Assembly: GCA_016187945.1 (NCBI GenBank)
Contig: JACPIT010000005.1
Span: 496,001-560,000, forward strand
Direction: 5' to 3'
Origin: Opitutia bacterium
Lineage (GTDB): Bacteria > Verrucomicrobiota > Verrucomicrobiia > Opitutales > Opitutaceae
DNA: 64,000 nucleotides
The notes beneath the pieces are model-generated. The model had not been told where the DNA came from and did no database searches. It worked only from the letters and a program-made list of their open reading frames with translations. Below are positions 1 to 64,000 of this stretch, in pieces. The position numbers and the translations under genes are program-made. How positions within the stretch are numbered: position 1 is the first letter of the stretch; each line of letters opens with the position of its first letter.

Positions 1-324
1 GAAAACGACCTCGCGCTGCTCGCCCGCACGAAAGTCGGTCGCGACATCAACCGCCACTACTACACGCCCCCCGAGATCGACGCCGCGCTCGCGCGCCCCG
101 TCGTCCGCGCGCTCTTCGACCTGATCCGTTTCCGCAACACGCATCCCGCCTTCGCCGGCGAGTTCGCCGTCGCCGAAACGCCCGAGCACCAACTCCACCT
201 CACCTGGCGCGCCGGCCCGCAGCACGCGACGCTCGAGATCGATCTCGCCGCGAACACGGCAGTGATCACCGCCACGCGCCCCGACGGCACGACCGAAACG
301 CGCGACTTAGGTGGAACGCGTTGA
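1..324 (+). CDS. Sucrose phosphorylase, C-terminal fragment
   Basis: This is the last 107 codons of a gene that begins before the window. The stretch ENDLALLARTKVGRDINRHY matches the conserved C-terminal region of GH13 subfamily 18 sucrose phosphorylases. These enzymes split sucrose with phosphate into glucose 1-phosphate and fructose in the cytoplasm. The remainder looks like the usual small C-terminal beta domain. The fructokinase downstream on the same strand would consume the fructose released, which supports the call. The final residues GGTR and the TGA stop are encoded by the start of a REP repeat, so the repeat sets the end of the protein. A related glucosyl phosphorylase of the same subfamily is possible. 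Confidence 0.85.
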   Translation, partial: ENDLALLARTKVGRDINRHYYTPPEIDAALARPVVRALFDLIRFRNTHPAFAGEFAVAETPEHQLHLTWRAGPQHATLEIDLAANTAVITATRPDGTTETRDLGGTR

Positions 325-412
325 CCTCAACGCGTTCAAGAACGCCCGCTCGCGCCATCAGCTCCGTATCGGGCTGCATTCCCGAGCGTCTTGAGGTCAA
401 GCCGCTCCACCT
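309..412. repeat. REP palindromic unit, full copy
   Basis: The left arm begins AGGTGGAACGCGTTGACC and the right arm ends TCAAGCCGCTCCACCT. The arms are imperfect inverted repeats around a spacer of about 45 bases. The first 16 bases form the end and stop codon of the sucrose phosphorylase gene. It belongs to the same family as the units flanking the RAYT gene. Confidence 0.85.
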
Positions 413-432
413 CGATGCAAGGCCCGGCTCCC

Positions 433-466
433 AGGTGGAACGCGTTGACCTTAACGCGCTCAATAA
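433..466. repeat. REP half unit
   Basis: A single left arm beginning AGGTGGAACGCGTTGACC, followed by TTAACGCGCTC. No right arm is seen nearby. Confidence 0.75.
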
Positions 467-507
467 ACTTCCGCAGCCTGAGGTAGGGCGGGACCGCCGG
501 GCCCGCC

Positions 508-563
508 AAGCTCGCGGCGCCAAGCTCGCGGCGCCACGTTCGCGGCGCCACGTTCGCGGCGCG
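508..563. repeat. Four tandem 14-base units
   Basis: Two copies of AAGCTCGCGGCGCC are followed by two copies of ACGTTCGCGGCGC plus C or G, head to tail without spacers. The array sits inside a larger inverted-repeat element and has no visible function. Confidence 0.85.
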
Positions 564-870
564 CCCAGCGGTCGCGCCCTATCTCGATGCAACGAGTCCG
601 GCGGGGAAAATTTCCGCCCGCGAATTCCGAAACTGTGGGCGAGGTGCCCGCCCCCACGGGTTATCGCCGTCGCTGCCTGCGCCTCGCTGGGTGGGAGCCG
701 GCCCGCACCCAGCGCTCGTGCTATCGTAAATGCCGACGCGGCAAATTTAGGAACCACTGATCTTCTCTGATTGGCACTTATCTCCGTATCAGTGTTCATC
801 AGTGTGCATCAGTGGTTCAAAAACTCCTGCCCCGTTTGCCTAGCGCGTGAGTGAGCGACACCCTTCTTCC

Positions 871-899
871 CACTCTCACTTTCCCTCTCACCCTCACTC
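871..899. repeat. Pyrimidine-rich repeat, copy 1
   Basis: Begins CACTCTCACTTTCCCTCTCA. It matches 25 of 29 bases of a tract at 5997-6025, where the same repeat lies inside the coding sequence of an MFS transporter. Here it lies directly before the fructokinase start codon, where a Shine-Dalgarno sequence would be expected. Confidence 0.7.
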
Positions 900-901
900 C
901 C

Positions 902-1798
902 ATGAGCTTCCGCATCGTCGGCCTCGGTGAAATTCTCTGGGACGTCCTGCCCACCGGCCGCCAGCTCGGCGGCGCGCCGGCCAATTTCGCCTATCACGCC
1001 GCTGCGCTCGGTGCCGAATCGCGCATCGTCTCCCGCATCGGCCACGACGACCTCGGCCGCGCCGTGCTCGCGCGCCTCGGCGAACTCGGACTCGCCACCG
1101 ACGCCATCGAAACCGACCCGACCGCGCCGACGAGCACGGTGACCGTCGCGCTCGAGCCCGGCGGCCATCCGCACTACACGATCCACGAAAACGTCGCGTG
1201 GGACCGCCTCGCCGGCGAACCCGCCGCCCGCGCCGCCGTCGCCGCGGCCGACGCGATCTGCTTCGGCACGCTCGCGCAGCGCAGCGAGCCGGCGCGCAAC
1301 GCGATTCGTTCGCTTCTACGTCTGACGCGCCCGGAGGCGCTGCGCGTCTTCGACATCAATCTCCGCCAGCACTACTTCTCGCGCGAGCTCATCGCCGAGT
1401 CGCTCGCGCTCGCGTCGGTGTTGAAGGTCAACGAAACCGAGCTGCCCGAGCTGATCCGCCTGTTCACGCTCCCGCGCGACGAACGCGCCGCTCTCGCCGC
1501 GCTGGCGTCGCAGTTCAGCCTCCGCGCCATCGCTTACACGCGCGGCGCGTCCGGCGCGCTGCTCTACGCGGAGGGCACGTGGTTCGACCACCCTGGCGTG
1601 CGCGTGACCGTCGCCGACACGATCGGCGCCGGCGATTCGTTCACGGCCGCGTTCACGCTCGGCCTCCTGCACGGCTGGTCCCTCGCGACCATCGCCGAGC
1701 GCGCCATCGCGATCTCCGCCTACGTCTGCTCCCAGCCCGGCGCCACGCCGCAGCTGCCGCCGGAATTGACGATGGCGTTCCGAGGTGGAACGCGTTGA
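902..1798 (+). CDS. Fructokinase (PfkB/ribokinase family)
   Basis: This 298-residue cytoplasmic sugar kinase probably phosphorylates the fructose released by the sucrose phosphorylase upstream. Visible family features are the N-terminal GEILWDVLP, the GGAPANFAYH substrate-binding segment near residue 25, and the C-terminal DTIGAGDSFTAAF with the catalytic Asp and anion-hole glycines. I chose the ATG at 902 because MSFRIVGLGE is the usual family start; an in-frame GTG at 851 would add 17 residues, mostly encoded by a repeat. The gene ends in GGTR plus TGA supplied by a REP repeat, as in the gene upstream. Another hexose as substrate cannot be excluded. Confidence 0.88.
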   Translation: MSFRIVGLGEILWDVLPTGRQLGGAPANFAYHAAALGAESRIVSRIGHDDLGRAVLARLGELGLATDAIETDPTAPTSTVTVALEPGGHPHYTIHENVAWDRLAGEPAARAAVAAADAICFGTLAQRSEPARNAIRSLLRLTRPEALRVFDINLRQHYFSRELIAESLALASVLKVNETELPELIRLFTLPRDERAALAALASQFSLRAIAYTRGASGALLYAEGTWFDHPGVRVTVADTIGAGDSFTAAFTLGLLHGWSLATIAERAIAISAYVCSQPGATPQLPPELTMAFRGGTR

Positions 1799-1888
1799 CC
1801 CCCAACGCGTTCAAGAACGTTCCCTCGCAGCTTCGGCCCGCTTCCGGCTGCAATCCCGAGAGCGTCTTGGGGTCAAGCCGCTCCACCT
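1783..1888. repeat. REP palindromic unit left of the RAYT
   Basis: Full unit from AGGTGGAACGCGTTGACC to AAGCCGCTCCACCT. The first 16 bases form the end of the fructokinase gene. A further half arm, ACGCGTTGACCCCAACGCG, follows at about 1895-1920 and runs into the ribosome binding site of the transposase gene. Confidence 0.87.
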
Positions 1889-1928
1889 TTCACACACGCG
1901 TTGACCCCAACGCGTTCGAGGAGCAACG

Positions 1929-2417
1929 ATGCCTTCGCGCCGCCTGGGCCTGCGACGCGACTTCTCGATGCAGGAATTCGGACGCAGGCTGCACCACAAC
2001 ACGCCCGGTTGGGTCAAAGATGGAGCGTCGTTTCACATTCGAGTTCGCGTCGCCGACACACCGCAGTCTTCGCTGATTCATCCGCTGCTCGCCCGTGAAT
2101 TGCTCGAGGCCGCGCAACGCTACCATGCGCGCGATCGCTGGTGGTGTGAGCTGTTCCTGCTGATGCCGGATCACTGGCATGCGATCCTCGTGTTTCCAGC
2201 GTCGCCCGGCATGAGCCGCACGCTGCGCGATTGGAAGCGCGGCACGGCCCGTTTCCAGAACGTTGACTGGCAGGAGAACTATTTCGATCACCGCATCCGC
2301 AACGACGCCGAGTTCGCCGAAACGTGGCACTACATCCGGCGAAACCCGGTCGCGCGCGGCCTGTGCGCGAGCGAAGACGACTGGACATGGTGGTGCGCAC
2401 CGGCTTCAGAGACTTGA
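1929..2417 (+). CDS. REP-associated tyrosine transposase (RAYT, Y1 family)
   Basis: This 162-residue protein is a single-strand-acting HUH/Y1 transposase of the IS200-like transposase_17 group. The metal-binding histidine pair is in LLMPDHWHAILVFP, and WHYIRRNPVARGL carries the conserved tyrosine region and the NPV..GL signature. RAYT proteins recognise and cut REP hairpins and are held responsible for spreading them. Fittingly, this gene has two REP arms before it and two after it. A GAGGAG ribosome binding site overlaps the tail of the left REP half arm. The reading frame is intact, so the enzyme may be active. No other insertion-sequence ends are seen. Confidence 0.92.
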   Translation: MPSRRLGLRRDFSMQEFGRRLHHNTPGWVKDGASFHIRVRVADTPQSSLIHPLLARELLEAAQRYHARDRWWCELFLLMPDHWHAILVFPASPGMSRTLRDWKRGTARFQNVDWQENYFDHRIRNDAEFAETWHYIRRNPVARGLCASEDDWTWWCAPASET

Positions 2418-2482
2418 GCGTGTTGACGTTGACGCGTTTGCGAACTGCAGTTCCGAGCGCATTGAGGTCAATGCGCTCCACC
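2414..2482. repeat. REP palindromic unit just after the RAYT
   Basis: A diverged unit starting at the RAYT stop codon. Its right arm, GAGGTCAATGCGCTCCACCT, is clear; its left arm, GAGCGTGTTGACGTTGACGC, is degenerate. Confidence 0.75.
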
Positions 2483-2493
2483 TCTGACTTCCG

Positions 2494-2600
2494 AGGTGGA
2501 ACGCGTTGACCCCAACGCGTTCAAGGACGCGCGCTCGCGGCGCCGGCGTCCCGCAGCGGGGCTGCAATCCCAGAGCGTCTTGGGGTCACGCCGCTCCACC
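2494..2600. repeat. REP palindromic unit, full copy
   Basis: The left arm is AGGTGGAACGCGTTGACC and the right arm GGGGTCACGCCGCTCCACC. It ends 18 bases beyond the stop codon of the AraC-type regulator, which is encoded on the other strand. Confidence 0.85.
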
Positions 2601-2618
2601 CGCGCTGACGCGCGTTTG

Positions 2619-3629
2619 CTACCGCGACACCTTCACGACCGCTTTCGCCATCACTTCCGGGCGCAGGCCGAAGTCGTGCTCTTCGCGGTCGTAGAAAACC
2701 GCCTTCGGCTCGCGCTCGATGTGCGAGGCGACGTGTTGCAGCTCGGCGCGGAATTGCACGGGCGAGCGGCCCGTGGCCTTGCGGAAGACGCGCGTGAAGT
2801 AGTTCGGGTCGTTGAAGCCGCAGGCGGCGGCGATTTCCTTCACGCTCAGCGGCGTGTGGCGCACGGCGTCGACCGCGTTGGCGAGGCGGATGCGCGTGAG
2901 ATACTCGACGATGCGTTCGCCTGTCTCACGGTGAAACAGCTTCGACAGATGGCTCGGCGAGCAGCGCAACTCCGCGGCGAGCGACTCCACGCTCAGCTCG
3001 GGGTCGTGCAGGTTGTTTCGCATCAGCCACTGGCAGCGGAAGACGCGCTCGGTTTCCGAGTAGCGCGAGGCGTCCTGCTCCTCGACGAGGGCGAGCAGCA
3101 GCGAGAGCTCCGCCAGCAGCAGGCCCTTGATCGCCGTGGCGCACGCCGCGCGGTCGCGGAAGCGCAGCACGCCGGTGCGGTTGAGGTATTCGACGAGTTC
3201 GTGGAAGAGATCCGTCGTGAAGAAATGGATGTCGTCGACGATCGGCTTGCCCGGCGGCGATTCGTGCGCGACGTGGATCGCGACGGTTTCGTTGTAGTAG
3301 CAGGCGACGACGTTCTCGAACGGCTTGGTGGTCGCGCGGGCGATCTCGCCGTGCGGCACGCCCTTCGGCATCACGCAAATTTCGCCGGGGCCGAGCACGA
3401 AGCGCTGATCGGGAAAGAAGAACTCCGTCTCGCCGCCGAGTTGGATGAACAGCTCGGGCTTGAAGTGATACTGCATGCCCGGGTGCCGCTCGAAGAGGTG
3501 GCGCGTCTCCGGGATGCGCACGCGCGCCTTGCCGGATTCGAGCAGCGCGATCTGCCGGCGGAACGTTTCGATGAACAGACGGCGCGCGTCGATCTTCGCG
3601 CCGGCGCGGGCGGGGAGGAACGAGATCAT
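2619..3629 (-). CDS. AraC-family transcriptional regulator
   Basis: This 336-residue regulator has an N-terminal cupin-like sensor half (residues about 35-100, including LGPGEICVMPKGVPHGE) and a C-terminal pair of helix-turn-helix motifs. The second HTH ends in the family signature IAAACGFNDPNYFTRVFRKA followed by GRSPVQFR. Its position between sucrose catabolic genes and a sugar transporter suggests that it senses a sugar and controls this locus; this is inference. I chose the ATG at 3629 because longer in-frame starts run into a REP repeat. It is transcribed away from the transporter, so the gap between them is a shared regulatory region. Confidence 0.88.
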   Translation of the reverse strand: MISFLPARAGAKIDARRLFIETFRRQIALLESGKARVRIPETRHLFERHPGMQYHFKPELFIQLGGETEFFFPDQRFVLGPGEICVMPKGVPHGEIARATTKPFENVVACYYNETVAIHVAHESPPGKPIVDDIHFFTTDLFHELVEYLNRTGVLRFRDRAACATAIKGLLLAELSLLLALVEEQDASRYSETERVFRCQWLMRNNLHDPELSVESLAAELRCSPSHLSKLFHRETGERIVEYLTRIRLANAVDAVRHTPLSVKEIAAACGFNDPNYFTRVFRKATGRSPVQFRAELQHVASHIEREPKAVFYDREEHDFGLRPEVMAKAVVKVSR

Positions 3630-3647
3630 GGGGTGGGGTGGGGCGAG

Positions 3648-3732
3648 GGTGGAGCGGCTTGACCTCAAGACGCTCGGGGGTGTGACCCGCAGCGCGTGTT
3701 CTCGAACGCGTTGAGGTCAACGCGTTCCACCT
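3648..3732. repeat. REP palindromic unit upstream of the AraC gene
   Basis: The left arm GGTGGAGCGGCTTGACCTCA and the right arm GTTGAGGTCAACGCGTTCCA are inverted repeats. It lies in the divergent gap (3630-4040), just upstream of the AraC start codon. Confidence 0.83.
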
Positions 3733-3871
3733 TGCGGGATGACCGAACCGATAGTCGCGCTCCTGCCGCGCCGCACCTGCAAAATCGCGCCGTGCTGCAA
3801 TTCGCCGATTTTTCCGGGTGGGCAGGCTTCCGGTTTCGCTCCACGAATCCACGCTGACCGCGCCCCTCCGT

Positions 3872-4025
3872 AATCTTTCCTCTTTCTCTTAATCTTTCTC
3901 TTTCTCCCTCCGTCTCCGCCCCCACCCCGTTCCCGTCGCATCTAGCCCCCGCACGCCCTTCCGCTGCCTCCGCGCCCTCCGGCGCGAGGAAGAAAGATTA
4001 AGAGAAAGAGGAAAGAGAAAGATTT
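3872..4025. repeat. Inverted polypyrimidine/polypurine arms
   Basis: The left arm (about 3872-3913) is rich in CTTTCTCTTAATCTTTC. The right arm (about 3986-4022) is its near reverse complement, with AAAGATTAAGAGAAAGAGG. Together they could pair as a long stem ending 15 bases before the transporter start. The same sequence brackets the gene at 32239-32661. With the REP unit, this fills the 411-base divergent gap; no promoter could be assigned. Confidence 0.7.
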
Positions 4026-4040
4026 CGCCCCCCAACCCCC

Positions 4041-5375
4041 ATGAAGCCCCGGCTCACTTTCGCCCAGATCCTGAACATGAATTTCGGGTTCTTCGGCATC
4101 CAATACTCGTTCGGCCTCCAGCAGGGCAACATGAGCCCGCTCTACAAATTCCTCGGAGCCGACGAGGCCGCGCTGCCTTACCTCTGGCTCGCAGGCCCGG
4201 TGACCGGCCTCGTGGTCCAGCCGATCATCGGCGCGATGAGCGACCGCACGCTGTCGCGCTGGGGACGGCGCACGCCGTATTTCTTCATCGGCGCCGTGTT
4301 GTGCAGCGTGGCGCTGTTCTTCATGCCGTTCAGCCCGACGCTGTGGGCGGCGGCGGGACTGCTGTGGATTCTCGACGCGGCCAACAACGTCACGATGGAA
4401 CCGTATCGCGCGTTCGTGAGCGACAAGCTCGACCGCTCGCAGCACTCGCTCGGCTTCCTGACGCAAAGCGCGTTCACCGGCCTCGGCCAGACGCTCGCGT
4501 ATCTCACGCCCTCGATCCTCGTCGTGCTCGGGATGAACAAGGACGCGGTGAACAGCCACCACATCCCGCACGTCACCATCGCGGCGTTCGTGATCGGCGC
4601 GGTGTTTTCCATCACGTCGATTCTCTGGACGCTGCGCACGACCAAGGAAATCCCGCTCACGCCCGACGAGGAGGCCGCCATCCGCCGCCAGCCGCCCGGT
4701 TGGACGCATGCGTTCGCCGAAATCGGCTCGGCCATCCGCGAGATGCCGCTCGCGATGCGCCAGCTCGCGGTGATGAAGCTGTTCCAGTGGTATGCGCTCT
4801 TCTGTTACTGGCAGTATATCGTGCTCTCGCTCTCGAAAACGCTCTTCGGCACGACCGACGCCACGAGCATGGCCTTTCGCGATGCGAGCCTGATCAACGG
4901 CCAGATCGGCGGCTTCTACAACGCCGTGGCGTGCGTCGCGGCGTTTGCGCTCGTGCCCTTCACGCGGCGCTTCGGCGCGGCGCGCACGCACGCGTTCAGC
5001 CTCACCGCAGCGGGCGTCGGCCTCATTTGCCTGCCGCTGATTCACTCGAAGCTCCTGCTCTTCGTGCCGATGCTCGGCATGGGCCTCGCGTGGGCGAGCG
5101 TGATGGGCAATCCCTACGTGATGCTCGCCGGCTGCATTCCGGCGCACCGCACAGGCGTCTACATGGGAATTTTCAACATGTTCATCGTGATCCCGATGAT
5201 CATCCAGATTTTCACGCTGCCACTGCTCTACCGCAGCATGCTCGGCGGCGATCCGAGCAACGTCATCCGCCTCGCCGGTGCACTCCTGCTCTGCGCCGCG
5301 GTCGCGACGCTCTTCGTGCGCACCGCGCCGGCCGCGGAGAAGCCGCTCGTCAAGTCGTCGCCGGCGCAGGCGTGA
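4041..5375 (+). CDS. MFS sugar transporter, probably sucrose (SUT/SLC45-like)
   Basis: This 444-residue inner-membrane protein has about twelve hydrophobic segments. The N-terminal [20 protein letters not shown] and the loop [21 protein letters not shown] resemble the SUT/GPH-type sugar:proton symporters, whose RxGRRxP loop is characteristic. Membership in a cluster with a sucrose phosphorylase and fructokinase makes sucrose the likely substrate; maltose or another glucoside is an alternative. The start is an ATG 15 bases after a polypurine repeat arm. The last 26 bases overlap the end of the convergent MFS gene, so the two transcripts would be antisense at their tails. Confidence 0.85.
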
Positions 5376-6651
5376 GAAGCCGGCTCTTCCCGATCGGCAA
5401 CACGATCAACGCTGCGATCACGCACAGCGCGCCCGCGCCGATGAATGCCGGCGCGTAGCTGCCGTAACTCGTCCGCGTCGCTCCGGCCATGTAGGCCGCG
5501 CACGCCGCGCCGACTTGGTGCGCCGCCACGACCCAGCCGAACACGATCGGGCCTTTTTCGCGCCCGAACACCTCGCTCGTGAGCCGCACCGTTGGCGGCA
5601 CCGTCGCGATCCAGTCGAGCCCGTAGAACACCGCGAACACTCCGAGCCCCGCCGCCGGTCCGAGCAGCGCTTGCGGCAGAAAAATCAGCGAGAGACCGCG
5701 CAGCCCGTAATAGGTGAAGAGCAACGTGCGACAGTTGAAGCGGTCGCTAAGCCAGCCGGAGGCCGTCGTGCCGAACAGATCGAAAATCCCCATGAGCGCG
5801 AGCAGCCCCGCCGCGCGCACTTCGGGAATGCCGCAATCGAACGCCGCCGGGATCAGGTGCGTGCCGACGAGCCCGTTCGTGCTCGCGCCGCACACAAAAA
5901 ACGATCCCGCGAGCAGCCAGAAATCCCGCACGCGCACCGCCTCGAGCAGCGCGTCCACGGCGCGCTTCGCCGGATTGCCCGCCGTCCGACTCCGGCCACT
6001 TTCACTCTCCCTTTCACCTTCACTCGGCGTCTCCCCAAACGGCCGCAAGCCCACATCGCGCGGATCGTCGCGCATCAGCCACGCGATCAGTGGCACGACC
6101 GCGAGCGCCGCGGCCGCCACGACCAGCGGCGCGCCGCGCCAGCCCTTTTCCGTCACGACGGTCGCGAGGCTCGGGAGAAAAATCAGTTGCCCGGTCGCCG
6201 TGCTTGCCGTGAGCAAGCCCATGACGAGTCCGCGCCGCTGCGTGAACCACCGCGTCGCCACCGCCGCCCCGAGCACGGCCGCGGCCATGCCGGAACCGAT
6301 GCCGACCACGAAGCCCCACAGCACCACGAATTGCCAGTAGTGCGTCGCAACCGTCGAGAGCCCGTAACCCGCCGCGAGCATCGTCATCGCCGCCATCATC
6401 GTGCGCCGCAGCCCGAAGCGTTGATACAGCGCCGCCGCGAATGGCCCCATCAACCCGTAGAGGAAAATGTTGATCGAGACGATCGACGACACCGTCGCGC
6501 GGCTCCACTGAAACTCATTGCCCAGCGGCAGCAGGATGACGCCCGGCGTCGCGCGCGCCCCGGCGGCCGCCAGCAGCGTGACAAACGCCACGCCGGCGAC
6601 GACCCATGCGTAATGGAATTTGGTGATCGGAGCTTTAGCGGGAGCGCTCAT
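5350..6651 (-). CDS. MFS transporter, OFA-like
   Basis: This 433-residue permease has about twelve membrane segments and resembles the oxalate/formate antiporter-like branch of the major facilitator superfamily (FHYAWVVAGVAF near the N terminus and WSRATVSSIVSINIFLYGLMGPFAAAL). The substrate cannot be read from sequence; monocarboxylates are usual for the group. The start ATG at 6651 gives the normal N terminus; upstream in-frame codons look non-coding. In the central cytoplasmic loop, residues about 209-218 (PSEGERESES) are encoded by a pyrimidine-rich repeat also found before the fructokinase gene, which suggests an in-frame repeat insertion into a tolerant loop. Confidence 0.82.
   Translation of the reverse strand: MSAPAKAPITKFHYAWVVAGVAFVTLLAAAGARATPGVILLPLGNEFQWSRATVSSIVSINIFLYGLMGPFAAALYQRFGLRRTMMAAMTMLAAGYGLSTVATHYWQFVVLWGFVVGIGSGMAAAVLGAAVATRWFTQRRGLVMGLLTASTATGQLIFLPSLATVVTEKGWRGAPLVVAAAALAVVPLIAWLMRDDPRDVGLRPFGETPSEGERESESGRSRTAGNPAKRAVDALLEAVRVRDFWLLAGSFFVCGASTNGLVGTHLIPAAFDCGIPEVRAAGLLALMGIFDLFGTTASGWLSDRFNCRTLLFTYYGLRGLSLIFLPQALLGPAAGLGVFAVFYGLDWIATVPPTVRLTSEVFGREKGPIVFGWVVAAHQVGAACAAYMAGATRTSYGSYAPAFIGAGALCVIAALIVLPIGKSRLLTPAPATT
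5997..6025. repeat. Pyrimidine-rich repeat inside an MFS gene, copy 2
   Basis: Begins CACTTTCACTCTCCCTTTCA on the plus strand, matching 25 of 29 bases of the tract at 871-899. It lies within the transporter coding sequence and is translated on the minus strand as the hydrophilic run SEGERESES. Confidence 0.7.
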
Positions 6652-6808
6652 GCGAGCGCGGAACCTCCGCACTTCCCGCTGCGGGTCAAACGCCGCCGCC
6701 CTGTTCGCCGCGGTTTGGGCCGAACTGTGCGTGTTGCGGTTCGTGGGCGTGCAATGAGTCGAATCGCTTGATTGTTGTGGGAGCTGTCGATTGGGGTAAT
6801 CGTGCCGC

Positions 6809-7216
6809 ATGGCTGATCGCGTTTCCGCAAAAACTCGAAGCAGGATCATGGCGAGCGTGGGCACGCGTGACACGGGACCGGAAGTCGCTCTCCGAAAACG
6901 ACTCCACTCTCTTGGCTATCGGTATCGCACTCACTCGCGAAGCTTGCCGGGCAAGCCAGACATTGTGTTTCCTCGGTTGCACAAGGTCATCTTCGTCCAC
7001 GGATGTTTTTGGCACGGACATCGGTGTCGGTGGGGAAGGCTGCCGAAGAGCCGCGTCGATTACTGGACTGCTAAAATTCGACTTAACCGGCAAAGAGATC
7101 GTCGCGTCACAGCCAAACTGCGTCGCCGCGAGTGGCGCGCGCTGGTGGTGTGGCAGTGTCAAATCCGGGACATCGAGCGCACTCTTCCGCGAATTGTGCG
7201 CTTTCTCGAAAGCTGA
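6809..7216 (+). CDS. vsr: Very-short-patch repair endonuclease Vsr
   Basis: This 135-residue nuclease nicks DNA next to T:G mismatches that arise when 5-methylcytosine is deaminated. The key residues fall at the same numbers as in E. coli Vsr: Glu25 in TGPEVALRKRL, Asp51 in GKPDIVF, and His64, Phe67, Trp68 and His69 in VHGCFWHGH. Its gene lies 55 bases before a C5 methyltransferase gene on the same strand, the normal partner for such a repair enzyme. Base composition is less GC-biased than in the flanking genes, consistent with acquisition as part of a restriction-modification cassette. Confidence 0.95.
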   Translation: MADRVSAKTRSRIMASVGTRDTGPEVALRKRLHSLGYRYRTHSRSLPGKPDIVFPRLHKVIFVHGCFWHGHRCRWGRLPKSRVDYWTAKIRLNRQRDRRVTAKLRRREWRALVVWQCQIRDIERTLPRIVRFLES

Positions 7217-7271
7217 GAGTTGCTTGAACTCGGCTCGACTGTTCTATCGCGCCTACTAAATACTGTCGCCT

Positions 7272-8603
7272 ATGCCACGCCCCCTCGGAATCGACCTTTT
7301 TGCCGGAGTAGGCGGTATGAGCCTGGGCTTCGAACAAGCGGGCTTCGACGTCGTTGCGGCCGTGGAATACGACCCGGTGCACGCGGCAGCGCACGAGTTT
7401 AATTTTCCGCGTTGCGCCACCATCGCCAGTTCGGTGGTCGGATTGAGTGGCGCGCAGATACGGCAGGCGGCCGGAATCGGCGATGCGCGTGTCGACGTGG
7501 TGTTTGGCGGCCCGCCGTGCCAGGGATTCTCGCTGATCGGTCAACGCGTGTTGGATGATCCACGAAACGCTCTCGTTCGCGACTACGTCCGAATTGTCCG
7601 CGAACTGGAGGCGAACTATTTTGTGTTCGAAAACGTCAAGGGGCTGACGCTGGGCGATCAGCGCAAGTTTCTCGACGAGATCATCGCGGCTTTTCGCGAC
7701 ATCGGCTACAATGTGCGACTGCCGTGGCGTGTGCTCAACGCGGCGCATTTCGGTGTGCCGCAAGACCGCGAACGGTTGATCCTGATCGGTGCGCGGCGTG
7801 GGCTTTCCCTCCCGGACTATCCGGTGGCTTCGACCATACCGGCGGGCAGCGATTTGGAACTGCAGGGATTGCAGCACGGTCCGACGTGCGAAGACGCGCT
7901 AGACGACATTCCGGACGCAGAGGCGTTCGAGACTCTGACAGACAGAGATTGGGTCCGCACCGATCGTTGGGGAACCCCATCGCCGTATGCGGCGGAGTTG
8001 CGATGTCAGACGCGGGAGTCGTGGCACTTCGGGTTTAGGCGCGAGTGGGAGTCGGCGATTCTCACCTCCAGCGCCCGTTCCGAACACACCGATATTTCGC
8101 GCCGCCGATTTGCCGAGACACTGGCCGGGCGCGTGGAGCCGATCTCGAGATTGTTCAAACTGCCGCGGACCGGGCTGGCGAACACGCTGCGTGCGGGGAG
8201 CGATTCGAAGCGCGGCGCCTTCACGAGCCCCCGGCCGATTCACTATCGGTTCAACCGCTGCGTCACCGTGCGCGAGATGGCTCGCCTTCACGGATTTCCC
8301 GACTGGTTCCGTTTCCACGTCACCAAATGGCATGGCGCGCGGCAGATCGGCAACGCCGTGCCGCCGCCCCTCGCCCGAGCCATTGCATCGCATATCTTGC
8401 GCGCGACGGGAACGACACCGACTCGGCCGGCGGAGATCGTTCCGCTCGGGGACACGCGCTTGCTTGAAATGGAAATGTCGCAAGCAGCCGCGCACTTCGG
8501 CGTGCCGGTTCCGATCGGTGCACGCGACCGGAAGAGCGGTGCCCGGAAGCGCAAGCAGATCGACATCGAGCGTGCGCGGACTCCGCGGCTCCTTTATGCC
8601 TAA
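7272..8603 (+). CDS. DNA (cytosine-5) methyltransferase of a type II R-M system
   Basis: This 443-residue enzyme transfers a methyl group from S-adenosylmethionine to C5 of cytosine in a specific site. The C5-methylase motifs appear in order: DLFAGVGGMSLGFE (motif I, residues 8-21), GGPPCQGFS with catalytic Cys83 (motif IV), FENVKGL with Glu120 (motif VI), QDRERLILIG (motif VIII) and GNAVPPPLARAI (motif X). The target-recognition region lies between motifs VIII and IX and does not reveal the site. The next gene starts 8 bases before this stop codon, which points to translational coupling with the nuclease. Confidence 0.95.
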   Translation: MPRPLGIDLFAGVGGMSLGFEQAGFDVVAAVEYDPVHAAAHEFNFPRCATIASSVVGLSGAQIRQAAGIGDARVDVVFGGPPCQGFSLIGQRVLDDPRNALVRDYVRIVRELEANYFVFENVKGLTLGDQRKFLDEIIAAFRDIGYNVRLPWRVLNAAHFGVPQDRERLILIGARRGLSLPDYPVASTIPAGSDLELQGLQHGPTCEDALDDIPDAEAFETLTDRDWVRTDRWGTPSPYAAELRCQTRESWHFGFRREWESAILTSSARSEHTDISRRRFAETLAGRVEPISRLFKLPRTGLANTLRAGSDSKRGAFTSPRPIHYRFNRCVTVREMARLHGFPDWFRFHVTKWHGARQIGNAVPPPLARAIASHILRATGTTPTRPAEIVPLGDTRLLEMEMSQAAAHFGVPVPIGARDRKSGARKRKQIDIERARTPRLLYA

Positions 8604-9420
8604 ACGAAACGCCAGTCGCTCGGGGCGAGAGAACCGTTACAAGACGCTTCTCGAAAAGATCTTCTTCGACCACTACACGCCGGGAGCGACGGAAGTTGTT
8701 TTCGAGAGGGACGAATTCGTTGCGGCGGCGAAGAAACTGAAGGTTCCGCTGCCGAAGAACCTCGGCGATGCGGTCTATTCGGTTCGCTACCGCATCGCGA
8801 TGCCGGCGCGTGTAGTCGAGACACAAACGGAGGGCCACGCGTGGACAATCGCCGGCAAGGGGAAGGCACGCTACGCCTTTCGCTTGGCAAAAGTGTCCAG
8901 CATCGTCCCGAACGAAAGCCTCGTCACGATCAAGATACCCGACTCTACGCCCGAAATCATCTCCGCTTACGCGCTTTCCGACGAACAGGCGCTTCTGGCG
9001 AAGGTTCGCTACAATCGACTGGTCGATGTCTTTCTGGGAATCACGGCGTATTCGCTCCAAAGCCACCTGCGGACGTTCGTCACCGATGTCGGACAGATCG
9101 AGGTCGACGAAATATACGTCGGCATCGACCGCCACGGGCGTCAATTCGTGGTTCCCGTGCAAGCCAAAGGCGGCAGCGACAAGCTCGGCGCCGTCCAGAG
9201 CGAGCAGGACATCGCGCTCTGCCGCGAGAAGTTTCCCCATTTAATCTGCCGTCCGATCTCGGCCCAGTTCATGGCCGACGACTTGATCGCGCTATTCGAG
9301 CTCACGGTCGAGGACGGCACGATCAAGATCGTCGACGAGGCGCACTATCGTCTGGTCCCGGCTGAGCAGATTTCGAGCGACGATCTCGCCGCTTACGGTC
9401 TGCGAAAAACGCAGAGGTGA
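8596..9420 (+). CDS. Putative type II restriction endonuclease (PD-(D/E)XK type)
   Basis: This 274-residue protein is called a nuclease mainly from context: its ATG overlaps the methyltransferase stop by 8 bases and vsr lies just upstream. The segment VDEIYVGIDRHG followed by VVPVQAKGG fits the D...(D/E/Q)xK active site of PD-(D/E)XK nucleases, with Gln-Ala-Lys in the third position. I do not recognise a named family or cleavage site. A longer in-frame reading from 7987 overlaps the methyltransferase in another frame and is rejected. Moderate GC and a compact operon agree with horizontal acquisition of the cassette. Confidence 0.75.
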   Translation: MPKRNASRSGRENRYKTLLEKIFFDHYTPGATEVVFERDEFVAAAKKLKVPLPKNLGDAVYSVRYRIAMPARVVETQTEGHAWTIAGKGKARYAFRLAKVSSIVPNESLVTIKIPDSTPEIISAYALSDEQALLAKVRYNRLVDVFLGITAYSLQSHLRTFVTDVGQIEVDEIYVGIDRHGRQFVVPVQAKGGSDKLGAVQSEQDIALCREKFPHLICRPISAQFMADDLIALFELTVEDGTIKIVDEAHYRLVPAEQISSDDLAAYGLRKTQR

Positions 9421-9511
9421 GGCTCTCAGAAGCGCGCGCCAGTTCGCGTAACGCGCCGCGTTGGTCGCTTTCCGTTTGCCGCGGCGGCGGCTCCGCGCAT
9501 CGTCGCCCGCC

Positions 9512-10864
9512 ATGTCATATCGACGCCTGTTACCCCTGGCGGTCCTCTGTGGATTGACCGCGGGCCTCTGCGCACAGGAGAAGACGCTCGTCTTCAAGGG
9601 CGCACAACTGATCCCCATCGTCGGCGAGCCCGTGCCCAACGGCGTGCTCGTCGTCTCCGGCGGCAAAATCGTCGCCGTCGGCGTCGCCGACAAAGTCGCC
9701 GTCCCCGCCGATGCCGAGGTGCACGACGCCACCGGCAAAGTCATCATGCCCGGCATCGTCGATTCGCACAGCCACATCGGCGGCCCCGCCGGCGCCGACG
9801 CGTCGAGCCCGATCCAGCCCGACGTGCGTGCGCTCGACTCGATCGACGCGCAGAGTCCGTCCATCCAGAAGGCGCAGGCCGGCGGCGTCACGACCGTCAA
9901 CATCATGCCCGGCTCCGGCCACCTCATCAGCGGCCAAACCATCTACGCCAAACTCCGCGACGGTCGCACGATCGACGAGCTGCTCATCAAGAACGACGAC
10001 GGCTCGCTCGCTGGCGGCCTCAAGATGGCGAACGGCACCAACTCCATGCGCGGCGCGAACGGTTTCCCCGGCACCCGCGGTAAATCCGCCGCGCTCGTTC
10101 GCGAGCAGTTCATCAAGGCCCAGGAATACAAAGCGAAGATCGAGCGGGCGAAAGGCGACCCCGACAAAATGCCGCCGCGCGACCTCGCGTTGGAGGAACT
10201 CGTCGAGGTGCTCGACGGCAAACGCGTCGTGCAGCACCACACGCACCGCCACGACGACATCCTCACCGTGCTGCGCCTCGCGCACGAGTTCGGGTTCAAG
10301 GTTGTCCTCCACCACGTCTCCGAAGGCTGGAAAGTCGCCGACGAGATCGCGAAGGCCGGCGTGCCCTGCTCGGTGATCATGGTCGATTCGCCCGGCGGCA
10401 AACTCGAGACGCGGGACATGTCGTTCGCCACGCCCGGCGTTCTCGAAAAGGCCGGCGTGCTCGTCGGCCTCCACACCGACGACCCGATCACCGACTCGCG
10501 GCTCCTGCTCCGCTCCGCCGGCCTCGCCGTGCGCGCGGGCATGACGCGCGACGGCGCCCTGTGCGCCGTGACCATCGCCAACGCGAAAATCCTCGGCCTC
10601 GAAAAACGCGTCGGCTCGCTCGAGCCGGGGAAGGACGCCGACTTCGTGATCCTCGATGGCGATCCGCTCAGCGTCTACACGCACGTGCAGCAAACCTGGG
10701 TCGAAGGCCGCAAGGTCTTCGATCTCACCGACCCGCAGGACAAACTCTACGCCCTCGGCGGCGCCGGTGCCGGCGATCCGCGCCGCGCGCAGCTCTGCTG
10801 CTTCGGCAACGCCTGGGACATCATCGCCAACGCCAACGCCGAACTCTTCGGAGGTGCCCAATGA
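9512..10864 (+). CDS. Secreted amidohydrolase (imidazolonepropionase-like)
   Basis: This 450-residue protein has a signal peptide (hydrophobic LLPLAVLCGLTAGLCAQ, residues 6-22) and an amidohydrolase/TIM-barrel domain. The metal-binding HxH is present as His86 and His88 in GIVDSHSHIGG. Later ligand candidates are seen in QHHTHRHDD, in LHHVSEGW and in LHTDDPITDSR. The C-terminal GSLEPGKDADFVILDGDPL is the usual composite beta-sandwich motif. It probably hydrolyses a cyclic amide or peptide-like compound in the periplasm; the substrate is unknown. Its stop overlaps the start of the next gene as ATGA, so the two are translationally coupled. The ATG at 9512 directly precedes the signal peptide. 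Confidence 0.88.
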   Translation: MSYRRLLPLAVLCGLTAGLCAQEKTLVFKGAQLIPIVGEPVPNGVLVVSGGKIVAVGVADKVAVPADAEVHDATGKVIMPGIVDSHSHIGGPAGADASSPIQPDVRALDSIDAQSPSIQKAQAGGVTTVNIMPGSGHLISGQTIYAKLRDGRTIDELLIKNDDGSLAGGLKMANGTNSMRGANGFPGTRGKSAALVREQFIKAQEYKAKIERAKGDPDKMPPRDLALEELVEVLDGKRVVQHHTHRHDDILTVLRLAHEFGFKVVLHHVSEGWKVADEIAKAGVPCSVIMVDSPGGKLETRDMSFATPGVLEKAGVLVGLHTDDPITDSRLLLRSAGLAVRAGMTRDGALCAVTIANAKILGLEKRVGSLEPGKDADFVILDGDPLSVYTHVQQTWVEGRKVFDLTDPQDKLYALGGAGAGDPRRAQLCCFGNAWDIIANANAELFGGAQ

Positions 10865-12261
10865 ATCCGACTCAGAGCCGCCTACGCGAGGGGTGGAGCG
10901 CGTTGACCTCAACGCGCTCGAGCGTGTCCGCTGCGGGCTGCATCCCCGAGCGTCTTGGGGTCAAGCCGCTCCACCTCCATGCCGGACCCATAGCCGTTGC
11001 CGCCCGTTTTTGCGCCTTCTTGTGCCTCTTTGCGGCCAACTCTTCCGTCGCTCGCGCCGCCGACGCCATGCCGCTCGCGATCCTCGCCGACACGATTCAC
11101 ACCGCCGCCGGCGCGCCGATCCGCGACGGCCTCGTGCTCGTCGGCCGCGACGGCAAGATCGCCTACGTCGGCCCGGCGAAAGACATGGTCTACACCGCCG
11201 ATCACCGCGTCGTGCACGCGAAGGTCGTCACGCCCGGCCTCATCGACGCGCGCGCCACGGTCGGCCTCTCCGGCCTGCTGAACCAGCCGCACGATCAAGA
11301 CATGCTCGAACGCTCCGCCGCGGTGCAGCCCGAGCTGCGCGCGCTCGATGCCTACAACGCGCAGGATCCGCTCGTCGCCTGGGTGCGCGGCTTCGGCATC
11401 ACCACCGTCAACACCGGTCACGCGCCCGGCACGCTCGTTTCCGGTCAGACGATGATCGTGAAAACGCTCGGCCGCGAAACCGACGAAGACGTGATCAATC
11501 CCGCTGCCATGACCGCCGTCTCGCTCGGCAACGCCGCGCTCAATCGCAGCGACGGCCCCGGCGGCGGCGCGAGCGCCGGCGGTCCGCCGAAATCCCCCGG
11601 CACACGCGCCAAAGCCGTTGCGATGCTCCGCGCCGAACTGATCAAGGCGCAGGAATACGCGAAGAAGCGCGACGCGAAGGACGAGACGAAGCGTCCGGGC
11701 CGCGACCTTCGCGCCGAGACGTTCTTGCGCGCGCTCGACGGCTCGCAGCCGTTGCTCATCACCGCCAACAAGCAGCTCGATATTCTCGCGGCGCTCCGCC
11801 TCGCGAAGGAGTTCAACCTGAAGATCGTCCTCGACGGCTGCGCCGACGCTCAACTCGTGCTCGACCAGATCAAGGCGAGCGGCTTCCCCGTCATCCTGCA
11901 TCCGACGATGGCCCGCGCGAACGAAGACGCGGAGAACCTCGCGATGGACACGGCCGCGAAACTCCGCGCGGCCGGCATCCCGTTTGCGATTGAGAGCGGC
12001 TACGAAGGCTACGTGCCGAAGACGCGCGTCGTGCTCTTCGAGGCCGCGGTGGCGGCGGGCAAAGGCCTCGGCTTCGACGGCGCACTAGCGAGCGTGACGA
12101 TCGACGCCGCGAAGATCCTCGGCATCGCCGACCGCGTGGGTTCGCTCGAGAAAGGCAAGGACGCCGACCTCGCGCTCTACGACGGCGACCCGTTCGAATA
12201 CACGAGCCACTGCACGGCCACGGTGATCAACGGCCAGCTTTTCGAGCACGCCGCGAACTGA
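10861..12261 (+). CDS. Amidohydrolase paralogue without metal ligands, REP in N terminus
   Basis: This 466-residue protein is homologous to the coupled upstream amidohydrolase (TPGLIDARAT for MPGIVDSHSH, VGSLEKGKDADLALYDGDPF near the end). The HxH is replaced by Ala-Arg-Ala, the HHTHRHDD segment by TANKQLD, and the TDDP loop by SGYEGY. It is therefore probably catalytically dead and may support the active partner. The start is fixed by the ATGA overlap. Between that ATG and the signal-peptide core (residues about 45-67), a REP unit is read in frame as residues 11-39 (starting GWSALTSTRS). No in-frame ATG lies between the repeat and the hydrophobic core, so translation through the repeat seems necessary unless a TTG is used. 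Confidence 0.82.
   Translation: MNPTQSRLREGWSALTSTRSSVSAAGCIPERLGVKPLHLHAGPIAVAARFCAFLCLFAANSSVARAADAMPLAILADTIHTAAGAPIRDGLVLVGRDGKIAYVGPAKDMVYTADHRVVHAKVVTPGLIDARATVGLSGLLNQPHDQDMLERSAAVQPELRALDAYNAQDPLVAWVRGFGITTVNTGHAPGTLVSGQTMIVKTLGRETDEDVINPAAMTAVSLGNAALNRSDGPGGGASAGGPPKSPGTRAKAVAMLRAELIKAQEYAKKRDAKDETKRPGRDLRAETFLRALDGSQPLLITANKQLDILAALRLAKEFNLKIVLDGCADAQLVLDQIKASGFPVILHPTMARANEDAENLAMDTAAKLRAAGIPFAIESGYEGYVPKTRVVLFEAAVAAGKGLGFDGALASVTIDAAKILGIADRVGSLEKGKDADLALYDGDPFEYTSHCTATVINGQLFEHAAN
10892..10976. repeat. REP palindromic unit inside a coding sequence
   Basis: The left arm GGTGGAGCGCGTTGACCTCA and the right arm TTGGGGTCAAGCCGCTCCAC match the family consensus. It lies 31 bases after the start codon of the second amidohydrolase and keeps the reading frame open. 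Confidence 0.9.
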
Positions 12262-12309
12262 ACGTGCCGCTGACAAGGTGGCCCACGACCTCCGGGCGCG
12301 GGTCGTCCG

Positions 12310-12395
12310 AGGTGGAACGCGTTGACCCCAACGCGTTCAAGAACCCGCGCCGCCATTCGCACGTCCAAGCGCGTTGAGGTCGACGCGCTCCACCT
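12310..12395. repeat. REP palindromic unit, full copy
   Basis: The left arm is AGGTGGAACGCGTTGACC and the right arm GAGGTCGACGCGCTCCACCT. It follows the amidohydrolase pair by about 50 bases. Confidence 0.85.
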
Positions 12396-12450
12396 CGCGC
12401 CAATCGCGGCGTAAAGCCGCTCCTACAGTTCACGCGAGCGTGGGCTCGGA

Positions 12451-12503
12451 GTAGCGCAGGCGTCCCGCCTGCTTCCGGCAGGCAGGCGAGACGCCTGCGC
12501 TAC
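12451..12503. repeat. Palindrome of the GTAGCGCAGGCGTC family
   Basis: The arms GTAGCGCAGGCGTCCCGCCT and AGGCGAGACGCCTGCGCTAC are inverted around a short spacer. It ends 7 bases beyond the stop of the minus-strand beta-lactamase-like gene. Confidence 0.8.
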
Positions 12504-12510
12504 CGCTCTC

Positions 12511-13428
12511 TCACGGCAAGTTTGCCAGCACGCGTCGCGCGATCGCGGCGATGATCTTCCGGTTGTTCGCGTGCTCGCGGCCGTCGGTGAACGTCACGAT
12601 CACCACGCGGCCGCCATCGGGCAGCTCGATCAGCGCAGCGTCGTGCCGCGCCCAGCTCACCCATCCGGCTTTCGACCACAGTTTCATGCCGGGCGAGAGC
12701 GCGGGGCCGGTGAAGCCGACGTCTTGCGAGTCGGGATCGTCGCTCTTCTTGAACGGATCGCGCCGCATCAGTTCGAGCATCTGCGCGGAGCGCGCAGGCG
12801 AGACGCAGCGGCCTTGCGCGACTTCGACGAGCAGCCGCGCGGTGTCGTTCGTCGAAAGATGATTCCGCGCCGGCGGATGCGCTTCCATGTCCTGCTTCTC
12901 GCGACCGTAGGGGCCTTCGCCCCAGGGTTTCCGTTGCGCGTAGACGTTGGTGTAGCCGAGGCCGGCGAAGTAGCGCGTCACGACGCCGCGTTGCGCGTTC
13001 CATCTCGTCAGCTCGTCGGGCGGCAGTTCGGGGCCGCTCGTCGTGCCGGTGATGGCGTCGACGACGTAGCTCGTCGCCTCGTTGTAGGAATCGACGATCA
13101 TGTCGCGCAGACCGCGGCGCAGCTCGGGCGTGTCGGCGAGCTGGCCGTCTTCCATGCGGCGGTGCGCGTAGGCGGCGAAGAAGAGTTTGATCACGCTCGC
13201 CGGATAAATGCGCGCGTCGCCGCGGTAGTTGGCCCACGCTGGCGTTGGGCCGCGGAGATCGACGACCGTCACGGCGATTTGATCGGGCTTCAGTTCGGGC
13301 GCGGTGAATTCCGCGCGCGTCTCGGCCACGGCGCGATCGAGGACGCGTTGCAGCGCCGCCGAGTCAGCCGCCCGGGCGGAACCGAAGACGAAAAGGCCGA
13401 TCGCGAGGGCGAAGGCGGAGAATTTCAT
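12511..13428 (-). CDS. Class A beta-lactamase-like serine hydrolase, exported
   Basis: This 305-residue protein starts with a signal peptide (FSAFALAIGLFVFGSARAAD). It carries the penicillin-binding/beta-lactamase fold motifs: the SxxK nucleophile Ser78-Val-Ile-Lys81 (PASVIKLF), a second motif Ser114-Tyr-Asn116 (SYNEAT) and a KxG-type third motif in WSKAGW. The second motif is SYN rather than the SDN of typical class A lactamases, and KTG is replaced by KAG. It could be a peptidoglycan peptidase or an intrinsic lactamase; resistance activity is not shown. The ATG at 13428 gives the shortest N terminus that retains the signal peptide. It stands alone on this strand. Confidence 0.8.
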   Translation of the reverse strand: MKFSAFALAIGLFVFGSARAADSAALQRVLDRAVAETRAEFTAPELKPDQIAVTVVDLRGPTPAWANYRGDARIYPASVIKLFFAAYAHRRMEDGQLADTPELRRGLRDMIVDSYNEATSYVVDAITGTTSGPELPPDELTRWNAQRGVVTRYFAGLGYTNVYAQRKPWGEGPYGREKQDMEAHPPARNHLSTNDTARLLVEVAQGRCVSPARSAQMLELMRRDPFKKSDDPDSQDVGFTGPALSPGMKLWSKAGWVSWARHDAALIELPDGGRVVIVTFTDGREHANNRKIIAAIARRVLANLP

Positions 13429-13490
13429 GCGAGAGAAAACAGAAACGCGGAAGACGGTGCGCGGTGGAGCCGCGATAAAATCCAAGACAG

Positions 13491-13604
13491 TTGGCCACGA
13501 AGAACACAAAAACGTTCGTCGCGCCGACGAAAGTCACACCGTGCGCCTATAGGCGCCTTGAGAGCCACCTTCGCAGACGAGGTCTTTGTGTTTTTTGTGG
13601 CCAT
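13491..13604. repeat. Large inverted repeat with A/T-rich arms
   Basis: The arms GGCCACGAAGAACACAAAAA and the complement of GTCTTTGTGTTTTTTGTGGC face each other across about 55 bases. It lies between the start of the beta-lactamase-like gene and the stop of the MarC gene. No gene lies in this gap (13429-13654). Confidence 0.7.
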
Positions 13605-13654
13605 GCCTTGGTCTGGACCGAGACGGCGACGCCTCGAATCGCGCGTGTGCCGCC

Positions 13655-14239
13655 TCACGAGCGCCAGCCCTGCCGGATCATCGCGACGGCGATGGCGGCG
13701 AGGAGCATGGAAATGATTTTCGAGATCGCGCGCATGCCGGTCGGCCCGATCTTGCGGCCGAGCCATTCGCTGTAGTGCAGCGCGAGGACGACGAGCACGA
13801 GATTCACGACGAGCGCCGCGAGCGTGACCACGACGCCGACGTTCTGATTTTGCGCGAGCACGAGCAGCGTCGTGATCGACGCCGGGCCGGCGATGAGCGG
13901 CATGCCGAGCGGCACGACGCCGAAATCCTCCGGGAGTTTCTCGCTCTCGGCCGCCGAGGAGAGCAGGTCTTTCGCGGCGATGACGAACAGAATCAGGCCG
14001 CCTGCGATCTGGAAATCGCTCACCGAGATGCCGAGCGCGGCGAAGATCGACGTGCCAAGGAACAGGAAGCCCAGCGCCACGAGTCCGCCGGTCCAGATCG
14101 CTTGATCGGCGACTTTCTGGCGGCGTTCGCGCGGCAGGTTTTGCCCGAGCCCGAGGAAGATCGCCGCGAGGCCGATCGGGTCGATCGCCACGAAGAGCGG
14201 GATGAACGCCTGCAGGAACTTGTTCGCCCAGTCGAGCAT
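13655..14239 (-). CDS. MarC/UPF0056 family membrane protein
   Basis: This 194-residue inner-membrane protein has six predicted membrane segments. It matches the MarC family: the N-terminal FLQAFIPLFVAIDPIGLAAI, the central GGLILFVIAAKDLL, and MPLIAGPASITTLLVL. The function of MarC proteins is not established; older links to multiple antibiotic resistance were withdrawn. Length and topology are normal for the family. The ATG at 14239 gives the expected short N terminus. It is read in the same direction as the beta-lactamase-like gene, but a 226-base gap with an inverted repeat separates them, so co-transcription is uncertain. Confidence 0.9.
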   Translation of the reverse strand: MLDWANKFLQAFIPLFVAIDPIGLAAIFLGLGQNLPRERRQKVADQAIWTGGLVALGFLFLGTSIFAALGISVSDFQIAGGLILFVIAAKDLLSSAAESEKLPEDFGVVPLGMPLIAGPASITTLLVLAQNQNVGVVVTLAALVVNLVLVVLALHYSEWLGRKIGPTGMRAISKIISMLLAAIAVAMIRQGWRS

Positions 14240-14367
14240 GCCGTCACGCTGCGGCGAGGCGCGGAAAAGGCAACGCGCCAGCGGGCCAGTTTGAGCAATC
14301 CGTGCGCAGCCGGCCCGCGTTGACGGGAGTAAACTTCCGGCCTCAACCCCGAAAAAAGGAGGACGCC

Positions 14368-14640
14368 ATGTCCGCCATCAAAATCCATCTCGAAGATGCC
14401 GAGATGCACCCCGTCGAGCGCCTCGCCCGGCTGCTCCACGTCGAGACCGAAGACGTCGCCTACGCCGCGCTCAATCGCCTGATGCTCCAGGCGCGCGATC
14501 CCGAAGTGCAGAACGATATCTGCCAGACGTGCAAAAGCCGCGACACCCAACTGCCGCTCTGGGCCGACACCGCCGGCTCGGTGCACGCTTACGAAGGCAT
14601 GCGCGACTGCGACCCGGAACACAGCAAATACTCGGTCTAG
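14368..14640 (+). CDS. Small conserved-looking protein with CxxC
   Basis: I do not recognise this 90-residue acidic protein. It is well supported as a gene: a perfect Shine-Dalgarno AAGGAGG lies 6 bases before the ATG at 14368, and no competing ORF is better. The first half is helical and His/Glu-rich; the middle has NDICQTCKSRD, a single CxxC that could bind a metal or act in thiol chemistry, and a third Cys lies near the end (RDCDPEH). There is no signal peptide, so it should be cytoplasmic. It is separated from its neighbours by repeats and is probably transcribed alone. Confidence 0.7.
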   Translation: MSAIKIHLEDAEMHPVERLARLLHVETEDVAYAALNRLMLQARDPEVQNDICQTCKSRDTQLPLWADTAGSVHAYEGMRDCDPEHSKYSV

Positions 14641-14984
14641 ATTTTTCCCGCCACGGCGCGTGCCGTAGGGCCGGCTTCAGCCGGCCCAGTTGGAACTTCG
14701 CCGGCGCACGACGCGCGCGAACGCTGCGGCGCCGTTGCGCGCGAGTGCCTTCGTTGTAGGAGCCTGCTTGCAGGCGACCCAACGCAGCCGACACGGAGGT
14801 TCGTTCGGTCGCCTGCAAGCAGGCTCCTACAAAACAATCATCGCTCAGCCGGACTCTTGCAGTTGGCCCCGATTTCCCTCCGGAATTCCAAGACTGAAAA
14901 GTGAGAGGGTGGGCCAGCCCGCTGGCGGGCGCCCAAGGAGCGCGAGCAAGCTCGCTGGCCCACAGGCAACGGCATGATCCCGGC
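14641..14984. other. Intergenic region composed of repeats
   Basis: No gene is seen. It contains a GTAGGGCCGGCTTCAGCCGG palindrome (about 14668-14691), the GTAGGAGCCTGCTTGCAGGC pair (14756-14830) and most of a long dispersed repeat (14845-14987). Confidence 0.8.
14756..14830. repeat. Palindrome of the GTAGGAGCCTGCTTG family
   Basis: The arms GTAGGAGCCTGCTTGCAGGC and GCCTGCAAGCAGGCTCCTAC are perfect inverted repeats of 20 bases around a spacer of 35 bases. Confidence 0.9.
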
Positions 14985-14987
14985 TCA
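14845..14987. repeat. Dispersed repeat of about 140 bases, copy A
   Basis: Nearly identical, in opposite orientation, to 47429-47571. It contains an internal palindrome (GGGCCAGCCCGCTGGCGGGC and CAAGCTCGCTGGCCC). In both copies the end of the repeat, TGAGCCGGGATCATGCC, includes the TGA stop codon of the adjacent gene. Confidence 0.9.
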
Positions 14988-15935
14988 GTCCGCCAGCGCC
15001 GTCAGCGCGGACACGAGTCGCGGCGCCTTGAATCGGAAGCCCTCCGCGAGGAGGCGCGCCGGCACGGCGTATTGGCCTTCGAGGATCAGGCTTGGATCGG
15101 TCTTCAACACGAGCGGCGCGACGAGCCGGATCGCGAACGCCGGCGCCGGCGGCGCCCACGGTCGGCCGAGCACTTCGCGCAGCGTGCGCATGAACTCGGC
15201 GTTGCCCACCGGCTCGGGCGCGCAGGCGTTGTAGGTGCCGCGCATCGCGTCGTCGTTCACGGCGCGCAGAAAAATTTCCTCCAGATCGTCGAGCAGAACC
15301 CAACTGATGCCCTGCCGGCCGCTGCCGGCGCGTCCACCGAGAAACGCCTTCGTCGCGCGCGCGAGCGGCGGGTAGGCGCCGCCCTTGCGACCGAGCACCA
15401 CGCCGATGCGCAGCACGACGCCACGCACCGCGGGCGGACACTCGGCGGCGAACGCCGCTTCCCATTGCCGGCACACATCTGCCAGAAAATCCGTGCCCGC
15501 GTCCGCGGACGCGTCCTCCGCGCAGCGCCGCTCCGTGTCGCCGTAAATGCCGACCGCGCTCGCTTGCGCCCACACCGTCGGCGGCGTCGCACACGCGCGC
15601 GCAGCCGCGCCGAGCGCGCGCACGGCGTCGAGCCGCGACGCGAGGATGCGTTGGCGGTTCTCCGCCGTGTGCACGCAATCGATCGACGACCCGGCCAGGT
15701 TGATCAACGCGTGCGCGCCCTCGATCTCGCCCCACCAGGTCGGCCGCGCGGCAGTGTCATCTATTGGATTACACTCTGCTGCGGGCTCCCACGGCACCTC
15801 GCGCACGCCGTCGCCGCGGCGGCGGGGCGTCGAGCGCGTAAGCACGACGACCTCCGCGCCGCGCTCGCGGAAGCGGCGCGCGAGCGCGGCGCCGATGAAA
15901 CCGGTGCCGCCGGCGATGACGATGCGTTGAGCCAT
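14985..15935 (-). CDS. TIGR01777-family NAD(P)-dependent epimerase
   Basis: This 316-residue protein belongs to the extended short-chain dehydrogenase group known as TIGR01777 (YfcH/SulA-like). The N-terminal IAGGTGFIGAALARRF is the dinucleotide-binding motif. HALINLAGSSI, the QASAVGIYGD segment and WVLLDDLEEIF are typical of the family, as is the C-terminal LEGQYAVPARLLAEGFRFKAP. The physiological substrate of this family is generally unknown. It is divergent from rlmN, with about 50 bases between the two starts, so they share a promoter region. Its stop codon is the first base triplet of a 140-base dispersed repeat. Confidence 0.88.
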   Translation of the reverse strand: MAQRIVIAGGTGFIGAALARRFRERGAEVVVLTRSTPRRRGDGVREVPWEPAAECNPIDDTAARPTWWGEIEGAHALINLAGSSIDCVHTAENRQRILASRLDAVRALGAAARACATPPTVWAQASAVGIYGDTERRCAEDASADAGTDFLADVCRQWEAAFAAECPPAVRGVVLRIGVVLGRKGGAYPPLARATKAFLGGRAGSGRQGISWVLLDDLEEIFLRAVNDDAMRGTYNACAPEPVGNAEFMRTLREVLGRPWAPPAPAFAIRLVAPLVLKTDPSLILEGQYAVPARLLAEGFRFKAPRLVSALTALAD

Positions 15936-15985
15936 AGTAAATTTGTAGGAGCGACTGGACGCCGCGACAAGTCAGCCCTAAGCTG

Positions 15986-17155
15986 GTGTCGGTGCCCACG
16001 CCTCCGGCCAACTTCTACGACTTCACGCGCGACGAACTGCTCGCGCTGACGTCGCGCTGGGGATTTCCGCCGGTGCACGCGGCGCGGTTGTGGAGCTACG
16101 TTTACCTCGCGGGCGTGGAGGACTGGCGCGCGATGCCGGAGCTGCCGGCGCGTTTCCGCGCGAAAGCGGAGAGCGAGCTGAGCTTCGGCCGCCACGCCAC
16201 TGCCGCGGAGACGCACAGCGCGGACGGTTTTACCCGGAAATACCTGCTCGAACTCTCCGACGGCCGACGCATCGAGACGGTGCTGATGCGCTACACGGGA
16301 CGCGTGACGGCGTGCATCAGCAGCCAGGTCGGCTGCGCGATGGGCTGCGTGTTCTGCGCGACGGGGCAAATGGGTTTCATGCGTCATCTCAGCGCCGGCG
16401 AGATCGTCGCGCAGGCGATGCACGTCGACGCCGTGCTGCGCGAAACCTCGGGCCAGGCAGGGCGAGTCGTCCTCGACGAGCCGCATCGCACACCGGCTCA
16501 TCGGGACGATTCGCCCTACCCGACGCCCGCGCTCGCGCAGCCTGCGAGCGCCTCGCCGCACGAGCGTCACGAGCGGCTGCGCAACATCGTGCTCATGGGC
16601 ATGGGCGAGCCGCTGCACAATTACGACGCGGTGATGAAGGCGATCGACATCCTGCGCGACCCCAACGGGCTCGCCCTCGGCGCGAAGAAAATCACGCTCA
16701 GCACCGTCGGCGTCGTGCCCGGCATCCGGCGGCTCGCGGAGGAGCGTCGGCCGTTTCACCTCGCGGTTTCGCTCCACGGCGCGACACAGGAGGAGCGCGC
16801 GGCGCTGGTGCCCGCCGCGAGGAAGTGGCCGCTCGACGAATTGATGGACGCCTGCCGCGCCTACATCGCGCAGCAGCAGCGGCGCGTTTTCTACGAGTGG
16901 ACGCTGATCGAGGGGAGAAACGACACGCCGGAAACCGCGCACGCCGTCGGTCGCCTGCTGCAAGGTCAGCTCGCGCAGGTGAACCTGATCCCGCTGAATC
17001 CGACGAACGGCTACGACGGCGCGCCGACCGGCCGCGAGGCGGCGAAGCGTTTTCAGGAAATCCTGGCCGGCTACGATCTGCCGAGCACGGTGCGGCAGCG
17101 TCGCGGCATCGACATCGCGGCGGGCTGCGGCCAGCTCGCGGTGGCGAAGAAGTAG
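15986..17155 (+). CDS. rlmN: 23S rRNA/tRNA adenine-C2 methyltransferase RlmN
   Basis: This 389-residue radical-SAM enzyme methylates C2 of A2503 in 23S rRNA and A37 in some tRNAs. Cys117, Cys121 and Cys124 in CAMGCVFCATG bind the iron-sulfur cluster. The SAM-binding MGMGEPLHNY follows, and the catalytic cysteine for the mixed-disulfide step is in RGIDIAAGCGQL near the C terminus. Between the cluster motif and MGMGEP, residues about 157-178 (from AGRVVLDEPHRT) are encoded by a palindromic repeat that is intergenic elsewhere (59140-59165). This insert is in frame in a surface-loop position. Two in-frame GTG codons (15986, 15992) compete as the start. Confidence 0.93.
   Translation: MSVPTPPANFYDFTRDELLALTSRWGFPPVHAARLWSYVYLAGVEDWRAMPELPARFRAKAESELSFGRHATAAETHSADGFTRKYLLELSDGRRIETVLMRYTGRVTACISSQVGCAMGCVFCATGQMGFMRHLSAGEIVAQAMHVDAVLRETSGQAGRVVLDEPHRTPAHRDDSPYPTPALAQPASASPHERHERLRNIVLMGMGEPLHNYDAVMKAIDILRDPNGLALGAKKITLSTVGVVPGIRRLAEERRPFHLAVSLHGATQEERAALVPAARKWPLDELMDACRAYIAQQQRRVFYEWTLIEGRNDTPETAHAVGRLLQGQLAQVNLIPLNPTNGYDGAPTGREAAKRFQEILAGYDLPSTVRQRRGIDIAAGCGQLAVAKK
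16456..16520. repeat. Palindromic repeat inserted in frame in rlmN
   Basis: The left arm GGCAGGGCGAGTCGTCCTCG is the near reverse complement of the right arm GGGACGATTCGCCCTACC. The right arm matches 24 of 26 bases of an intergenic copy at 59140-59165. Confidence 0.85.
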
Positions 17156-17156
17156 C

Positions 17157-17325
17157 GAGTAGCGCGGTGCTTCGGCCCGCGCTGGAGCGTTTTCAGCGCG
17201 CGCTGAAGCACCGCGCTACCACGAGCCTGCATTCGCGTGAATTGTAGGAGCGGCTTTACGCCGCGATTCGTTCGGACGCGGCAGGCGCAGCAATCGCGGC
17301 GTAAAGCCGCTCCTACAATCGTTCG
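17157..17325. repeat. Two adjacent palindromes after rlmN
   Basis: The first (about 17157-17221) has arms GTAGCGCGGTGCTTCGG and CTGAAGCACCGCGCTAC. The second (17244-17316) has arms GTAGGAGCGGCTTTACGCCG and CGGCGTAAAGCCGCTCCTAC. They fill the convergent gap between rlmN and the minus-strand gene at 17326. Confidence 0.88.
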
Positions 17326-18765
17326 TCACGCGTCGTCGCGCGTAGCGAAAGCCTCACGGCTTCCGCTACGCGCTCGAGCGGGTGCGTCGCTCAGGCCGGC
17401 GCTCGCGGCGGCTTCGCTCGCGAGCCAGGCGCGGGCGTGGGCGGCGGCGGGTTCGTCGACCGCGGCGCCGCGGGCTTGAAGGCGTTGCAGCGCGGTGACG
17501 AGGGCGAGTTGGGCGCGGGCGTCGGCGGGGTTGGCTTGGGCGGCTTTCAGGAAGAGTTCGGCGGGCGCGACGATCTGCTCGGGCTCGAGCATCTGCTTTT
17601 CGCCGAGGAAGAGCGTGAGCGAGCTGCCGAGCGCCTGGATGTAGCTGAGCGGCGCGGCGGGCGCGGCGTAGGGCAGGCCGGTGGCGGCGGGTTTCCACTC
17701 CATGTAGGTTTTGAGCTGGTGGTGGAATTGCGCGAGCACGGCGTCGGCGTCGGAGGGCGCCCAGCGGGTCGTGAAGGTTTTCAGTTCGCGGAATTTCTTC
17801 ACCTCCCAGATGCGGGCGCCGAGTTCGTAGTCGGCGTTGCGGCTGCGGAGGGCGAAGGTGACGACGTAGTCGAGGCCGCCTTGCGCGGACTCGTCGAGCT
17901 GGCGGATGTTTTCCGCCGTCCACTCCATCGGGAAGAGCGCGTAGTGTTTCGGGGCGAAGAGGCCGATGCCGGCGATGGGATCGTAGCCGGCGCTGAAGGC
18001 GAACGTCTCGGCGAACCACAGCGGCAGGCCGCGCGTGAAGCGGCCGACGGCGTCCTCGGGTTGCGCGGCGCGCTCCATGAGGTTGGCTTCGCCGAGGAGG
18101 GCGCATTGGGCGAAGGCGACGCGGCGGAGTTTGCCGTCGCGGGCCGGGAGCAGGGCGGCGGCGTGCGGCTCGAGGCCGTAAAACCAGATCGGTTTGCTGA
18201 TGCTGACGAGGCTGATCTTCGTGCCGGCTTCGAGGTCGGTGGCGGGCGCGGCTTCGGAGACGGCGAGTTCGGCGAGGGCGCGGGAGAAGCCGATGAGGCG
18301 GTGTTCGAGTTCGGGGCGGTTGAGCGCGAAGAGCAGGTCGAGGAGGTGTTGGGCGGCTTCGGGCTGGCGGGCGGCGAGGTAGGCCTGGAGGAGGTTGAGG
18401 CCGGGGCCGGGACCGTGGCGGTCGGCATCGTAGCGCGGCGCGACGAGTTCGATGAGCTCGCGGATGTGGCCGTGCACGCCGAGATCGGCGGAGACGGTGA
18501 GCAGCACGTCGGCGCGGTCGCCGGAGGCGGCGAGAACCTGATCGTAGATCGCGATGGCGCCCGGGAGATCGCGGGCGGCGAGGCGGGCTTTCGCGGCGGC
18601 GAGTTGCGGCATGACGCCGCCCGCGGCGGCGGGAGCCGGGCTCGGCGTGGGAGCCGGCGCGGCGCTTTCGTGGGCGGGAACGGCCGGGGTGACGTTGGCG
18701 ACCGGTGTGGCCGGCGTGCGCGCGGGAGCGGATTTTTTACCCGTGAAGCGATCGAGGAAACCCAT
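17326..18765 (-). CDS. Uncharacterised protein with Ala/Pro linker and helical repeats
   Basis: I do not recognise this 479-residue protein. The first about 50 residues are a short basic start (MGFLDRFTGKK) followed by a flexible Ala/Pro-rich linker. A helical region with tetratricopeptide-like character follows (LAAAKARLAARDLPGAIAIY and onward, residues about 55-130). The central part contains aromatic-rich, probably globular segments (KPIWFYGLEPHAAALLPARD; LFAPKHYALFPMEWT), and the last 100 residues are again helical. There is no signal peptide. The ATG at 18765 is preferred because longer readings extend into GC-rich, non-coding-looking sequence. No operon partner is adjacent. Confidence 0.72.
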   Translation of the reverse strand: MGFLDRFTGKKSAPARTPATPVANVTPAVPAHESAAPAPTPSPAPAAAGGVMPQLAAAKARLAARDLPGAIAIYDQVLAASGDRADVLLTVSADLGVHGHIRELIELVAPRYDADRHGPGPGLNLLQAYLAARQPEAAQHLLDLLFALNRPELEHRLIGFSRALAELAVSEAAPATDLEAGTKISLVSISKPIWFYGLEPHAAALLPARDGKLRRVAFAQCALLGEANLMERAAQPEDAVGRFTRGLPLWFAETFAFSAGYDPIAGIGLFAPKHYALFPMEWTAENIRQLDESAQGGLDYVVTFALRSRNADYELGARIWEVKKFRELKTFTTRWAPSDADAVLAQFHHQLKTYMEWKPAATGLPYAAPAAPLSYIQALGSSLTLFLGEKQMLEPEQIVAPAELFLKAAQANPADARAQLALVTALQRLQARGAAVDEPAAAHARAWLASEAAASAGLSDAPARARSGSREAFATRDDA

Positions 18766-19206
18766 GCCGCGAGCCAAGCGGACGCGCCGCCCGCGCGCCA
18801 ATAAAATTTCCCCCGCTCGTGGCGGGGCTGCGGTGCGACCGGAGGCATCTCGTTCTCCGGCAGACCGCCTCGGTGATGGCGAGGTCTGCCCGCCTTGAGC
18901 GGGAGCGAGTGCGGCGACGGAGCGGTCGAGCAAAGCGAGAGTCTGGCATCCCCACATCCCCGGAGCGCGGATCTGTCCGCTCGCGTCAGGCGCGAGGACA
19001 AACCGTGGGTCGATGCGGGGATAGGGGAAACTGCGGTAGGACGGGGCCGGAAGCGCGAGGCGGGAGTTTCTCCCGTGCAGAGATTCGCATTATCCCATCG
19101 AATGAGGGTGATTCAGACTCGGAAAAACGGGGTCCATCTTTTTGTTGTCTGTCCCTTCCGTTCGCGCCGTGCGGGTGCGCCGAACCTCAACCCGACGAAT
19201 TACTTC
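18766..19206. other. Intergenic region without recognisable features
   Basis: A divergent gap of 441 bases between the unknown minus-strand gene and the LuxR gene. I see a weak inverted pair near 18862-18889 (CAGACCGCCTC and GCGAGGTCTG) and no convincing ORF or promoter. Regulatory sites for both genes should lie here. Confidence 0.5.
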
Positions 19207-19851
19207 ATGTCAGCTCAACGGATCGCGTTGGTCACGGACCACGGCATGGTGCGCCAGCTCTTCGCTCAACTGCTCACGGTCGAACTCGGCCTCAACCTCG
19301 TGTTGCAGGCCGGAACCGTCGTCGAGGCCGAGCAAGTCCTGGTCGGCGAACGCCCGGCCATCGACCTCATCATCGTGGGCTCGACGTTGCCCGACGGGCG
19401 CGGCGCCGACGTCGTGCGCCGGGTGGCTCCGCGTGCGCCGGACCTGCGTTGGTTCATGCTGTCGATGCGCGAGCAAGCGCCGCTCGTGCGCGAGGCGGCC
19501 AATCTCGGCATCCAGGGTTTCGTGATGACGCGTTCGGACTTGAACGTTTTTCGCGACGGGCTGCGTCGGGTTTTGGCGGGTGAAACGTTCTACTGTCCCG
19601 CGGCGGCGCGGCTGCTGGCGGAGCACGTCGTCAACGAAAGCGCAGCCACGAGCCCGCTGACCCCGCGCGAGCGCGAAGTGCTGCGGGGCTTCGCGCGCGG
19701 CGAGAACACGAAGGTCATCGCGCAGCGCCTCGGCATGAACGTGAAGACCGTGCAGAACCACCTCACGTCGCTGAAGGACAAACTCGGCATGCGGGAACCC
19801 GCCGAACTCGTGCGCTACGCGATGAAGCACGGCTACGTGGACGAGATTTGA
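19207..19851 (+). CDS. LuxR-type regulator with degenerate receiver domain
   Basis: This 214-residue protein has a response-regulator receiver fold (residues 5-125) and a C-terminal NarL/LuxR helix-turn-helix (LTPREREVLRGFARGENTKV, then KTVQNHLTSLKDKLG). It is a paralogue of the regulator at 26497-27150. In that paralogue the phosphoacceptor is Asp60 (AIVDWMLPDG); here the aligned residue is Gly58 (IIVGSTLPDG), and the acidic pair ED is TD. It is therefore unlikely to be controlled by aspartyl phosphorylation. The ATG at 19207 aligns with the paralogue. The DyP-kinase operon downstream on the same strand could be a target; this is only positional inference. Confidence 0.87.
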   Translation: MSAQRIALVTDHGMVRQLFAQLLTVELGLNLVLQAGTVVEAEQVLVGERPAIDLIIVGSTLPDGRGADVVRRVAPRAPDLRWFMLSMREQAPLVREAANLGIQGFVMTRSDLNVFRDGLRRVLAGETFYCPAAARLLAEHVVNESAATSPLTPREREVLRGFARGENTKVIAQRLGMNVKTVQNHLTSLKDKLGMREPAELVRYAMKHGYVDEI

Positions 19852-20205
19852 GGCGCGGCTGCCGCGGACTTCGCGCGCGCGGATCGGCGCGCCGGAGAGG
19901 CGAAAGGGGAAACCGGCCGAAGGCGCCGTGGATTTTTCCCGGCGGTTTGTCCGTGCGTCCCGCTCATCGGCGGAGCGCGCTCGGGTAAGCTACGGCCTGT
20001 TTTCGTAGCGATGATCCTGTCCGCCGCCCCAGCGCCACTCCATCCTGCCGCGTCCGATGTTCGGTGCGAGCGGCCGCACCGTGTCCGCCTGCAGCGCGGC
20101 CCGGTGCGGATGGTCTGCGGGCCGCGACGAGGACGAGGCAACGTCGCCTCGGCATGATTCCGGCTTCTCATTCACGTTCCCCCCGCCACACTCCGCGCCC
20201 GCCCC
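19852..20205. other. Intergenic region without recognisable features
   Basis: A 354-base gap between the LuxR gene and the DyP operon. No ORF, palindromic repeat or terminator stands out. The promoter of the DyP operon should lie here, but I cannot point to it. Confidence 0.5.
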
Positions 20206-21597
20206 ATGCCACTCGAGTTCCCCGCCTCGGTGCCGTTTGAGCCGACTGTTCATCAGGAATTTTTGTCGGCTATCCAAGGCAACATCCTGAAACCGCACGG
20301 GCGCATGCAGGTCCGGCTCGTGTTCTTCGCGGGATTGTCGACGCGCGAACAGGCGCGGGCACTGCTAGCCGAGGCCTTGCGGAGCGGGCGCGTGACCTCG
20401 GCGTGGCAACAGAGGGAGCAAGCCGACCTGAGAAAGGCGGGCGGGGGCCAGGCGTTCTTCTACGGCGTGATGCTGACGAAGGAATTTTTCTGGGCGACCG
20501 CGAGCGCCGACTTTCCGCCGGAGGGCACGGATGCGTTTCGCACCGGCGCCTACAGTCGCGCGGCGGACCCCTCGAAATGGGATCAACCCTATCGGCAGCA
20601 TCCGCAGGGACTGTGGCTGGTGGCGCACGACGAGACGGATCAACTGAAGGACGAAGTGGCGCGCGTGGAGAAAATGCTCAGGAAACACGGGGCTAAAATC
20701 CTGCGGCGTCCGCGCCCCGCCTCCGGCGCCGCGCCCGACCCGAAGCCCGGCACGGAAGCCGGTTTCCGCTGGCACGACGCGGGCGAACGCGACGCGATGC
20801 GCGAACCGTTCGGGTTCCGCGACGGGTTGAGCGACTCCGCGTTTCTGCAGCCGCAACCGGCCGCGCCGCGCCATGTGCAGATCGGACTCGCGCAGCTCCT
20901 GATCGGGGACGGCGCGCATGCGGGTGGATCGTTCTTCGTGTTGCAGAAACTCGATCAAAACGTGGCGGCGTTCCGGCGGTTCGAGGGCGAGATCGCGAAA
21001 AAATTCACCGCGCTCGGCCGGCCGCTGCCGGCCCGCGAAGCGGGGGCGTTGCTCGTCGGGCGCGAGCGCGACGGGCAACCGCTGGTGGACGGCGTTGCGG
21101 CCGGGTCGAACGCTTTCGATTTCGATGGCGACGCGACGGCCGCGCGTTGTCCGTTCCATGCGCACATCCGAAAGGCAAATCCGCGGACGACGACGTTGCC
21201 GAACGAGGGCCTGCTCGAGCGGCAATTCGCGCGGCGCTCCGCGATCTACGACGAACGCGGGCAACTCCCGGCCCACGCCGCGCCGGATTATCCGGAGGGC
21301 GCCGCGATCGCCGGGGACGTGGGGTTGCTGTTCATGGGCTACATGCGGGACGTGCAATCGCAGTTCGAGCACATGCGCCGGACGTGGTTCGAGGACGACA
21401 ATTTCCCGTTTGCGAACAGCACGCCCGACCCCGTGCTGGTCGGAGCCGGCGCGGCGGGCGGCGGCGAATGGCGCTGGAACCAGGCCGGCGTCGCCGTGCC
21501 CGGCCTGTCGAGCTTCGTGCGGAATCGCGGGACGTTGTTCGGTTATGCGCCGTCGATCCTCTGGCTGCGCCGGTTTGCCGCGGAAACGGCGCCTTGA
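20206..21597 (+). CDS. DyP-type heme peroxidase
   Basis: This 463-residue enzyme uses hydrogen peroxide to oxidise dyes and related substrates. The DyP signature GxxDG is seen as Gly203-Phe-Arg-Asp206-Gly207 (PFGFRDGLSD), where Asp206 is the distal catalytic acid. The proximal heme ligand is probably His320 in RCPFHAHIRKANPR. Length and the presence of long insertions resemble the larger (C/D-like) DyP classes. There is no Tat or Sec signal, so it should be cytoplasmic. The hybrid kinase gene begins 3 bases after the stop, which indicates an operon. No encapsulin gene is present in the window. Confidence 0.93.
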   Translation: MPLEFPASVPFEPTVHQEFLSAIQGNILKPHGRMQVRLVFFAGLSTREQARALLAEALRSGRVTSAWQQREQADLRKAGGGQAFFYGVMLTKEFFWATASADFPPEGTDAFRTGAYSRAADPSKWDQPYRQHPQGLWLVAHDETDQLKDEVARVEKMLRKHGAKILRRPRPASGAAPDPKPGTEAGFRWHDAGERDAMREPFGFRDGLSDSAFLQPQPAAPRHVQIGLAQLLIGDGAHAGGSFFVLQKLDQNVAAFRRFEGEIAKKFTALGRPLPAREAGALLVGRERDGQPLVDGVAAGSNAFDFDGDATAARCPFHAHIRKANPRTTTLPNEGLLERQFARRSAIYDERGQLPAHAAPDYPEGAAIAGDVGLLFMGYMRDVQSQFEHMRRTWFEDDNFPFANSTPDPVLVGAGAAGGGEWRWNQAGVAVPGLSSFVRNRGTLFGYAPSILWLRRFAAETAP

Positions 21598-21600
21598 GTC

Positions 21601-24411
21601 ATGCTTGCCACGCTCGCGCTCGAACAGGACTACGTGTGGTTTTTGGCCGCGATCGTCTGGGGCGCGCTGTGGGTGGGATGGCTGACGTTGGCGCGCACGG
21701 AGCGGGAGTGGCGCTGGCTGCCATGGGCGGCCGGCGCGGGGTGTTTGTCGGCATTGGTGGAACTGGTGGCGATGGCGTGGCCCGGCGAGGCGCGCGCGTG
21801 GGTGGCGCCGCGACTGGTTTGGGAAGAAGTGCAGATCGGCCTGACGGCGGCGCTGCTCGTCGGATGGACGGTGGAGCTGGGACGTCAGCGGCTGCTGAAT
21901 CGCTGGACGGCGATCCTGACCGTGGTGCTGATTATCGAGGGTGCGCTGTTCCGGAGCTTCCTGCCGAAAGAACTGGCGTGGTTCCTGCCCGGCTTCGGCG
22001 CGGCGCTGGCGCTGTTTTGGGCGCGCGCGCAGAGCGAGCCGGTGCGGGCGGCCTTGGCGGTGTGCGCAGTCGGTTTGTCGCTCACGAACACCGGGCCGGT
22101 GGCGGAGTGGGCGCTCGTGCCGCGGCGCTGGGCGGGGTTGGACGCGTCCAGCCTCGCGCACGCCGCCGTCCATCTGGCGTGGGCGGCGACGATCGGCTGG
22201 ATCGTCGCGCGGAGGTTCGGGCTGACGGAGGCGCGACTGGATCGCCGGCCGCTGTTCTACGCCGGGCTCGGCTGGCTGGTCGCCGGTCTGGCGCTGGCGA
22301 GCGTGTTGGGAGCGCGTTCGCGCGTCGCGTTCGAGTCGGCGGCGGTGAGCCGCGCGCGACTGGAAGCGACGCTGCTCGATCGCGCGAGTTTGGCGCGGCT
22401 GGTGGGCCGCAGCGATTTTCGCTTGGACAAGATTTACGCGGAGGGCCATCCGGACGGCGCGCTCTACAATTACGGGAGCATTCGCCGGCTCCGCTCGGAC
22501 GAAGGCTGGCGCCTGGAGTGCGAGCTGGTGCGGATCGAGCAGGCGAATCCGGACGTGCTTTTCGCGTGCCTGACGACGTTGCGTGACGGCTGGTTGGTGA
22601 TGACGGGCTCGCGGCGGCAACTCTCCGCCGTGACCGAAGTCGGCCTGGCGCGCCGACACGATCCGCAGGACGAGGAAGATTGGCGGACGGGCGCCGCGCG
22701 CTACCTCGCGCCGCACGCGACCGGACTCGGTCTGCAAAACTACGCGCGCGCGCCGGTTTTTTCGCCGAGCGGAGAGATGCTCGGCTGGCTCGCGCTGCTG
22801 TTTCCGATCGAAACCTGGGTCGCCAGCCAGACGCAGACGCGCCTGCTCGTATTCGTCGTCGTGGGTCTCGGGCTCGTGCTGGCGGGCATGACGGAAACGC
22901 GCCGGATCCGCGCGCGGGAGCAGGAGAGGGCCCGCGCCCAGGCGGCTGCGGCGCTCGAGGCCGACCGCATGAAGACGGCGTTTCTCGCGAAGGTCAGCCA
23001 CGAGCTGCGGACGCCGATCCAAAGCATCATGGGCTACGGCGAATTGTTGCGGGGCAGCATCACCGATCCGCTCGCGCGCGCCCGCGTGCTCGCGCTGCGC
23101 CAGCACACCGACTTGATGCTCCGGCTGGTCAACGATCTGCTCGATCTCAGCGCGATGCAGATGGGCGCGTTTCGGTTGCGCGAGCGTCCGGCGCGACTGG
23201 GGGAGACGATCGGGCAGACGGTCGAGAGTCTCCGTCCGCGCGCGGAAGCGAAGGGCCTGTCGCTGAGTTTCGAACTCGAGCCGGGCACGCCCGAATGGGC
23301 GCAGATCGACTCCGAGCGCGTGCGCCAGATCACGCTCAACCTCGTCGGCAACGCGATCAAGTTCACCGATCGCGGCGGAGTCGACGTGCGCCTCGGATGC
23401 ACGGAACGCGCCGGCGTGGTGTGCCTCGCGGTCGGCGACACCGGTCCGGGCATCCCGGCGGAGCTGGCAGCGCGGTTGTTCCAACCGTTCGTGCGGCTGG
23501 AGCCGACGGCGGCGAAGGAGGGAACCGGTCTGGGCCTCGCGCTTGCCGACGCGCTCTGTCGCAGCATGCGCGGCGGCATCGCGCTGGCGGAGCGCGCGGG
23601 CGGCGGCGCGGTATTCAACGCGACGTTCGAGGCGCGGCCGTGTCTGCCGCCGGACGAACCTTCGACGCGCTCCGACGCCTGCGGCCGCCCGCTGCAGGGT
23701 CTGCGCATCCTGATCGCTGAGGACAACACGCTCGTGCGCGAGCTTTTTGCGAGCTACTTGGGCGAGATGGGCGCGCGTTGCCACCCCGTCGTCGATGGCG
23801 CGCAGGCACTCGAGGTCGCGCGACGCGAGGCGCTCGACTGCTGCGTGCTCGATCTGTCGATGCCGTGTCTGGACGGCTGGCAGACTGCGGCGCAACTCCA
23901 GGCGCGGCGCGCGGCCGGCCTGAGAATCGTCGGAGTCAGCGCGCACGCCAACGCGAGCGAGCGCGAACGGGCACTGGCGGCCGGGTTCGACGAATTCCTG
24001 GCGAAGCCGGTGGAGCTCGGTGCGCTCGCGGCGGCGGTGCGGCCGGAGCGAGCGACGGTCGCGGCGGAATCGGCGGCGATGAGCGGCCTCCACGCGCGGC
24101 TGCGCGCGCAGTTCCGCCTCGAGGCGCCAGCGCGGCGCGCGGCGGCGCTCGCGGCGCAGCGCGAGAACGACGCGCTGGCGCTGCGGCAGACCGCCCACTG
24201 GTTTTGCAACAGCGCGTCCGTCCTGGGCGATGACGCGCTCCGTCGTGCGAGTTCGCAACTCGAAGACGCGGCGTTGTCCGCGGACTCCGCCGCGGTCGAG
24301 CGAGCCTGGCAGGCGTGCGAGCAGGCGCTGCGTCTGTGGTTGAACGATTCGGTCGCGATTTCCGACGCCACCCCGGCGTCACACCCGAAAAATAAAAACC
24401 AGCCATCATGA
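21601..24411 (+). CDS. Membrane hybrid histidine kinase (HisKA-HATPase-REC-HPt)
   Basis: This 936-residue sensor begins with several membrane segments (residues about 5-240), followed by a probable extracytoplasmic sensing region and a last membrane helix (LLVFVVVGLGLVLAGM). The HisKA domain carries His467 in KVSHELRTPIQSIMGYGELL. The ATPase boxes are NLVGNAIKFTD, GDTGPGIP and GTGLGLALAD. A receiver follows with phosphoacceptor Asp751 (CCVLDLSMPCLDGW). The C-terminal RQTAHWFCNSASVLG looks like a histidine phosphotransfer domain. It thus forms a complete phosphorelay needing an external output regulator. It overlaps the next gene by ATGA. Its link to a peroxidase suggests oxidative or redox sensing, which is inference. 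Confidence 0.92.
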   Translation: MLATLALEQDYVWFLAAIVWGALWVGWLTLARTEREWRWLPWAAGAGCLSALVELVAMAWPGEARAWVAPRLVWEEVQIGLTAALLVGWTVELGRQRLLNRWTAILTVVLIIEGALFRSFLPKELAWFLPGFGAALALFWARAQSEPVRAALAVCAVGLSLTNTGPVAEWALVPRRWAGLDASSLAHAAVHLAWAATIGWIVARRFGLTEARLDRRPLFYAGLGWLVAGLALASVLGARSRVAFESAAVSRARLEATLLDRASLARLVGRSDFRLDKIYAEGHPDGALYNYGSIRRLRSDEGWRLECELVRIEQANPDVLFACLTTLRDGWLVMTGSRRQLSAVTEVGLARRHDPQDEEDWRTGAARYLAPHATGLGLQNYARAPVFSPSGEMLGWLALLFPIETWVASQTQTRLLVFVVVGLGLVLAGMTETRRIRAREQERARAQAAAALEADRMKTAFLAKVSHELRTPIQSIMGYGELLRGSITDPLARARVLALRQHTDLMLRLVNDLLDLSAMQMGAFRLRERPARLGETIGQTVESLRPRAEAKGLSLSFELEPGTPEWAQIDSERVRQITLNLVGNAIKFTDRGGVDVRLGCTERAGVVCLAVGDTGPGIPAELAARLFQPFVRLEPTAAKEGTGLGLALADALCRSMRGGIALAERAGGGAVFNATFEARPCLPPDEPSTRSDACGRPLQGLRILIAEDNTLVRELFASYLGEMGARCHPVVDGAQALEVARREALDCCVLDLSMPCLDGWQTAAQLQARRAAGLRIVGVSAHANASERERALAAGFDEFLAKPVELGALAAAVRPERATVAAESAAMSGLHARLRAQFRLEAPARRAAALAAQRENDALALRQTAHWFCNSASVLGDDALRRASSQLEDAALSADSAAVERAWQACEQALRLWLNDSVAISDATPASHPKNKNQPS

Positions 24412-24995
24412 ATCCCATCGTTGTTCCTCCCAATCCCTTCAACCCCGGCGTCGGATTTACCAAGGTTCTGCGCGTGATGTTCGATCAACGCGGCGGCGTG
24501 ACCGTCGCCACCTACGTGCAGGCCGGCGGCGCGTGGTCGCAAACGAGCGCGTTTGCCGCCCGGCTCGCGGCCGGCAAAATGGCGCTGTCGCTCGGTGCCG
24601 CGGCGCAGGCGATGCGCGCGCTGCTGGTAATCACGCCCGACGCCTGGACGAAGCCGTGGCCCGGCAGCAAGAGCGAGATTCTCGGCCAGAGCGCGCCCTA
24701 TCCGATGGGGCAGGTCGACTACCCGGGCGGCTATGATCCGAATTTTTTCGCCGTGCCGGTGAAGTCGGGCTGGTTCAAAAAGCAGACCGGAGGCGGCACG
24801 ACGCTGCACCTCGACGCCGCGGTGTTCGACGCGAGCGGCAAGATCGTGATCGATCACTGCAACCCGATGGAATGGCGGCTCGACCGCAAACTGCCGGTGT
24901 TGGTCGCGAGCATCTGGCTGGAAGATGGCGCCACGGGCATCGCGCGTTTCCCTCGCTGGCCGAAAACGGGAAAGCCGCTGAACGTCGGACTCTGA
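24408..24995 (+). CDS. Uncharacterised protein in the DyP-kinase operon
   Basis: I do not recognise this 195-residue protein. It is translationally coupled to the kinase gene (ATGA overlap) and so is the third gene of the operon. It has no signal peptide or membrane segment. The sequence looks like a compact alpha/beta domain with many aromatic and Gly-Pro turns (for example YPMGQVDYPGGYDPNFFAV and MEWRLDRKLPVLVASIWLED). A single Cys is present (IDHCNPME). Coupling suggests a role tied to the kinase or peroxidase, such as a sensor accessory, but nothing in the sequence shows this. Confidence 0.72.
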   Translation: MNPIVVPPNPFNPGVGFTKVLRVMFDQRGGVTVATYVQAGGAWSQTSAFAARLAAGKMALSLGAAAQAMRALLVITPDAWTKPWPGSKSEILGQSAPYPMGQVDYPGGYDPNFFAVPVKSGWFKKQTGGGTTLHLDAAVFDASGKIVIDHCNPMEWRLDRKLPVLVASIWLEDGATGIARFPRWPKTGKPLNVGL

Positions 24996-25003
24996 ACGAC
25001 GTT

Positions 25004-25041
25004 CGCCCCTGAAGTCGCGCCGCGGCGCAATTTCAGGGGCG
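25004..25041. terminator. Strong hairpin after the DyP operon
   Basis: The arms CGCCCCTGAA and TTTCAGGGGCG pair around a GC-rich loop, 8 bases after the stop at 24995. There is no T run, so this is either a rho-independent-like terminator of weak type or a transcript-end stabiliser shared with the convergent gene. Confidence 0.5.
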
Positions 25042-25091
25042 AGGCCGGCAGGGAGGGATCAAACCGCGCCACGCAGGACGTGGCTTTGTGG

Positions 25092-26366
25092 TCACTGGGG
25101 GGAGCGTTCGCCGTTTTTCTCCGGAGCCTTGTTGGCCGTCGCGGGTTCGGCGGCGTTCGACTTGGATTTGAAGCTGCTGAAGAACTCCGCGAGATCGAGT
25201 GAGTAGCCGACGGTCACCGACCACTGGCCGGGATCGGTGTGGTTGTAGAGGCGCGCACCGAGGTAGGCGTAGTTGGCGTCGAGGACCGGATAGAAGAGCT
25301 CGAACTCGAGCGCCATGGACTTGTTCTGACGGTAACTCGGCACGACGCCGTCGAAGAGCACGTGCGATCTCGTGGGGTCGTCCGGGTCGAGTTGCACGTT
25401 GTCGAACCAGGCCTGACCCAAACCGAGATGGGCGAGCGCCAGGCGCTTCTTGCCGTCGTCCTTGGTGATGACGCGTCCGAATTTTCCGACGATTCCCGCG
25501 AAGTAGCGTGGGTGAACGCGCCGAGCTTCGCGATCCGTGCTCGCGCCGATGGAGCCGCCGAGGCCGAGCGTGAAGAGGGTGTTCGTCGCGTAGCCCTGTA
25601 GGATGTGCGCATCCAAGCCGACTTCGCCGCTGAAATCGCCCGAACCGGTGACGGTCGAGGCCGAGTTTTTGGCGCCGTTGGCAAATTCGAGCGAGAGTCG
25701 CGTGGTGTAGTCGATGGTGTCGTCCGGATCCTCGAACCAGCGGATAGGCGAAACCCACACGGCGTCGGAATCGCTCAAAAGCTGGCGTTCGCAACGCGAC
25801 TGCTTCGGATTCCATGCGTCGTTCCACTGGCTGCCGCCGTAGAGCGTCGGATCGACGCCGTAGGCGATCGAAGAGGCCGCGCCGTCGGGCTGCCAGGCCC
25901 ACGTGTTCGAATAGAAAAGCTCCAGGTAGCCACCGAGGCGCGTGCCGTCGGTCTTCAGTTCCTTCGTGGCCTTGTCGATCGTATAGGGCGCGATCACGCG
26001 CGTGCCGGCGTGCGTGAGGAGATCGGTGCCGGTCTTCTTCACCTCGCGCCATTCGAACGAAGTCGGCAGGTGCGCGCGCAAATCCTCGGTGACGGCGGTC
26101 ACCTTCTTGGGTTTTGGCTCGACGGCTTTTTCTCCGACTTCGCCGGGCTTGTCTTCGGGTTCCGCGGGTTTGCCGCCCTGCAATTGCTGGAGCGCGGCCT
26201 TCTTTTTGGCCAGGTCGGCCTCGGCTTTGAGGACGGCGTTTTCGGCCTTGGCGAGAGCGAGTTCCTTCTCGAGTTCGGCGGCGGTTTTCTCGGCGCCGCG
26301 AGTCGGCGGGGCGGCGAGCGCCAGCATCAGGGCCAGCGCGATGAACGTGAAGGGGCGGGTTTTCAT
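25092..26366 (-). CDS. Exported protein with coiled coil, probably outer-membrane barrel
   Basis: This 424-residue protein has a signal peptide (FTFIALALMLALAAPPTRGA) followed by a charged coiled coil (residues about 25-65, heptads rich in Ala, Glu, Lys and Leu) and a Pro/Glu/Lys linker. The remaining about 330 residues have alternating polar and aromatic strands typical of a beta barrel or a lipid-associated beta structure (GGYLELFYSNTWAW; FELFYPVLDANYAYLGARLY; WSVTVGYSLDLAEFFSSF). This layout resembles outer-membrane proteins of Gram-negative bacteria. The specific function is unknown. The ATG at 26366 directly precedes the signal peptide. It diverges from the LuxR gene at 26497. Confidence 0.72.
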   Translation of the reverse strand: MKTRPFTFIALALMLALAAPPTRGAEKTAAELEKELALAKAENAVLKAEADLAKKKAALQQLQGGKPAEPEDKPGEVGEKAVEPKPKKVTAVTEDLRAHLPTSFEWREVKKTGTDLLTHAGTRVIAPYTIDKATKELKTDGTRLGGYLELFYSNTWAWQPDGAASSIAYGVDPTLYGGSQWNDAWNPKQSRCERQLLSDSDAVWVSPIRWFEDPDDTIDYTTRLSLEFANGAKNSASTVTGSGDFSGEVGLDAHILQGYATNTLFTLGLGGSIGASTDREARRVHPRYFAGIVGKFGRVITKDDGKKRLALAHLGLGQAWFDNVQLDPDDPTRSHVLFDGVVPSYRQNKSMALEFELFYPVLDANYAYLGARLYNHTDPGQWSVTVGYSLDLAEFFSSFKSKSNAAEPATANKAPEKNGERSPQ

Positions 26367-26496
26367 GGCGCGCACAGTCTGCCACGGCGCGCTCGGGCTC
26401 GGCGCGGGGCGGCACGAAGGCGGCGCGGGCGTTTTTCCCGCTTCTATTTCCATTGCGCCCGGGCAGACTGCGCCGCGCTCGCGCTAGATTTTGCTC

Positions 26497-27150
26497 ATGT
26501 CCGCCGCTCCCAAAAAAGCCCGCGTCGTGCTCGTCGAAGATCACACGCTCGTCCGCCAATTGCTGGCGCATCTCGTGCGCGACGATCTCCAACTCGAACT
26601 CGCGGGCGATTGCACGACGGTCGCCGAGGGCGCGGAGGTACTCGCGCGCACGAAGCCCGACCTCGCGATCGTCGATTGGATGCTGCCCGACGGGCGGGGC
26701 TTCGATCTCGTGCGCTCGCTCGGACCGCAGTTGCCGCGCACGCGCTGGCTGTTCATGTCGTCGAACGAGCAGGGACACCTCGTCCGCGAGGCGGTGAGCC
26801 TCGGCGTGCACGGTTTCGTGCTGAAGCGGTCCGATCTCGCGATGTTGCGCGACGCGATCCGCCGCGTGCTCGAGGGGGAGACTTATTATTGCCCGAACAG
26901 CGCGCGCTTGCTGGTGGATCGCATGGTGGACGAGAGCCGCGCGGTCGGCGCGGCGCTCACGGCGCGCGAGCGCGAGGTGTTGCGCGGCTTCGCCCGCGGC
27001 GAGAATCCGAAGGCGCTGGCCGAGCGCCTCGGCGTCAGCGCGAAGACGGTGCACAACCACCTGACGATGCTGAAAGACAAACTCCGGCTGCGGGAGCCGG
27101 CGGAGCTCGTGCACTACGCGATCAAGCACGGCTACATCGAGGCGCCGTGA
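26497..27150 (+). CDS. LuxR-type response regulator
   Basis: This 217-residue two-component regulator has a receiver with the acidic pair in VVLVEDHTLVRQLL, phosphoacceptor Asp60 (AIVDWMLPDG) and the conserved Lys in FVLKRSD. A NarL/LuxR DNA-binding domain follows (LTAREREVLRGFARGENPKA; KTVHNHLTMLKDKL). It is closely related to the degenerate regulator at 19207. No kinase gene is adjacent, so the partner is elsewhere; the two hybrid kinases in this window are candidates. An in-frame TTG lies 6 bases upstream, but the ATG at 26497 is the better start. Confidence 0.92.
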   Translation: MSAAPKKARVVLVEDHTLVRQLLAHLVRDDLQLELAGDCTTVAEGAEVLARTKPDLAIVDWMLPDGRGFDLVRSLGPQLPRTRWLFMSSNEQGHLVREAVSLGVHGFVLKRSDLAMLRDAIRRVLEGETYYCPNSARLLVDRMVDESRAVGAALTAREREVLRGFARGENPKALAERLGVSAKTVHNHLTMLKDKLRLREPAELVHYAIKHGYIEAP

Positions 27151-27686
27151 ACGCGCGCTCGGAGCGCTCCCGCGAATGGCGCGAATGGCCGCGAATTCAG
27201 AGGGAGACGATCTTTTCCACGCGCTCGATGGCAGCGACAGGCCGGATGCATCCCGCCTATCGCTCGACGATTTTGTTCTTTTCCGCGGGTAGGGCGCGAC
27301 CGCTGGGCGCGCCGCGGGCGCGGCGGCCATCGGCGTTCGCCAAGGCTGCGGCCTGACAGGCGGCCCGACCACGTCTGACTCGCGCTGACAAGCAACGGCA
27401 CGATGCATCCGGGAGCGCGGACATGCGTCGCAATTTTCGCGAGCGGTGCCGAGGTGGTCGTCGCCGTCCCCGGCGACGACGCGCACGTCGTCAAGGGCAG
27501 CGCACGCTGAAGGCGCCGCTGGGGACAGCGGCGCCCACCCGCGCTACCGCGCGAAACGTCTGCACCGCTTGTCGGCGATTCACAACAGAGGGTGAGAGAT
27601 GCAGGATAGCGGGCTCCCGGAGCGGGGGAGGTTTCCGTCGTGCGAATTCGCGCCATTCGCGGACGACGGCATCGGTTCCGCCCGCC
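27151..27686. other. Intergenic region with degenerate repeats
   Basis: A 536-base gap with no convincing gene. It contains complementary tracts GCGAATGGCGCGAATGGCCG (near 27172) and GAATTCGCGCCATTCGCGGA (near 27644) that could pair over a long distance, part of a GTAGGGCGCGACCGCTGGGC element (about 27290) and a GGCGCCGCTGGGGACAGCGG palindrome (about 27512-27536). Confidence 0.6.
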
Positions 27687-29036
27687 TCAGCGTTGCAGCG
27701 CGGCGATGGCGGCGGCTTTCAGTTTCACGCCGGGGAGCTCCTGCCAGCTCAGCGTCGCGGAGCCGAAGTAGCGCTCGGAGTTGCGCGCGCCCCAATCGGT
27801 CGTGGCGATGCGGTAGATGCGGTCGGGCGCGATCGTCTCGGGCGCGGCGGCGACGAGGAAATCGCCGCGGCGTTCCTCGAACGGCGTGTTCACGTTCTGA
27901 TTGGCGGCGGCGACGAGTTCGCGCAGGCGCACGCCGTCGATCTCCGTCGTGAAAACGCCGCCGTCGAAACGCACGCACGCGTCGAAGGCGAGGCGCGACA
28001 CTTCGCCCGCCGGCAGGCCGCCGCCGAACGTGGTGTTGCCGATGAACGCGGCGTCGACGCGCGCGGCGTCGCGCAGCGCGCCGGCGACAAAGCGTGCGGC
28101 GGCGCCGGGCGGGAGCGCCGCGCGCAGCCGGCCGACGGACACGAGGTCTTCGGGTTTGAGGTGTTCGCGGCGGACTTTCTGGATGAAGCTGGCCATCGGC
28201 ATGTCGGCGGCGCCGGTCTCGGACAACTCGACTTGCTCGACGCTCCATCGCAGCGCGCCGCCGAGGCCTTGACGGAGCCACACGAGCGAGGCGTGGCTGT
28301 TCCAACTGCCGCTGTGGAAATAGACGGTGTGGCCTTGCGGGTGGACGAAGCGCAGGTGGTCGTGCGCGCCGGCGAAGAGGGTGCCGTCGGGGACGATCTT
28401 GAGCAGCTCGCGGTCGGCTTCGAGGCCGGCGTGGCTGAGCACGATGAGCGGACCCTGTTTCGCGAAGCGCGGCAGGTATTCGCGGCCCCACGCGACGGGC
28501 TCGGCGGGTTTGAGCGACGGACGGATCGGGACACGGTAGGTGGCGAGGTGATCCGTCGTGAGGCCGACGAGCACGGTGTCGATGCGGCCGAGCTTCAGTC
28601 CGACGGCGGGATCGGTGAAGTATTTGCCCGTGCTGCGGTCGCGGAGATTGCTGATCGGCACGACGCCGGTGTCGCGCACGCGTTTCAAGGTCTCGGCGAC
28701 GTCGTAGAATTCCGGGTCGTGATTGCCGAGATTGAGAAAGGTCGGCACGCGGCTCGCGAGCGCGCGGAACATTTCGAAATCGATCGCGCCATGCGAGCGG
28801 CGCGCGACGACGTTGCCGTATTCCTGCGTGTCGCCGTCGAGGAGGACGGCGATCGGCAGGTCGGGATTTTTCAACCGCAGCCGGTCGACCAGCGCGATGA
28901 ACTGCGCCGTGCGTTCGTAGGCGGAATGCTGGTCGCCCATCACGACGAGCAACGCTTCGACCTCCGCGCCGCGAGCGAGCGCACCCCAGCCGCATGCGAG
29001 AAGCACGAGCAGGATGGCGAGGCGACGGGGGAGCAT
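27687..29036 (-). CDS. Exported 5'-nucleotidase-like metallophosphoesterase
   Basis: This 449-residue protein has a signal peptide (LAILLVLLACGWGALARG), a calcineurin-like phosphoesterase domain and a 5'-nucleotidase C-terminal domain. The metal motifs are visible: GDQHSAY, LLDGDTQEYG, NLGNHDPEFYD, LSHAG and AGAHDHLRF. The C-terminal domain has SWQELPGVKLK near its end and the IATTDWGARNSERYFG region that lines the nucleotide pocket in this family. It probably removes phosphate from nucleotides in the periplasm. The first motif reads D-x-H, as expected; the last is HDH within GAHDH rather than GHTH. The ATG at 29036 fits the signal peptide. Confidence 0.87.
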   Translation of the reverse strand: MLPRRLAILLVLLACGWGALARGAEVEALLVVMGDQHSAYERTAQFIALVDRLRLKNPDLPIAVLLDGDTQEYGNVVARRSHGAIDFEMFRALASRVPTFLNLGNHDPEFYDVAETLKRVRDTGVVPISNLRDRSTGKYFTDPAVGLKLGRIDTVLVGLTTDHLATYRVPIRPSLKPAEPVAWGREYLPRFAKQGPLIVLSHAGLEADRELLKIVPDGTLFAGAHDHLRFVHPQGHTVYFHSGSWNSHASLVWLRQGLGGALRWSVEQVELSETGAADMPMASFIQKVRREHLKPEDLVSVGRLRAALPPGAAARFVAGALRDAARVDAAFIGNTTFGGGLPAGEVSRLAFDACVRFDGGVFTTEIDGVRLRELVAAANQNVNTPFEERRGDFLVAAAPETIAPDRIYRIATTDWGARNSERYFGSATLSWQELPGVKLKAAAIAALQR

Positions 29037-29227
29037 CCGCGCGATGCTTCGGAGCCGCGCGCAGGCTGACAACTCAGAAGAACGGCAGGGAAAAATTCCC
29101 GTCGTCGCGGAAAAATTTCCCCAGAAGCGCCGGGCTGCATTCCCGTAGGATGGTGGGCGTCCGCGAGTCATCGCTCGCGCATGCTCGGCGCGCCGCCGCG
29201 CGCTGAACCGAAATTTCGGGCTACGTC

Positions 29228-29256
29228 GGGCCGGCCCGAGTGGGCCGGCCCTTTTT
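29228..29256 (+). terminator. Terminator-like hairpin
   Basis: GGGCCGGCCC, GAGT and GGGCCGGCCC are followed by TTTTT on the plus strand. The hairpin is ideal, but no plus-strand gene lies just upstream, so its role is unclear. It sits in the 384-base gap 29037-29420, which also holds one arm of the TTTACGCCGCGA repeat near 29302-29323 and no gene. Confidence 0.4.
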
Positions 29257-29420
29257 CGCCGGGTTTTTCCGAGCGAGGCCGAGCCGTCGCTCGCGCGAAA
29301 CGTAGGGGCGCTTTACGCCGCGATTCGAGAGCGGCGCGCGCATCGCGCCACTCGCTCGCTCGCGTCCGGCGAGTCGCGCGCCCACTTTTATCGGCGCGTC
29401 GGCACAGGCGTGCACTGGCC

Positions 29421-30410
29421 TCAGCCGCTGCGGGGCGGGGCGAGGCGGGCGGGCGGGACGCCGGCGCGAATTTCGAGCGTGGCGAGAACCTTCGGCACAT
29501 ACATGCGCGTCTCGGACGGCAGATGCGGCGCGATCGCGGCGAAGGTCTTCGCGCGCTTCGCTTCGAGCAGGCGGCGCACGCGGCCTTCGCCGGCGTTGTA
29601 GGCGGCGAGCGCGAGCGGCCAGTCGCCGAATTTGCCGTGGAGCGTGCGCAGGTAGCGCGCGGCGGCGCGGGCGGATTTTTCCGGGTCGGCGCGCTCGTCG
29701 GGCAAAAACGTGCTGAGGCCGAGGCTCTTCGCCGTTGCGGGCATAAACTGGTAGAGCCCGCGCGCGCCGGAAGGGCTGCGCGCCGCGGGATTGAACGTCG
29801 ACTCGGCCTCCGCGAGCCACGCGAGATCGGCCGGCACGCCCTCGGTGTCGAACGCCGCGCGCACGATCGGCAGCAGTTGCGGCGCGCGCAGTGGCACCGG
29901 GCGCGTGCGCATGCGAGCGAGCCAGAGCTGGTAGTAGGGGATGTCGGGCGTCGCGATCGGCGGGCGCTGGCCGGGTTTCAGCGCGGGCGGCTTCGGCGGG
30001 AGCGCGTGGCCGGGTTGCTTCACGGCGAGGCTCGCGGCTTGGATGTAGTCGAGGCGCTCTTCGAGCCACTCGGCGTAATCCGCGTAGTCGGGGAAAAGTT
30101 GAAGCGCCTTCAGTGCGGCGCGGGCTTCGGGTTCGTAGGCGGCGAGCGCGCGCAGATCGTTTTGATCGAGCGCCGCCTGAAGGCGCGCGGCGAAGGCGTC
30201 CCACTCCTGCTTAGAAGGGAAATAAAATTCCCGCTTCACCTCCGGCGGCGCGTAGTCGTCGAAGAGCTGCTTGCCCTGCCGATAGAGTGCATCGAGGTCG
30301 ATCTCCGGCTCGGGCTCTGGCGGCGGCTTGGCCGACGCGGGCCTGGCCGGCTGCGCGAATGCCGTGGCGGCGAAAAACAGGAGCGGCGGCAGGGCGCGGA
30401 GCATTTTCAT
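29421..30410 (-). CDS. Lytic transglycosylase (SLT family)
   Basis: This 329-residue exported enzyme cleaves peptidoglycan glycan strands. A signal peptide (LPPLLFFAATAFAQ) and a Pro/Glu linker precede a helical region, and the SLT domain covers about residues 175-320. The catalytic Glu203 is in AEAESTFNPAARS, followed by SGARGLYQFMPATAKSLGL and the AAYNAGEGRV motif, all diagnostic for family 1 transglycosylases. The start ATG at 30410 fits the signal peptide. It is divergent from miaB, and the gap contains a palindromic repeat. Confidence 0.93.
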   Translation of the reverse strand: MKMLRALPPLLFFAATAFAQPARPASAKPPPEPEPEIDLDALYRQGKQLFDDYAPPEVKREFYFPSKQEWDAFAARLQAALDQNDLRALAAYEPEARAALKALQLFPDYADYAEWLEERLDYIQAASLAVKQPGHALPPKPPALKPGQRPPIATPDIPYYQLWLARMRTRPVPLRAPQLLPIVRAAFDTEGVPADLAWLAEAESTFNPAARSPSGARGLYQFMPATAKSLGLSTFLPDERADPEKSARAAARYLRTLHGKFGDWPLALAAYNAGEGRVRRLLEAKRAKTFAAIAPHLPSETRMYVPKVLATLEIRAGVPPARLAPPRSG

Positions 30411-30660
30411 GAGGCGGAAGGCAGGGCATTGGCCAACAAATGCGCCCAAAGCACAAAGAGACTTTTGCGATTCCTGCGCTTTTTGCGGCCAACAAGGCCG
30501 TCGCGGCGGCGAGGAGGATTCCTGCGGCTTTGTGCCTCGGCGTCGTTGGGGTTCCAATGCGGGGTTTTCATCCGGGCGCTCGGACTGAGACCGTCGGGAC
30601 GCGAAACCGTTTCCCGCGTTGACCGCGCGACCGTTGCAGGTAGCTAGAGCCCCTTCACGG
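30411..30660. other. Divergent gap with a hairpin repeat
   Basis: A palindrome (30430-30495) with arms TTGGCCAACAAATGCGCCCA and CTGCGCTTTTTGCGGCCAAC lies just before the transglycosylase start. The rest of the gap shows no gene and no clear promoter. Confidence 0.7.
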
Positions 30661-30741
30661 ATGAATCGCGTCTTCCTCCAAACCCATGGCTGCCCACCTG
30701 CGCCGGAGCTTCGGCGGGGCCGCGTCCGCGCGTCCGCATGA
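30661..30741 (+). CDS. Mini-ORF overlapping and mimicking the miaB start
   Basis: A 26-codon ORF begins MNRVFLQTHGC and ends with a TGA that overlaps the miaB ATG as ATGA. Its first 11 residues imitate the MiaB N terminus MNRVFIKTYGC; at DNA level 27 of the first 34 bases are identical. After that the reading becomes Arg/Pro-rich (PPAPELRRGRVRASA). It could be a partial duplication of the miaB start, a leader peptide that couples translation to miaB, or chance preservation. I cannot see an attenuator hairpin. No function is claimed. Confidence 0.5.
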   Translation: MNRVFLQTHGCPPAPELRRGRVRASA

Positions 30742-32198
30742 ATCGGGTTTTCATCAAGACCTACGGCTGCCAGATGAACGAGCGCGACAGCGAGGCGGTC
30801 GCGGCGATGCTGCGCGCGCGGGGCTATCGCATCGTGCAGGACGAGAACGCGTGCGACGTGATGCTGCTCAACACCTGCAGCGTGCGCGACATGGCCGAGC
30901 AGAAGGCCATCGGCAAAGCGGGCTACCTTTCGCAGAGGAAGAAACGCAATCCGCGCTTCGTGATCGGCATCCTGGGTTGCATGGCACAAAACCGCGGCGC
31001 CGCGCTGCTCGACGCCCTGCCGGATGTCGACCTCATCGTCGGCACGCAGAAGTTTCACCAGGTTCCCGACCACCTCGACAACCTGCGCGCTGCGCAGGAA
31101 GCCGGCGCGGTGCTGCCGACGCGCATCGTCGACATCGCCGAGGAGGCCGGCTCCCAGAACACGATCAAGGACCACCTGCTGCCGCAGGACGAGCCGGGTA
31201 GGGCGGGGACTCCGCTCCCCGCCGACGCTTCCGGCTCTCAACCCTCAACTCTCAACTCTCAACCCGGCAGCGGCTCCGAGCCGCTGCCGCAAGTGACCGC
31301 GTTCGTCTCGATCCAGCAGGGCTGCAACATGGACTGTGCGTTCTGCATCGTGCCGAAAACCCGCGGCGACGAACGCTCGCGGCCGATGGACGAGATCGTG
31401 CGCGAGTGCGAGGAGCTCGCCGATCGCGGCGTGCGCGAGATCACGCTGCTCGGCCAGATCGTCACGAGTTACGGCCGGCGCGACTACCAGCACACGGGTG
31501 GCGTCAGCCCGTTCGTGCAACTGCTCGAACGCGTGAACGCCATCTCCGGCATTCGCCGCATCCGCTTCACCTCGCCGCATCCGCGCGGCTTCAAGGACGA
31601 CCTCGTCGCCGCCTACGGCCGCCTCGAGAAACTCTGCGAATACGTCCACCTGCCGATGCAGAGCGGCAGCGACCGCATCCTGCGGCTGATGAACCGGCCC
31701 TACTCGCGCGATCGTTACCGGCAGATCGTCGACGACCTGCGCCGCGTGCGGCCGGACATGTATTTCTCCACGGACATCATCGTCGGCTTCCCCGGCGAGA
31801 CGGCGGAGGACTTCGAGCAGACGCGCGCGCTCTTCGAGGCCTGCAACTACGACATGGCCTACATCTTCAAATACTCGATCCGCAGCGGCACGCCGGCGGC
31901 CGAGCTGGCCGACCAAGTGCCCGACGAGGTGAAGGAGGAGCGAAATCAAATCCTGCTCCGCCTGCTAGAGCAAAACTCCGACCGCCGCAACGCCACGCTC
32001 CTCGGCACGACCCAGGAAGTGCTGGTCGAAGGCCCGGACAAGAAAGGCCTCGGCTACATGGGCCGCACACGCGGCAACCGCATCGTGCACTTCGCCGCGC
32101 ACGAGCGCCTGATCGGCGAACTCGTGCCGGTGAAGATCAACCGCGCCTCCACCGCCGTGCTCTACGGCGAGCTGGAGCTCGCCGGCGTGGAGCCGTAG
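30738..32198 (+). CDS. miaB: tRNA-2-methylthio-N6-dimethylallyladenosine synthase MiaB
   Basis: This 486-residue radical-SAM methylthiotransferase modifies A37 of tRNAs reading U-starting codons. The N-terminal UPF0004 domain has the cluster cysteines in KTYGCQMNERDSE, LLNTCSVRDMAEQK and GILGCMAQNRG. The radical-SAM cluster is CNMDCAFC followed by IVPKTRGDERSRP, and a TRAM domain ends the protein. Residues about 154-184 before the radical-SAM motif (EPGRAGTPLPADASG and onward) are extra relative to the family and encoded by three palindromic or tandem repeats in frame. The start is fixed by family alignment and the ATGA overlap with the mini-ORF. Confidence 0.95.
   Translation: MNRVFIKTYGCQMNERDSEAVAAMLRARGYRIVQDENACDVMLLNTCSVRDMAEQKAIGKAGYLSQRKKRNPRFVIGILGCMAQNRGAALLDALPDVDLIVGTQKFHQVPDHLDNLRAAQEAGAVLPTRIVDIAEEAGSQNTIKDHLLPQDEPGRAGTPLPADASGSQPSTLNSQPGSGSEPLPQVTAFVSIQQGCNMDCAFCIVPKTRGDERSRPMDEIVRECEELADRGVREITLLGQIVTSYGRRDYQHTGGVSPFVQLLERVNAISGIRRIRFTSPHPRGFKDDLVAAYGRLEKLCEYVHLPMQSGSDRILRLMNRPYSRDRYRQIVDDLRRVRPDMYFSTDIIVGFPGETAEDFEQTRALFEACNYDMAYIFKYSIRSGTPAAELADQVPDEVKEERNQILLRLLEQNSDRRNATLLGTTQEVLVEGPDKKGLGYMGRTRGNRIVHFAAHERLIGELVPVKINRASTAVLYGELELAGVEP
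31197..31288. repeat. Composite repeat inserted in frame in miaB
   Basis: Three elements lie in a row: GGCGGGGACTCCGCTCCCCG (31197-31224, similar to an intergenic copy at 59107-59135), a TCTCAACCCTCAACTCTCAA tandem tract (31237-31265) and a GGCAGCGGCTCCGAGCCGCT palindrome (31266-31288). All are translated within MiaB. Confidence 0.8.
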
Positions 32199-32672
32199 AT
32201 CTTTCTCTTTCCTCTTTCTCTTAATCTTTCTCCCTCCGATGAGCGCTCCGATCTTCGACCACGAAAAACTAAAGGCTTACCAAGAAGCGCTTCGTTTCAT
32301 CGGGTGGATCACCCCCATCATCGATCGGTTGCCCGGCAGGGTGGCCGCCAAAGATCAGCTTGATCGTGCGTCTACCAGCATCGCGCTGAATCTCGCAGAA
32401 GGAAATGGCAAGCGGTCGCACCCCGACCGTTGCCGGTTTTTCGACATCGCACGTGGTTCGGGCGTCGAATGTGCCGCCTGCCTCGACGTTTTGCGTGTGA
32501 AACAGCTTGTTTCGGATGATGAAGTTACGATTGGGAAATCCATTCTCATCGAGGTTGTTTCCATGACCGCAGGTTTGATCGCTCGCTTTGGTGGGGCTGT
32601 GCACGAGGACGCCGCTAACTATCTCTCAAACGAAGAGATTGAAGAGAAAGAGAAAGATTAAGAGAAAGATTT
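32199..32672. repeat. Inverted polypurine arms bracketing the four-helix-bundle gene
   Basis: The left arm (32199-32237) contains TCTTTCTCTTAATCTTTCTC. The right arm (about 32640-32672) contains the complement, GAGAAAGATTAAGAGAAAGA. The left arm starts right after the miaB stop. The right arm encodes the C-terminal EEKEKD and the stop codon of the enclosed gene. The same arms occur at 3872-4025. Confidence 0.75.
32239..32661 (+). CDS. Four-helix-bundle protein (S23/bAvd family)
   Basis: This 140-residue protein matches the S23-type four-helix-bundle family. FDHEKLKAYQEALRFIGW, then KDQLDRASTSIALNLAEGNG and FDIARGSGVECAACLDVL, are the diagnostic positions. Relatives occur in 23S rRNA intervening sequences and beside retroelements; their role is mostly unknown, and one relative (bAvd) assists a diversity-generating reverse transcriptase. 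Here there is no rRNA or reverse transcriptase nearby. The gene lies between inverted polypurine arms, the right one forming its last codons, and there is no Shine-Dalgarno sequence because the left arm is pyrimidine-rich. It looks like a small mobile or hitch-hiking unit. Confidence 0.88.
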   Translation: MSAPIFDHEKLKAYQEALRFIGWITPIIDRLPGRVAAKDQLDRASTSIALNLAEGNGKRSHPDRCRFFDIARGSGVECAACLDVLRVKQLVSDDEVTIGKSILIEVVSMTAGLIARFGGAVHEDAANYLSNEEIEEKEKD

Positions 32673-32676
32673 CTTC

Positions 32677-33222
32677 ATGTCTCTTTTTCTCGCCACCCTC
32701 CTGCCCGGTCTCTTCCTCGCGCTCCTCGGCGCGTTGCTGGCGTGGGGCGATCCGCGTGTCAGTTCGACGGCCAGGGCCCTGCCGCGCTCGCAGCGCGGCG
32801 CCTGGCTCTTTTTCGGCGGCGGCGCGCTGTGGTTTCTCTTCCGGCTCTCGCGGCTCGGCGAGGCGGACCTGATTTTCTTCCAAAACCCCGCGCCGGTGAT
32901 GCTCGCATTCGGCGCGCTCGCCGTGCTCGCGTTCGTCTACGCGCCCGACTTCCTCGCCGTGCGCGGGCTGTGCATCCTCACGCTGCTCGCCGCCGAGCCG
33001 CTGCTCTACGCGGCCTATATGGAGTGGACGCACCCGCAGCGCCTGCTGATGGTCACCGCCGTCTACGTCGCGCTGGCTGCGGCGCTCTACCTCGCGGCGG
33101 CACCGTATCGTCTGCGCGATTTTTTCGAGTGGCTCTTCAAACAACCGAGGCGCGCGCGGACGCTCGGAGTGTTCCTGCTGGTTTACGGACTCGTCACCGC
33201 CGGCGCCGCGTTCGCTTACTGA
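32677..33222 (+). CDS. Uncharacterised inner-membrane protein
   Basis: I do not recognise this 181-residue protein. It has about five membrane segments: FLATLLPGLFLALLGALLAW, AWLFFGGGALWFLFRL, VMLAFGALAVLAFVY, a long hydrophobic pair around residues 105-145, and VFLLVYGLVTAGAAFAY at the C terminus. A soluble loop has LPRSQRGAW. The stop is 3 bases before the gmk ATG, so it is probably co-transcribed with guanylate kinase. The ATG at 32677 follows the polypurine arm (AGAGAAAGATTTCTTC), which may supply ribosome binding. Confidence 0.72.
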   Translation: MSLFLATLLPGLFLALLGALLAWGDPRVSSTARALPRSQRGAWLFFGGGALWFLFRLSRLGEADLIFFQNPAPVMLAFGALAVLAFVYAPDFLAVRGLCILTLLAAEPLLYAAYMEWTHPQRLLMVTAVYVALAAALYLAAAPYRLRDFFEWLFKQPRRARTLGVFLLVYGLVTAGAAFAY

Positions 33223-33225
33223 GCC

Positions 33226-33831
33226 ATGGCCGATCATCCGACCGTGTTGCTCATCCTCGCCGGCCCTTCCGGCGTCGGCAAAAGCACGCTCTGCGACCGC
33301 CTCGTGCGTGAAGTGCCGGGCTTCGAGCGCGTCATCACCGCCACCACGCGCAAGCCGCGCCCGAACGAGGTCGACGGCCGCGACTACCACTTCCTGTCCG
33401 AGGTGGAATTCCGCCGCCGCGTCGCCGCCGGGGAATTTCTGGAGACCGCCAAGGTGCACAACGGCAGTTTCTACGGCACGTTGAAATCCGCCGTGCTCGA
33501 CCGCCTGCCGCACACCAATCTCGTCATGAACATCGACGTGCAGGGCGTGCGCAGCATCCGCTCCGCCGAGCGGACGACGCCGGGGTTGCACGGCCGGCTC
33601 GTCACGATGTTCGTCGCGCCCGACTCGATCGACGTGCTGCGCGAGCGCCTGCAAGGCCGCGGCGCGGTCACGCCCGACGAACTCGCGCGCCGCATGCAAA
33701 GCGCCGAACTCGAAATGGTCGAGCGCTACACCTACGACTACATCATCCACAGCGGCACGAAGGAACAGGACTTCCGCGCGCTGCTGGATTTCTGGGAGCA
33801 GGCGAAACGCAAACTCGGCCGCGCCTGCTGA
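33226..33831 (+). CDS. gmk: Guanylate kinase
   Basis: This 201-residue essential enzyme transfers phosphate from ATP to GMP. The P-loop GPSGVGKST covers residues 13-21. The GMP-binding region TATTRKPRPNEVDGRDYHFL and the FLETAKVHNGSFYGTLKSAV segment follow, with NIDVQGVRSIR as the Walker B-like strand. Length is normal. It lies 3 bases after the membrane-protein gene and 15 bases before the metallo-beta-lactamase-fold gene, so a three-gene operon is likely. Confidence 0.96.
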   Translation: MADHPTVLLILAGPSGVGKSTLCDRLVREVPGFERVITATTRKPRPNEVDGRDYHFLSEVEFRRRVAAGEFLETAKVHNGSFYGTLKSAVLDRLPHTNLVMNIDVQGVRSIRSAERTTPGLHGRLVTMFVAPDSIDVLRERLQGRGAVTPDELARRMQSAELEMVERYTYDYIIHSGTKEQDFRALLDFWEQAKRKLGRAC

Positions 33832-33846
33832 GCGCGTCCGCCTCAC

Positions 33847-34950
33847 ATGCCGCGCGCGCCGCGATTTCCGGTCAGCGATCACTGCGACGGCGAGCGCTTC
33901 TTCAATCCGCCGCCGCAACCGCAGGCACTCGGCTTCTCGTCACTGCCGCGCTGGTGGCTGCAACAACTCCGCGGCGATCTCCAACGCTGGCCGCGCGACG
34001 TGCCGCCACCGCGCCGCGTGCAATTGCCCGCGAGCGTCGCGCCGGGCGAAGTCGCGGTGACGTTTATCGGCCACTCGACGTTCCTGCTCCAGTTCGCCGG
34101 GCTCACGATTCTCACCGACCCGATTTTCGCGCGCTGTGCGGGACCGTTCGGCCTCTTCGGCCCGAAGCGCGCGCGGCCGCCGGCGCTGCGGCTCGATGAG
34201 TTGCCCGCGATCGACGTCGTGCTCGTCTCGCACAACCACTACGACCACCTCGACCTCGCCACGCTGCACTGGCTGGCGCGCCATCGGCGCCCGAAATTCG
34301 TCACGTCGCTCGGCAACCAGGCGTGGCTCGCCGCGCGCGAAATCGAGTCCGACGTCGTCGAACTCGATTGGTGGCAGACGGCCGACGTCATCCCGAGCGA
34401 CGGTGAGCCATCGCGCGCCAGGTGGAGCGAGTTGACCTCAACCCGCTCCGAACGCGTTGAGGTCAACGCGTTCCACCTCGATCAGTCGAACGCGCCGGCG
34501 CAACCGCTGCTGCGCGTGACCGCGACGCCCGCGCAGCACTTCACGGCGCGCGCGCCGTGGGATCGCTGTCGCACGCTCTGGAACGGCCTGATGTTGCACA
34601 CGCGCGCCGGCGACGTGTTCTTCTGCGGCGACTCCGGCTGGGGGCCGCACTTCGCGGCGATCCGCGAAAAACTCGGCGCGCCTGCGCTCGCGCTGATGCC
34701 GATCGGCGCTTACGAGCCGCGGTGGTTCATGCTTCCGGTGCACATGAATCCCGACGAAGCCGTCCGCGCGCACCTCGCGCTCGGCGCGCGGCAGAGTCTC
34801 GGCATGCATTTCGGCACGTTCCAGCTCACGAACGAAGCGATCGACCAGCCGCTCCTCGACCTCGCCATCGCCCGCGAAGTGCACGGCGTGCCTGAGCCGG
34901 ATTTCACGACACTCGACTTCGGCGAGACGCGGACGCTGCGCCTGCGCTGA
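33847..34950 (+). CDS. Metallo-beta-lactamase-fold hydrolase, NAPE-PLD-like, with REP insert
   Basis: This 367-residue protein belongs to the NAPE-PLD/UlaG-like branch of the metallo-beta-lactamase fold. GHSTFLLQFAGLTILTDPIF and the zinc motif His129-Asn-His131-Tyr-Asp133-His134 are visible. FFCGDSGWGPHF provides the bridging Asp, and GMHFGTFQLTNE a late His ligand. NAPE-PLD relatives cleave phosphodiesters in lipids; the substrate here is unknown. Residues about 192-211 (RWSELTSTRS and ERVEVNAFHL) are the in-frame translation of a REP unit placed before the conserved TPAQHF segment. The frame and all metal ligands are intact, so the enzyme may tolerate the insert. Confidence 0.88.
   Translation: MPRAPRFPVSDHCDGERFFNPPPQPQALGFSSLPRWWLQQLRGDLQRWPRDVPPPRRVQLPASVAPGEVAVTFIGHSTFLLQFAGLTILTDPIFARCAGPFGLFGPKRARPPALRLDELPAIDVVLVSHNHYDHLDLATLHWLARHRRPKFVTSLGNQAWLAAREIESDVVELDWWQTADVIPSDGEPSRARWSELTSTRSERVEVNAFHLDQSNAPAQPLLRVTATPAQHFTARAPWDRCRTLWNGLMLHTRAGDVFFCGDSGWGPHFAAIREKLGAPALALMPIGAYEPRWFMLPVHMNPDEAVRAHLALGARQSLGMHFGTFQLTNEAIDQPLLDLAIAREVHGVPEPDFTTLDFGETRTLRLR
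34420..34478. repeat. REP palindromic unit inside a coding sequence
   Basis: AGGTGGAGCGAGTTGACCTC and GAGGTCAACGCGTTCCACCT form a compact palindrome of 59 bases with a shorter spacer than the intergenic copies. It is read in the same phase as the copy in the second amidohydrolase. Confidence 0.9.
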
Positions 34951-34964
34951 ATCGCTGTTTTCGC

Positions 34965-35570
34965 TCAGGCGAGCTGCGTGAGCGTCTCGGCGAGATCGCG
35001 GCGACGCGGTTCGAGTCCTCTGGTCACGGCGCGCTGGTTCAGACGGTAGACCCAGACCCAGACCACGCTCAGCGCGATCGCCGCGCCGAGCAGGCCGACC
35101 ACCATGGCCGGCCAGGGAACGGGCGAGTTCGGTTGGAAGAAAGCGCCGCCGAGGAAAAGCAACGCGGCGACGCCGAGCGGCGCGAGATACCACCAGGCGA
35201 CGGTGCTCAGCAGCCGGATTTGCACGTCGAGTGCGTCGAGCGCCGCCGTGATGTGATCGCGCAATGCAGCCGACGCGGCCGGTGCATGCCGCAGGCGCCG
35301 GATCCGGCCGGCGATCAGGAAGGCCGCCGGCACCAGGGCGAAGAGGCCGGTGGCGATCGGCCAAGCGAGGGGCGCGCCGCTACGCAGGCCACTTACGGCG
35401 AACACGCCGGCGACCAGCAACGAGGCCGCGATTTCCGTGACGTCGCGCCACAGGATGCGGCGGTCGAACGCGCGGGCTTCGCGCCGGACGCGCTCGGCCA
35501 GCGCGGCGGCATCGTGCGACGAGGGCGCGGACTGGCCGCGCCAGAGGAATTCAGCTTCGGGGAGGGTCAT
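34965..35570 (-). CDS. Membrane protein coupled to an ECF sigma factor, possible anti-sigma
   Basis: This 201-residue protein has a cytoplasmic N-terminal region of about 45 residues (MTLPEAEFLWRGQ, then charged helices) and two pairs of membrane segments (ILWRDVTEIAASLLVAGVFAV, IATGLFALVPAAFLIAG; WWYLAPLGVAALLFLGGAFF, AMVVGLLGAAIALSVVWVWV). Its ATG overlaps the sigma-factor stop as ATGA. A membrane protein with a short cytoplasmic head coupled to an ECF gene is the usual form of an anti-sigma factor, so I infer that role; no zinc-binding anti-sigma motif is seen. Confidence 0.72.
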   Translation of the reverse strand: MTLPEAEFLWRGQSAPSSHDAAALAERVRREARAFDRRILWRDVTEIAASLLVAGVFAVSGLRSGAPLAWPIATGLFALVPAAFLIAGRIRRLRHAPAASAALRDHITAALDALDVQIRLLSTVAWWYLAPLGVAALLFLGGAFFQPNSPVPWPAMVVGLLGAAIALSVVWVWVYRLNQRAVTRGLEPRRRDLAETLTQLA

Positions 35571-36061
35571 GGGATTTGTTCGATGAGTTGAGCCAGCCGC
35601 GCGCGGGCCCGCGTGAGGCGTGCGCCGACGGCGTTGGGAGTGAGGCCGGTGATTTCGGCTATTTCCGAATACGGAAGCTGGTCGAGCAGCAGCAGCACGA
35701 GCGTGCGGTCGGCGGCGGCGAGCTGATGGATCGCGGCGTAAAGGCGAGCGATGCGCTCCGTGTTCTCGCCGTCGGGCGCGGTCGCCGGCACGTCGGACGC
35801 GGGCTCGGACGCCAGCCAGCGCGTGCGCCGCGCCTCGTCGCGCCGCCAGGTGAGCGCGGTGTTCAGGCACACGCGGTAGATCCACGTCGTGGCGGCGCAT
35901 TGGCCGTTGAAGCGCGGCAGCGAGCGCCAGAGCTGCACGAGCATGGCCTGGTGGAGGTCGTCGTGGTCGCCCGGCGCGTAGACGCGGCTGATCTTGCGCG
36001 GGATGGCGGCGTGGGCGGCCAGCCAGGCGCGAAAGAGAGATTCCTGGGCGGACGCAGTCAT
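35567..36061 (-). CDS. ECF-type RNA polymerase sigma factor
   Basis: This 164-residue protein is a group 4 (extracytoplasmic function) sigma factor. Region 2 includes YAPGDHDDLHQAMLVQLWRSL and TTWIYRVCLNTALTWRRD. Region 4 includes LLLDQLPYSEIAEITGLTPN and the helix-turn-helix segment NAVGARLTRARARL. It should direct polymerase to a small set of promoters on a signal passed through the coupled membrane protein. Divergent transcription from three tandem paralogous exported proteins (36205-40051), across a 143-base gap, makes these candidate targets; this is inferred from position only. Confidence 0.93.
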   Translation of the reverse strand: MTASAQESLFRAWLAAHAAIPRKISRVYAPGDHDDLHQAMLVQLWRSLPRFNGQCAATTWIYRVCLNTALTWRRDEARRTRWLASEPASDVPATAPDGENTERIARLYAAIHQLAAADRTLVLLLLDQLPYSEIAEITGLTPNAVGARLTRARARLAQLIEQIP

Positions 36062-36204
36062 CGTTTGCCTGATTAGTAGCCAAGAAGGGCGGTTTCTTAC
36101 AGCCCGCGCGCAAAATCGACGGGGCGCATGCTGGACTTCGCGGAGGTGCGGACGCTAGCGTTGCGGCCCTGAGGCGCGGTCTGGGCCGCCGCGCCCGCAC
36201 CCCG

Positions 36205-37419
36205 ATGAAACTTGCTCCTGTCCTCGCGACTGCCCTCGCGCTCTCTCTTTTGGTCAACCTGGTGCTCTGGGCCCGCGTCACACGCGAGGCGAAGACGTCG
36301 GCCGCTCTCGCGACGGCCGGCCGCGCCGGCGAGGGCCAAGCTGGGCGGGCTGCCGGTGCCGCGGTCGTGGAATCGACGACTGCTGCGGGTGCCGCCGGCG
36401 CAAAGCGCGGCGTCGTCTGGCATCGGCCCAAGACGGCGGAGGAATGGCGGGCTCTCGCGGAGGATTTGCGCGCCGCTGGATTCCCTCCGCAAACGATTCG
36501 CTCGCTCATCTTCGGCGCGGCTTACGAGGAGGCGTTGGCCGCTGGCCGGCTCGGCAAATTGCCGTTCTGGCACCAGTCCTATGATGCCAAGCCGGCACGA
36601 GAGGAGCAGGCGGAGTTGACCCGTCTGATGACCGCCACCGAGGAGGCGGCATTCGGGAAACGCGATCGCGTTCCAATGAACCCGATTCATCGCGCCGCAC
36701 GCTATGGCAGCCTTTCCGACGAGAAGATCGCCACACTCGAGAAAATCGAGCAGGACTACGGCGAAGTCTATTGGTCGCAACGCCGCGACGGCGAGGGCGG
36801 CGATGCGCTAGAGACCTTCGAGGGCCGCGCGCGCATCCGCTTGCTCGAGGAGGAAAAGGAGCGCGACCTCGCCGCCGTGCTTACGCCGGAGGAGTTCGAG
36901 GATTACGAGCGCCGCGGCTCGCGCGCCGCCCGCCCCGTCCTCAACGGCGTGCGCGACATCGAGGTGACCGAAGAGGAATACATGGCGCTCTACCAGATGC
37001 AGCGGAACTATCTGGCGTCGATCCCGCGCACCGAGGGCGCGGCGGAGCTGGCGCCCTACCTCCACGACAACGCAGCGCCAGCCGAGGAAGTGCGAAAAAT
37101 TCTGACCGACGACCGCTTCTACAGCTACATGGAGAAGAGCGATCCGCTCTACGCCCGCGTCGCGCAATTCAGTCAAAAACGGCCCGCGATCACGCGCGAG
37201 CAGACCTACCAGCTCTACCAGCTTCAATCGGCGGCGATGCTCGCCGTCGCTCAAACTGCCGCGTCCGGCCGCGCCTCCGATCCCGCCAACACCCCCGAGG
37301 GCCGCGCCGCGCTTGCGCCGTTCGCGGCGAAGCTCGAGGCGCTGCTCGGGCCGGAGCTGGCCGCCGCCTACCGGCGCACGCCGCAGGGAAAACTCTTCGG
37401 GTCGCCCGGACGCCCGTGA
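36205..37419 (+). CDS. Membrane-anchored paralogue family protein 1
   Basis: I do not recognise a named family. This 404-residue protein starts with an uncleaved-looking signal anchor (VLATALALSLLVNLVLWARV) and an Ala/Gly linker; the rest should be extracytoplasmic. It shares a layout with the next two genes: WHRPKTAEEWRALAEDLRAAGFPP, then LPFW, then a charged helical region with LTPEEFEDYERRGSRAARP, ILTDDRFYSYMEKSDPLYARVAQF and a C-terminal LEALLGPELAAAYRR. The helical, Glu/Arg-rich nature suggests a scaffold or sensor rather than an enzyme. The ATG at 36205 fits the anchor. Confidence 0.78.
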   Translation: MKLAPVLATALALSLLVNLVLWARVTREAKTSAALATAGRAGEGQAGRAAGAAVVESTTAAGAAGAKRGVVWHRPKTAEEWRALAEDLRAAGFPPQTIRSLIFGAAYEEALAAGRLGKLPFWHQSYDAKPAREEQAELTRLMTATEEAAFGKRDRVPMNPIHRAARYGSLSDEKIATLEKIEQDYGEVYWSQRRDGEGGDALETFEGRARIRLLEEEKERDLAAVLTPEEFEDYERRGSRAARPVLNGVRDIEVTEEEYMALYQMQRNYLASIPRTEGAAELAPYLHDNAAPAEEVRKILTDDRFYSYMEKSDPLYARVAQFSQKRPAITREQTYQLYQLQSAAMLAVAQTAASGRASDPANTPEGRAALAPFAAKLEALLGPELAAAYRRTPQGKLFGSPGRP

Positions 37420-37522
37420 TTACGCGGTCGCGTGCTGGACAACCGCGCGGTTGCCGTCGATGCTCCGCGAAATCGCTGCGACGACGGGCCATGTCGGAGC
37501 GGAACGTCTCGCTGTCGTCCTC

Positions 37523-38782
37523 ATGAATCGCACGCTGCTGTTCGCCCTCCTCGGCCTTTCGCTCGTCGGCAATACCTGGTTTCTCTTCGCGCGCGCCCGC
37601 GAAGCGGCGGCGCCGCCCGACGGCGACCGCGCTGCACCCGCCGCGGTCGCGCCCGGCGTCCGTGGCGCATCCGCAGCGACGCCGCCGAAAGCGGCGACCG
37701 CTGCCGCGAAAACCGGCGAACCGGACGCCGTCGCGCCGCGCGGCCTCACCTGGCACGCACCGACGACCGACGACGAGTTTCGCGCACTCGTGAACGACCT
37801 GCGCGCCGCCGGTTTTCCGTCGCCGATCATCAATCGCATCGTGACCGAGCTGTATCAGCAGCGCCGCCTCGCCGAGAGCCCCGAGGCGAAAGTCCCCTTC
37901 TGGCAGCGGCGCACGACCCAAAAAGAAATGCAGGAATACCGGCGCGAGATCGCGCGCGCCCTCGAGGCGATCCTCGGCCCCGACGCGCGCCGCTCGGTGC
38001 AGATCGACGCTGTCACGCGCGCCCGGCAATACGGCAATCTCGCCGACACGAAGATCGACGCCATCGCCGCCGTCGAGCGCGACTACCAGGAAATGCAGAC
38101 CGACTTGTCGCGCAATCAGGACGGCATGTTCTTCAACTCCGACGAGTGGGCGGCGCGGCAGCAGCAGCGGAGTTTGCTGAAGACGGAAATGCGCGCCGAC
38201 CTCGAAAGAATTCTCACGCCCGCCGAACTCGCCGACTACGAGCTGCGCAATTCCGACACCGCGCGCTCGCTCTCGTTCGCCGTGCAGAACATCGCGGTGA
38301 ACGCCGCCGAGTTCGCCGCGCTCTACGAGATACGCCGCGCCTTCGAGACCGCCAATCCGGCGCTGATCGGCCGGGTGACCACGGAGCAGATGACCGCGCG
38401 GCAGGCCGGCGAACTCGCCGCCTTCGAGCAGGCGCGCGCGCTCCTCGCGGACGATCGATTCTACGGCTACCTCGCCGCGACCAATTACGAATTCCGCAAT
38501 CTCGCCGGCCTCACGAAGCAATTCCCGTCCGTGACGCCCGCCGTCGCCTATCAGGCGCTCCAACTCCGCTACGAAGTGCAACAAGCCCGCAACTCGCTCG
38601 CCACCGCCGGCGCGCAGAACACTCCCGAAAGCCTGGCAGCCGCCTATGCCGGGTGGAACACGCGCCTCGAGGCGTTGCTCGGACCAGAAGCGGCCGCCGC
38701 TTATCGCAAGACGAATTTCGGGCGCACATTTGTCGCGCCCACGGCACGTCCCGCCAACCGCACCGTGCCGCCGCGAGGCTGA
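37523..38782 (+). CDS. Membrane-anchored paralogue family protein 2
   Basis: This 419-residue protein is homologous to its two neighbours. The signal anchor is LLFALLGLSLVGNTWFLFAR; the N-terminal motif is WHAPTTDDEFRALVNDLRAAGFPS, followed by VPFWQRR. The central part has YGNLADTKIDAIAAVERDYQ and LTPAELADYELRNSDTARSL, and the end has LEALLGPEAAAAYRKT. No cysteine pairs or catalytic motifs stand out. It starts 103 bases after gene 1 and ends 12 bases before gene 3, so at least genes 2 and 3 are probably co-transcribed. Confidence 0.78.
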   Translation: MNRTLLFALLGLSLVGNTWFLFARAREAAAPPDGDRAAPAAVAPGVRGASAATPPKAATAAAKTGEPDAVAPRGLTWHAPTTDDEFRALVNDLRAAGFPSPIINRIVTELYQQRRLAESPEAKVPFWQRRTTQKEMQEYRREIARALEAILGPDARRSVQIDAVTRARQYGNLADTKIDAIAAVERDYQEMQTDLSRNQDGMFFNSDEWAARQQQRSLLKTEMRADLERILTPAELADYELRNSDTARSLSFAVQNIAVNAAEFAALYEIRRAFETANPALIGRVTTEQMTARQAGELAAFEQARALLADDRFYGYLAATNYEFRNLAGLTKQFPSVTPAVAYQALQLRYEVQQARNSLATAGAQNTPESLAAAYAGWNTRLEALLGPEAAAAYRKTNFGRTFVAPTARPANRTVPPRG

Positions 38783-38794
38783 GGAGACGCCGCC

Positions 38795-40051
38795 ATGAAA
38801 AACACGATTCTGATCGCTCTGCTCGCCGCGTCGCTCGGCATGAATGTCTGGTTCGCGTTCGCCCGCTCGGCGACAGCGCCCGCCGCCGCGGGCGATCGCG
38901 CCCGCGCGCAGGCGGCCGAGGTGGCGAGTGCCGCCAGTCGCCGCGCCGCGAACTCGGCCGACCAGGCCGCAACGGCGGCGCGTCCGTTCGTGTGGGGCGC
39001 GCCCAGCGCGTCGAACGACGACCTGCGCACGCTGGCCGCCAACTTGCGCGCCGCCGGTTTTCCCCCGGCCGTGGTCGCGAAGATCGTTGGCACGATGTTG
39101 CGCGACCGCGCCTACGCGAAGGTGGCGGAGCTGCCGTTCTGGCAGTTGAGCTCGAACAACCGCGACGTGCGCAAAATGCAGATGGAAGCCGGGCGCGAGT
39201 TGCTGCGACTGCAGGAGGAAATCCTCGGCGCTTCCGGTTCGCAGCTCGCGACGCTCGATCCGAACACGCGCCGCGAGCGCTACGGCGATTTGTCCGACGA
39301 CAAAGTGGCGGCGCTGCTGAAGATCGATCGGGATTATCAGGACATGATGTCCGATCTCGCACCGTCCGGCGCGATCGGAGCGGAGGAAGGCAGGGCATTG
39401 GGCGACCAATTCAGGACGCTGGAAAAGGAGCGGTTGGCCGACATCAAGGCGGCGCTCGGGCCGGAAGCCTACGCCGACTACGAGCGGCAGAACTCGGGCG
39501 CGGCATCGATGGTGATGCGCGGCCTGCGCGACTTGAAGGTGACGGAGGAGGAATACAACGCGCTCTTCGCGGCGCAAAAGGCGCGCGACCCGAACGCGTC
39601 GACGGGGTTCTCGATCGTCGATCTGGACGCGCCCAGGTCCGACAGCGCGCAGGCATTCTACGAACAGGTGCGTGCGATCCTCGGCGACGAGCGGGCGCAC
39701 ACGTATTTGAAGTCGGCGGACCCGGGTTACGGACAGGTCGCGCGGTTCACGGAAAAATATCCGAGCCTCGCGCCGGCCGTCACCTACCAGCTCTACGAAT
39801 TGAACAACGAAAGCCGAACGACGATGCGCGCGCTGACGCAACGCGCCGACGGGCAGCCGGTCGACGGTGCGAAGATCCAGGAAGCGGTCGCGCGGCTGAA
39901 CTCGCGGCTCGAAGCGCTGGTCGGCCCGGAGATCGCGAACGCATATCGCTCGCAGGGGCTCGGAGCGTTCCTCCGCACGACGGTTCGGTCCGCACCGAGC
40001 ACCACCGGCACGCCCGCTCCCAGCGGCGCGGTGACGCCCCCGAAGGGCTGA
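38795..40051 (+). CDS. Membrane-anchored paralogue family protein 3
   Basis: This 418-residue protein is the third tandem paralogue. The anchor is ILIALLAASLGMNVWFAFAR. LRTLAANLRAAGFPPAVVAK, LPFWQLSSN, YGDLSDDKVAALLKIDRDYQ, LGPEAYADYERQNSGAAS and LEALVGPEIANAYRSQ align in order with the other two. The C-terminal tail is Ser/Thr/Pro-rich. All three anchors share a pattern of a hydrophobic run, then Asn, Trp and a final Ala-Arg, which suggests a common export or anchoring mode. Function is unknown. Confidence 0.78.
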   Translation: MKNTILIALLAASLGMNVWFAFARSATAPAAAGDRARAQAAEVASAASRRAANSADQAATAARPFVWGAPSASNDDLRTLAANLRAAGFPPAVVAKIVGTMLRDRAYAKVAELPFWQLSSNNRDVRKMQMEAGRELLRLQEEILGASGSQLATLDPNTRRERYGDLSDDKVAALLKIDRDYQDMMSDLAPSGAIGAEEGRALGDQFRTLEKERLADIKAALGPEAYADYERQNSGAASMVMRGLRDLKVTEEEYNALFAAQKARDPNASTGFSIVDLDAPRSDSAQAFYEQVRAILGDERAHTYLKSADPGYGQVARFTEKYPSLAPAVTYQLYELNNESRTTMRALTQRADGQPVDGAKIQEAVARLNSRLEALVGPEIANAYRSQGLGAFLRTTVRSAPSTTGTPAPSGAVTPPKG

Positions 40052-40111
40052 GCACCGCGCAGGCGTCCCGCCTGCATCGACGTCGGTGCCGGCGCTACCT
40101 CACGGCGCGTT

Positions 40112-40882
40112 CTACGAACGCGGGCGATTGCGGTATTCCTCGCTGTTGCGGAGGTCGCGGCGGATGTCGTCGTCGCTCCAGTCGTGCTCGATGATCTTAT
40201 TGCGATAGTGCTCGAAGCCGCGGGGGTCGACGTCTCGACCGAGAACTTCTCGGTAAACGCGATTCAGGCGCGCGGTCATGTAGGTGACGCGATATTCGTC
40301 GCTCGCGCGGAGCGAATCGCGCACCTGCTTCTCGGACCACCCGCGGTCGACGATCATGCTGCGGAAATGCCGCAGGCCGGACTCGTCGGGCTCGCGCTCG
40401 AGGATGTCCTGATAGGCGCGGCGGACGATCTTGTCGGGATCGATGCGCGGCGGACGGTCGTGGTCGCGATCGTCGTCATGGCCGCGGCCTGGCGGACGCT
40501 CCGGACCGCGACGGAAATCGACGCGGATCGAGGAGATGCGGTCGTTGAAGCGAATGACGCGGTGGTCGCCGCGCGAGAGGTCGCGCAGGTCGTCGGTCAC
40601 GCGCAGGGCATCGCCGCGAAAGTAGGCGTCGGTGTAGACCGTCACGTCCGCGCCGCCTTCGACCAGGATGGAAGTGATGCGGTCGTTGGCGCGGCGACCG
40701 TCGTCGAAGTTGACGCGCGCGAGGTTGTCGATCGCCTCGCCGGGGCGGAGCACGATCGCGCCGCCTTGGAAATTCGGATGCTCGAACAGCACCACGCGCG
40801 GGCCACGGTGATCGTTGCGCGGTTGCGCGAAGGCGAGTGCGGGTAGCACGGCGAGCAGGGGCAGGGCGCGGCGGAGGTTCAT
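40112..40882 (-). CDS. Exported beta/gamma-crystallin-like and DUF4214-like protein
   Basis: This 256-residue protein has a signal peptide (RALPLLAVLPALAFAQ). Residues about 28-125 form two Greek-key-like motifs of the beta/gamma-crystallin kind (VVLFEHPNFQGGAIVL and VTVYTDAYFRGDALRV, each followed by a DRITSI or DRISSI strand), a fold that often binds calcium. After an Arg/Asp-rich linker, the C-terminal 110 residues hold two repeats resembling DUF4214 (RRAYQDILEREPDESGLRHF and NRVYREVLGRDVDPRGFEHY). The protein is probably periplasmic or surface-exposed. The ATG at 40882 fits the signal peptide; a longer reading adds seven residues. Confidence 0.78.
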   Translation of the reverse strand: MNLRRALPLLAVLPALAFAQPRNDHRGPRVVLFEHPNFQGGAIVLRPGEAIDNLARVNFDDGRRANDRITSILVEGGADVTVYTDAYFRGDALRVTDDLRDLSRGDHRVIRFNDRISSIRVDFRRGPERPPGRGHDDDRDHDRPPRIDPDKIVRRAYQDILEREPDESGLRHFRSMIVDRGWSEKQVRDSLRASDEYRVTYMTARLNRVYREVLGRDVDPRGFEHYRNKIIEHDWSDDDIRRDLRNSEEYRNRPRS

Positions 40883-40946
40883 GCGGATAGGACGGCGCAA
40901 CACGGGCGGTTATTCAATCCTCGGTGCGAAGCGCGCGGTGTGTCGT

Positions 40947-41031
40947 AGCAGCCGACGTCAGTCGGCTGGCGAAGGGCGGAAGCGCAGCGGAGGCGGGTGA
41001 ACCGCCGACCGACATCGGCTGCCACGACGGA
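40947..41031. repeat. Palindrome of the GTAGCAGCCGACGTC family
   Basis: The arms GTAGCAGCCGACGTCAGTCG and CGACCGACATCGGCTGCCAC face each other between the crystallin-like gene start and the serA stop. No gene lies in this gap (40883-41066). Confidence 0.8.
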
Positions 41032-41066
41032 CGGGCTCGCGCCACGCGATCGAAGCGGGACCGCGC

Positions 41067-42302
41067 TCAGTAGAGCAACCGCGCGCGGATCGTGCCGGGG
41101 ACGGTCGAGAGTTCGTCGATCGCGACCTCGGAGGCACCGGCGTCGACGTCCATGACGAGGTAGCCGATGTGCTCGTTGGTCTGCAGGTATTGCGCGGAAA
41201 TGTTCACGCCACGCTTGGAAAATTTTTCGTTCACGTGCGCGAGGACGCCCGGGACGTTTCTGTGCACGTGCAGCAGGCGCGACTTGCCGGTGCCGGCGTG
41301 CTCGGGGAGCGTGACCTCGGGGAAATTCACCGCGGTGACGCTCGAGCCGTTGTCGGAGTAGCGCACGAGCTTCTCGGCGACCTCGGTGCCGATGTTGGCC
41401 TGCGCCTCGATCGTGGAGCCGCCGATGTGCGGGGTGAGGATGACGTTGTCGAACTTGCGCAGCGGCGAGACGAATTCCTCGTCGTTGCCCTTCGGTTCGA
41501 CGGGGAAGACGTCGATGGCGGCGCCGCCGAGATGTTTTTTCTCGAGCGCTTCAGCGAGGGCATCGATGTCGACGACGGTGCCGCGGGCGGCGTTGATGAG
41601 GTGCGCGCCCTTCTTCATGTGGGCGAGCTGCGCGCGGCCGATCATGTTTTTCGTCGAGGGCGTTTCCGGAACGTGCAGCGACACGACGTCGGACTCGGCG
41701 AGGAGCTGGCTCAGCTTCGAGACGGCCTTGGCGTTGCCGAGCGGGAGCTTGCCCTCGATGTCGTAGAAAATCACGCGCATGCCCATGTGCTCGGCGAGAA
41801 TGCTGACCTGCGTGCCGATGTGGCCGTAGCCGATCACGCCGAGCGTCTTGCCGCGGACTTCGACGCTGCCCTCGGCGCTCTTCGACCAGCCGCCGCGATG
41901 CACGAGCGCGTTTTTGTCGGGGATGCCGCGCAACAGCATGATCGCTTCGCCGACGACGAGCTCGGCGACGCTGCGGGTGTTGGAGTAGGGGGCGTTGAAA
42001 ACCGGGATGCCGCGCAGCGCGGCGGACTTGAGGTCGACCTGGTTGGTGCCGATGCAGAAGCAGCCGATCGAGGCGAGTTTCGGCGCGGCCTCGAGCATCT
42101 CGGCGGTCATGTCGGTGCGCGAGCGGATGCCGAGGAAGTGCACGTCCTTCAGCGCGGCCTTGAGCGCGTCGCCGGTGAGGGATTTCGGGAGCGTCTTGAC
42201 CGACGAGTAGCCGCTGGCTTCGAGAACATCGACGGCATTTTGGTGAATGCCTTCGAGGAGCAGAACCTTGATGCGGCGTTTGTCGAAGGAGTGCTTTTGC
42301 AT
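41067..42302 (-). CDS. serA: D-3-phosphoglycerate dehydrogenase
   Basis: This 411-residue enzyme starts serine synthesis by oxidising 3-phosphoglycerate with NAD. It matches the E. coli-type SerA in length and order: a substrate domain with IRSRTDMTAEML, an NAD-binding motif VIGYGHIGTQVSILAEHMGM, the catalytic region NAARGTVVDIDALAEAL and TPHIGGSTIEAQ (catalytic His), and a C-terminal ACT domain (LLHVHRNVPGVLAHVNEKFS) that usually gives feedback inhibition by serine. The ATG at 42302 aligns with the E. coli start (MQKHSFDK). It is divergent from the cyclase gene. Confidence 0.95.
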   Translation of the reverse strand: MQKHSFDKRRIKVLLLEGIHQNAVDVLEASGYSSVKTLPKSLTGDALKAALKDVHFLGIRSRTDMTAEMLEAAPKLASIGCFCIGTNQVDLKSAALRGIPVFNAPYSNTRSVAELVVGEAIMLLRGIPDKNALVHRGGWSKSAEGSVEVRGKTLGVIGYGHIGTQVSILAEHMGMRVIFYDIEGKLPLGNAKAVSKLSQLLAESDVVSLHVPETPSTKNMIGRAQLAHMKKGAHLINAARGTVVDIDALAEALEKKHLGGAAIDVFPVEPKGNDEEFVSPLRKFDNVILTPHIGGSTIEAQANIGTEVAEKLVRYSDNGSSVTAVNFPEVTLPEHAGTGKSRLLHVHRNVPGVLAHVNEKFSKRGVNISAQYLQTNEHIGYLVMDVDAGASEVAIDELSTVPGTIRARLLY

Positions 42303-42531
42303 GAGGGAGGGCAGGGTCGTCGCGAACCGAGCGGCCGGCAAGGCCGTCTTGTGTCACGCGAGCCGGAGCCGGGCGCGGCGCCCGTCCGTCCGGGCGCCGT
42401 CGCGCGCCGGGGGAAAAAGGCGAGTCGCTCCGCCTCCGGTCGCCGAAGCGGGGACAGAAAGCGGACAATATCTGCGCAGCCTTGGCGCTTGCCCAGCGAC
42501 GGGGCGGACGGGGATTTTTTCCGGTGTTCAC

Positions 42532-44619
42532 GTGAGGAATCCGCGCCCCACCCCCGTGTCTTTGGGCTCCCGGGCGATCGTCTGGACCGCCATCGCAGCG
42601 GCATGTTTCTTTGCGACGCCGTGGACGTGGCTGCGGCATTGGGAGGCGGACACGGTGGACTTCCGGCTGCAACTGCGGGGCGTCGCGGCGGACACGGTTC
42701 CGGTGGTGCTGGTGAGCATCGAGGATTCGAGTTTCACGATCGCCGAGCGAGCTCCGGCCGAGGCCGCGCGCGCATCGGTGTTGGCGCGCATGGGCCGACC
42801 GTGGCCGTGGGACCGGCGTGTGTTCGCGGCGGTGCTCGACCAACTCGCCCGCGCCGGCGCGCGCGCGGTGGCGTTTGACGTCGTATTCACGGCGGAGACG
42901 GCGGGCGATCCGGAGTTCGCCGCGGCGCTCGCGGCGTCGCCGGTGCCGGTCGTGCTGTCGCGGCAATACGTCGTCGCCGACACGCTCGAAGGCGAACGCA
43001 GCGTCACGTCGATCGAGCCGCGCGCGATGTTCGCCGATGCAGCGCCGCAGGTGAGTGCCGGCTACGCGAACATTTGGCCCGACGACGACGGTGTTGTGCG
43101 CGAGACACGGCTCGCGCTCGCGCCGGGCGAACTGCTCGGCGATGCATCAGGCGGCAACGCGGCCGAACCGTCGTTCGCGCTCGCGGTCGCGCGTGCGTTG
43201 CGAACCGATCCCTCCGCGGGCGCGCGCGCGGAGCTCATCAATTATCTCGGTCCAGACGGCACGATTCCGCGCGTGCCGATCGAAAACCTCTTTCTCGAGG
43301 ACCGCTGGAACGGCTCGCTGCTCGCGCGCGGCGAGTTTTTCCGCGACCGGATCGTCGTGGTCGGGCCGTGGTCGGAGTTGCGGTTCAAGGACTACCACGC
43401 CACGCCGTTCGGCATGATGGCCGGAGCCGAACTGCAGGCCAACCTCATCGCGTCGCTCGTCGGGCGCGGCCTCCTCTGGGCGACTCCGCCGTGGGTCGGC
43501 TGGCTGGCGGTGGGGATCGCGGCGGCGCTGGCGGGAGTGATCTGTCTGCGCGCGGCGGGCGCGGTGCGACAGGCGTTCACGTTGCTGGCCGTGCTCGGGG
43601 CGTGGCTGGCGCTCGCTCAAGTCACGCTGATCGCGAGCGGCGGCCTCGTGCCGGTGGCGGCTCCTTCGCTGGCGCTGGTGACGGCGGGCATTGGCGGCAT
43701 CGCCGTGCGCTACGCCGGCGAACAACGCCAGCGACGCCGGCTGCGGACGCTGCTGGGCAGCTACGTGTCGGAGCAAATCGCCGAGGTGATCGTGCGCCAG
43801 CCGGAGTCGCTCGCGGCGGCCATGCGCGGCGAGCGCCGGCCGGTGACGGTGTTGTTCTCCGACCTGCGCGGGTTCACGCGCCTCTCGGAAGAGCGGCCGG
43901 CGGCGGACCTCGTCGCGCAGCTCAACGAGTATTTTCACGCGACCGTCGACGGCATCCTCGCCGAAGGCGGCACCGTGCAAAAATTCATCGGTGACGCCAT
44001 CCTCGCCGTCTGGGGCGACACGCATTCGGCGGGCGAGGCGGTCGACGCGGAGCGCGCCGTCGCCGCGGCGCTGGCGATGGACGAAGCGCTCGCGCGCCTC
44101 AACGTCGAGTGGGCGCGTCGCCCCGATCGCGTGCCGTTGCGCATGGGCGTGGGGCTGCAGCATGGTCTCGTCACCGTCGGCAACATTGGTCATCCTCGGC
44201 GCATGGAATTTGGCGTGCTCGGCGACGCGGTGAACACCGCCTCGCGCCTCGAGGGCGCGACGAAGCACCTCGGCCTGCCGCTGCTCGTGGGCGAGCCGGT
44301 GGCGCGGCTGGCGGCGGGGCGTTTCCGTTTCGCGTTCGTCGCGCGCCTGCGGCTCGCCGGCCGCGCGGCGCCGGTGGAGGTGTTCACGCCGGTCGGCCGC
44401 GCCGACGAGCCCGAGCCATTGTGGCAAAATGGTTACCCAAAAGCCGTCGCGTTGCTGCAGGCCGGCGAATTCGCTGCGGCGCGAGCGAGCTTTGCCGCTC
44501 TCGCCCCCGACGCGCCGCGCGCGCGCGAGCTGGTCGCGTTTCAGGCCCAACGGGCCGACGCGCTGGCCGCGCGCCCGCCGTCGTCGTGGGACGGCACGCT
44601 CCGCCTCGAAGAAAAATGA
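42532..44619 (+). CDS. CHASE2-domain adenylate/guanylate cyclase
   Basis: This 695-residue membrane protein begins with a membrane helix (AIVWTAIAAACFFATPW), then an extracytoplasmic CHASE2 sensor domain (residues about 45-300), three membrane helices and a class III nucleotide cyclase domain. Catalytic features are the metal-binding Asp in TVLFSDLRGFTRLSE, GGTVQKFIGDAILAVWGD and NTASRLEGATKHL. It should make cAMP (or cGMP) on an external signal. The start is uncertain: the ORF is open far upstream into serA antisense, and a GTG at 42532 or at 42559 is plausible. Its stop overlaps the FecR-like gene as ATGA. Confidence 0.9.
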   Translation: MRNPRPTPVSLGSRAIVWTAIAAACFFATPWTWLRHWEADTVDFRLQLRGVAADTVPVVLVSIEDSSFTIAERAPAEAARASVLARMGRPWPWDRRVFAAVLDQLARAGARAVAFDVVFTAETAGDPEFAAALAASPVPVVLSRQYVVADTLEGERSVTSIEPRAMFADAAPQVSAGYANIWPDDDGVVRETRLALAPGELLGDASGGNAAEPSFALAVARALRTDPSAGARAELINYLGPDGTIPRVPIENLFLEDRWNGSLLARGEFFRDRIVVVGPWSELRFKDYHATPFGMMAGAELQANLIASLVGRGLLWATPPWVGWLAVGIAAALAGVICLRAAGAVRQAFTLLAVLGAWLALAQVTLIASGGLVPVAAPSLALVTAGIGGIAVRYAGEQRQRRRLRTLLGSYVSEQIAEVIVRQPESLAAAMRGERRPVTVLFSDLRGFTRLSEERPAADLVAQLNEYFHATVDGILAEGGTVQKFIGDAILAVWGDTHSAGEAVDAERAVAAALAMDEALARLNVEWARRPDRVPLRMGVGLQHGLVTVGNIGHPRRMEFGVLGDAVNTASRLEGATKHLGLPLLVGEPVARLAAGRFRFAFVARLRLAGRAAPVEVFTPVGRADEPEPLWQNGYPKAVALLQAGEFAAARASFAALAPDAPRARELVAFQAQRADALAARPPSSWDGTLRLEEK

Positions 44620-46457
44620 ACCTCCTCTCCGTCATGAAAACCGCCCCCTGCCTCGGGTTTCTCGTGCTCGCGTCTGCGTTGTCCGCGGCGCCGCTGGTGC
44701 TGGACCATTCCACCGTCACCGAAGTCGTCAATCAGGTCGACCGCATCACCGTGCCGACGGAGACGGTGGCGCCCGCCGTCGTGCAGATGGAGCTGCGCGC
44801 GCCCGATCGCCTGCGCACGGGACGCGAGTCGCGCGCCGAGCTCCGCGCGGAGGACGGCACGATCACGCGCGTCGGCGCGAACACGCTCTTCGCCTTCGAC
44901 CCGCGCGGGCGCGAGCTGCGCCTCGATCGCGGCAGCCTCTTGTTTCATTCCCCGACCGGCAAGGGCGGCGGCACGATCCGCACGTCGTCGGCCTCGGCCA
45001 CCGTGCTCGGCACGACGCTCATCGCCGCGACCACGCCCGACGGCGGCTACAAGCTTCTCGTGCTCGAGGGACGCGCCGAGGTGAAATTCGCCTCGGGCAA
45101 CGCGCTCCAGCTCGAGGCGGGCCAACTCACGTTCGTGCGCCCCGGCGCCGGCGGCATCGGCGTGCCGGGACCGATCGTGCCGTTCGACCTCGCGCGGCAG
45201 GTGAAGGGCTCGAAACTCGTCCAGGGTTTCTCGCGGCCTCTGCCGTCGCAGGCGCGCATCGACCGCGCGATCCAGACGCAGGGCAAGGCCGTGGGTCTCG
45301 GCCGCTACGTCACGACCGGCTTCCTCGTCTTCGCCGCCAGCAGTGAGACGCAGGTGAGCGGCATCGAGACGGCCGGCCCCGACGCCGACAACAACCTCGT
45401 CGGCGAGTTCACCGCCGCGCAACGCCTCGCGCTCAACACCTCCACGACGCTCTCCACGCCCACGTTGCCCGAGGCGCGCCTCTTCCGCTCGCCGCTGCTC
45501 GTGCCGAAGAGCGAGAGCCCGTTCCTCAACAGCCAATCCGACACGCTCCTCACCGGCTTGCTCGCCGACACGCTGACGATCACCACGCCGACGCTCAGCC
45601 TCGCGACCTGGGGCGGCCCGGCGGATTTTCAACTCGTCGGGAAACAAAGCATCGATGTGACCGGTTCGCTCCGGTTCACCGATCTCGGCAACGTGAGCTA
45701 CCTGCGCTTCTTCAGCCCGCGCGTGAATCTGCCGTCCAGCGGCACGATCTCGGCCACGTTCACGAGCGCGACGCCCGGCACGTTCTACTTCGACACCGAC
45801 GAGACGTTCACGCTCGGCGCCGTCACGTTCGAGTCGCACGGCGGCGGCGTCATCCTCCAATCGCACAGCGGCGACGTCGTGCTCGACGGCACGATCTTCC
45901 ACTCCGACTCGCCCATCGGCGCGCTCGCCACCGTGGCCGGCGCAGTGAACCTCGATTCCCGCGTCGGCAACGTCACCGTAACCCGCTCGCTCGTCGACGC
46001 GCCCGGCGGCGCCTTCGCGATCTCGGGTGCCGCCGGCGTCACGATCCGCCAGTCGACCTTCGCGCTCGGCGGCAATTTCTGGGCCGACTCCGGCAAGTCG
46101 CTCACGTTCGACACGCTGACGTTCACCGCGCCCGCCGGCAGCGTTTTCCAAGGCACGGGCAACGACACGATCACGGCGCGCGCGCTGGATTTCCGCGCCT
46201 TCGCCGAGGTCAACCTCGGCGCCCGCACGCTCGTGCTCGAGTCGGTGCACTTCGCCGCCGGCACGACGGTGCGCCTCGTCAGCGAAAACGGCCTGCTCGC
46301 GCCCAACCCGAACACCGGCGCGGCCGCCGCGACCGGTTACGTGAACTTCATCCGCGACGTCACCTACGCCGACAAGCCCGCGCAGGACTTCGTGCCCGTC
46401 GCCGCCGGCGGCACCGGCGCGCAGCCCGCCGCGATCCAAATCTCCAAGCCCAACTGA
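44616..46457 (+). CDS. Exported FecR-domain protein with beta-helix-like C terminus
   Basis: This 613-residue protein has a signal peptide (APCLGFLVLASALSAAP). Residues about 60-170 form a FecR-like domain (RLRTGRESRAELRAEDGTIT; GSLLFHSPTGKGGGTIRTSS; GTTLIAATTPDGGYKLLVLE). The C-terminal half is Thr/Ser/Gly-rich, with short strands repeated at similar spacing (GDVVLDGTIFHSDSP; GNVTVTRSLVD; AGVTIRQSTFALG), like filamentous right-handed beta-helix proteins. It is probably periplasmic or surface-located. It is coupled to a CHASE2 cyclase upstream (ATGA) and followed after 11 bases by an outer-membrane protein. ATG 44634 is an alternative start. Confidence 0.85.
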   Translation: MNLLSVMKTAPCLGFLVLASALSAAPLVLDHSTVTEVVNQVDRITVPTETVAPAVVQMELRAPDRLRTGRESRAELRAEDGTITRVGANTLFAFDPRGRELRLDRGSLLFHSPTGKGGGTIRTSSASATVLGTTLIAATTPDGGYKLLVLEGRAEVKFASGNALQLEAGQLTFVRPGAGGIGVPGPIVPFDLARQVKGSKLVQGFSRPLPSQARIDRAIQTQGKAVGLGRYVTTGFLVFAASSETQVSGIETAGPDADNNLVGEFTAAQRLALNTSTTLSTPTLPEARLFRSPLLVPKSESPFLNSQSDTLLTGLLADTLTITTPTLSLATWGGPADFQLVGKQSIDVTGSLRFTDLGNVSYLRFFSPRVNLPSSGTISATFTSATPGTFYFDTDETFTLGAVTFESHGGGVILQSHSGDVVLDGTIFHSDSPIGALATVAGAVNLDSRVGNVTVTRSLVDAPGGAFAISGAAGVTIRQSTFALGGNFWADSGKSLTFDTLTFTAPAGSVFQGTGNDTITARALDFRAFAEVNLGARTLVLESVHFAAGTTVRLVSENGLLAPNPNTGAAAATGYVNFIRDVTYADKPAQDFVPVAAGGTGAQPAAIQISKPN

Positions 46458-46468
46458 ACGCGTCCGCG

Positions 46469-47431
46469 ATGAAACCGCTCTTCCGTTCCGCTTCCGTTCT
46501 TCTCTCGCTCGCGGCCGCCGCGCTGCCGCTCGCCGCCCGCGCTGCCACGCCCGCCGAGCGTCCGTCCGCCACCGCGGTTGAAGAAATTTACCGCGGCGAA
46601 CTCGACGACACCGGCCCGCAATACCTGCTCCAGCCCGCGGCGGGACGCCCCACGCGTTTCACGCTGTGGTCGCGCGCCGACGCCTCGTGGACCGACAACG
46701 CCACCTTTACCGAGACCAATCCGGGCGAGACAACCGTGTCCTCGTTCCAACTCGGCGGTGACGTGCGCTGCCTCGAACGCACGATCGCCGACGGCAAACT
46801 CCGGCTCGTCGCCGGCGCCCACGGACAGATTTTCCGCTACGGCTTCGCGAGCGACGACGACCGCGTGATCGATTACCTTCAGGTCGATCGCAACAACTTC
46901 GACCTGCTCGGCGCGCATCTCCGCGCCACGTGGCAACGCGGCCCGTGGCTCGCTGCCAGCTCGCTCCAAGGCACGTTGCTGCACAACCGCAGCGCCGGCC
47001 GCACCTTTTACCACGAGCTCGCGTGGGACGCCGCGCTCTACCGCCAGTGGAGCGTCGCCGGCAAGGCGACCGTGCTCGTCGGCGCCGATCTCGCGCGCCG
47101 CTGGTCGACAACCGAGACCTACGGCCTCCTGCCGCGGAGTTGGAACGACCGCGCCGACGCCGGACTCACCGCGGCGTGGCGGCAACCGATCCGCGGCAAA
47201 CTCGCCTGGCGCGCCACCGCCCGCGTGCAAACGAGCGAATATCTGCACGCCGACCGTTCGCGCCGCGACGTCACCGGCTCACTCGGCGCTGAGCTGATCT
47301 ACACCTGGCGCGAGCGGTGCGATTTCCGCGTGTTCGTCAGCCACGAACGCCGCGACAGCACGGAGGCCGCCATCGCCGACTACGCCCGCTGGGAAGCCGG
47401 CGCCGGCGCCGGCGTGCGCTGGGAATTCTGA
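46469..47431 (+). CDS. Probable outer-membrane beta-barrel protein
   Basis: This 320-residue protein has a signal peptide (SVLLSLAAAALPLAARA) and then alternating strands with aromatic ends, ending in the C-terminal aromatic Phe (GAGVRWEF) expected of barrel proteins inserted by the Bam complex. Examples of strands are FTLWSRADASWTDNATF, LRATWQRGPWLAASSLQG and LAWRATARVQTSEYLH. It is the last gene of the cyclase-FecR operon. Its TGA stop is the first triplet of a 140-base dispersed repeat. Function is unknown; a porin-like or surface scaffold role is possible. Confidence 0.8.
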   Translation: MKPLFRSASVLLSLAAAALPLAARAATPAERPSATAVEEIYRGELDDTGPQYLLQPAAGRPTRFTLWSRADASWTDNATFTETNPGETTVSSFQLGGDVRCLERTIADGKLRLVAGAHGQIFRYGFASDDDRVIDYLQVDRNNFDLLGAHLRATWQRGPWLAASSLQGTLLHNRSAGRTFYHELAWDAALYRQWSVAGKATVLVGADLARRWSTTETYGLLPRSWNDRADAGLTAAWRQPIRGKLAWRATARVQTSEYLHADRSRRDVTGSLGAELIYTWRERCDFRVFVSHERRDSTEAAIADYARWEAGAGAGVRWEF

Positions 47432-47571
47432 GCCGGGATCATGCCGTTGCCTGTGGGCCAGCGAGCTTGCTCGCGCTCCTTGGGCGCCCGCCAGCGGGCT
47501 GGCCCACCCTCTCACTTTTCAGTCTTGGAATTTCGGAGGGAAATCGGGGCCAACTGCATGAGTCCGGCCGA
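47429..47571. repeat. Dispersed repeat of about 140 bases, copy B
   Basis: Nearly identical to the inverted copy at 14845-14987; mismatches are seen only near the far end. It starts TGAGCCGGGATCATGCC with the stop codon of the beta-barrel gene. Confidence 0.9.
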
Positions 47572-47804
47572 GGCGCGGCACGCCCGTTTTCAGTTTTTAG
47601 GGGCGCAGTCTTGCTGCGCCCTTCGCGCTTTCATGGGGTAGGGCGGGACCGCTGGGCCCGCCGCGAATACTATGCCACCGGCGCAGCGCGCCCAGCGGTC
47701 GCGCCCTACCTCTGGCTTCGTCGCCGACGTAACATCGGGGACCACCTCCTGCCGCTCGTGCGCGCACTTGCCAGCGCCGGGCGGATGCGTTGGCTCTCTC
47801 GCCG
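47572..47804. other. Intergenic stretch with further palindromes
   Basis: Contains an inverted pair with arms GTAGGGCGGGACCGCTGGGC and CGCCCAGCGGTCGCGCCCTA (47639-47706), the same family as one near 484-584. No gene is seen. With copy B of the 140-base repeat this fills a 373-base gap. Confidence 0.75.
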
Positions 47805-48278
47805 ATGCCCTCGAAACCCATCCCCGGCTCCAGCGGCGAAGTGCTCACGTGCCTGCCCTCGGCCTACGTGCCGCACGCGGCGACCGGCTTGCTGCACCTG
47901 CCGCGTTTCCTCGCGAAGGCGAAATACGTCAAGCAACACGGCGCGCTGCCGGCGAGCTACGCGAAGAACTACAAGCGCGGAATGGACCGCTTCCTTTGCC
48001 TGCATCTCGGCATCGACCCCGCCGCGGTCGAGAAAATCGTGTTCGAGTGCATCGACGCCGGCCTCGATGACGCGGAGCGCGACCGCCGCCTCCTCGCCCT
48101 TTTCCCCGCCGATCTGCGCGTCGCGAAATGGAACCGCGACTACGTGCAAAAAGGCATGACGCCGAGCGGCCGGGAGTTCTTGAACGAGGCGCTGACCAAC
48201 ATGGGCTGCGCCGACCGCGTCGAGCAGATCGTGAGCGTCGTGGACCTGATCGAATTCGACGAAGGCCGGATCGAGTAG
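47805..48278 (+). CDS. DUF5069-like protein
   Basis: This 157-residue soluble protein resembles the DUF5069 family: LLHLPRFLAKAKYVKQHGAL, YKRGMDRFLCLHLGI, and WNRDYVQKGMTPSGREFLNE. These proteins have no known function. There is no signal peptide. The ATG at 47805 gives a family-like start; an ATG 15 bases upstream would add five residues. It is isolated by repeats on both sides. Confidence 0.78.
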   Translation: MPSKPIPGSSGEVLTCLPSAYVPHAATGLLHLPRFLAKAKYVKQHGALPASYAKNYKRGMDRFLCLHLGIDPAAVEKIVFECIDAGLDDAERDRRLLALFPADLRVAKWNRDYVQKGMTPSGREFLNEALTNMGCADRVEQIVSVVDLIEFDEGRIE

Positions 48279-48638
48279 GCGCAGGCGCTCAAGGCCTGGA
48301 GATTTTCACACGAAGGAAGCGAAGGGAGCAAACAGGCGAGGCGCGCCTTCGCTTCCTTCGCGATCTTCGTGTGCAGTCCGAATCGGCGAGGTGGTCGCCG
48401 CTGTCCTCATGATGACGCGCACGTTCAAAACGGCACGCGCATCCTTGGCGTCGGCAGGATGCGCGGGCGCCACGCCTCTCGGATTTCTACACGAAGGCAG
48501 CGAAGAGAGCGAAGCGGAGGGAGGGTTCTTCGCTTCCTTCGCGATCTTCGTGAGCTCAAGCGTCCGTTCCGCGGCAACGGATCGTGCATGACATGCCCGC
48601 GGCTTGTGCGGGCGGGGGCGAGCGCCCACGGTCGCGGC
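48279..48638. other. Intergenic region with two related hairpins
   Basis: Two palindromes of one family lie in this 360-base gap: 48307-48374 (arms CACACGAAGGAAGCGAAGGG and CTTCCTTCGCGATCTTCGTG) and 48489-48553 (arms ACACGAAGGCAGCGAAGAGA and CTTCCTTCGCGATCTTCGTG). No gene is seen. Confidence 0.78.
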
Positions 48639-48962
48639 ATGGCTCTCCCCACGGAATTCAGCGGCGTCACGGTTCACACGAAGGCGAATGTCTATTTTGA
48701 CGGCAAAGTCGTCAGCCACACGGTGCTCCTGCCGGGCGGCGCGAAGAAGACGCTCGGGCTGATTTATCCCGGTTCGTATCATTTCGGCACCGGCGCGCCG
48801 GAGCGCATGGAGATCGTCGCGGGCGCTTGCCGTGTGCAGCTCGACGGAAGCGCGGATTGGAAAGATTACGCCGCCGGCACGTTCTTCGACGTCCCGGGCA
48901 AGTCGGGCTTCACGATCGAGGTCGCGGGCGGGCTCTGCGAATACATCTGCTCGTTCCTCTGA
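48639..48962 (+). CDS. ppnP: Pyrimidine/purine nucleoside phosphorylase PpnP
   Basis: This 107-residue cupin-type enzyme splits nucleosides with phosphate into base and ribose 1-phosphate. It follows the E. coli PpnP (YaiE) pattern: NVYFDGKVVSHTVLLPGGAK, YPGSYHFGTGAPERMEIVAG, DWKDYAAGTFFDVPGKSGF and the C-terminal GGLCEYICSFL. Length is slightly above the 94 residues of E. coli because of a longer N terminus. The ATG at 48639 lies directly before the domain. It precedes purB on the same strand, with a palindromic repeat in between. Confidence 0.93.
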   Translation: MALPTEFSGVTVHTKANVYFDGKVVSHTVLLPGGAKKTLGLIYPGSYHFGTGAPERMEIVAGACRVQLDGSADWKDYAAGTFFDVPGKSGFTIEVAGGLCEYICSFL

Positions 48963-48972
48963 GATCGTTGTA

Positions 48973-49043
48973 GGGCGTGCCGATCGGGAGGGCCCGCGTC
49001 CCCGCGGGCCGCTGCGGTCCGCGAGGACGCGGACCCTCCCGAT
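48973..49043. repeat. Palindrome between ppnP and purB
   Basis: The arms GATCGGGAGGGCCCGCGTCC and GGACGCGGACCCTCCCGATG are near-perfect inverted repeats with a GC-rich centre. Confidence 0.85.
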
Positions 49044-49114
49044 GAACGCCGCTTCCCCGCTGACAGGTTTTCCGCTGGCCACGTCCGGCGGCGCGCGTAA
49101 CGGTTCGCGAAGTC

Positions 49115-50563
49115 ATGTCCTCCGAAGCCGCCGCCACGCCCGCTCCCGCCGCCATCCCGAACGTCCTCGCCGAACGCTATGCATCGCCGGCGATGAAGGA
49201 GATCTGGTCGGCGCACGGGCGCATCCTGATCGAGCGCGATTACTGGATCGCGGTTATGAAGGCGCAGCGCGATCTCGGTGTGGCGATCCCGACCGAGGCG
49301 ATCCGCGACTACGAGCGCGTGAAGACCGAGGTGAACCTCGCGCGCATCGCCGAGCGCGAGCGCACGACGCTCCACGACGTCAAGGCGCGCATCGAGGAGT
49401 TTTCCGAGCTGGCGAAACGCCAGTTCATCCACCTCGGTCTCACCAGCCGCGATCTCACCGAGAACGTCGAACAACTCCAGGTTGCCCGCTCGCTGGAGTT
49501 GGTTCGCTTCAAGGCCGTCGCCGCGCTGCACCTGCTCGCGACGCGCGCCGCCGAGATGCGCGACGTGATGATCACCGGCCGCACGCACAACGTCCCGGCG
49601 CAGCCCACGACGCTCGGCAAGCGCCTCGCGATGTTCGGCCAGGAACTGCTCGTCGCGCACGCGCGCCTCGAGGATTTGATCGCGCGTTACCCGGTGCGCG
49701 GCCTGAAGGGCGCCGTCGGCACGCAGCTCGACCAGCTCACGCTCCTCGGCGGCGATGCCGCGAAGGTCGACCAGCTCGAGGCGCGCATCGTGAAGCACCT
49801 TGGTTTCAAGGCCTCGCTCGGCGCCGTCGGCCAGGTTTACCCGCGTTCGCTGGATTTCGATGTCGTCAGTGCGCTGCACCAGGTCGGCGCGGCGGCCGCG
49901 AGCTGCTGCACGACGCTGCGGCTCATGGCCGGCGCGGGCCTGCTCACGGAAGGTTTTCAGGAAGGTCAGGTCGGCTCGTCCGCGATGCCGCACAAGGTCA
50001 ACGCGCGGAATTGCGAGCGCGTGTGCGGTTTTTCCACGATCCTCAGCGGCTACGTCACGATGACGGCGAACCTCGCCGGCCACCAGTGGAACGAGGGCGA
50101 CGTGTCGTGCTCGGTCGTGCGCCGCGTGGCGCTGCCGGACGCGTTCTTCGCGATCGACGGGCTGTTCGAAACTTACCTGACGATTCTGCGGCAGATGGAA
50201 ATCTTCCCCGCCGCCATCGCGGTCGAGAACGAGCGCAACCTGCCGTTCCTCGCCACGACGACGATCCTGATGGAAGCCGTGAAGAACGGCGCCGGCCGCG
50301 AGACCGCGCATGAAGCGATCAAGCTCCACGCGCTCGCTGCCGCGAAGGCCCTGCGCTCCGGCGGCAACGCCGATCTGCTCGCCTTGCTCGCTGCCGATAA
50401 GAAAGTCGGCCTCGGCAAGAAGAAGCTCCAGGAAATCCTCGCGCAAAGCAGCCGCTTCGTCGGCGCCGCCCCGCACCAGGTCGACGAGTTCGTGGCGACG
50501 GTGAAACCGATCGCGAAACAGACCAAAGGCGCGGCGGATTACCGGCCGGGGAAGCTGCTGTGA
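49115..50563 (+). CDS. purB: Adenylosuccinate lyase
   Basis: This 482-residue enzyme acts twice in purine synthesis, cleaving SAICAR and adenylosuccinate with release of fumarate. The fumarase/lyase signature GSSAMPHKVNARNCE is present, with the catalytic Ser loop. HLGLTSRDLTENVEQ and TGRTHNVPAQPTTLGKR, carrying the other active-site residues, precede it. The length is normal. The ATG at 49115 gives a short Ala/Pro leader before the conserved ERYASPAMKEIWS. Confidence 0.95.
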   Translation: MSSEAAATPAPAAIPNVLAERYASPAMKEIWSAHGRILIERDYWIAVMKAQRDLGVAIPTEAIRDYERVKTEVNLARIAERERTTLHDVKARIEEFSELAKRQFIHLGLTSRDLTENVEQLQVARSLELVRFKAVAALHLLATRAAEMRDVMITGRTHNVPAQPTTLGKRLAMFGQELLVAHARLEDLIARYPVRGLKGAVGTQLDQLTLLGGDAAKVDQLEARIVKHLGFKASLGAVGQVYPRSLDFDVVSALHQVGAAAASCCTTLRLMAGAGLLTEGFQEGQVGSSAMPHKVNARNCERVCGFSTILSGYVTMTANLAGHQWNEGDVSCSVVRRVALPDAFFAIDGLFETYLTILRQMEIFPAAIAVENERNLPFLATTTILMEAVKNGAGRETAHEAIKLHALAAAKALRSGGNADLLALLAADKKVGLGKKKLQEILAQSSRFVGAAPHQVDEFVATVKPIAKQTKGAADYRPGKLL

Positions 50564-50810
50564 GTCTTGGCCTGCTGCGGTAGCGGCGATCTACGACCGC
50601 CGAGCGCGGGCGGCATCACGATCACCGGCTGCCGGCGGAAGCTTTTCAGCCTGCTCCTCCGCGGTGCGGCATCGCGCGTTTTCCCCCGGTTCGCTCCGGT
50701 GTTTTTACGATTTCCCCGGGCGGAGGGAGAATTGGGTTGCCCTCGCTACCGCACCGACCTTTTTTGGACCCTCTTTTCGGTTTCTTTAGCAGCTTTAACT
50801 CCACCCACCC

Positions 50811-52061
50811 ATGGCAGAACTCGCAGGCAACTGTCTCATCGGTCAATCCGGCGGCCCGACCGCGGTCGTGAACGCGACCATCGCCGGCATCGTGTCCGAG
50901 GCCCTCAATCACGGTAACATCGAGGAAGTCTACGGCGCCCTCAACGGCGTCGCCGGCCTCCTCCAAGAGGACCTCATCGACCTCGCGGCCGAATCCCAAC
51001 AGGCGATCCGCGGCCTGCGCTACACGCCCGGCGCCGCTCTCGGCTCCTGCCGCACCAAGCTGAAGCAGGCCGCCGAGGTCGACCGCGCACTCGAAGTCAT
51101 CAAGGCGCACAACATCCGTTACTATTTCCACATCGGCGATGGCGACTCCCAGGAGTCCGCCGCCAAGATCGCCGAGGCCGCGCGCACCGCGAACTACGAC
51201 CTGCAGGTCATCGGCGTGCCGAAGACTATCGACAACGACGTCCCGACGACCGACCACTGCCCCGGCTACGGCAGCGCCGCGAAGTTCATCGCCACCACCG
51301 TGCGCGAGCTCGCGATCGATGCCGACGCCACCGCGCAGAACGACATCGTGACGATCGTCGAGGTCATGGGCCGCAACACCGGCTGGCTCGCCGCCGCCGC
51401 GACCCTCGCGAAGCGTCGCGACCACCCGAACGATCCGCCGCACCTCGTCTACGTGCCGGAAGTCGCGTTCGACGCCGCCAAGTTTGCCGACGACGTCCGC
51501 CGCATCCTCAAGCGCGAGAAGCACTGCGTCATCGTTGTGGGCGAAGGCCTCGTCGACAAGGACGGCAACTACGTCGCCGTCGAGTCCGGCGATGCCGCCT
51601 CGGCCGCCCAGTTCGGCGGCGTGGGCGATCACCTCAAGGAGATCGTCGAGTCCCAGGTCGGCGCGAAGGTCCGCCTGACGCGCCTCGGCGTCACGCAGCG
51701 CGCTGCGGCGCACCTCGCCTCGAAGACGGACGCCGACGAGGCGTTCCTCGCCGGCCAGGCCGCAGTCAAGGCCGCCATCGACGGCGAGAGCGAGAAGATG
51801 ATCACGCTCGTGCGCGGCGACACCGACACCTATTCGTGCGAGACGGGCCTCGTCGCGTTCGCCGACCTCGTCGGCAACACGAAGAAGCTCCCGCGCGAGT
51901 GGATCAACGAAGACGGCGTCAGCCTGAACTTCCAGTTCTACCGCTACGCCACGCCGCTGATTCAGGGCGAAGTCACCGTGCCGTTCGAGAACGGCATCCC
52001 GTCCTACATCCGCCTGCACGGCGAGCGCGTCGACAAGCAGCTCGACGCGTTCCAAGGCTGA
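50811..52061 (+). CDS. pfp: Pyrophosphate-dependent 6-phosphofructokinase
   Basis: This 416-residue glycolytic enzyme phosphorylates fructose 6-phosphate. Two residues that separate PPi- from ATP-users point to pyrophosphate: GDGDSQE has Asp in place of the ATP-enzyme Gly after GGDG, and PKTIDNDVP has Lys in place of the Gly of PGTIDND. Further conserved segments are GQSGGPTAVVNATIAG, MGRNTGWLAAA and LGVTQRAAAHLASK. PPi-PFK is reversible, so it can serve both glycolysis and gluconeogenesis. A strong terminator follows the stop. Confidence 0.95.
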   Translation: MAELAGNCLIGQSGGPTAVVNATIAGIVSEALNHGNIEEVYGALNGVAGLLQEDLIDLAAESQQAIRGLRYTPGAALGSCRTKLKQAAEVDRALEVIKAHNIRYYFHIGDGDSQESAAKIAEAARTANYDLQVIGVPKTIDNDVPTTDHCPGYGSAAKFIATTVRELAIDADATAQNDIVTIVEVMGRNTGWLAAAATLAKRRDHPNDPPHLVYVPEVAFDAAKFADDVRRILKREKHCVIVVGEGLVDKDGNYVAVESGDAASAAQFGGVGDHLKEIVESQVGAKVRLTRLGVTQRAAAHLASKTDADEAFLAGQAAVKAAIDGESEKMITLVRGDTDTYSCETGLVAFADLVGNTKKLPREWINEDGVSLNFQFYRYATPLIQGEVTVPFENGIPSYIRLHGERVDKQLDAFQG

Positions 52062-52086
52062 GCCGCGCAAGAAGCGAAAGACTTTC

Positions 52087-52119
52087 AGAGCCGGTCACGC
52101 GACCGGCTCTTTTTGTTTT
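52087..52119 (+). terminator. Rho-independent terminator after the PPi-PFK gene
   Basis: A perfect 10-base stem, AGAGCCGGTC and GACCGGCTCT, with loop ACGC is followed by TTTTGTTTT. It starts 25 bases after the stop codon. Confidence 0.92.
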
Positions 52120-52155
52120 CGTGGATCGATATTGGATGGTCTGCTCGCGAAAATT

Positions 52156-52318
52156 GTAGGAGCGGCTTTACGCCGCGATGGGTTCGGGGCGAATGCCACG
52201 CTCGTGTCGCGGCGTAAAGCCGCTCCTACAGCTCGCGTGGCGGGGGGGGCTTGGGGTAGCGCGATGCTTCAACTCGCGCTGGGGGATTTTCTGCGCGGGC
52301 CGAAGCGCCGTGCTACTC
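52156..52318. repeat. Two adjacent palindromes in a convergent gap
   Basis: The first (52156-52229) has arms GTAGGAGCGGCTTTACGCCG and CGGCGTAAAGCCGCTCCTAC. The second (about 52255-52317) has arms GTAGCGCGATGCTTCAACTC and GGGCCGAAGCGCCGTGCTAC. The same pair of families stands side by side after rlmN (17157-17316), in the opposite order. Confidence 0.88.
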
Positions 52319-52333
52319 GGCGGCTCGCCGCGC

Positions 52334-54469
52334 TCAGGTTTTCGGCGCGTCTTTTTCGGTCTTCGTCGGATCGGCTTTTTTCTCTGCGTCGAAATCCGGT
52401 TTCTCCAGCGCGGGCTTGCCGCCGATGTAGCGGCTCAGCCAGCTCTGCATTTCCCAGTGCCAGTAGATCGCGTTCTGCGGATGGAGCACCCAGTGGTTTT
52501 CGTCGGGGAACACCACGAGGCGTGACGGCACGCTCATCGCCTGGAGCACGCCGTAGAGTTCGAGGCCGTTGCCGTAGGGCACGCGGTAGTCGATCTCGCC
52601 GTGCAGCACGAGCGTGGGCGTCTTGAAGTTCTTCGCGTAGAACATCGGGTTCTCGCGCTGCATGCCTTCGAGATTGTCCCAGGGTTTGCCGCCCATCACT
52701 TCGGGGAAGCCGTGCGGCACGTCGGTGGCGTATTGCGCGTAGCTGTTGTTCACGCCGGCGTGGTCGATGATGGCTTTGAAGCGATCCGTGTGTCCGAGCA
52801 CCCACGCGGCCATGTAGCCGCCGTAGCTGGCGCCGGCGGCAGCGAGGCGGTTGCGATCGAGGTTCGGGTATTTCGCGAGGAGGAAGTCCGTCGAGCGCAT
52901 GATGTCCTCGAATGGCATCTCGCCCCACTGATTCAGGATGCTGCGGGAGAATTCCTCGCCGAAACCGGTCGAGCCGTGGCGATTCACCCAAGTGACGACG
53001 TAGCCGGGAGCGGCGAACACGTGCGTGTTCCAGCGGTAGCTCCAACTGTCGCGGCACATCGTGTGCGGGCCGCCGTGCATGAGCTGCACGAGCGGGTATT
53101 TCTTCGACGCGTCGTAGCCCGGAGGGAAGACGAGCCAGCCTTGGATCTCCGCGCCGCCAGCGCCGGCGAAGGTGTAGCTCTCGACCCGGCCGAGATCGAT
53201 CTGCGCCATGAACGCGTCGTTCACGTGCGTGAGCTGCCGCGCCTGACCGGTGGCGGCATCGAGCGCGAAGAGCTCGTTCGGGCGCGAGGTGTTGTCGTTG
53301 AGGAAAACGATCGTGCCGGCCTTCGCGTGCATGTTGGAAGAGGTGCCGGCGCGATAGACGGCGGCGAAGCCGGAGCCGTCGGCATTGGCTTTGAAGATCG
53401 GCACCACGCCGCGGTCCTCGGCGACGAGCCAGAGCGTTTTGCCATCCTCGGAAAATTCGACCTCGTCGATCGAGTAGTCGGCGTCGTCGGTGACCGCGAC
53501 GCTCTTGCCGCTCGCGACGTCGTAGCGCCAGAGCTTCTGGAACTCGCCGGAGTAATACGGCGTCTCGGTGCGCGTGAAGTAAACGCTCTTGCCGTCGGGC
53601 GCCCAGACGGGCGAGCCGTCGTTGCCCTTGTTCTCCGGCGTCACGTTCTTCATCTCGCCCGAGCCGTCGGTCGGGACGAGGTAGACGTCGTCATTCGGAA
53701 AATCGCGATAGGGCGGGGGCGTGGAGTTGAACTCCAGCGCGATGGTCTTGCCGTCGGGCGCGATGTCGAAATTCACGTCGCCGCTCGGCGTGAGGAGGCG
53801 GTCGAGTTTCGGCGTGAGATCCTTGAACGTCTTCGTCGCCACGTCGACCAGCAGCAGGCGCGTCGCGGCGCTGTCGACGATGTAGTGGTCGAAGTAGCGA
53901 TACTGGCGGTTCTCGGTGACCTTCGCGGTCATCTTGGATTCCTTGCGGCGCTTCAGTTCCTTCTTCATCGCCGCGATGTCGTCCGGCGCGAGTTTGCCGG
54001 CGAGTTCGGGCATGACGATCGTCGAGACGACGATCCCCTTACCGTCCGGCATCCACTTCGGATTCGAAACGGAGGCGGGCAACTCGACGAGCTTCTCGGC
54101 TTCGCCGCCGCCGACCGGGATGAGGTAGAGCGCCGCCGCCTCGTCGTCGCCGCGTTTCGACGTGAACGCGATGCGCGTGCCGTCGGGGCTCCACACCGGC
54201 GCGCTGTCGCTGGCTTGCGCGGTGGTGAGTCGCCGCACGGCGCCGCTGGCGACATCGGCGAGCCAGAGGTTCGTGGTGCTCTTGTTTTTCTCGATCGACC
54301 ATTCCTGCTGCGTGAAGACGACGGTCTTGCCGTCGGGGGAGAGCGCGGGACTGCCGAGGCGTTTGATAGCCCAGAGATCCTGCGGCGTGAGCGGGCGCTT
54401 GTCGGCCGCGAAAGCGGCCACCGCGAGCGCCAGCGTGACGAATAACGCGACAACGCGAGGGGTTTTCAT
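52334..54469 (-). CDS. Exported S9-family peptidase (prolyl oligopeptidase/DPP type)
   Basis: This 711-residue enzyme has a signal peptide (VVALFVTLALAVAAFAAD), an N-terminal beta-propeller built of TolB-like repeats (SPALSPDGKTVVFTQ; APVWSPDGTRIAFTS; GSPVWAPDGKSVYFT) and a C-terminal alpha/beta hydrolase domain. The nucleophile is the Ser of AAGASYGGYMAAW, the Asp is in LHGEIDYRVPYGNG and the His in FPDENHWVLHPQN. It should cleave short peptides in the periplasm, perhaps after proline or alanine. The ATG at 54469 fits the signal peptide. Confidence 0.93.
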   Translation of the reverse strand: MKTPRVVALFVTLALAVAAFAADKRPLTPQDLWAIKRLGSPALSPDGKTVVFTQQEWSIEKNKSTTNLWLADVASGAVRRLTTAQASDSAPVWSPDGTRIAFTSKRGDDEAAALYLIPVGGGEAEKLVELPASVSNPKWMPDGKGIVVSTIVMPELAGKLAPDDIAAMKKELKRRKESKMTAKVTENRQYRYFDHYIVDSAATRLLLVDVATKTFKDLTPKLDRLLTPSGDVNFDIAPDGKTIALEFNSTPPPYRDFPNDDVYLVPTDGSGEMKNVTPENKGNDGSPVWAPDGKSVYFTRTETPYYSGEFQKLWRYDVASGKSVAVTDDADYSIDEVEFSEDGKTLWLVAEDRGVVPIFKANADGSGFAAVYRAGTSSNMHAKAGTIVFLNDNTSRPNELFALDAATGQARQLTHVNDAFMAQIDLGRVESYTFAGAGGAEIQGWLVFPPGYDASKKYPLVQLMHGGPHTMCRDSWSYRWNTHVFAAPGYVVTWVNRHGSTGFGEEFSRSILNQWGEMPFEDIMRSTDFLLAKYPNLDRNRLAAAGASYGGYMAAWVLGHTDRFKAIIDHAGVNNSYAQYATDVPHGFPEVMGGKPWDNLEGMQRENPMFYAKNFKTPTLVLHGEIDYRVPYGNGLELYGVLQAMSVPSRLVVFPDENHWVLHPQNAIYWHWEMQSWLSRYIGGKPALEKPDFDAEKKADPTKTEKDAPKT

Positions 54470-54578
54470 TCTGCGGCCCAGCAAACCGAGCCCGGGCTGC
54501 GAGTCAAAGCCGCGCCGGGCGAAAGCGGCGAAAGGCGCACTCGGCGCGATGAACGCTGTAGGGACGCGGGCGGGAGAG

Positions 54579-54646
54579 TAGCGCCGGTCTTTGACCGGCG
54601 GTTTTGCGGGCGCGGATTCGTCACGCCGGTCAGAGACCGGCGCTAC
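54579..54646. repeat. Palindrome of the GTAGCGCCGGTCTTTG family
   Basis: The arms GTAGCGCCGGTCTTTGACCG and CGGTCAGAGACCGGCGCTAC are inverted around a 28-base spacer. It lies between the lipoate-ligase-like gene stop and the start of the S9 peptidase. Confidence 0.88.
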
Positions 54647-54664
54647 TTCCGCGCTCCCAGCCCC

Positions 54665-55384
54665 TCACCGATACTCGATCCACTCGCTCGACGAATACTG
54701 CTCGATCAGTCCGCTGACCTCGTCCTCGTTCAGCTCCGGCCACGGCGTCTCGGCCGCTTCGCGGCCGAGCGCGCGGCCGAGCGATTCCACGAAGCGCGCA
54801 CCGAAATCGTCCCAGTCGAGCGGGCCGACGCTGCTTTTCTCGATCGAGCCTTGGAAGAGCAGGCCGTGCTTGTTGCGCTTCTGCGCGGCGCCGGCGACTT
54901 TCGCGCCGGTGTGCGCGTTCACGACGTCGAACAGCTCCGCTTTCTGGAAGCACACGCCCGGCCCCGGCGCGCATTCCGTGCCCCCGGGCGGAGGTTCGCA
55001 CACGGCCTTCAGCTCGACGGGTTGGCCGAGCGCCACGAACGCCCCGGTGACGCACTCGTGCACGACGCGGTAGGATTGCGTGGCGCGCGCCTCCTCGAGC
55101 GCATGGCCGCGCGGGATGACGAGCGAGTAAGTCCAGTCGTTGCGGTGATCGACGATCCCGCCGCCGGTCGGTCGCCGGCAAAGATCGGCCGGCAGCTCCG
55201 CGGCGAGCTTCTCGCGCACGAAGGCGATCTTCTGGCTGAAGCCGAAGGTGAACGCCGGCCCGCGCCACTCGTAGTGGCGAAATCGCGCCGCGTTCGCTTC
55301 GGGATAGCGCTGCAAGAGCAGGAAATCGATCGCCATGTTCTCGGCGGCGCCGGCGGTGCGAGTGGGAAGGACGTGCAGCGACAT
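54665..55384 (-). CDS. Lipoate-protein ligase-like (LplA/LipB superfamily) protein
   Basis: This 239-residue protein has the biotin/lipoate ligase fold. AAENMAIDFLLLQRYPEANA near the N terminus, RRPTGGGIVDHRNDWTYSLV (the GGG lipoyl-binding loop) and the conserved lysine in AKVAGAAQKRNKHGLLFQGS fit LplA-type ligases and octanoyl transferases. It lacks the separate C-terminal accessory domain of E. coli LplA. It may attach lipoate or octanoate to 2-oxoacid dehydrogenase subunits or the glycine cleavage H protein. The ATG at 55384 is preferred because upstream in-frame codons come from an intergenic repeat. Confidence 0.82.
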   Translation of the reverse strand: MSLHVLPTRTAGAAENMAIDFLLLQRYPEANAARFRHYEWRGPAFTFGFSQKIAFVREKLAAELPADLCRRPTGGGIVDHRNDWTYSLVIPRGHALEEARATQSYRVVHECVTGAFVALGQPVELKAVCEPPPGGTECAPGPGVCFQKAELFDVVNAHTGAKVAGAAQKRNKHGLLFQGSIEKSSVGPLDWDDFGARFVESLGRALGREAAETPWPELNEDEVSGLIEQYSSSEWIEYR

Positions 55385-55404
55385 TGGCGGGATCGAAGGC
55401 GATG

Positions 55405-55600
55405 TGGGGGGACGCTCCAAGCCCCAAAGAAACTCCAAGCTCCAAACCCCAAGCTTCAGAGAAACCCCAAACTTCAAAACCACAAAGGCACAAAGCCGGA
55501 GGTCTTCTCCGTGCCTCCGTGTCTCTGTGGTTAATCCGGCATTTTCAGGTTTGGGGTTTCTCTGGTGCTTGGAGATTCGTGCTGGGAGCTTTCCTTTCGC
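55405..55600. repeat. Nested inverted repeat between two minus-strand genes
   Basis: The outer arms AGAAACCCCAAACTTCAAAA and GTTTGGGGTTTCTCTGGTGC face an inner pair, CCACAAAGGCACAAAG and GTGCCTCCGTGTCTCTGTGG (about 55482-55530). The right outer arm is translated as the last residues of the RmlD-like gene. Confidence 0.72.
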
Positions 55601-56519
55601 TCCACCACGCCGGCAGCACGAGCCGCTCCATCGCCGCGGCGAAGCGCTCCGGGCGCACGCGTAACTCGCGATCGAGCGGCGCGAGGTCGAGCGTCAGGTC
55701 GCGCGGACGCGTCGCGGTGAACTCCGGCAGCGCCGTGCGCGGCACCGGTTCGATCCAGGCCGGCGGAAAACCGAAGTGCGCGCAGATTGCCCGGCCCATT
55801 TCCCAGCGGGAGACCGGCTCGGCGCCCGTCCAATGCAGCACGCCGCCCAACTCCGGTCTCGCGGCGAGTTCCAGCAACGCGGCCGCCACGTTCTCGGCGC
55901 TCGCGACGGCGCGGATCTCGTCGGTGAACAGCTTCATCGTTTTTCCGGCGCTCCACGCTTCGAGGAATTTCTCGTGCACGCTGCGTCGGCCGCCGAGGCT
56001 ATTGCCGAACAGCAGCGGCACGCGCACGACCGCAGCACACGGATCGGCGCCGAGTGCGTGAGCCTCGGCGGCGCCGAGCACGCGCCCCTCGGATTCCGCT
56101 TTCTGCCGGCCGTAGCGGTGCAGCGGACTCACCGGCGATGCGATGGAGTAGGGCGGTGTGGCGCCGTCGAAAACCTGTTCGCTCGAGACATGGACGAAGC
56201 GCGCGCCGAGTTCGCGCGCGACGGCGGCGAGCGCGGCGGGCAGCTCGACGTTCACGCGTTGCGCGAGTTCCGGCGCGGCATCGCATGCAGCAGGTTCGGC
56301 GATGGCCGCACAGTTCAGAATCGCGTGCGGTCGCTCCGCCCGCGCGAGCGCGACGACGCCAGCCGAGTCGGCGAGATCGAGCGAAACTAGCCGCGCGACG
56401 CCGGGCACGGCGCCCGGCCAGCGACCGACCACGCCGACGACCTCGTCGCCTGCCGCCGCCGCCGCGCGCGCCACCGCCGTGCCGAGCAAACCGGAGGCGC
56501 CGGTGAGCAGAATTTTCAT
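55545..56519 (-). CDS. RmlD-like NAD(P)-dependent reductase
   Basis: This 324-residue extended short-chain dehydrogenase resembles dTDP-4-dehydrorhamnose reductase (RmlD). The nucleotide-binding motif is MKILLTGASGLLGTAVARA; HAILNCAAIAEPAACDAAPE, the active-site FVHVSSEQVFDGATPPYSI and the YGRQKAESEGRVL Tyr-x-x-x-Lys follow. No other rhamnose genes are nearby, so the pathway is unclear; a methionine adenosyltransferase regulatory subunit-like role is also seen in the family. The last residues (APSTNLQAPEKPQT) and the stop are encoded by an intergenic repeat, extending a C terminus that would otherwise end near WWSERK. Confidence 0.85.
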   Translation of the reverse strand: MKILLTGASGLLGTAVARAAAAAGDEVVGVVGRWPGAVPGVARLVSLDLADSAGVVALARAERPHAILNCAAIAEPAACDAAPELAQRVNVELPAALAAVARELGARFVHVSSEQVFDGATPPYSIASPVSPLHRYGRQKAESEGRVLGAAEAHALGADPCAAVVRVPLLFGNSLGGRRSVHEKFLEAWSAGKTMKLFTDEIRAVASAENVAAALLELAARPELGGVLHWTGAEPVSRWEMGRAICAHFGFPPAWIEPVPRTALPEFTATRPRDLTLDLAPLDRELRVRPERFAAAMERLVLPAWWSERKAPSTNLQAPEKPQT

Positions 56520-56550
56520 CGAAGGAAATCCGGCCGCGGCGAGCGCTCGC

Positions 56551-58071
56551 TCATCGCGCGTCGAGCAAGCCGCGGACGGAGCGGAGGAGCGTGCTCAGCG
56601 CGAAGGGCTTGGGCAGATGGGCGAACGCGCGAGCCGGAAAATCGCGCAGCGCGGGCGCCGGCGAATCGGCGGAGACGGCCAGCAACTTCAGCGTCGGGCT
56701 CTTGGAATGGAGCGTGCGGGCGAGCTTCGCGGCGTCGGTCGCGCTCGCATCGAGCAACAGCAGTTGCGGGGCAGGCTCCTTGCGAACGGCGGCGAGCGCG
56801 TCGCCGATGCGCGCAAATTCCGCGACGCGGTAGCCGTCGACCGTGAGGATGCCGCTCACCATTTTGCGCAGCACGTCGTCTTCCTCGACGAGCCAGAGCA
56901 GTTCGGAGCCTTTGGCGCTGGGAAGCGCCGGGATCATCGTGCTGTAAACCTGCTCCGGCTCGGCGGTCTCCGGCAGCAACACTTCGAAGGTCGTGCCCGC
57001 GCCGGGCTTGCTGCGCACCGCGATGCGGCCATCGCAGCTTTTCACGACGGCGAAGGCCAGCGCGAGGCCGAGGCCGGTGCCGTGCGGTTTCGTGGTGAAA
57101 AACGGTTCCCACACGCGCGCGAGCGTCGCGTCGTCCATGCCGGTGCCGGTGTCGGTCACCTGCACCATCACATAGCTGCCGGCGCGCAGGCCGTCGGCGG
57201 CGGTCTTTTGCTCGTGGTTCGCGGTGCGCACGGTGAGCTTGCCGCCCTGCGGCATGGCGTCGCGCGCGTTGAAACAGAGATTGAGCAACACCTGCTGAAA
57301 CTGCGTCGGATCGATGCGCGTGTTGCCGAGGTCGGAGGCGAGGCGCAGTTCGACTTTCACGGCGTCGCCGACGACGCGGCGCAGGATGTCGGCGATCTCG
57401 CGGACGAGCGTGTTGGGGTTCACCACGCGCGCCTCGGTCTCCTGGCGGCGGCTGAACTCCAGAATCTGCCGCGCCAGGCGGGCCGCCTTCTGGCCGGCGC
57501 GGTGGATTTCCTCGAGATCCTTCTGCGCCTCGGGCACGTCGGCAAGCTTCGCGCTCATGATCTCGCAATAGCCGTTGATGATCGAGAGCAGGTTGTTGAA
57601 GTCGTGCGCGACGCCACCGGCGAGCTGGCCGACGGTGTCGAGTTTCTGCGAGTGAAACATCGCTTCCTGCAGACGGCGGTGCTCGGAAAGATCGCGGAAA
57701 AGCGCGACCATCAGTCCCGGCTCGAGCGGCGAGAAATTCCAGCTCGCGAAAAACGGCACGCCGTCGCGCCGGTGCAGCCAGCCCTCGCCGGCGAGCAAGC
57801 GCTCGGTGAGCGAGCCGCTGGTGCGCGGCGTGATGATCTCGGTCTTCGGACCGTGCAGCAGTCGCGTGTTTTGGCCGACGAGCGCCTCGCGTGCGTAGCC
57901 GCTCAGGACGGAGAACTTGGCGTTGGCGGCGAGAATTTCCACTCCGGCGCCGTCCCACCTGTCGCGCGTGATGAGCGCGGCCTCGGGCAGCGATTCCAGC
58001 AATGCCACGGCCGCAGACGCGGGAGCAGCGGCGGAAACCGCGGGGGCGGAGGTGACTTTGCGATGCGGCAT
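56551..58071 (-). CDS. Soluble hybrid histidine kinase with PAS domain
   Basis: This 506-residue protein has no membrane segment. A PAS domain (residues about 20-145: VEILAANAKFSVLSGYAREALVG; GWLHRRDGVPFFASWNFSPLE) is followed by the HisKA box AGGVAHDFNNLLSIINGYCE, ATPase motifs (LNLCFNARDAMPQGG, DTGTGMDD, PHGTGLGLALAF) and a C-terminal receiver with an acidic pair (EEDD) and phosphoacceptor in LLLLDASATD. PAS-type sensing of a small ligand or redox state is usual. The ATG at 58071 is preferred over one 54 bases upstream. The RmlD-like gene follows 31 bases downstream on the same strand. Confidence 0.9.
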   Translation of the reverse strand: MPHRKVTSAPAVSAAAPASAAVALLESLPEAALITRDRWDGAGVEILAANAKFSVLSGYAREALVGQNTRLLHGPKTEIITPRTSGSLTERLLAGEGWLHRRDGVPFFASWNFSPLEPGLMVALFRDLSEHRRLQEAMFHSQKLDTVGQLAGGVAHDFNNLLSIINGYCEIMSAKLADVPEAQKDLEEIHRAGQKAARLARQILEFSRRQETEARVVNPNTLVREIADILRRVVGDAVKVELRLASDLGNTRIDPTQFQQVLLNLCFNARDAMPQGGKLTVRTANHEQKTAADGLRAGSYVMVQVTDTGTGMDDATLARVWEPFFTTKPHGTGLGLALAFAVVKSCDGRIAVRSKPGAGTTFEVLLPETAEPEQVYSTMIPALPSAKGSELLWLVEEDDVLRKMVSGILTVDGYRVAEFARIGDALAAVRKEPAPQLLLLDASATDAAKLARTLHSKSPTLKLLAVSADSPAPALRDFPARAFAHLPKPFALSTLLRSVRGLLDAR

Positions 58072-58338
58072 GGAAACGCGGACTGGGACGCCGTCGATTT
58101 GGCGGGCTCGCGCGCGGCGTGTCAAAGCCTGCGTGACGAACGAGGCGCGGCGCGAGGCGACGGATTGAAGGTAGGGTGACCGGCCCGGTGCGCCGCGGAT
58201 GTCGCATCACGCTCGCGGCGGAGCGGGCCGTTCCGCCCTGCCTCACGCGAGTCGTCCGCGGGGATTGACCAAAGACAGCACGAACTCGCCGCGCATTCGG
58301 AGCTTCACCCGCGGGCGCGGTCGGCGAATAAACGCGGC

Positions 58339-59106
58339 GTGCCTGCCGAACTCACCTTTGCTCAATACGCGTTGCTGGTCGTCGCGGGCCTCGTCGCCGG
58401 CACGGTCGACGCGATTGCGGGCGGCGGCGGGTTGATCACGCTGCCGACGTTGCTGGGCGTCGGGTTGCCGCCGCCGCTGGCAATCGGCACGAACAAGCTC
58501 GGCTCAGTCTTCGGCACGGCATCGGCGACGTGGAGCTTCGCGCGTCAGGGCGCGGTCGACGTGCGCGAATGCGGACGCGGCGCGTTGTTCACGGCCCTCG
58601 GGGCCGTGGCGGGTGCGGCGGCGGTGCGGCTGCTCGATCCGGCGCTGCTCGGGCGCGCGATCCCGTGGCTGCTGGTCGCGATCGTCGTCTACATGATTTT
58701 TCGCCCGCAACTCGGCGAGACCGACCGCCACCACCGGATGGAGGTGCCGGCGTTCTACGCGGTGTTCGGACTCGCGCTCGGTTTCTACGACGGATTTTTC
58801 GGGCCTGGCGTGGGCTCGTTCTGGACGATCGCGTTCGTGATGCTGCTCGGGCACAATTTCGTGCGCGCCGCCGCGCACACGAAGGTGATGAACCTCACCA
58901 GCAACGCCGCGTCGCTCGTGTTCTTCGTGTTCGCCGGCGCGGTGGTGCCGGGGCCGGGCCTCGCGCTCGCGGCGGGCCAGATCGTCGGCGGCCGCCTCGG
59001 CGCGCACCTGGCGCTGACACGCGGCGCGCGCTTCGTGCGCCCGATCTTCTTCGTGATGGCGGTGCTCACGGTGGCGAAGCTGATTTATCAGCACTACGTG
59101 AAGTAA
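58339..59106 (+). CDS. TSUP (TauE/SafE) family permease
   Basis: This 255-residue inner-membrane protein has about eight membrane segments. LLVVAGLVAGTVDAIAGGGGLITLPTL with the glycine-rich loop and IGTNKLGSVFGT are the first half signature; GFYDGFFGPGVGSFWTIAFV is the second. The family exports or imports sulfur-containing organic anions such as sulfoacetate or taurine-derived sulfite; the substrate here is unknown. The start is a GTG at 58339. Confidence 0.9.
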   Translation: MPAELTFAQYALLVVAGLVAGTVDAIAGGGGLITLPTLLGVGLPPPLAIGTNKLGSVFGTASATWSFARQGAVDVRECGRGALFTALGAVAGAAAVRLLDPALLGRAIPWLLVAIVVYMIFRPQLGETDRHHRMEVPAFYAVFGLALGFYDGFFGPGVGSFWTIAFVMLLGHNFVRAAAHTKVMNLTSNAASLVFFVFAGAVVPGPGLALAAGQIVGGRLGAHLALTRGARFVRPIFFVMAVLTVAKLIYQHYVK

Positions 59107-59165
59107 GGGTGGGGGCGCGGACTCCGCTCCGCGCCACTCGGCTCGTCGGGACGACTCGCCCTACC
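59107..59165. repeat. Intergenic copies of the repeats found inside miaB and rlmN
   Basis: 59107-59135 (GGGGGCGCGGACTCCGCTCC) resembles the repeat in miaB at 31197-31224. 59140-59165 (GGCTCGTCGGGACGACTCGC) matches 24 of 26 bases of the arm in rlmN at 16495-16520. Confidence 0.83.
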
Positions 59166-59254
59166 GTGGGTGGGTCTCGGCGGCGAGGGGACTCGCCGCC
59201 CTGCCGCGCGCCTGGCGTTTGATTCTCGCGGAATGCGCCGTATGCTTCGCGCTC

Positions 59255-60253
59255 ATGAAAGCCGTCCAAGTCGTCGCCATCAAAAAGCCGGTCGCGCTCG
59301 CCGACGTGCCTGCGCTCGTCGCGGCGCCCGGTTTCGCCGTCGTGCGGTTGAAAGCCGCGGCGTTGAATCATCGCGACGTGTTCATCCAGCAGGGACTCTA
59401 TCCCGGCATCAAGCTGCCGGTGACCCCCGGCTCGGACGGCGCCGGAATCGTGGCCTCGGTCGGCAGCGAGGCCGATGCGACGTGGATCGGGTGCGAGGTC
59501 ATCATCAACCCCGCGCTCGACTGGGGCGCCGACCCGCGTGCGCAAGGGCCGAGCTTTCGCATCCTCGGCATGCCCGACGCGGGGACGTTTGCCGAGGAGA
59601 TCGTCATCCCGGTGGCAAATCTCGCGCCGAAGCCCGCGCACCTCACTTGGGAGCAAGCGGCGGCGCTGCCGCTCGCCGGGTTGACGGCGTGGCGCGCGGT
59701 GTTCACGCGCGCGCAACTGCGCGCGGGGGAGCGCGTGCTCGTGACCGGCATCGGCGGCGGCGCGGCGCTCTTCGCGCTGCAATTCGCCCGCGCGGCCGGC
59801 GCGGAGGCGTGGGTGACGTCGAGTGCGCCGGAGAAGATCGCGCGCGCGCGGGCGCTCGGCGCGCGGGGCGGCGTGAATTACCGCGACGCGGACTGGAGCG
59901 AGCAGTTGTTAAAGGCGGCGGGCGGCGCGTTCGACGTGATCGTGGACAGTGCGGGCGGCGATGGTTTCACGAAGCTTGTCGATTGCGCGAAGCCCGGCGG
60001 GCGCATCGCGTTCTTCGGCGCGACGGCGGGGAATCCGAGCCTGTTCGAAATGCGGAAGTGCTTTTTCCGCCAAATCAACGTGCTCGGCACGACGATGGGC
60101 TCGCCAGTGGATTTCGCGGGCATGACCAACCTCGTGGCCGCGGCGAAAATCGTGCCGACGGTCGATCGGGTGTTCGCGCTCGCCGAAGCCGAGCAGGCGC
60201 TGCGGCACATGGAGGCGGCGGCGCAATTCGGGAAGATCGTGCTGAAGATATGA
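59255..60253 (+). CDS. Quinone oxidoreductase-like (MDR) enzyme
   Basis: This 332-residue protein belongs to the zinc-independent quinone oxidoreductase branch of medium-chain dehydrogenases. The N-terminal GroES-like domain includes VRLKAAALNHRDVFIQQGLY and TPGSDGAGIVASVG; the NAD(P)-binding motif is VLVTGIGGGAALFALQFARA. The usual structural zinc cysteines are absent. It should reduce an unsaturated carbonyl or quinone with NAD(P)H. The ATG at 59255 gives the family start MKAVQVV. Confidence 0.88.
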   Translation: MKAVQVVAIKKPVALADVPALVAAPGFAVVRLKAAALNHRDVFIQQGLYPGIKLPVTPGSDGAGIVASVGSEADATWIGCEVIINPALDWGADPRAQGPSFRILGMPDAGTFAEEIVIPVANLAPKPAHLTWEQAAALPLAGLTAWRAVFTRAQLRAGERVLVTGIGGGAALFALQFARAAGAEAWVTSSAPEKIARARALGARGGVNYRDADWSEQLLKAAGGAFDVIVDSAGGDGFTKLVDCAKPGGRIAFFGATAGNPSLFEMRKCFFRQINVLGTTMGSPVDFAGMTNLVAAAKIVPTVDRVFALAEAEQALRHMEAAAQFGKIVLKI

Positions 60254-60380
60254 GCCGGGCGCGGGCGGAGGATTTTTGCGCGGAACGCGCGGCTCGCCGC
60301 GAACGCGGAAGCGGGCATCCGAGCGACGCGTCGTATCGCGTCCCGGCTCGCCGGGCTTGGGCGGAGGCGCGCGGGGGTGG

Positions 60381-60421
60381 CAAAAACGACACGGCCGCCC
60401 GGGCGTGGCGGGCGGCCGTGG
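60381..60421 (-). terminator. Rho-independent terminator on the minus strand
   Basis: CACGGCCGCCC and GGGCGGCCGTG form an 11-base stem. Read on the minus strand, it is followed by TCGTTTTTGCC, and so serves the minus-strand gene ending at 60467. Confidence 0.82.
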
Positions 60422-60466
60422 AGGTCGCGGGGGCGCGGCGTATAGCTCGCCGCGCGGGCGCGCGAC

Positions 60467-61903
60467 TCAATGTTTCTGCGGGAGGTCGCGCACGATCGGG
60501 AACGTGTGGGTGCCGGGCGGGAGCGCCTGGGCCTTGAGGAGTTTCGGCTTCTTCGCGGCGGCGGTGTTCGGGCTTTGGGTGTAGGCGGCGGCGAAGAGGC
60601 CGCTCTCCTTCGGGGGCGCCCATTCGTAGAAGTTGGTGACGCCGATGGCGAGTTGCAGGCTGAAGTCGGCGGATTGCGCGCCGGGATCGAAGGGCGTGGC
60701 GCAGGGGAGGTTTTCGAACCAGCGCATCCAGGTCTTCGAGCCGACGGCGGGCGGGTTGGCTTGGAAGAGCGGGCTCATCGGGGAGAGCGCGGGATACTCG
60801 GCGGTCATGTGGCAGCTCAGGCAGGAGCTCTGCGGGTTGTCGACGGGGCCGTTCAGGCGGCCGTTCCAGCCGAGGTGCGTGGGCGGGAGCTGGCGGGTGT
60901 CGGCGTTGATGGAGGTTTCCTTCAGCTCGGGGTTGATGCGGGTGGCGACGGGGTTGGGGTTGGTGTAGGCGAGGCCGTTGTTCTTCGGGTCGTTGCCCCA
61001 CATGATGCCGACGGGCATGAGGTTTTTCCACGCCGGGCCCTGGCTGACGGCGCCGTTGTATTGGAACGTGCCGAAGAGCCAGCCGAGGGGCGCGCGGTCG
61101 TCGCGCACGGCGATGTCCATCTGGATGAGCGAGACGGTGCGGAGGGAGCGCGCGGTGTTGCCGAAGGTTTCCTGGATGTAGCCGGTCCATTGGACGGGGT
61201 TGACGAGGAAGGGCACTTCGGAGGCGGGCACGTCGACGAAGAGGAGTTTGCAGATGACGGTGCCCTCGGGGAAGCCGTGGGGTTTGGTCGTCCACGAGAG
61301 GTCGGGGTTCATGTGGTCGGCCCAGACTTTGCCGATGGTGTAGCCGCCGAAGCTGTTGAAGAAGCCGACGGCGTAGGTCTGGTAGTTGTCGCCGGGCGCG
61401 GGCACGCCTTGGGCGAGCGAGAGCTGCATGTTGGCGACGGGGGCTTCGCGCGTGAGGCCGTGGACGCCTTCGCGGCCGCTGGCGCCGTAGTGCTGCCAGG
61501 GGATGTGATACCACTTGCGCACGGGGTTGTTTTGCACCTGCCAGTCGGTCGCGAACTTGGCGGGATCGGCGGAGGTGTTGCCCTCGAAACAATAATCGCG
61601 GACGGCCATCATGTAGTCGCGCCACGCCTCGAAATCCGGGGAGAACGGCGCCGCCGGGAGCTTGGCGAAAAACGCCGGCACGTCGCTCTTCGCCGGCAAG
61701 TCCTTCGGGTAGTCCTGGCTGAGCTGGAAGACCGGACCGGTGTAACCCTCGGGCGACACCATGAAGCCGAAGTCCGGGAACGGGTCGGTGCTGGGGTTGG
61801 GTGCGGGCGTGGTTGCCTCGGCGGCGGCGAGGCGGCTGAGAATCCCGGCTGCCAGTAAGACGGCGAGGCCGAGACGCGGGAGCGTGGCGTGGGTATGGTT
61901 CAT
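60467..61903 (-). CDS. Exported protein with one c-type heme motif
   Basis: This 478-residue protein has a signal peptide (RLGLAVLLAAGILSRLAAAE) and a single c-heme site, CLSCHMTAEYP, near residue 365, so it should be a periplasmic cytochrome. Before it lie aromatic-rich segments (VRKWYHIPWQHYGASGREGV; PHGFPEGTVICKLLFVDVPA; PLGWLFGTFQYNG), which I do not recognise as a named enzyme. The gene stands alone with its own terminator. The nearby LuxR regulator on the same strand lies upstream (62081-62749). Confidence 0.8.
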   Translation of the reverse strand: MNHTHATLPRLGLAVLLAAGILSRLAAAEATTPAPNPSTDPFPDFGFMVSPEGYTGPVFQLSQDYPKDLPAKSDVPAFFAKLPAAPFSPDFEAWRDYMMAVRDYCFEGNTSADPAKFATDWQVQNNPVRKWYHIPWQHYGASGREGVHGLTREAPVANMQLSLAQGVPAPGDNYQTYAVGFFNSFGGYTIGKVWADHMNPDLSWTTKPHGFPEGTVICKLLFVDVPASEVPFLVNPVQWTGYIQETFGNTARSLRTVSLIQMDIAVRDDRAPLGWLFGTFQYNGAVSQGPAWKNLMPVGIMWGNDPKNNGLAYTNPNPVATRINPELKETSINADTRQLPPTHLGWNGRLNGPVDNPQSSCLSCHMTAEYPALSPMSPLFQANPPAVGSKTWMRWFENLPCATPFDPGAQSADFSLQLAIGVTNFYEWAPPKESGLFAAAYTQSPNTAAAKKPKLLKAQALPPGTHTFPIVRDLPQKH

Positions 61904-62080
61904 GGGCAGGGCGAAGGCGGGGAAAGCCTTCGGGGTCGTCGTGGTTGGCGTGGAAACCGGCCGGGGTGGCGCGGAGCGGAGCAGGACCGAAGCTCGCGCT
62001 GGCGAGCGAAACGCCTGCGCGCGCCGGCGATAAGCCGAGGCTTCGCGCCGAAAGGACGAGAAAGCGGACTTGACGCCGTT

Positions 62081-62749
62081 TCAGTGCAACGCCGCCGGTT
62101 GCGCTTCGCCGTGTCCGAACCCCGCGCGGATGGCCCAGTGGATCAACTGCGGCGTGCGATGGACGCCGACCTTCGCCATCGCGTGCTGGCGGTGCGATTT
62201 CACCGTGAGCGCGCTGAGGCCGAGCGCGCGGCCGATCTCCGCGTCGTCCCACCCGCGGGCGAAATACGGCATCAGCTCGAGTTCGCGCCCGGAGAGAATC
62301 TTGAAAAACGCCGACGGCTCGGCGCGCAACGCCGCCCACGCCCGCCGCACTTCCTCCGGAAAATACCGGCGGCCGGCCGCGAGCTCCGCGACCGCGGCGG
62401 CGAGGTGCGTCTTCACGTCGCCCGTTTTCCACAGGAAGCCATGCACGCGCTCGTCCCGCATGCGGAAGATCGCCACGGCATCGTTGCGGGAGGAGAGGAT
62501 CAGGATTTTCGGCGGCGCGGGCCGGAGCCGCGCCAGCGCGGCGATCGCCTCGAAGCCATCCATGTCCGGCAGCCGCAGGTCGATCAGCACGATCGTCGGC
62601 TGCAACAGCTCCGCCAGCGCCATGCCGCTCGCGCCGTCCGCCGCCGACTCCACGCGCTCCACCGCGGCAATCTCACGCAGCGCTGCGCCGCAAAATTCCC
62701 GCCAGAGCGGGTCGTCTTCGATTTGGAGAATAGACAAAGCCAGACGCAT
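62081..62749 (-). CDS. LuxR-type response regulator
   Basis: This 222-residue protein has an intact receiver (LSILQIEDDPLWREF acidic pair; phosphoacceptor in TIVLIDLRLPDMDGFE; Lys in HGFLWKTGDV) and a LuxR-type DNA-binding domain (LSGRELELMPYFARGWDDAE; LTVKSHRQHAMAKVGVHRTP). It is not close to the two regulators at 19207 and 26497. No kinase gene is adjacent. It lies 177 bases upstream of the c-heme protein gene on the same strand and might control it. Confidence 0.9.
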   Translation of the reverse strand: MRLALSILQIEDDPLWREFCGAALREIAAVERVESAADGASGMALAELLQPTIVLIDLRLPDMDGFEAIAALARLRPAPPKILILSSRNDAVAIFRMRDERVHGFLWKTGDVKTHLAAAVAELAAGRRYFPEEVRRAWAALRAEPSAFFKILSGRELELMPYFARGWDDAEIGRALGLSALTVKSHRQHAMAKVGVHRTPQLIHWAIRAGFGHGEAQPAALH

Positions 62750-62821
62750 CGTGTGTGGCCCGCGCGGGCAGTGTCGCGGGAGCCTCGCGCCCATTCAAGC
62801 GCAACCTCGGAGGCAAAAGGG

Positions 62822-63454
62822 TCACGGCCGGCCCCGATTTTGCAGCCAGACCCAGGCCGCGTGGACGAGCTGCGACGCCGCCTCGCCCAGGAAGACGAAA
62901 TACAGCGCGCCCGCCACGAACACGACATAGCCGAGCAGGATGGCGACGCCGTCCCGTTCGAGCAGCCCGCCGGCGAGCAGCAGGATCGCCCAGGCGGGGA
63001 AGCTGTTGGTGAACGGTATCGGCAACGGCAGCAGCAGCGCGATCGCCGCCATCAGGATGACCGCCGCGTGCAGCCGCAACAGCGACGGCGAACCGGTCGC
63101 GACCGTCCAACGCGGACGCAGGAATTTTTCCAAGAAACGGATGATGCGCTCCGCAACGCGAAACAGCTTCGCAAAAAACCCGGCCGGGAGCTGCTTGCGC
63201 TGGAGCCTTTTTGGCAGCCACGGGCGCTGGCCGAGCATGAGGCGAAACGCGATGAGCGCGATCGCGAGCCCGAACGGCGTCGACAACCCCGGCAGCGGAA
63301 TCGGCGTGAGAAACGGCAGCGCGAGCAGCAGCACCAGCAGCAGGTAGGCGCGGCCGCGCAGCACGTAGATCACCTCGCGCAACGTCAGCGGGCGATCCTC
63401 CGAGCGCGCGCGCAGCAGGCCGATTTCCTCAGAGAGTTTTTGCGGAGCGTGCAT
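62822..63454 (-). CDS. ExoD-family membrane protein
   Basis: This 210-residue inner-membrane protein matches the ExoD family (exopolysaccharide synthesis, ExoD): LTLREVIYVLRGRAYLLLVL, LPFLTPIPLPGLSTPFGLAI and LPLPIPFTNSFPAWAILLLA are the characteristic segments. The biochemical role of ExoD is not known; rhizobial mutants are affected in polysaccharide and alkaline tolerance. About five membrane segments are visible. The start is the ATG at 63454. Confidence 0.9.
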   Translation of the reverse strand: MHAPQKLSEEIGLLRARSEDRPLTLREVIYVLRGRAYLLLVLLLALPFLTPIPLPGLSTPFGLAIALIAFRLMLGQRPWLPKRLQRKQLPAGFFAKLFRVAERIIRFLEKFLRPRWTVATGSPSLLRLHAAVILMAAIALLLPLPIPFTNSFPAWAILLLAGGLLERDGVAILLGYVVFVAGALYFVFLGEAASQLVHAAWVWLQNRGRP

Positions 63455-63482
63455 GCGTTCAGCCGAGGCGAAAGGAGCAAGG

Positions 63483-63592
63483 TTGGGCCGGGTTCAGCCG
63501 GCCCAAAGCGTGCGCGCCTGCGCCTGTGCGTTTTTCCGCCGCGCCCGCATTGCGGGTGAATCGGGACCGGCTGAAGCCGGTCCTACGGGCGC
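63483..63592. repeat. Pair of palindromes with GGCCGG-CAGCC arms
   Basis: GGTTGGGCCGGGTTCAGCCG (near 63480-63505) and ACCGGCTGAAGCCGGTCCTA (near 63567-63587) lie in the gap between exoD and the queE stop. They belong to the CCGGCTTCAGCCGG family also seen near 14668. Confidence 0.75.
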
Positions 63593-63647
63593 GCGGCGTG
63601 CGCGGAGATTTCAGGTGGGCGCGCGTGCTCATCGGCGATGCCGGCGG

Positions 63648-64000
63648 TCAGGTGCCGCGTTTGTTGCCGTAGAGTTCGACGTGCAGCCGGTGCGCGTAGC
63701 GGTAGCCGCGGGCCTTGCACAGCTCGCTCAACCAGCCGGCGCGCGCGCGGAGCGTCTCGAGCGTCGTGCCCTCGGGCATGAGGAGAATCTTGTGTGGCGG
63801 CACGACGCAGAGCGTGTCGCGAAGGAGTTCCTCGATCTCCACCACGTCGGCCTCGGAGTTGACGACGAACTTCAACTGGTAATCGCCCGCCGCGATCCAC
63901 GCCGCGATCGTCTCCGGCTGGCGGCGGAGCGCCTCGTGTTTCTTGCGCCAGGCGTCGTCGAGCCGCGCGTCGGGCGCGGAGTGTGCGAGCTTCGGGCTGA
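63648..64000 (-). CDS. queE: 7-carboxy-7-deazaguanine synthase QueE, C-terminal fragment
   Basis: The 3' end of a gene that begins beyond the window; 116 codons and two extra bases are present. The read-out SPKLAHSAPDARLDDAWRKK, then YQLKFVVNSEADVVEIEELL, ILLMPEGTTLETLRAR and the C-terminal YRYAHRLHVELYGNKRGT fit QueE, the radical-SAM enzyme that makes the deazaguanine core for queuosine. The radical-SAM cluster lies outside the window. Confidence 0.9.
   Translation of the reverse strand, partial: SPKLAHSAPDARLDDAWRKKHEALRRQPETIAAWIAAGDYQLKFVVNSEADVVEIEELLRDTLCVVPPHKILLMPEGTTLETLRARAGWLSELCKARGYRYAHRLHVELYGNKRGT

Follow-up and report, generated by a model that had tools for sequence, protein, structure and literature searches.

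In-frame REP elements and RAYT-like genes in an apparent relative of Opitutus terrae: an already described phenomenon in a second genus

The REPINs of Pseudomonas are reportedly inverted REP pairs with a linked RAYT, present in many copies and mostly extragenic, a description attributed to Bertels and Rainey in 2011. The present analysis concerns a stretch of 64,000 nt, called here the window, from a genome of 5.47 Mb (G000), apparently of the Opitutaceae, which was compared with the genomes G001, G004-G007, G009 and G015.

According to the available part of PMC3733652 (Di Nocera et al. 2013), Opitutus terrae has the most intragenic GTAG REPs among the genomes of that study, most of its GTAG-20 units being tagged GTGG, and the uvrA and DnaE2 genes are named among those hit. 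The same part of the paper cites the Rickettsia elements, links REPs with RAYTs and places the R. conorii repeats that it counts among the CGTC repeats, without association to a transposase gene; an explanation matching the one favoured below is proposed there for O. terrae and others. An earlier note on this DNA, which knew of no such description in a genome of this kind, is thereby corrected: in-frame intragenic REPs of O. terrae are described in that part of PMC3733652, and the phenomenon is real but already known, its novelty being low.

REP families and RAYT-like genes

With up to three mismatches allowed, the window contains 14 matches to the GTGG half-site GGTGGAGCGNGTTGACCTCAAC, against 0.00 expected, and a genome-wide search, proposed in the earlier note, found 203 at up to two mismatches (none in the control) and 100 half-sites of the RlmN-type REP, the GTAGGGCGAGTCGTCC family (again none in the control). 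The REP unit of miaB has 26 half-sites genome-wide, and the GTGG half-site occurs 24 times in the genome G015. The GTGG half-sites form 113 clusters in which +- pairs predominate, giving the short inverted palindromic units characteristic of REPs and REPINs; high copy number, a further characteristic, is seen in both the GTGG and the RlmN families, and so is a 4-base tag beside the hairpin, GTGG or GTAG. The hairpins of the REP units examined fold better than their shuffles, with z from -4.4 to -6.8. Four of the five cases cited in the earlier note are REP-type repeats. Segments of the RWS-LTSTRSERVEVNAFHL type are the predicted REP-encoded peptides in MBL hydrolase, RlmN, MiaB, MnmA or UvrA.

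RAYT-like genes, whose presence the earlier note had surmised, are indeed found: the genome contains 12 matches to NF047646, 7 of them above the curated cut-off of 80 bits. One gene lies in the window, bordered by GTGG REPs on either side (Table 1); its match at C9:498016-498393 (window 2016-2393) scores 66.5 bits (E 8.6e-18), under the cut-off. The position of this gene was absent from the earlier note. A second RAYT, C11:5654-6031, has RlmN-family REPs on both sides (C11:5537-5562 and 6110-6135), and thus RAYTs flanked by their own REP family occur for both families. The palindromes flanking the 12 RAYTs were judged by eye, the frame given by the script for L308 being wrong; no RAYT adjoining the miaB repeat unit was seen in these 12 flanks.

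Table 1. Positions of repeats and genes in the window
Feature	Position	Strand	Family match or score
GTGG REP cluster, three half-units, outside genes by home-made gene calls	310..458	.	
GTGG REP dimer upstream of RAYT	1784..1887	.	
REP half-unit without GTGG tag (repeat D1), immediately before RAYT start	1896..1917	.	
RAYT-like gene of GTGG REP family, 162 aa, motif MPDHWH	1929..2417	+	NF047646 match
GTGG REP half-units (n=3) downstream of RAYT	2455..2600	.	
GTGG REP dimer, intergenic	3648..3731	.	
Pyrimidine tract in MFS gene, not shown as repeat insertion	5997..6025	.	
Amidohydrolase gene with N-terminal REP	10861..12261	+	Pfam Amidohydro_3, Amidohydro_1
GTGG REP dimer, 84 bp, 5' end of amidohydrolase reading frame, coding status uncertain	10892..10975	.	
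GTGG REP dimer, intergenic	12311..12394	.	
rlmN	15986..17155	+	TIGR00048, 326.7 bits vs cut-off 290
GTAG-type REP dimer (GTAGGGCGAGTCGTCC family), in frame in RlmN linker, residues ~158-178	16457..16520	.	
miaB	30738..32198	+	TIGR01574, 455.8 bits vs cut-off 355.3
Composite miaB insert: GTAG-type REP unit, CTCTCAAC tract, second palindrome	31198..31288	.	
MBL-fold hydrolase gene	33847..34950	+	Pfam Lactamase_B_2, 130.8 bits vs cut-off 27
GTGG REP dimer, 57 bp, in frame in MBL hydrolase, residues ~192-211	34421..34477	.	

Insertions in individual genes

Three examples are well bordered, with empty sites in relatives: MBL hydrolase, RlmN and MiaB. The MBL dimer (fold z -6.8 against shuffles) is present in the window gene and in G001 and absent in 28 of the 30 aligned loci (L031-L060), and the RlmN dimer (hairpin z -6.2) lies in a linker that, among the 17 of 20 loci aligned, is generally variable in length, being short in G001, G007, G004 and G009, filled by the same repeat family in G005 (L244) and by different repeats in G006 (L246). 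In the AlphaFold models residues 187-213 of the MBL hydrolase and 159-178 of RlmN have pLDDT <50, each insert forming a disordered loop; the structure alignments took in 28 of the 30 loci for MBL and 19 of the 20 for RlmN. The MiaB composite is confined to the window protein when this is aligned with 29 of the 80 retrieved loci; L065 and L070 carry shorter, different inserts at its position.

The segments might instead be ancestral protein sequence resembling the repeats by chance, a reading that the length variation of the RlmN and MFS loops across all relatives would favour. It is hardly credible, as exact DNA copies are abundant between genes and the segments are missing from those 28 MBL loci and from every MiaB protein but that of the window (n=30). 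Distant orthologues, in which the earlier note had proposed to look for the same residues, do not share them for MBL, MiaB and RlmN, and for these three the ancestral reading is contradicted; it is the better one for the MFS tract. This tract was rejected as a mobile repeat: it matched no repeat family, its best other match in the sample has E = 0.02, and it lies in a loop that varies in relatives, exceeding that of G007 by about 6 residues and differing from the longer loop of G001.

The amidohydrolase dimer (fold z -5.3 against shuffles) lies ahead of the signal peptide and was found in G001 and in none of the other 8 aligned loci. Direct reading of the sequence showed that the interval from the REP to the core of the signal peptide contains neither ATG nor GTG in frame, and an in-frame GTG and TTG occur within the REP itself, which leaves the start codon open. 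Of the in-frame repeats that the earlier note had reported in five genes, those in MBL, RlmN and MiaB stand and are absent from most aligned relatives, that in MFS is not confirmed, and that in the amidohydrolase is ambiguous.

The empty sites in relatives indicate that sequence was truly gained, each time at a single point. Together with the presence of matching RAYTs, they make it very improbable that gene conversion or recombination among copies already present, and not RAYT-driven insertion, spread the REPs, even though the MBL REP hardly differs between G000 and G001 (98.3% identity) amid diverged flanks, the remaining reading frame being 79-83% identical. G007, which the tree places as the sister of G001 (98), lacks both the MBL and the amidohydrolase REPs common to G000 and G001, and no scar was found in it at the MBL site; simple shared descent is therefore not clean.

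REPs were found in further genes. MnmA has an insert of about 15 residues relative to a solved homologue, and residues 409-437 of a copper-type P-ATPase are unmatched in its solved homologue; a second REP in that protein, residues 495-514, is aligned without net insertion, so that either residues were replaced or the alignment is loose. The REP-bearing RlmN, MiaB, MnmA, DnaE2 and copper-type P-ATPase all score above the curated cut-offs of their families.

Distribution of the elements and its explanation

The census covered a 675-kb sample with 265 elements of 13 families. For GTGG the sample is partial, the matches listed being 104 of 203 and 101 of 202 half-sites in contig order, with a further listing complete (n=50). 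Genes were called with a home-made codon-usage script that misplaces starts (that of the amidohydrolase was put at 11068), 1 of the 113 GTGG clusters, whose sole half-site has 4 mismatches, was left out, and the genic count takes in neither monomers nor two N-terminal cases, L176 and the amidohydrolase.

In-frame intragenic elements number 22 of 265 (8%) against a gene-call coverage of 82.5%, about 10 times rarer than that coverage predicts, a deficit that the loss of most insertions into genes would produce; 4 further same-strand cases each read as a gap separating two genes, and no clearly broken gene appeared in the 675-kb sample. The distribution fits purifying selection sparing tolerant linkers. 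The suggestion of the earlier note that the host favours such insertions runs against these figures, and a host preference is unneeded and unsupported. The length of GTGG dimers is a multiple of 3 in 7 of 11 genic copies and in 58 of 85 others, the usual lengths of 57, 63, 75 and 84 all being such multiples, and genic copies are thus not special in this respect; the occurrence of genic dimers of 67, 56 and 86 bp indicates that more than dimer length decides the frame. Short dimers (<=57 bp) are genic in 6 of 16 cases and longer ones in 5 of 80 (Fisher p = 0.0024, for a pattern noticed before testing and among non-independent copies), an excess that we regard as a lead.

Taking these observations together, we propose, with considerable confidence, that RAYTs copy REP dimers, that gene-breaking insertions are lost and that in-frame ones in linkers or termini are kept as disordered residues. 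The genome carries a dozen or more REP families, the majority of which adjoin a RAYT gene of their own (RAYT, REP-associated tyrosine transposase). In this model the RAYTs probably copy REP dimers into new sites via single-stranded hairpins, and the copies would arrive both in genes and between them. Insertions that break a gene would disappear under selection, and the surviving minority, in frame, free of stops and located in flexible linkers or termini, would be translated into extra disordered residues. The points counted against this model are the sub-cut-off score of the window RAYT, P-ATPase residues 495-514, the empty sites of G007 and the miaB unit, beside which no RAYT was seen.

Repair and RNA-modification genes recur among those hit (uvrA, DnaE2, rlmN, miaB, mnmA), and the MBL REP is better conserved between G000 and G001 than the rest of its frame. 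Both would suit a host that favours in-frame insertions since the REP-encoded segments are useful, for instance by altering such enzymes; a usefulness for repair genes is also speculated upon by Di Nocera et al. in the available part of PMC3733652. This is nevertheless improbable, given the strong under-representation of elements in genes, the amidohydrolase REP, no better conserved (86.2%) than its surroundings (87-88%), and the presence among the genes hit of a glycoside hydrolase, an antiporter and the MBL hydrolase.

RAYT-driven copying followed by selective loss leaves room for a more tentative idea, which we hold to be rather doubtful, that a few protein linkers are recurrent landing pads for REPs. 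If true, RAYTs would keep supplying proteins with new disordered stretches, and would do so at preferred sites. The idea is based on the RlmN linker, with one family in G000 and G005 and others in G006, on the MBL loop, where G000 and G001 may owe their REPs to separate insertions, G007 being empty there without a scar, and on uvrA, which contains units of three REP families and CTCTCAAC tracts. Its context is a single free-living genome with some dozen RAYT-REP systems, in which short 57-bp dimers are over-represented in genes.

Comparison with known systems

A known, little-studied phenomenon is extended here to a second genus, apparently of the same family, and a RAYT-like gene is placed beside a REP family that hits genes. 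As far as the available part of PMC3733652 goes, the GTAG REPs of O. terrae share with those described here the 4-base-tagged palindromic units, the dimers, the association with RAYTs and the in-frame copies in uvrA and DnaE2, the last of which makes the question of preference testable across Opitutaceae genomes. O. terrae and this bacterium apparently belong to one family and to different genera, and its GTAG-20 is likened to the GTGG family by the tag alone, GTGG in both.

Whereas the Pseudomonas REPINs are reportedly mostly extragenic, a sizeable minority of the present elements is in frame inside genes. The small mobile sequences of enterobacteria resemble them in being ORF-carrying repeats within genes but are unrelated to them and reportedly longer (103-168 bp, PMC2759123). 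Like the Rickettsia palindromic elements, with which the earlier note had rightly compared them, several unrelated palindrome families lie in frame in intact, apparently functional genes as well as between genes. The difference is that the R. conorii repeats counted in PMC3733652 are CGTC repeats, which that paper links with no transposase gene, whereas those of this genome carry GTGG or GTAG tags and are accompanied by RAYT-like genes.

In-frame palindromic inserts in the window

The short palindromic units (REPs) that the earlier note had placed in frame inside intact genes proved to be inserts in three proteins. The loop of the MBL-fold hydrolase contains a 57-bp dimer of the GTGG-tagged family, which encodes RWSELTSTRSERVEVNAFHL and occurs, among 30 aligned loci, only in the window gene and in G001, one of the other genomes compared. 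Relative to the empty loops about 37 residues have been gained, exceeding the REP itself. The linker of RlmN carries a GTAG-type dimer; this linker is short in genomes G001, G007, G004 and G009, contains the same REP family in G005 and repeats of other kinds in G006. The composite MiaB insert lies between the two conserved domains and consists of one GTAG-type unit, one CTCTCAAC tract and one further palindrome. None of the 29 loci that were aligned, out of 80 retrieved, has it; two of them contain different short inserts at the site. The GTAG-type unit of the composite has 26 genomic matches with up to three mismatches, the only exact one being the miaB copy.

AlphaFold2 models of the MBL hydrolase (pTM 0.87) and RlmN (pTM 0.85) were confident outside the inserts. 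In RlmN, pLDDT falls below 50 at insert residues 159-178; it does so too at residues 187-213 of the MBL hydrolase, where low confidence is also expected because the structure alignment is thin, only 2 of its 28 sequences carrying the insert.

The amidohydrolase claim stood in part. Its REP lies on the N-terminal side, upstream of the signal peptide, and is common to the window and G001 only, being absent from 8 of 10 loci; its coding status is ambiguous, with the start codon open, and PMC3733652 cautions that many N-terminal REPs are perhaps non-coding. The pyrimidine tract of the MFS transporter, also proposed as an inserted repeat, was rejected as a member of a repeat family: it matched none and adds about six residues.

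REP families and REP-bearing genes in the genome

The genome comprises 5,471,390 bases in 16 contigs, the window being C9:496001-560000. The nearest named relatives of its MiaB are Opitutaceae, headed by a Candidatus Didemnitutus MAG (82% identity), so the host probably belongs to this family. The GTGG half-site GGTGGAGCGNGTTGACCTCAAC occurs 203 times (up to two mismatches) against none in the control, and 14 times within the window (up to three mismatches) against 0.00 expected. Most GTGG clusters are pairs of inverted units, 55-86 bp long, which fold as hairpins. A wider GTGG pattern, found in 20 of 57 genomes searched, is most abundant here (220 half-sites), followed by G001 (85); G007 has three.

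Sampling 91 stretches around GTGG and RAYT sites among the matches listed, with the window 674,949 bases, gave 265 elements of 13 palindrome families, the reversed control being zero for every family. Only 22 of them fell within genes, in frame and with coding sequence on either flank, against a gene-call coverage of 82.5% (GTGG, 11 of 113; rlmN-type, 5 of 21; others, 6 of 131). Of the others, 237 had a non-coding side, two lay between opposed genes, and four had same-strand coding sequence to either side yet read as spacers separating two genes.

Compared with solved structures, MnmA carries some 15 inserted residues at its REP, and residues 409-437 of the P-type ATPase, at its first REP, are unmatched; the second REP gives no net insert. 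Among the REP-bearing proteins, L172 had no Pfam match and L220 only one below cut-off. The uvrA frame ends at the edge of the sampled stretch and is hence partial.

A dispersed repeat in the window is about 145 nt long, looks MITE-like and includes palindromes of the GGGCCAGC type. It recurs in two sampled stretches, at 92% in L236 and at 95% in part of L176.

Features and REP-bearing genes (window positions unless a contig or locus is named)
Feature	Position	Strand	Remarks
Stop codon of open frame ending at 324	322-324		within GTGG REP beginning at 310 (gene call and sequence)
RAYT-like ORF	1929-2417		GTGG REPs on either side
RAYT	C11:5654-6031		rlmN-type REPs on both flanks, 5537-5562 and 6110-6135
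MITE-like element	14845-14988; 47428-47568		inverted copies, 98.6% over 141 nt
Direct repeats, 74 nt	48301-48374; 48482-48555		80%; inner palindrome round TTCGCTTCCTTCG
Purine/pyrimidine tracts, 38 nt each	3986-4023; 32199-32236		97% complementary
GTAGCGCCGGTC-type palindrome	54547-54677		inverted pair; resembles palindrome adjoining RAYT at L307
uvrA	L181 ORF 1882-6000 (C6:347890-353890)	minus	a single reading frame holding CTCTCAAC tracts and REP units from three families
mnmA			REP-bearing
P-type ATPase			two REPs
Error-prone DNA polymerase (DnaE2 type)			REP-bearing
NADH:quinone/Mrp-type antiporter			REP outside, beyond the Pfam match
Two GH2-type glycosidases			REP-bearing

RAYT-like genes and flanking palindromes

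The NCBIfam model of REP-associated tyrosine transposases (RAYTs) gave 12 matches in the genome, 7 of them above cut-off, against matches in 6 of 14 control genomes and above cut-off in one; the window match (66.5 bits) is below cut-off. The Pfam Y1_Tnp profile gave 8 matches. This genome alone has twelve RAYT-like genes, whose flanking palindromes are not alike: besides the two tabulated, each of the remaining ten is adjoined by palindromes that differ from one RAYT to another (flanks read by eye).

History of shared REPs and comparison with known systems

A three-gene tree joins G001 and G007 as sisters (98), with the genome holding the window adjacent. The MBL and amidohydrolase REPs are both common to this genome and G001, and neither is in G007. 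The MBL copies are 98.3% identical over 60 bases, against 79-83% for the remaining frame; the amidohydrolase copies are 86% identical, similar to the surrounding sequence. The distribution may reflect clean loss in G007, separate gains in the other two genomes, or gene exchange.

The earlier note was aware of no description in a genome of this kind. In-frame REPs within genes of Opitutus terrae are already described by Di Nocera et al. (2013; PMC3733652), who mention the Rickettsia elements and hold it plausible that REP-inactivated genes have been purged, and that surviving REPs may occupy flexible linkers. In-frame fusions are also treated in a MITE review (PMC10969869). Later literature on Opitutaceae repeats offered nothing closer than PMC3733652 within the coverage, outside which most subscription papers fall. 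Since PMC3733652 already describes the phenomenon, the in-frame REPs in genes of this genome are an independent instance of it.
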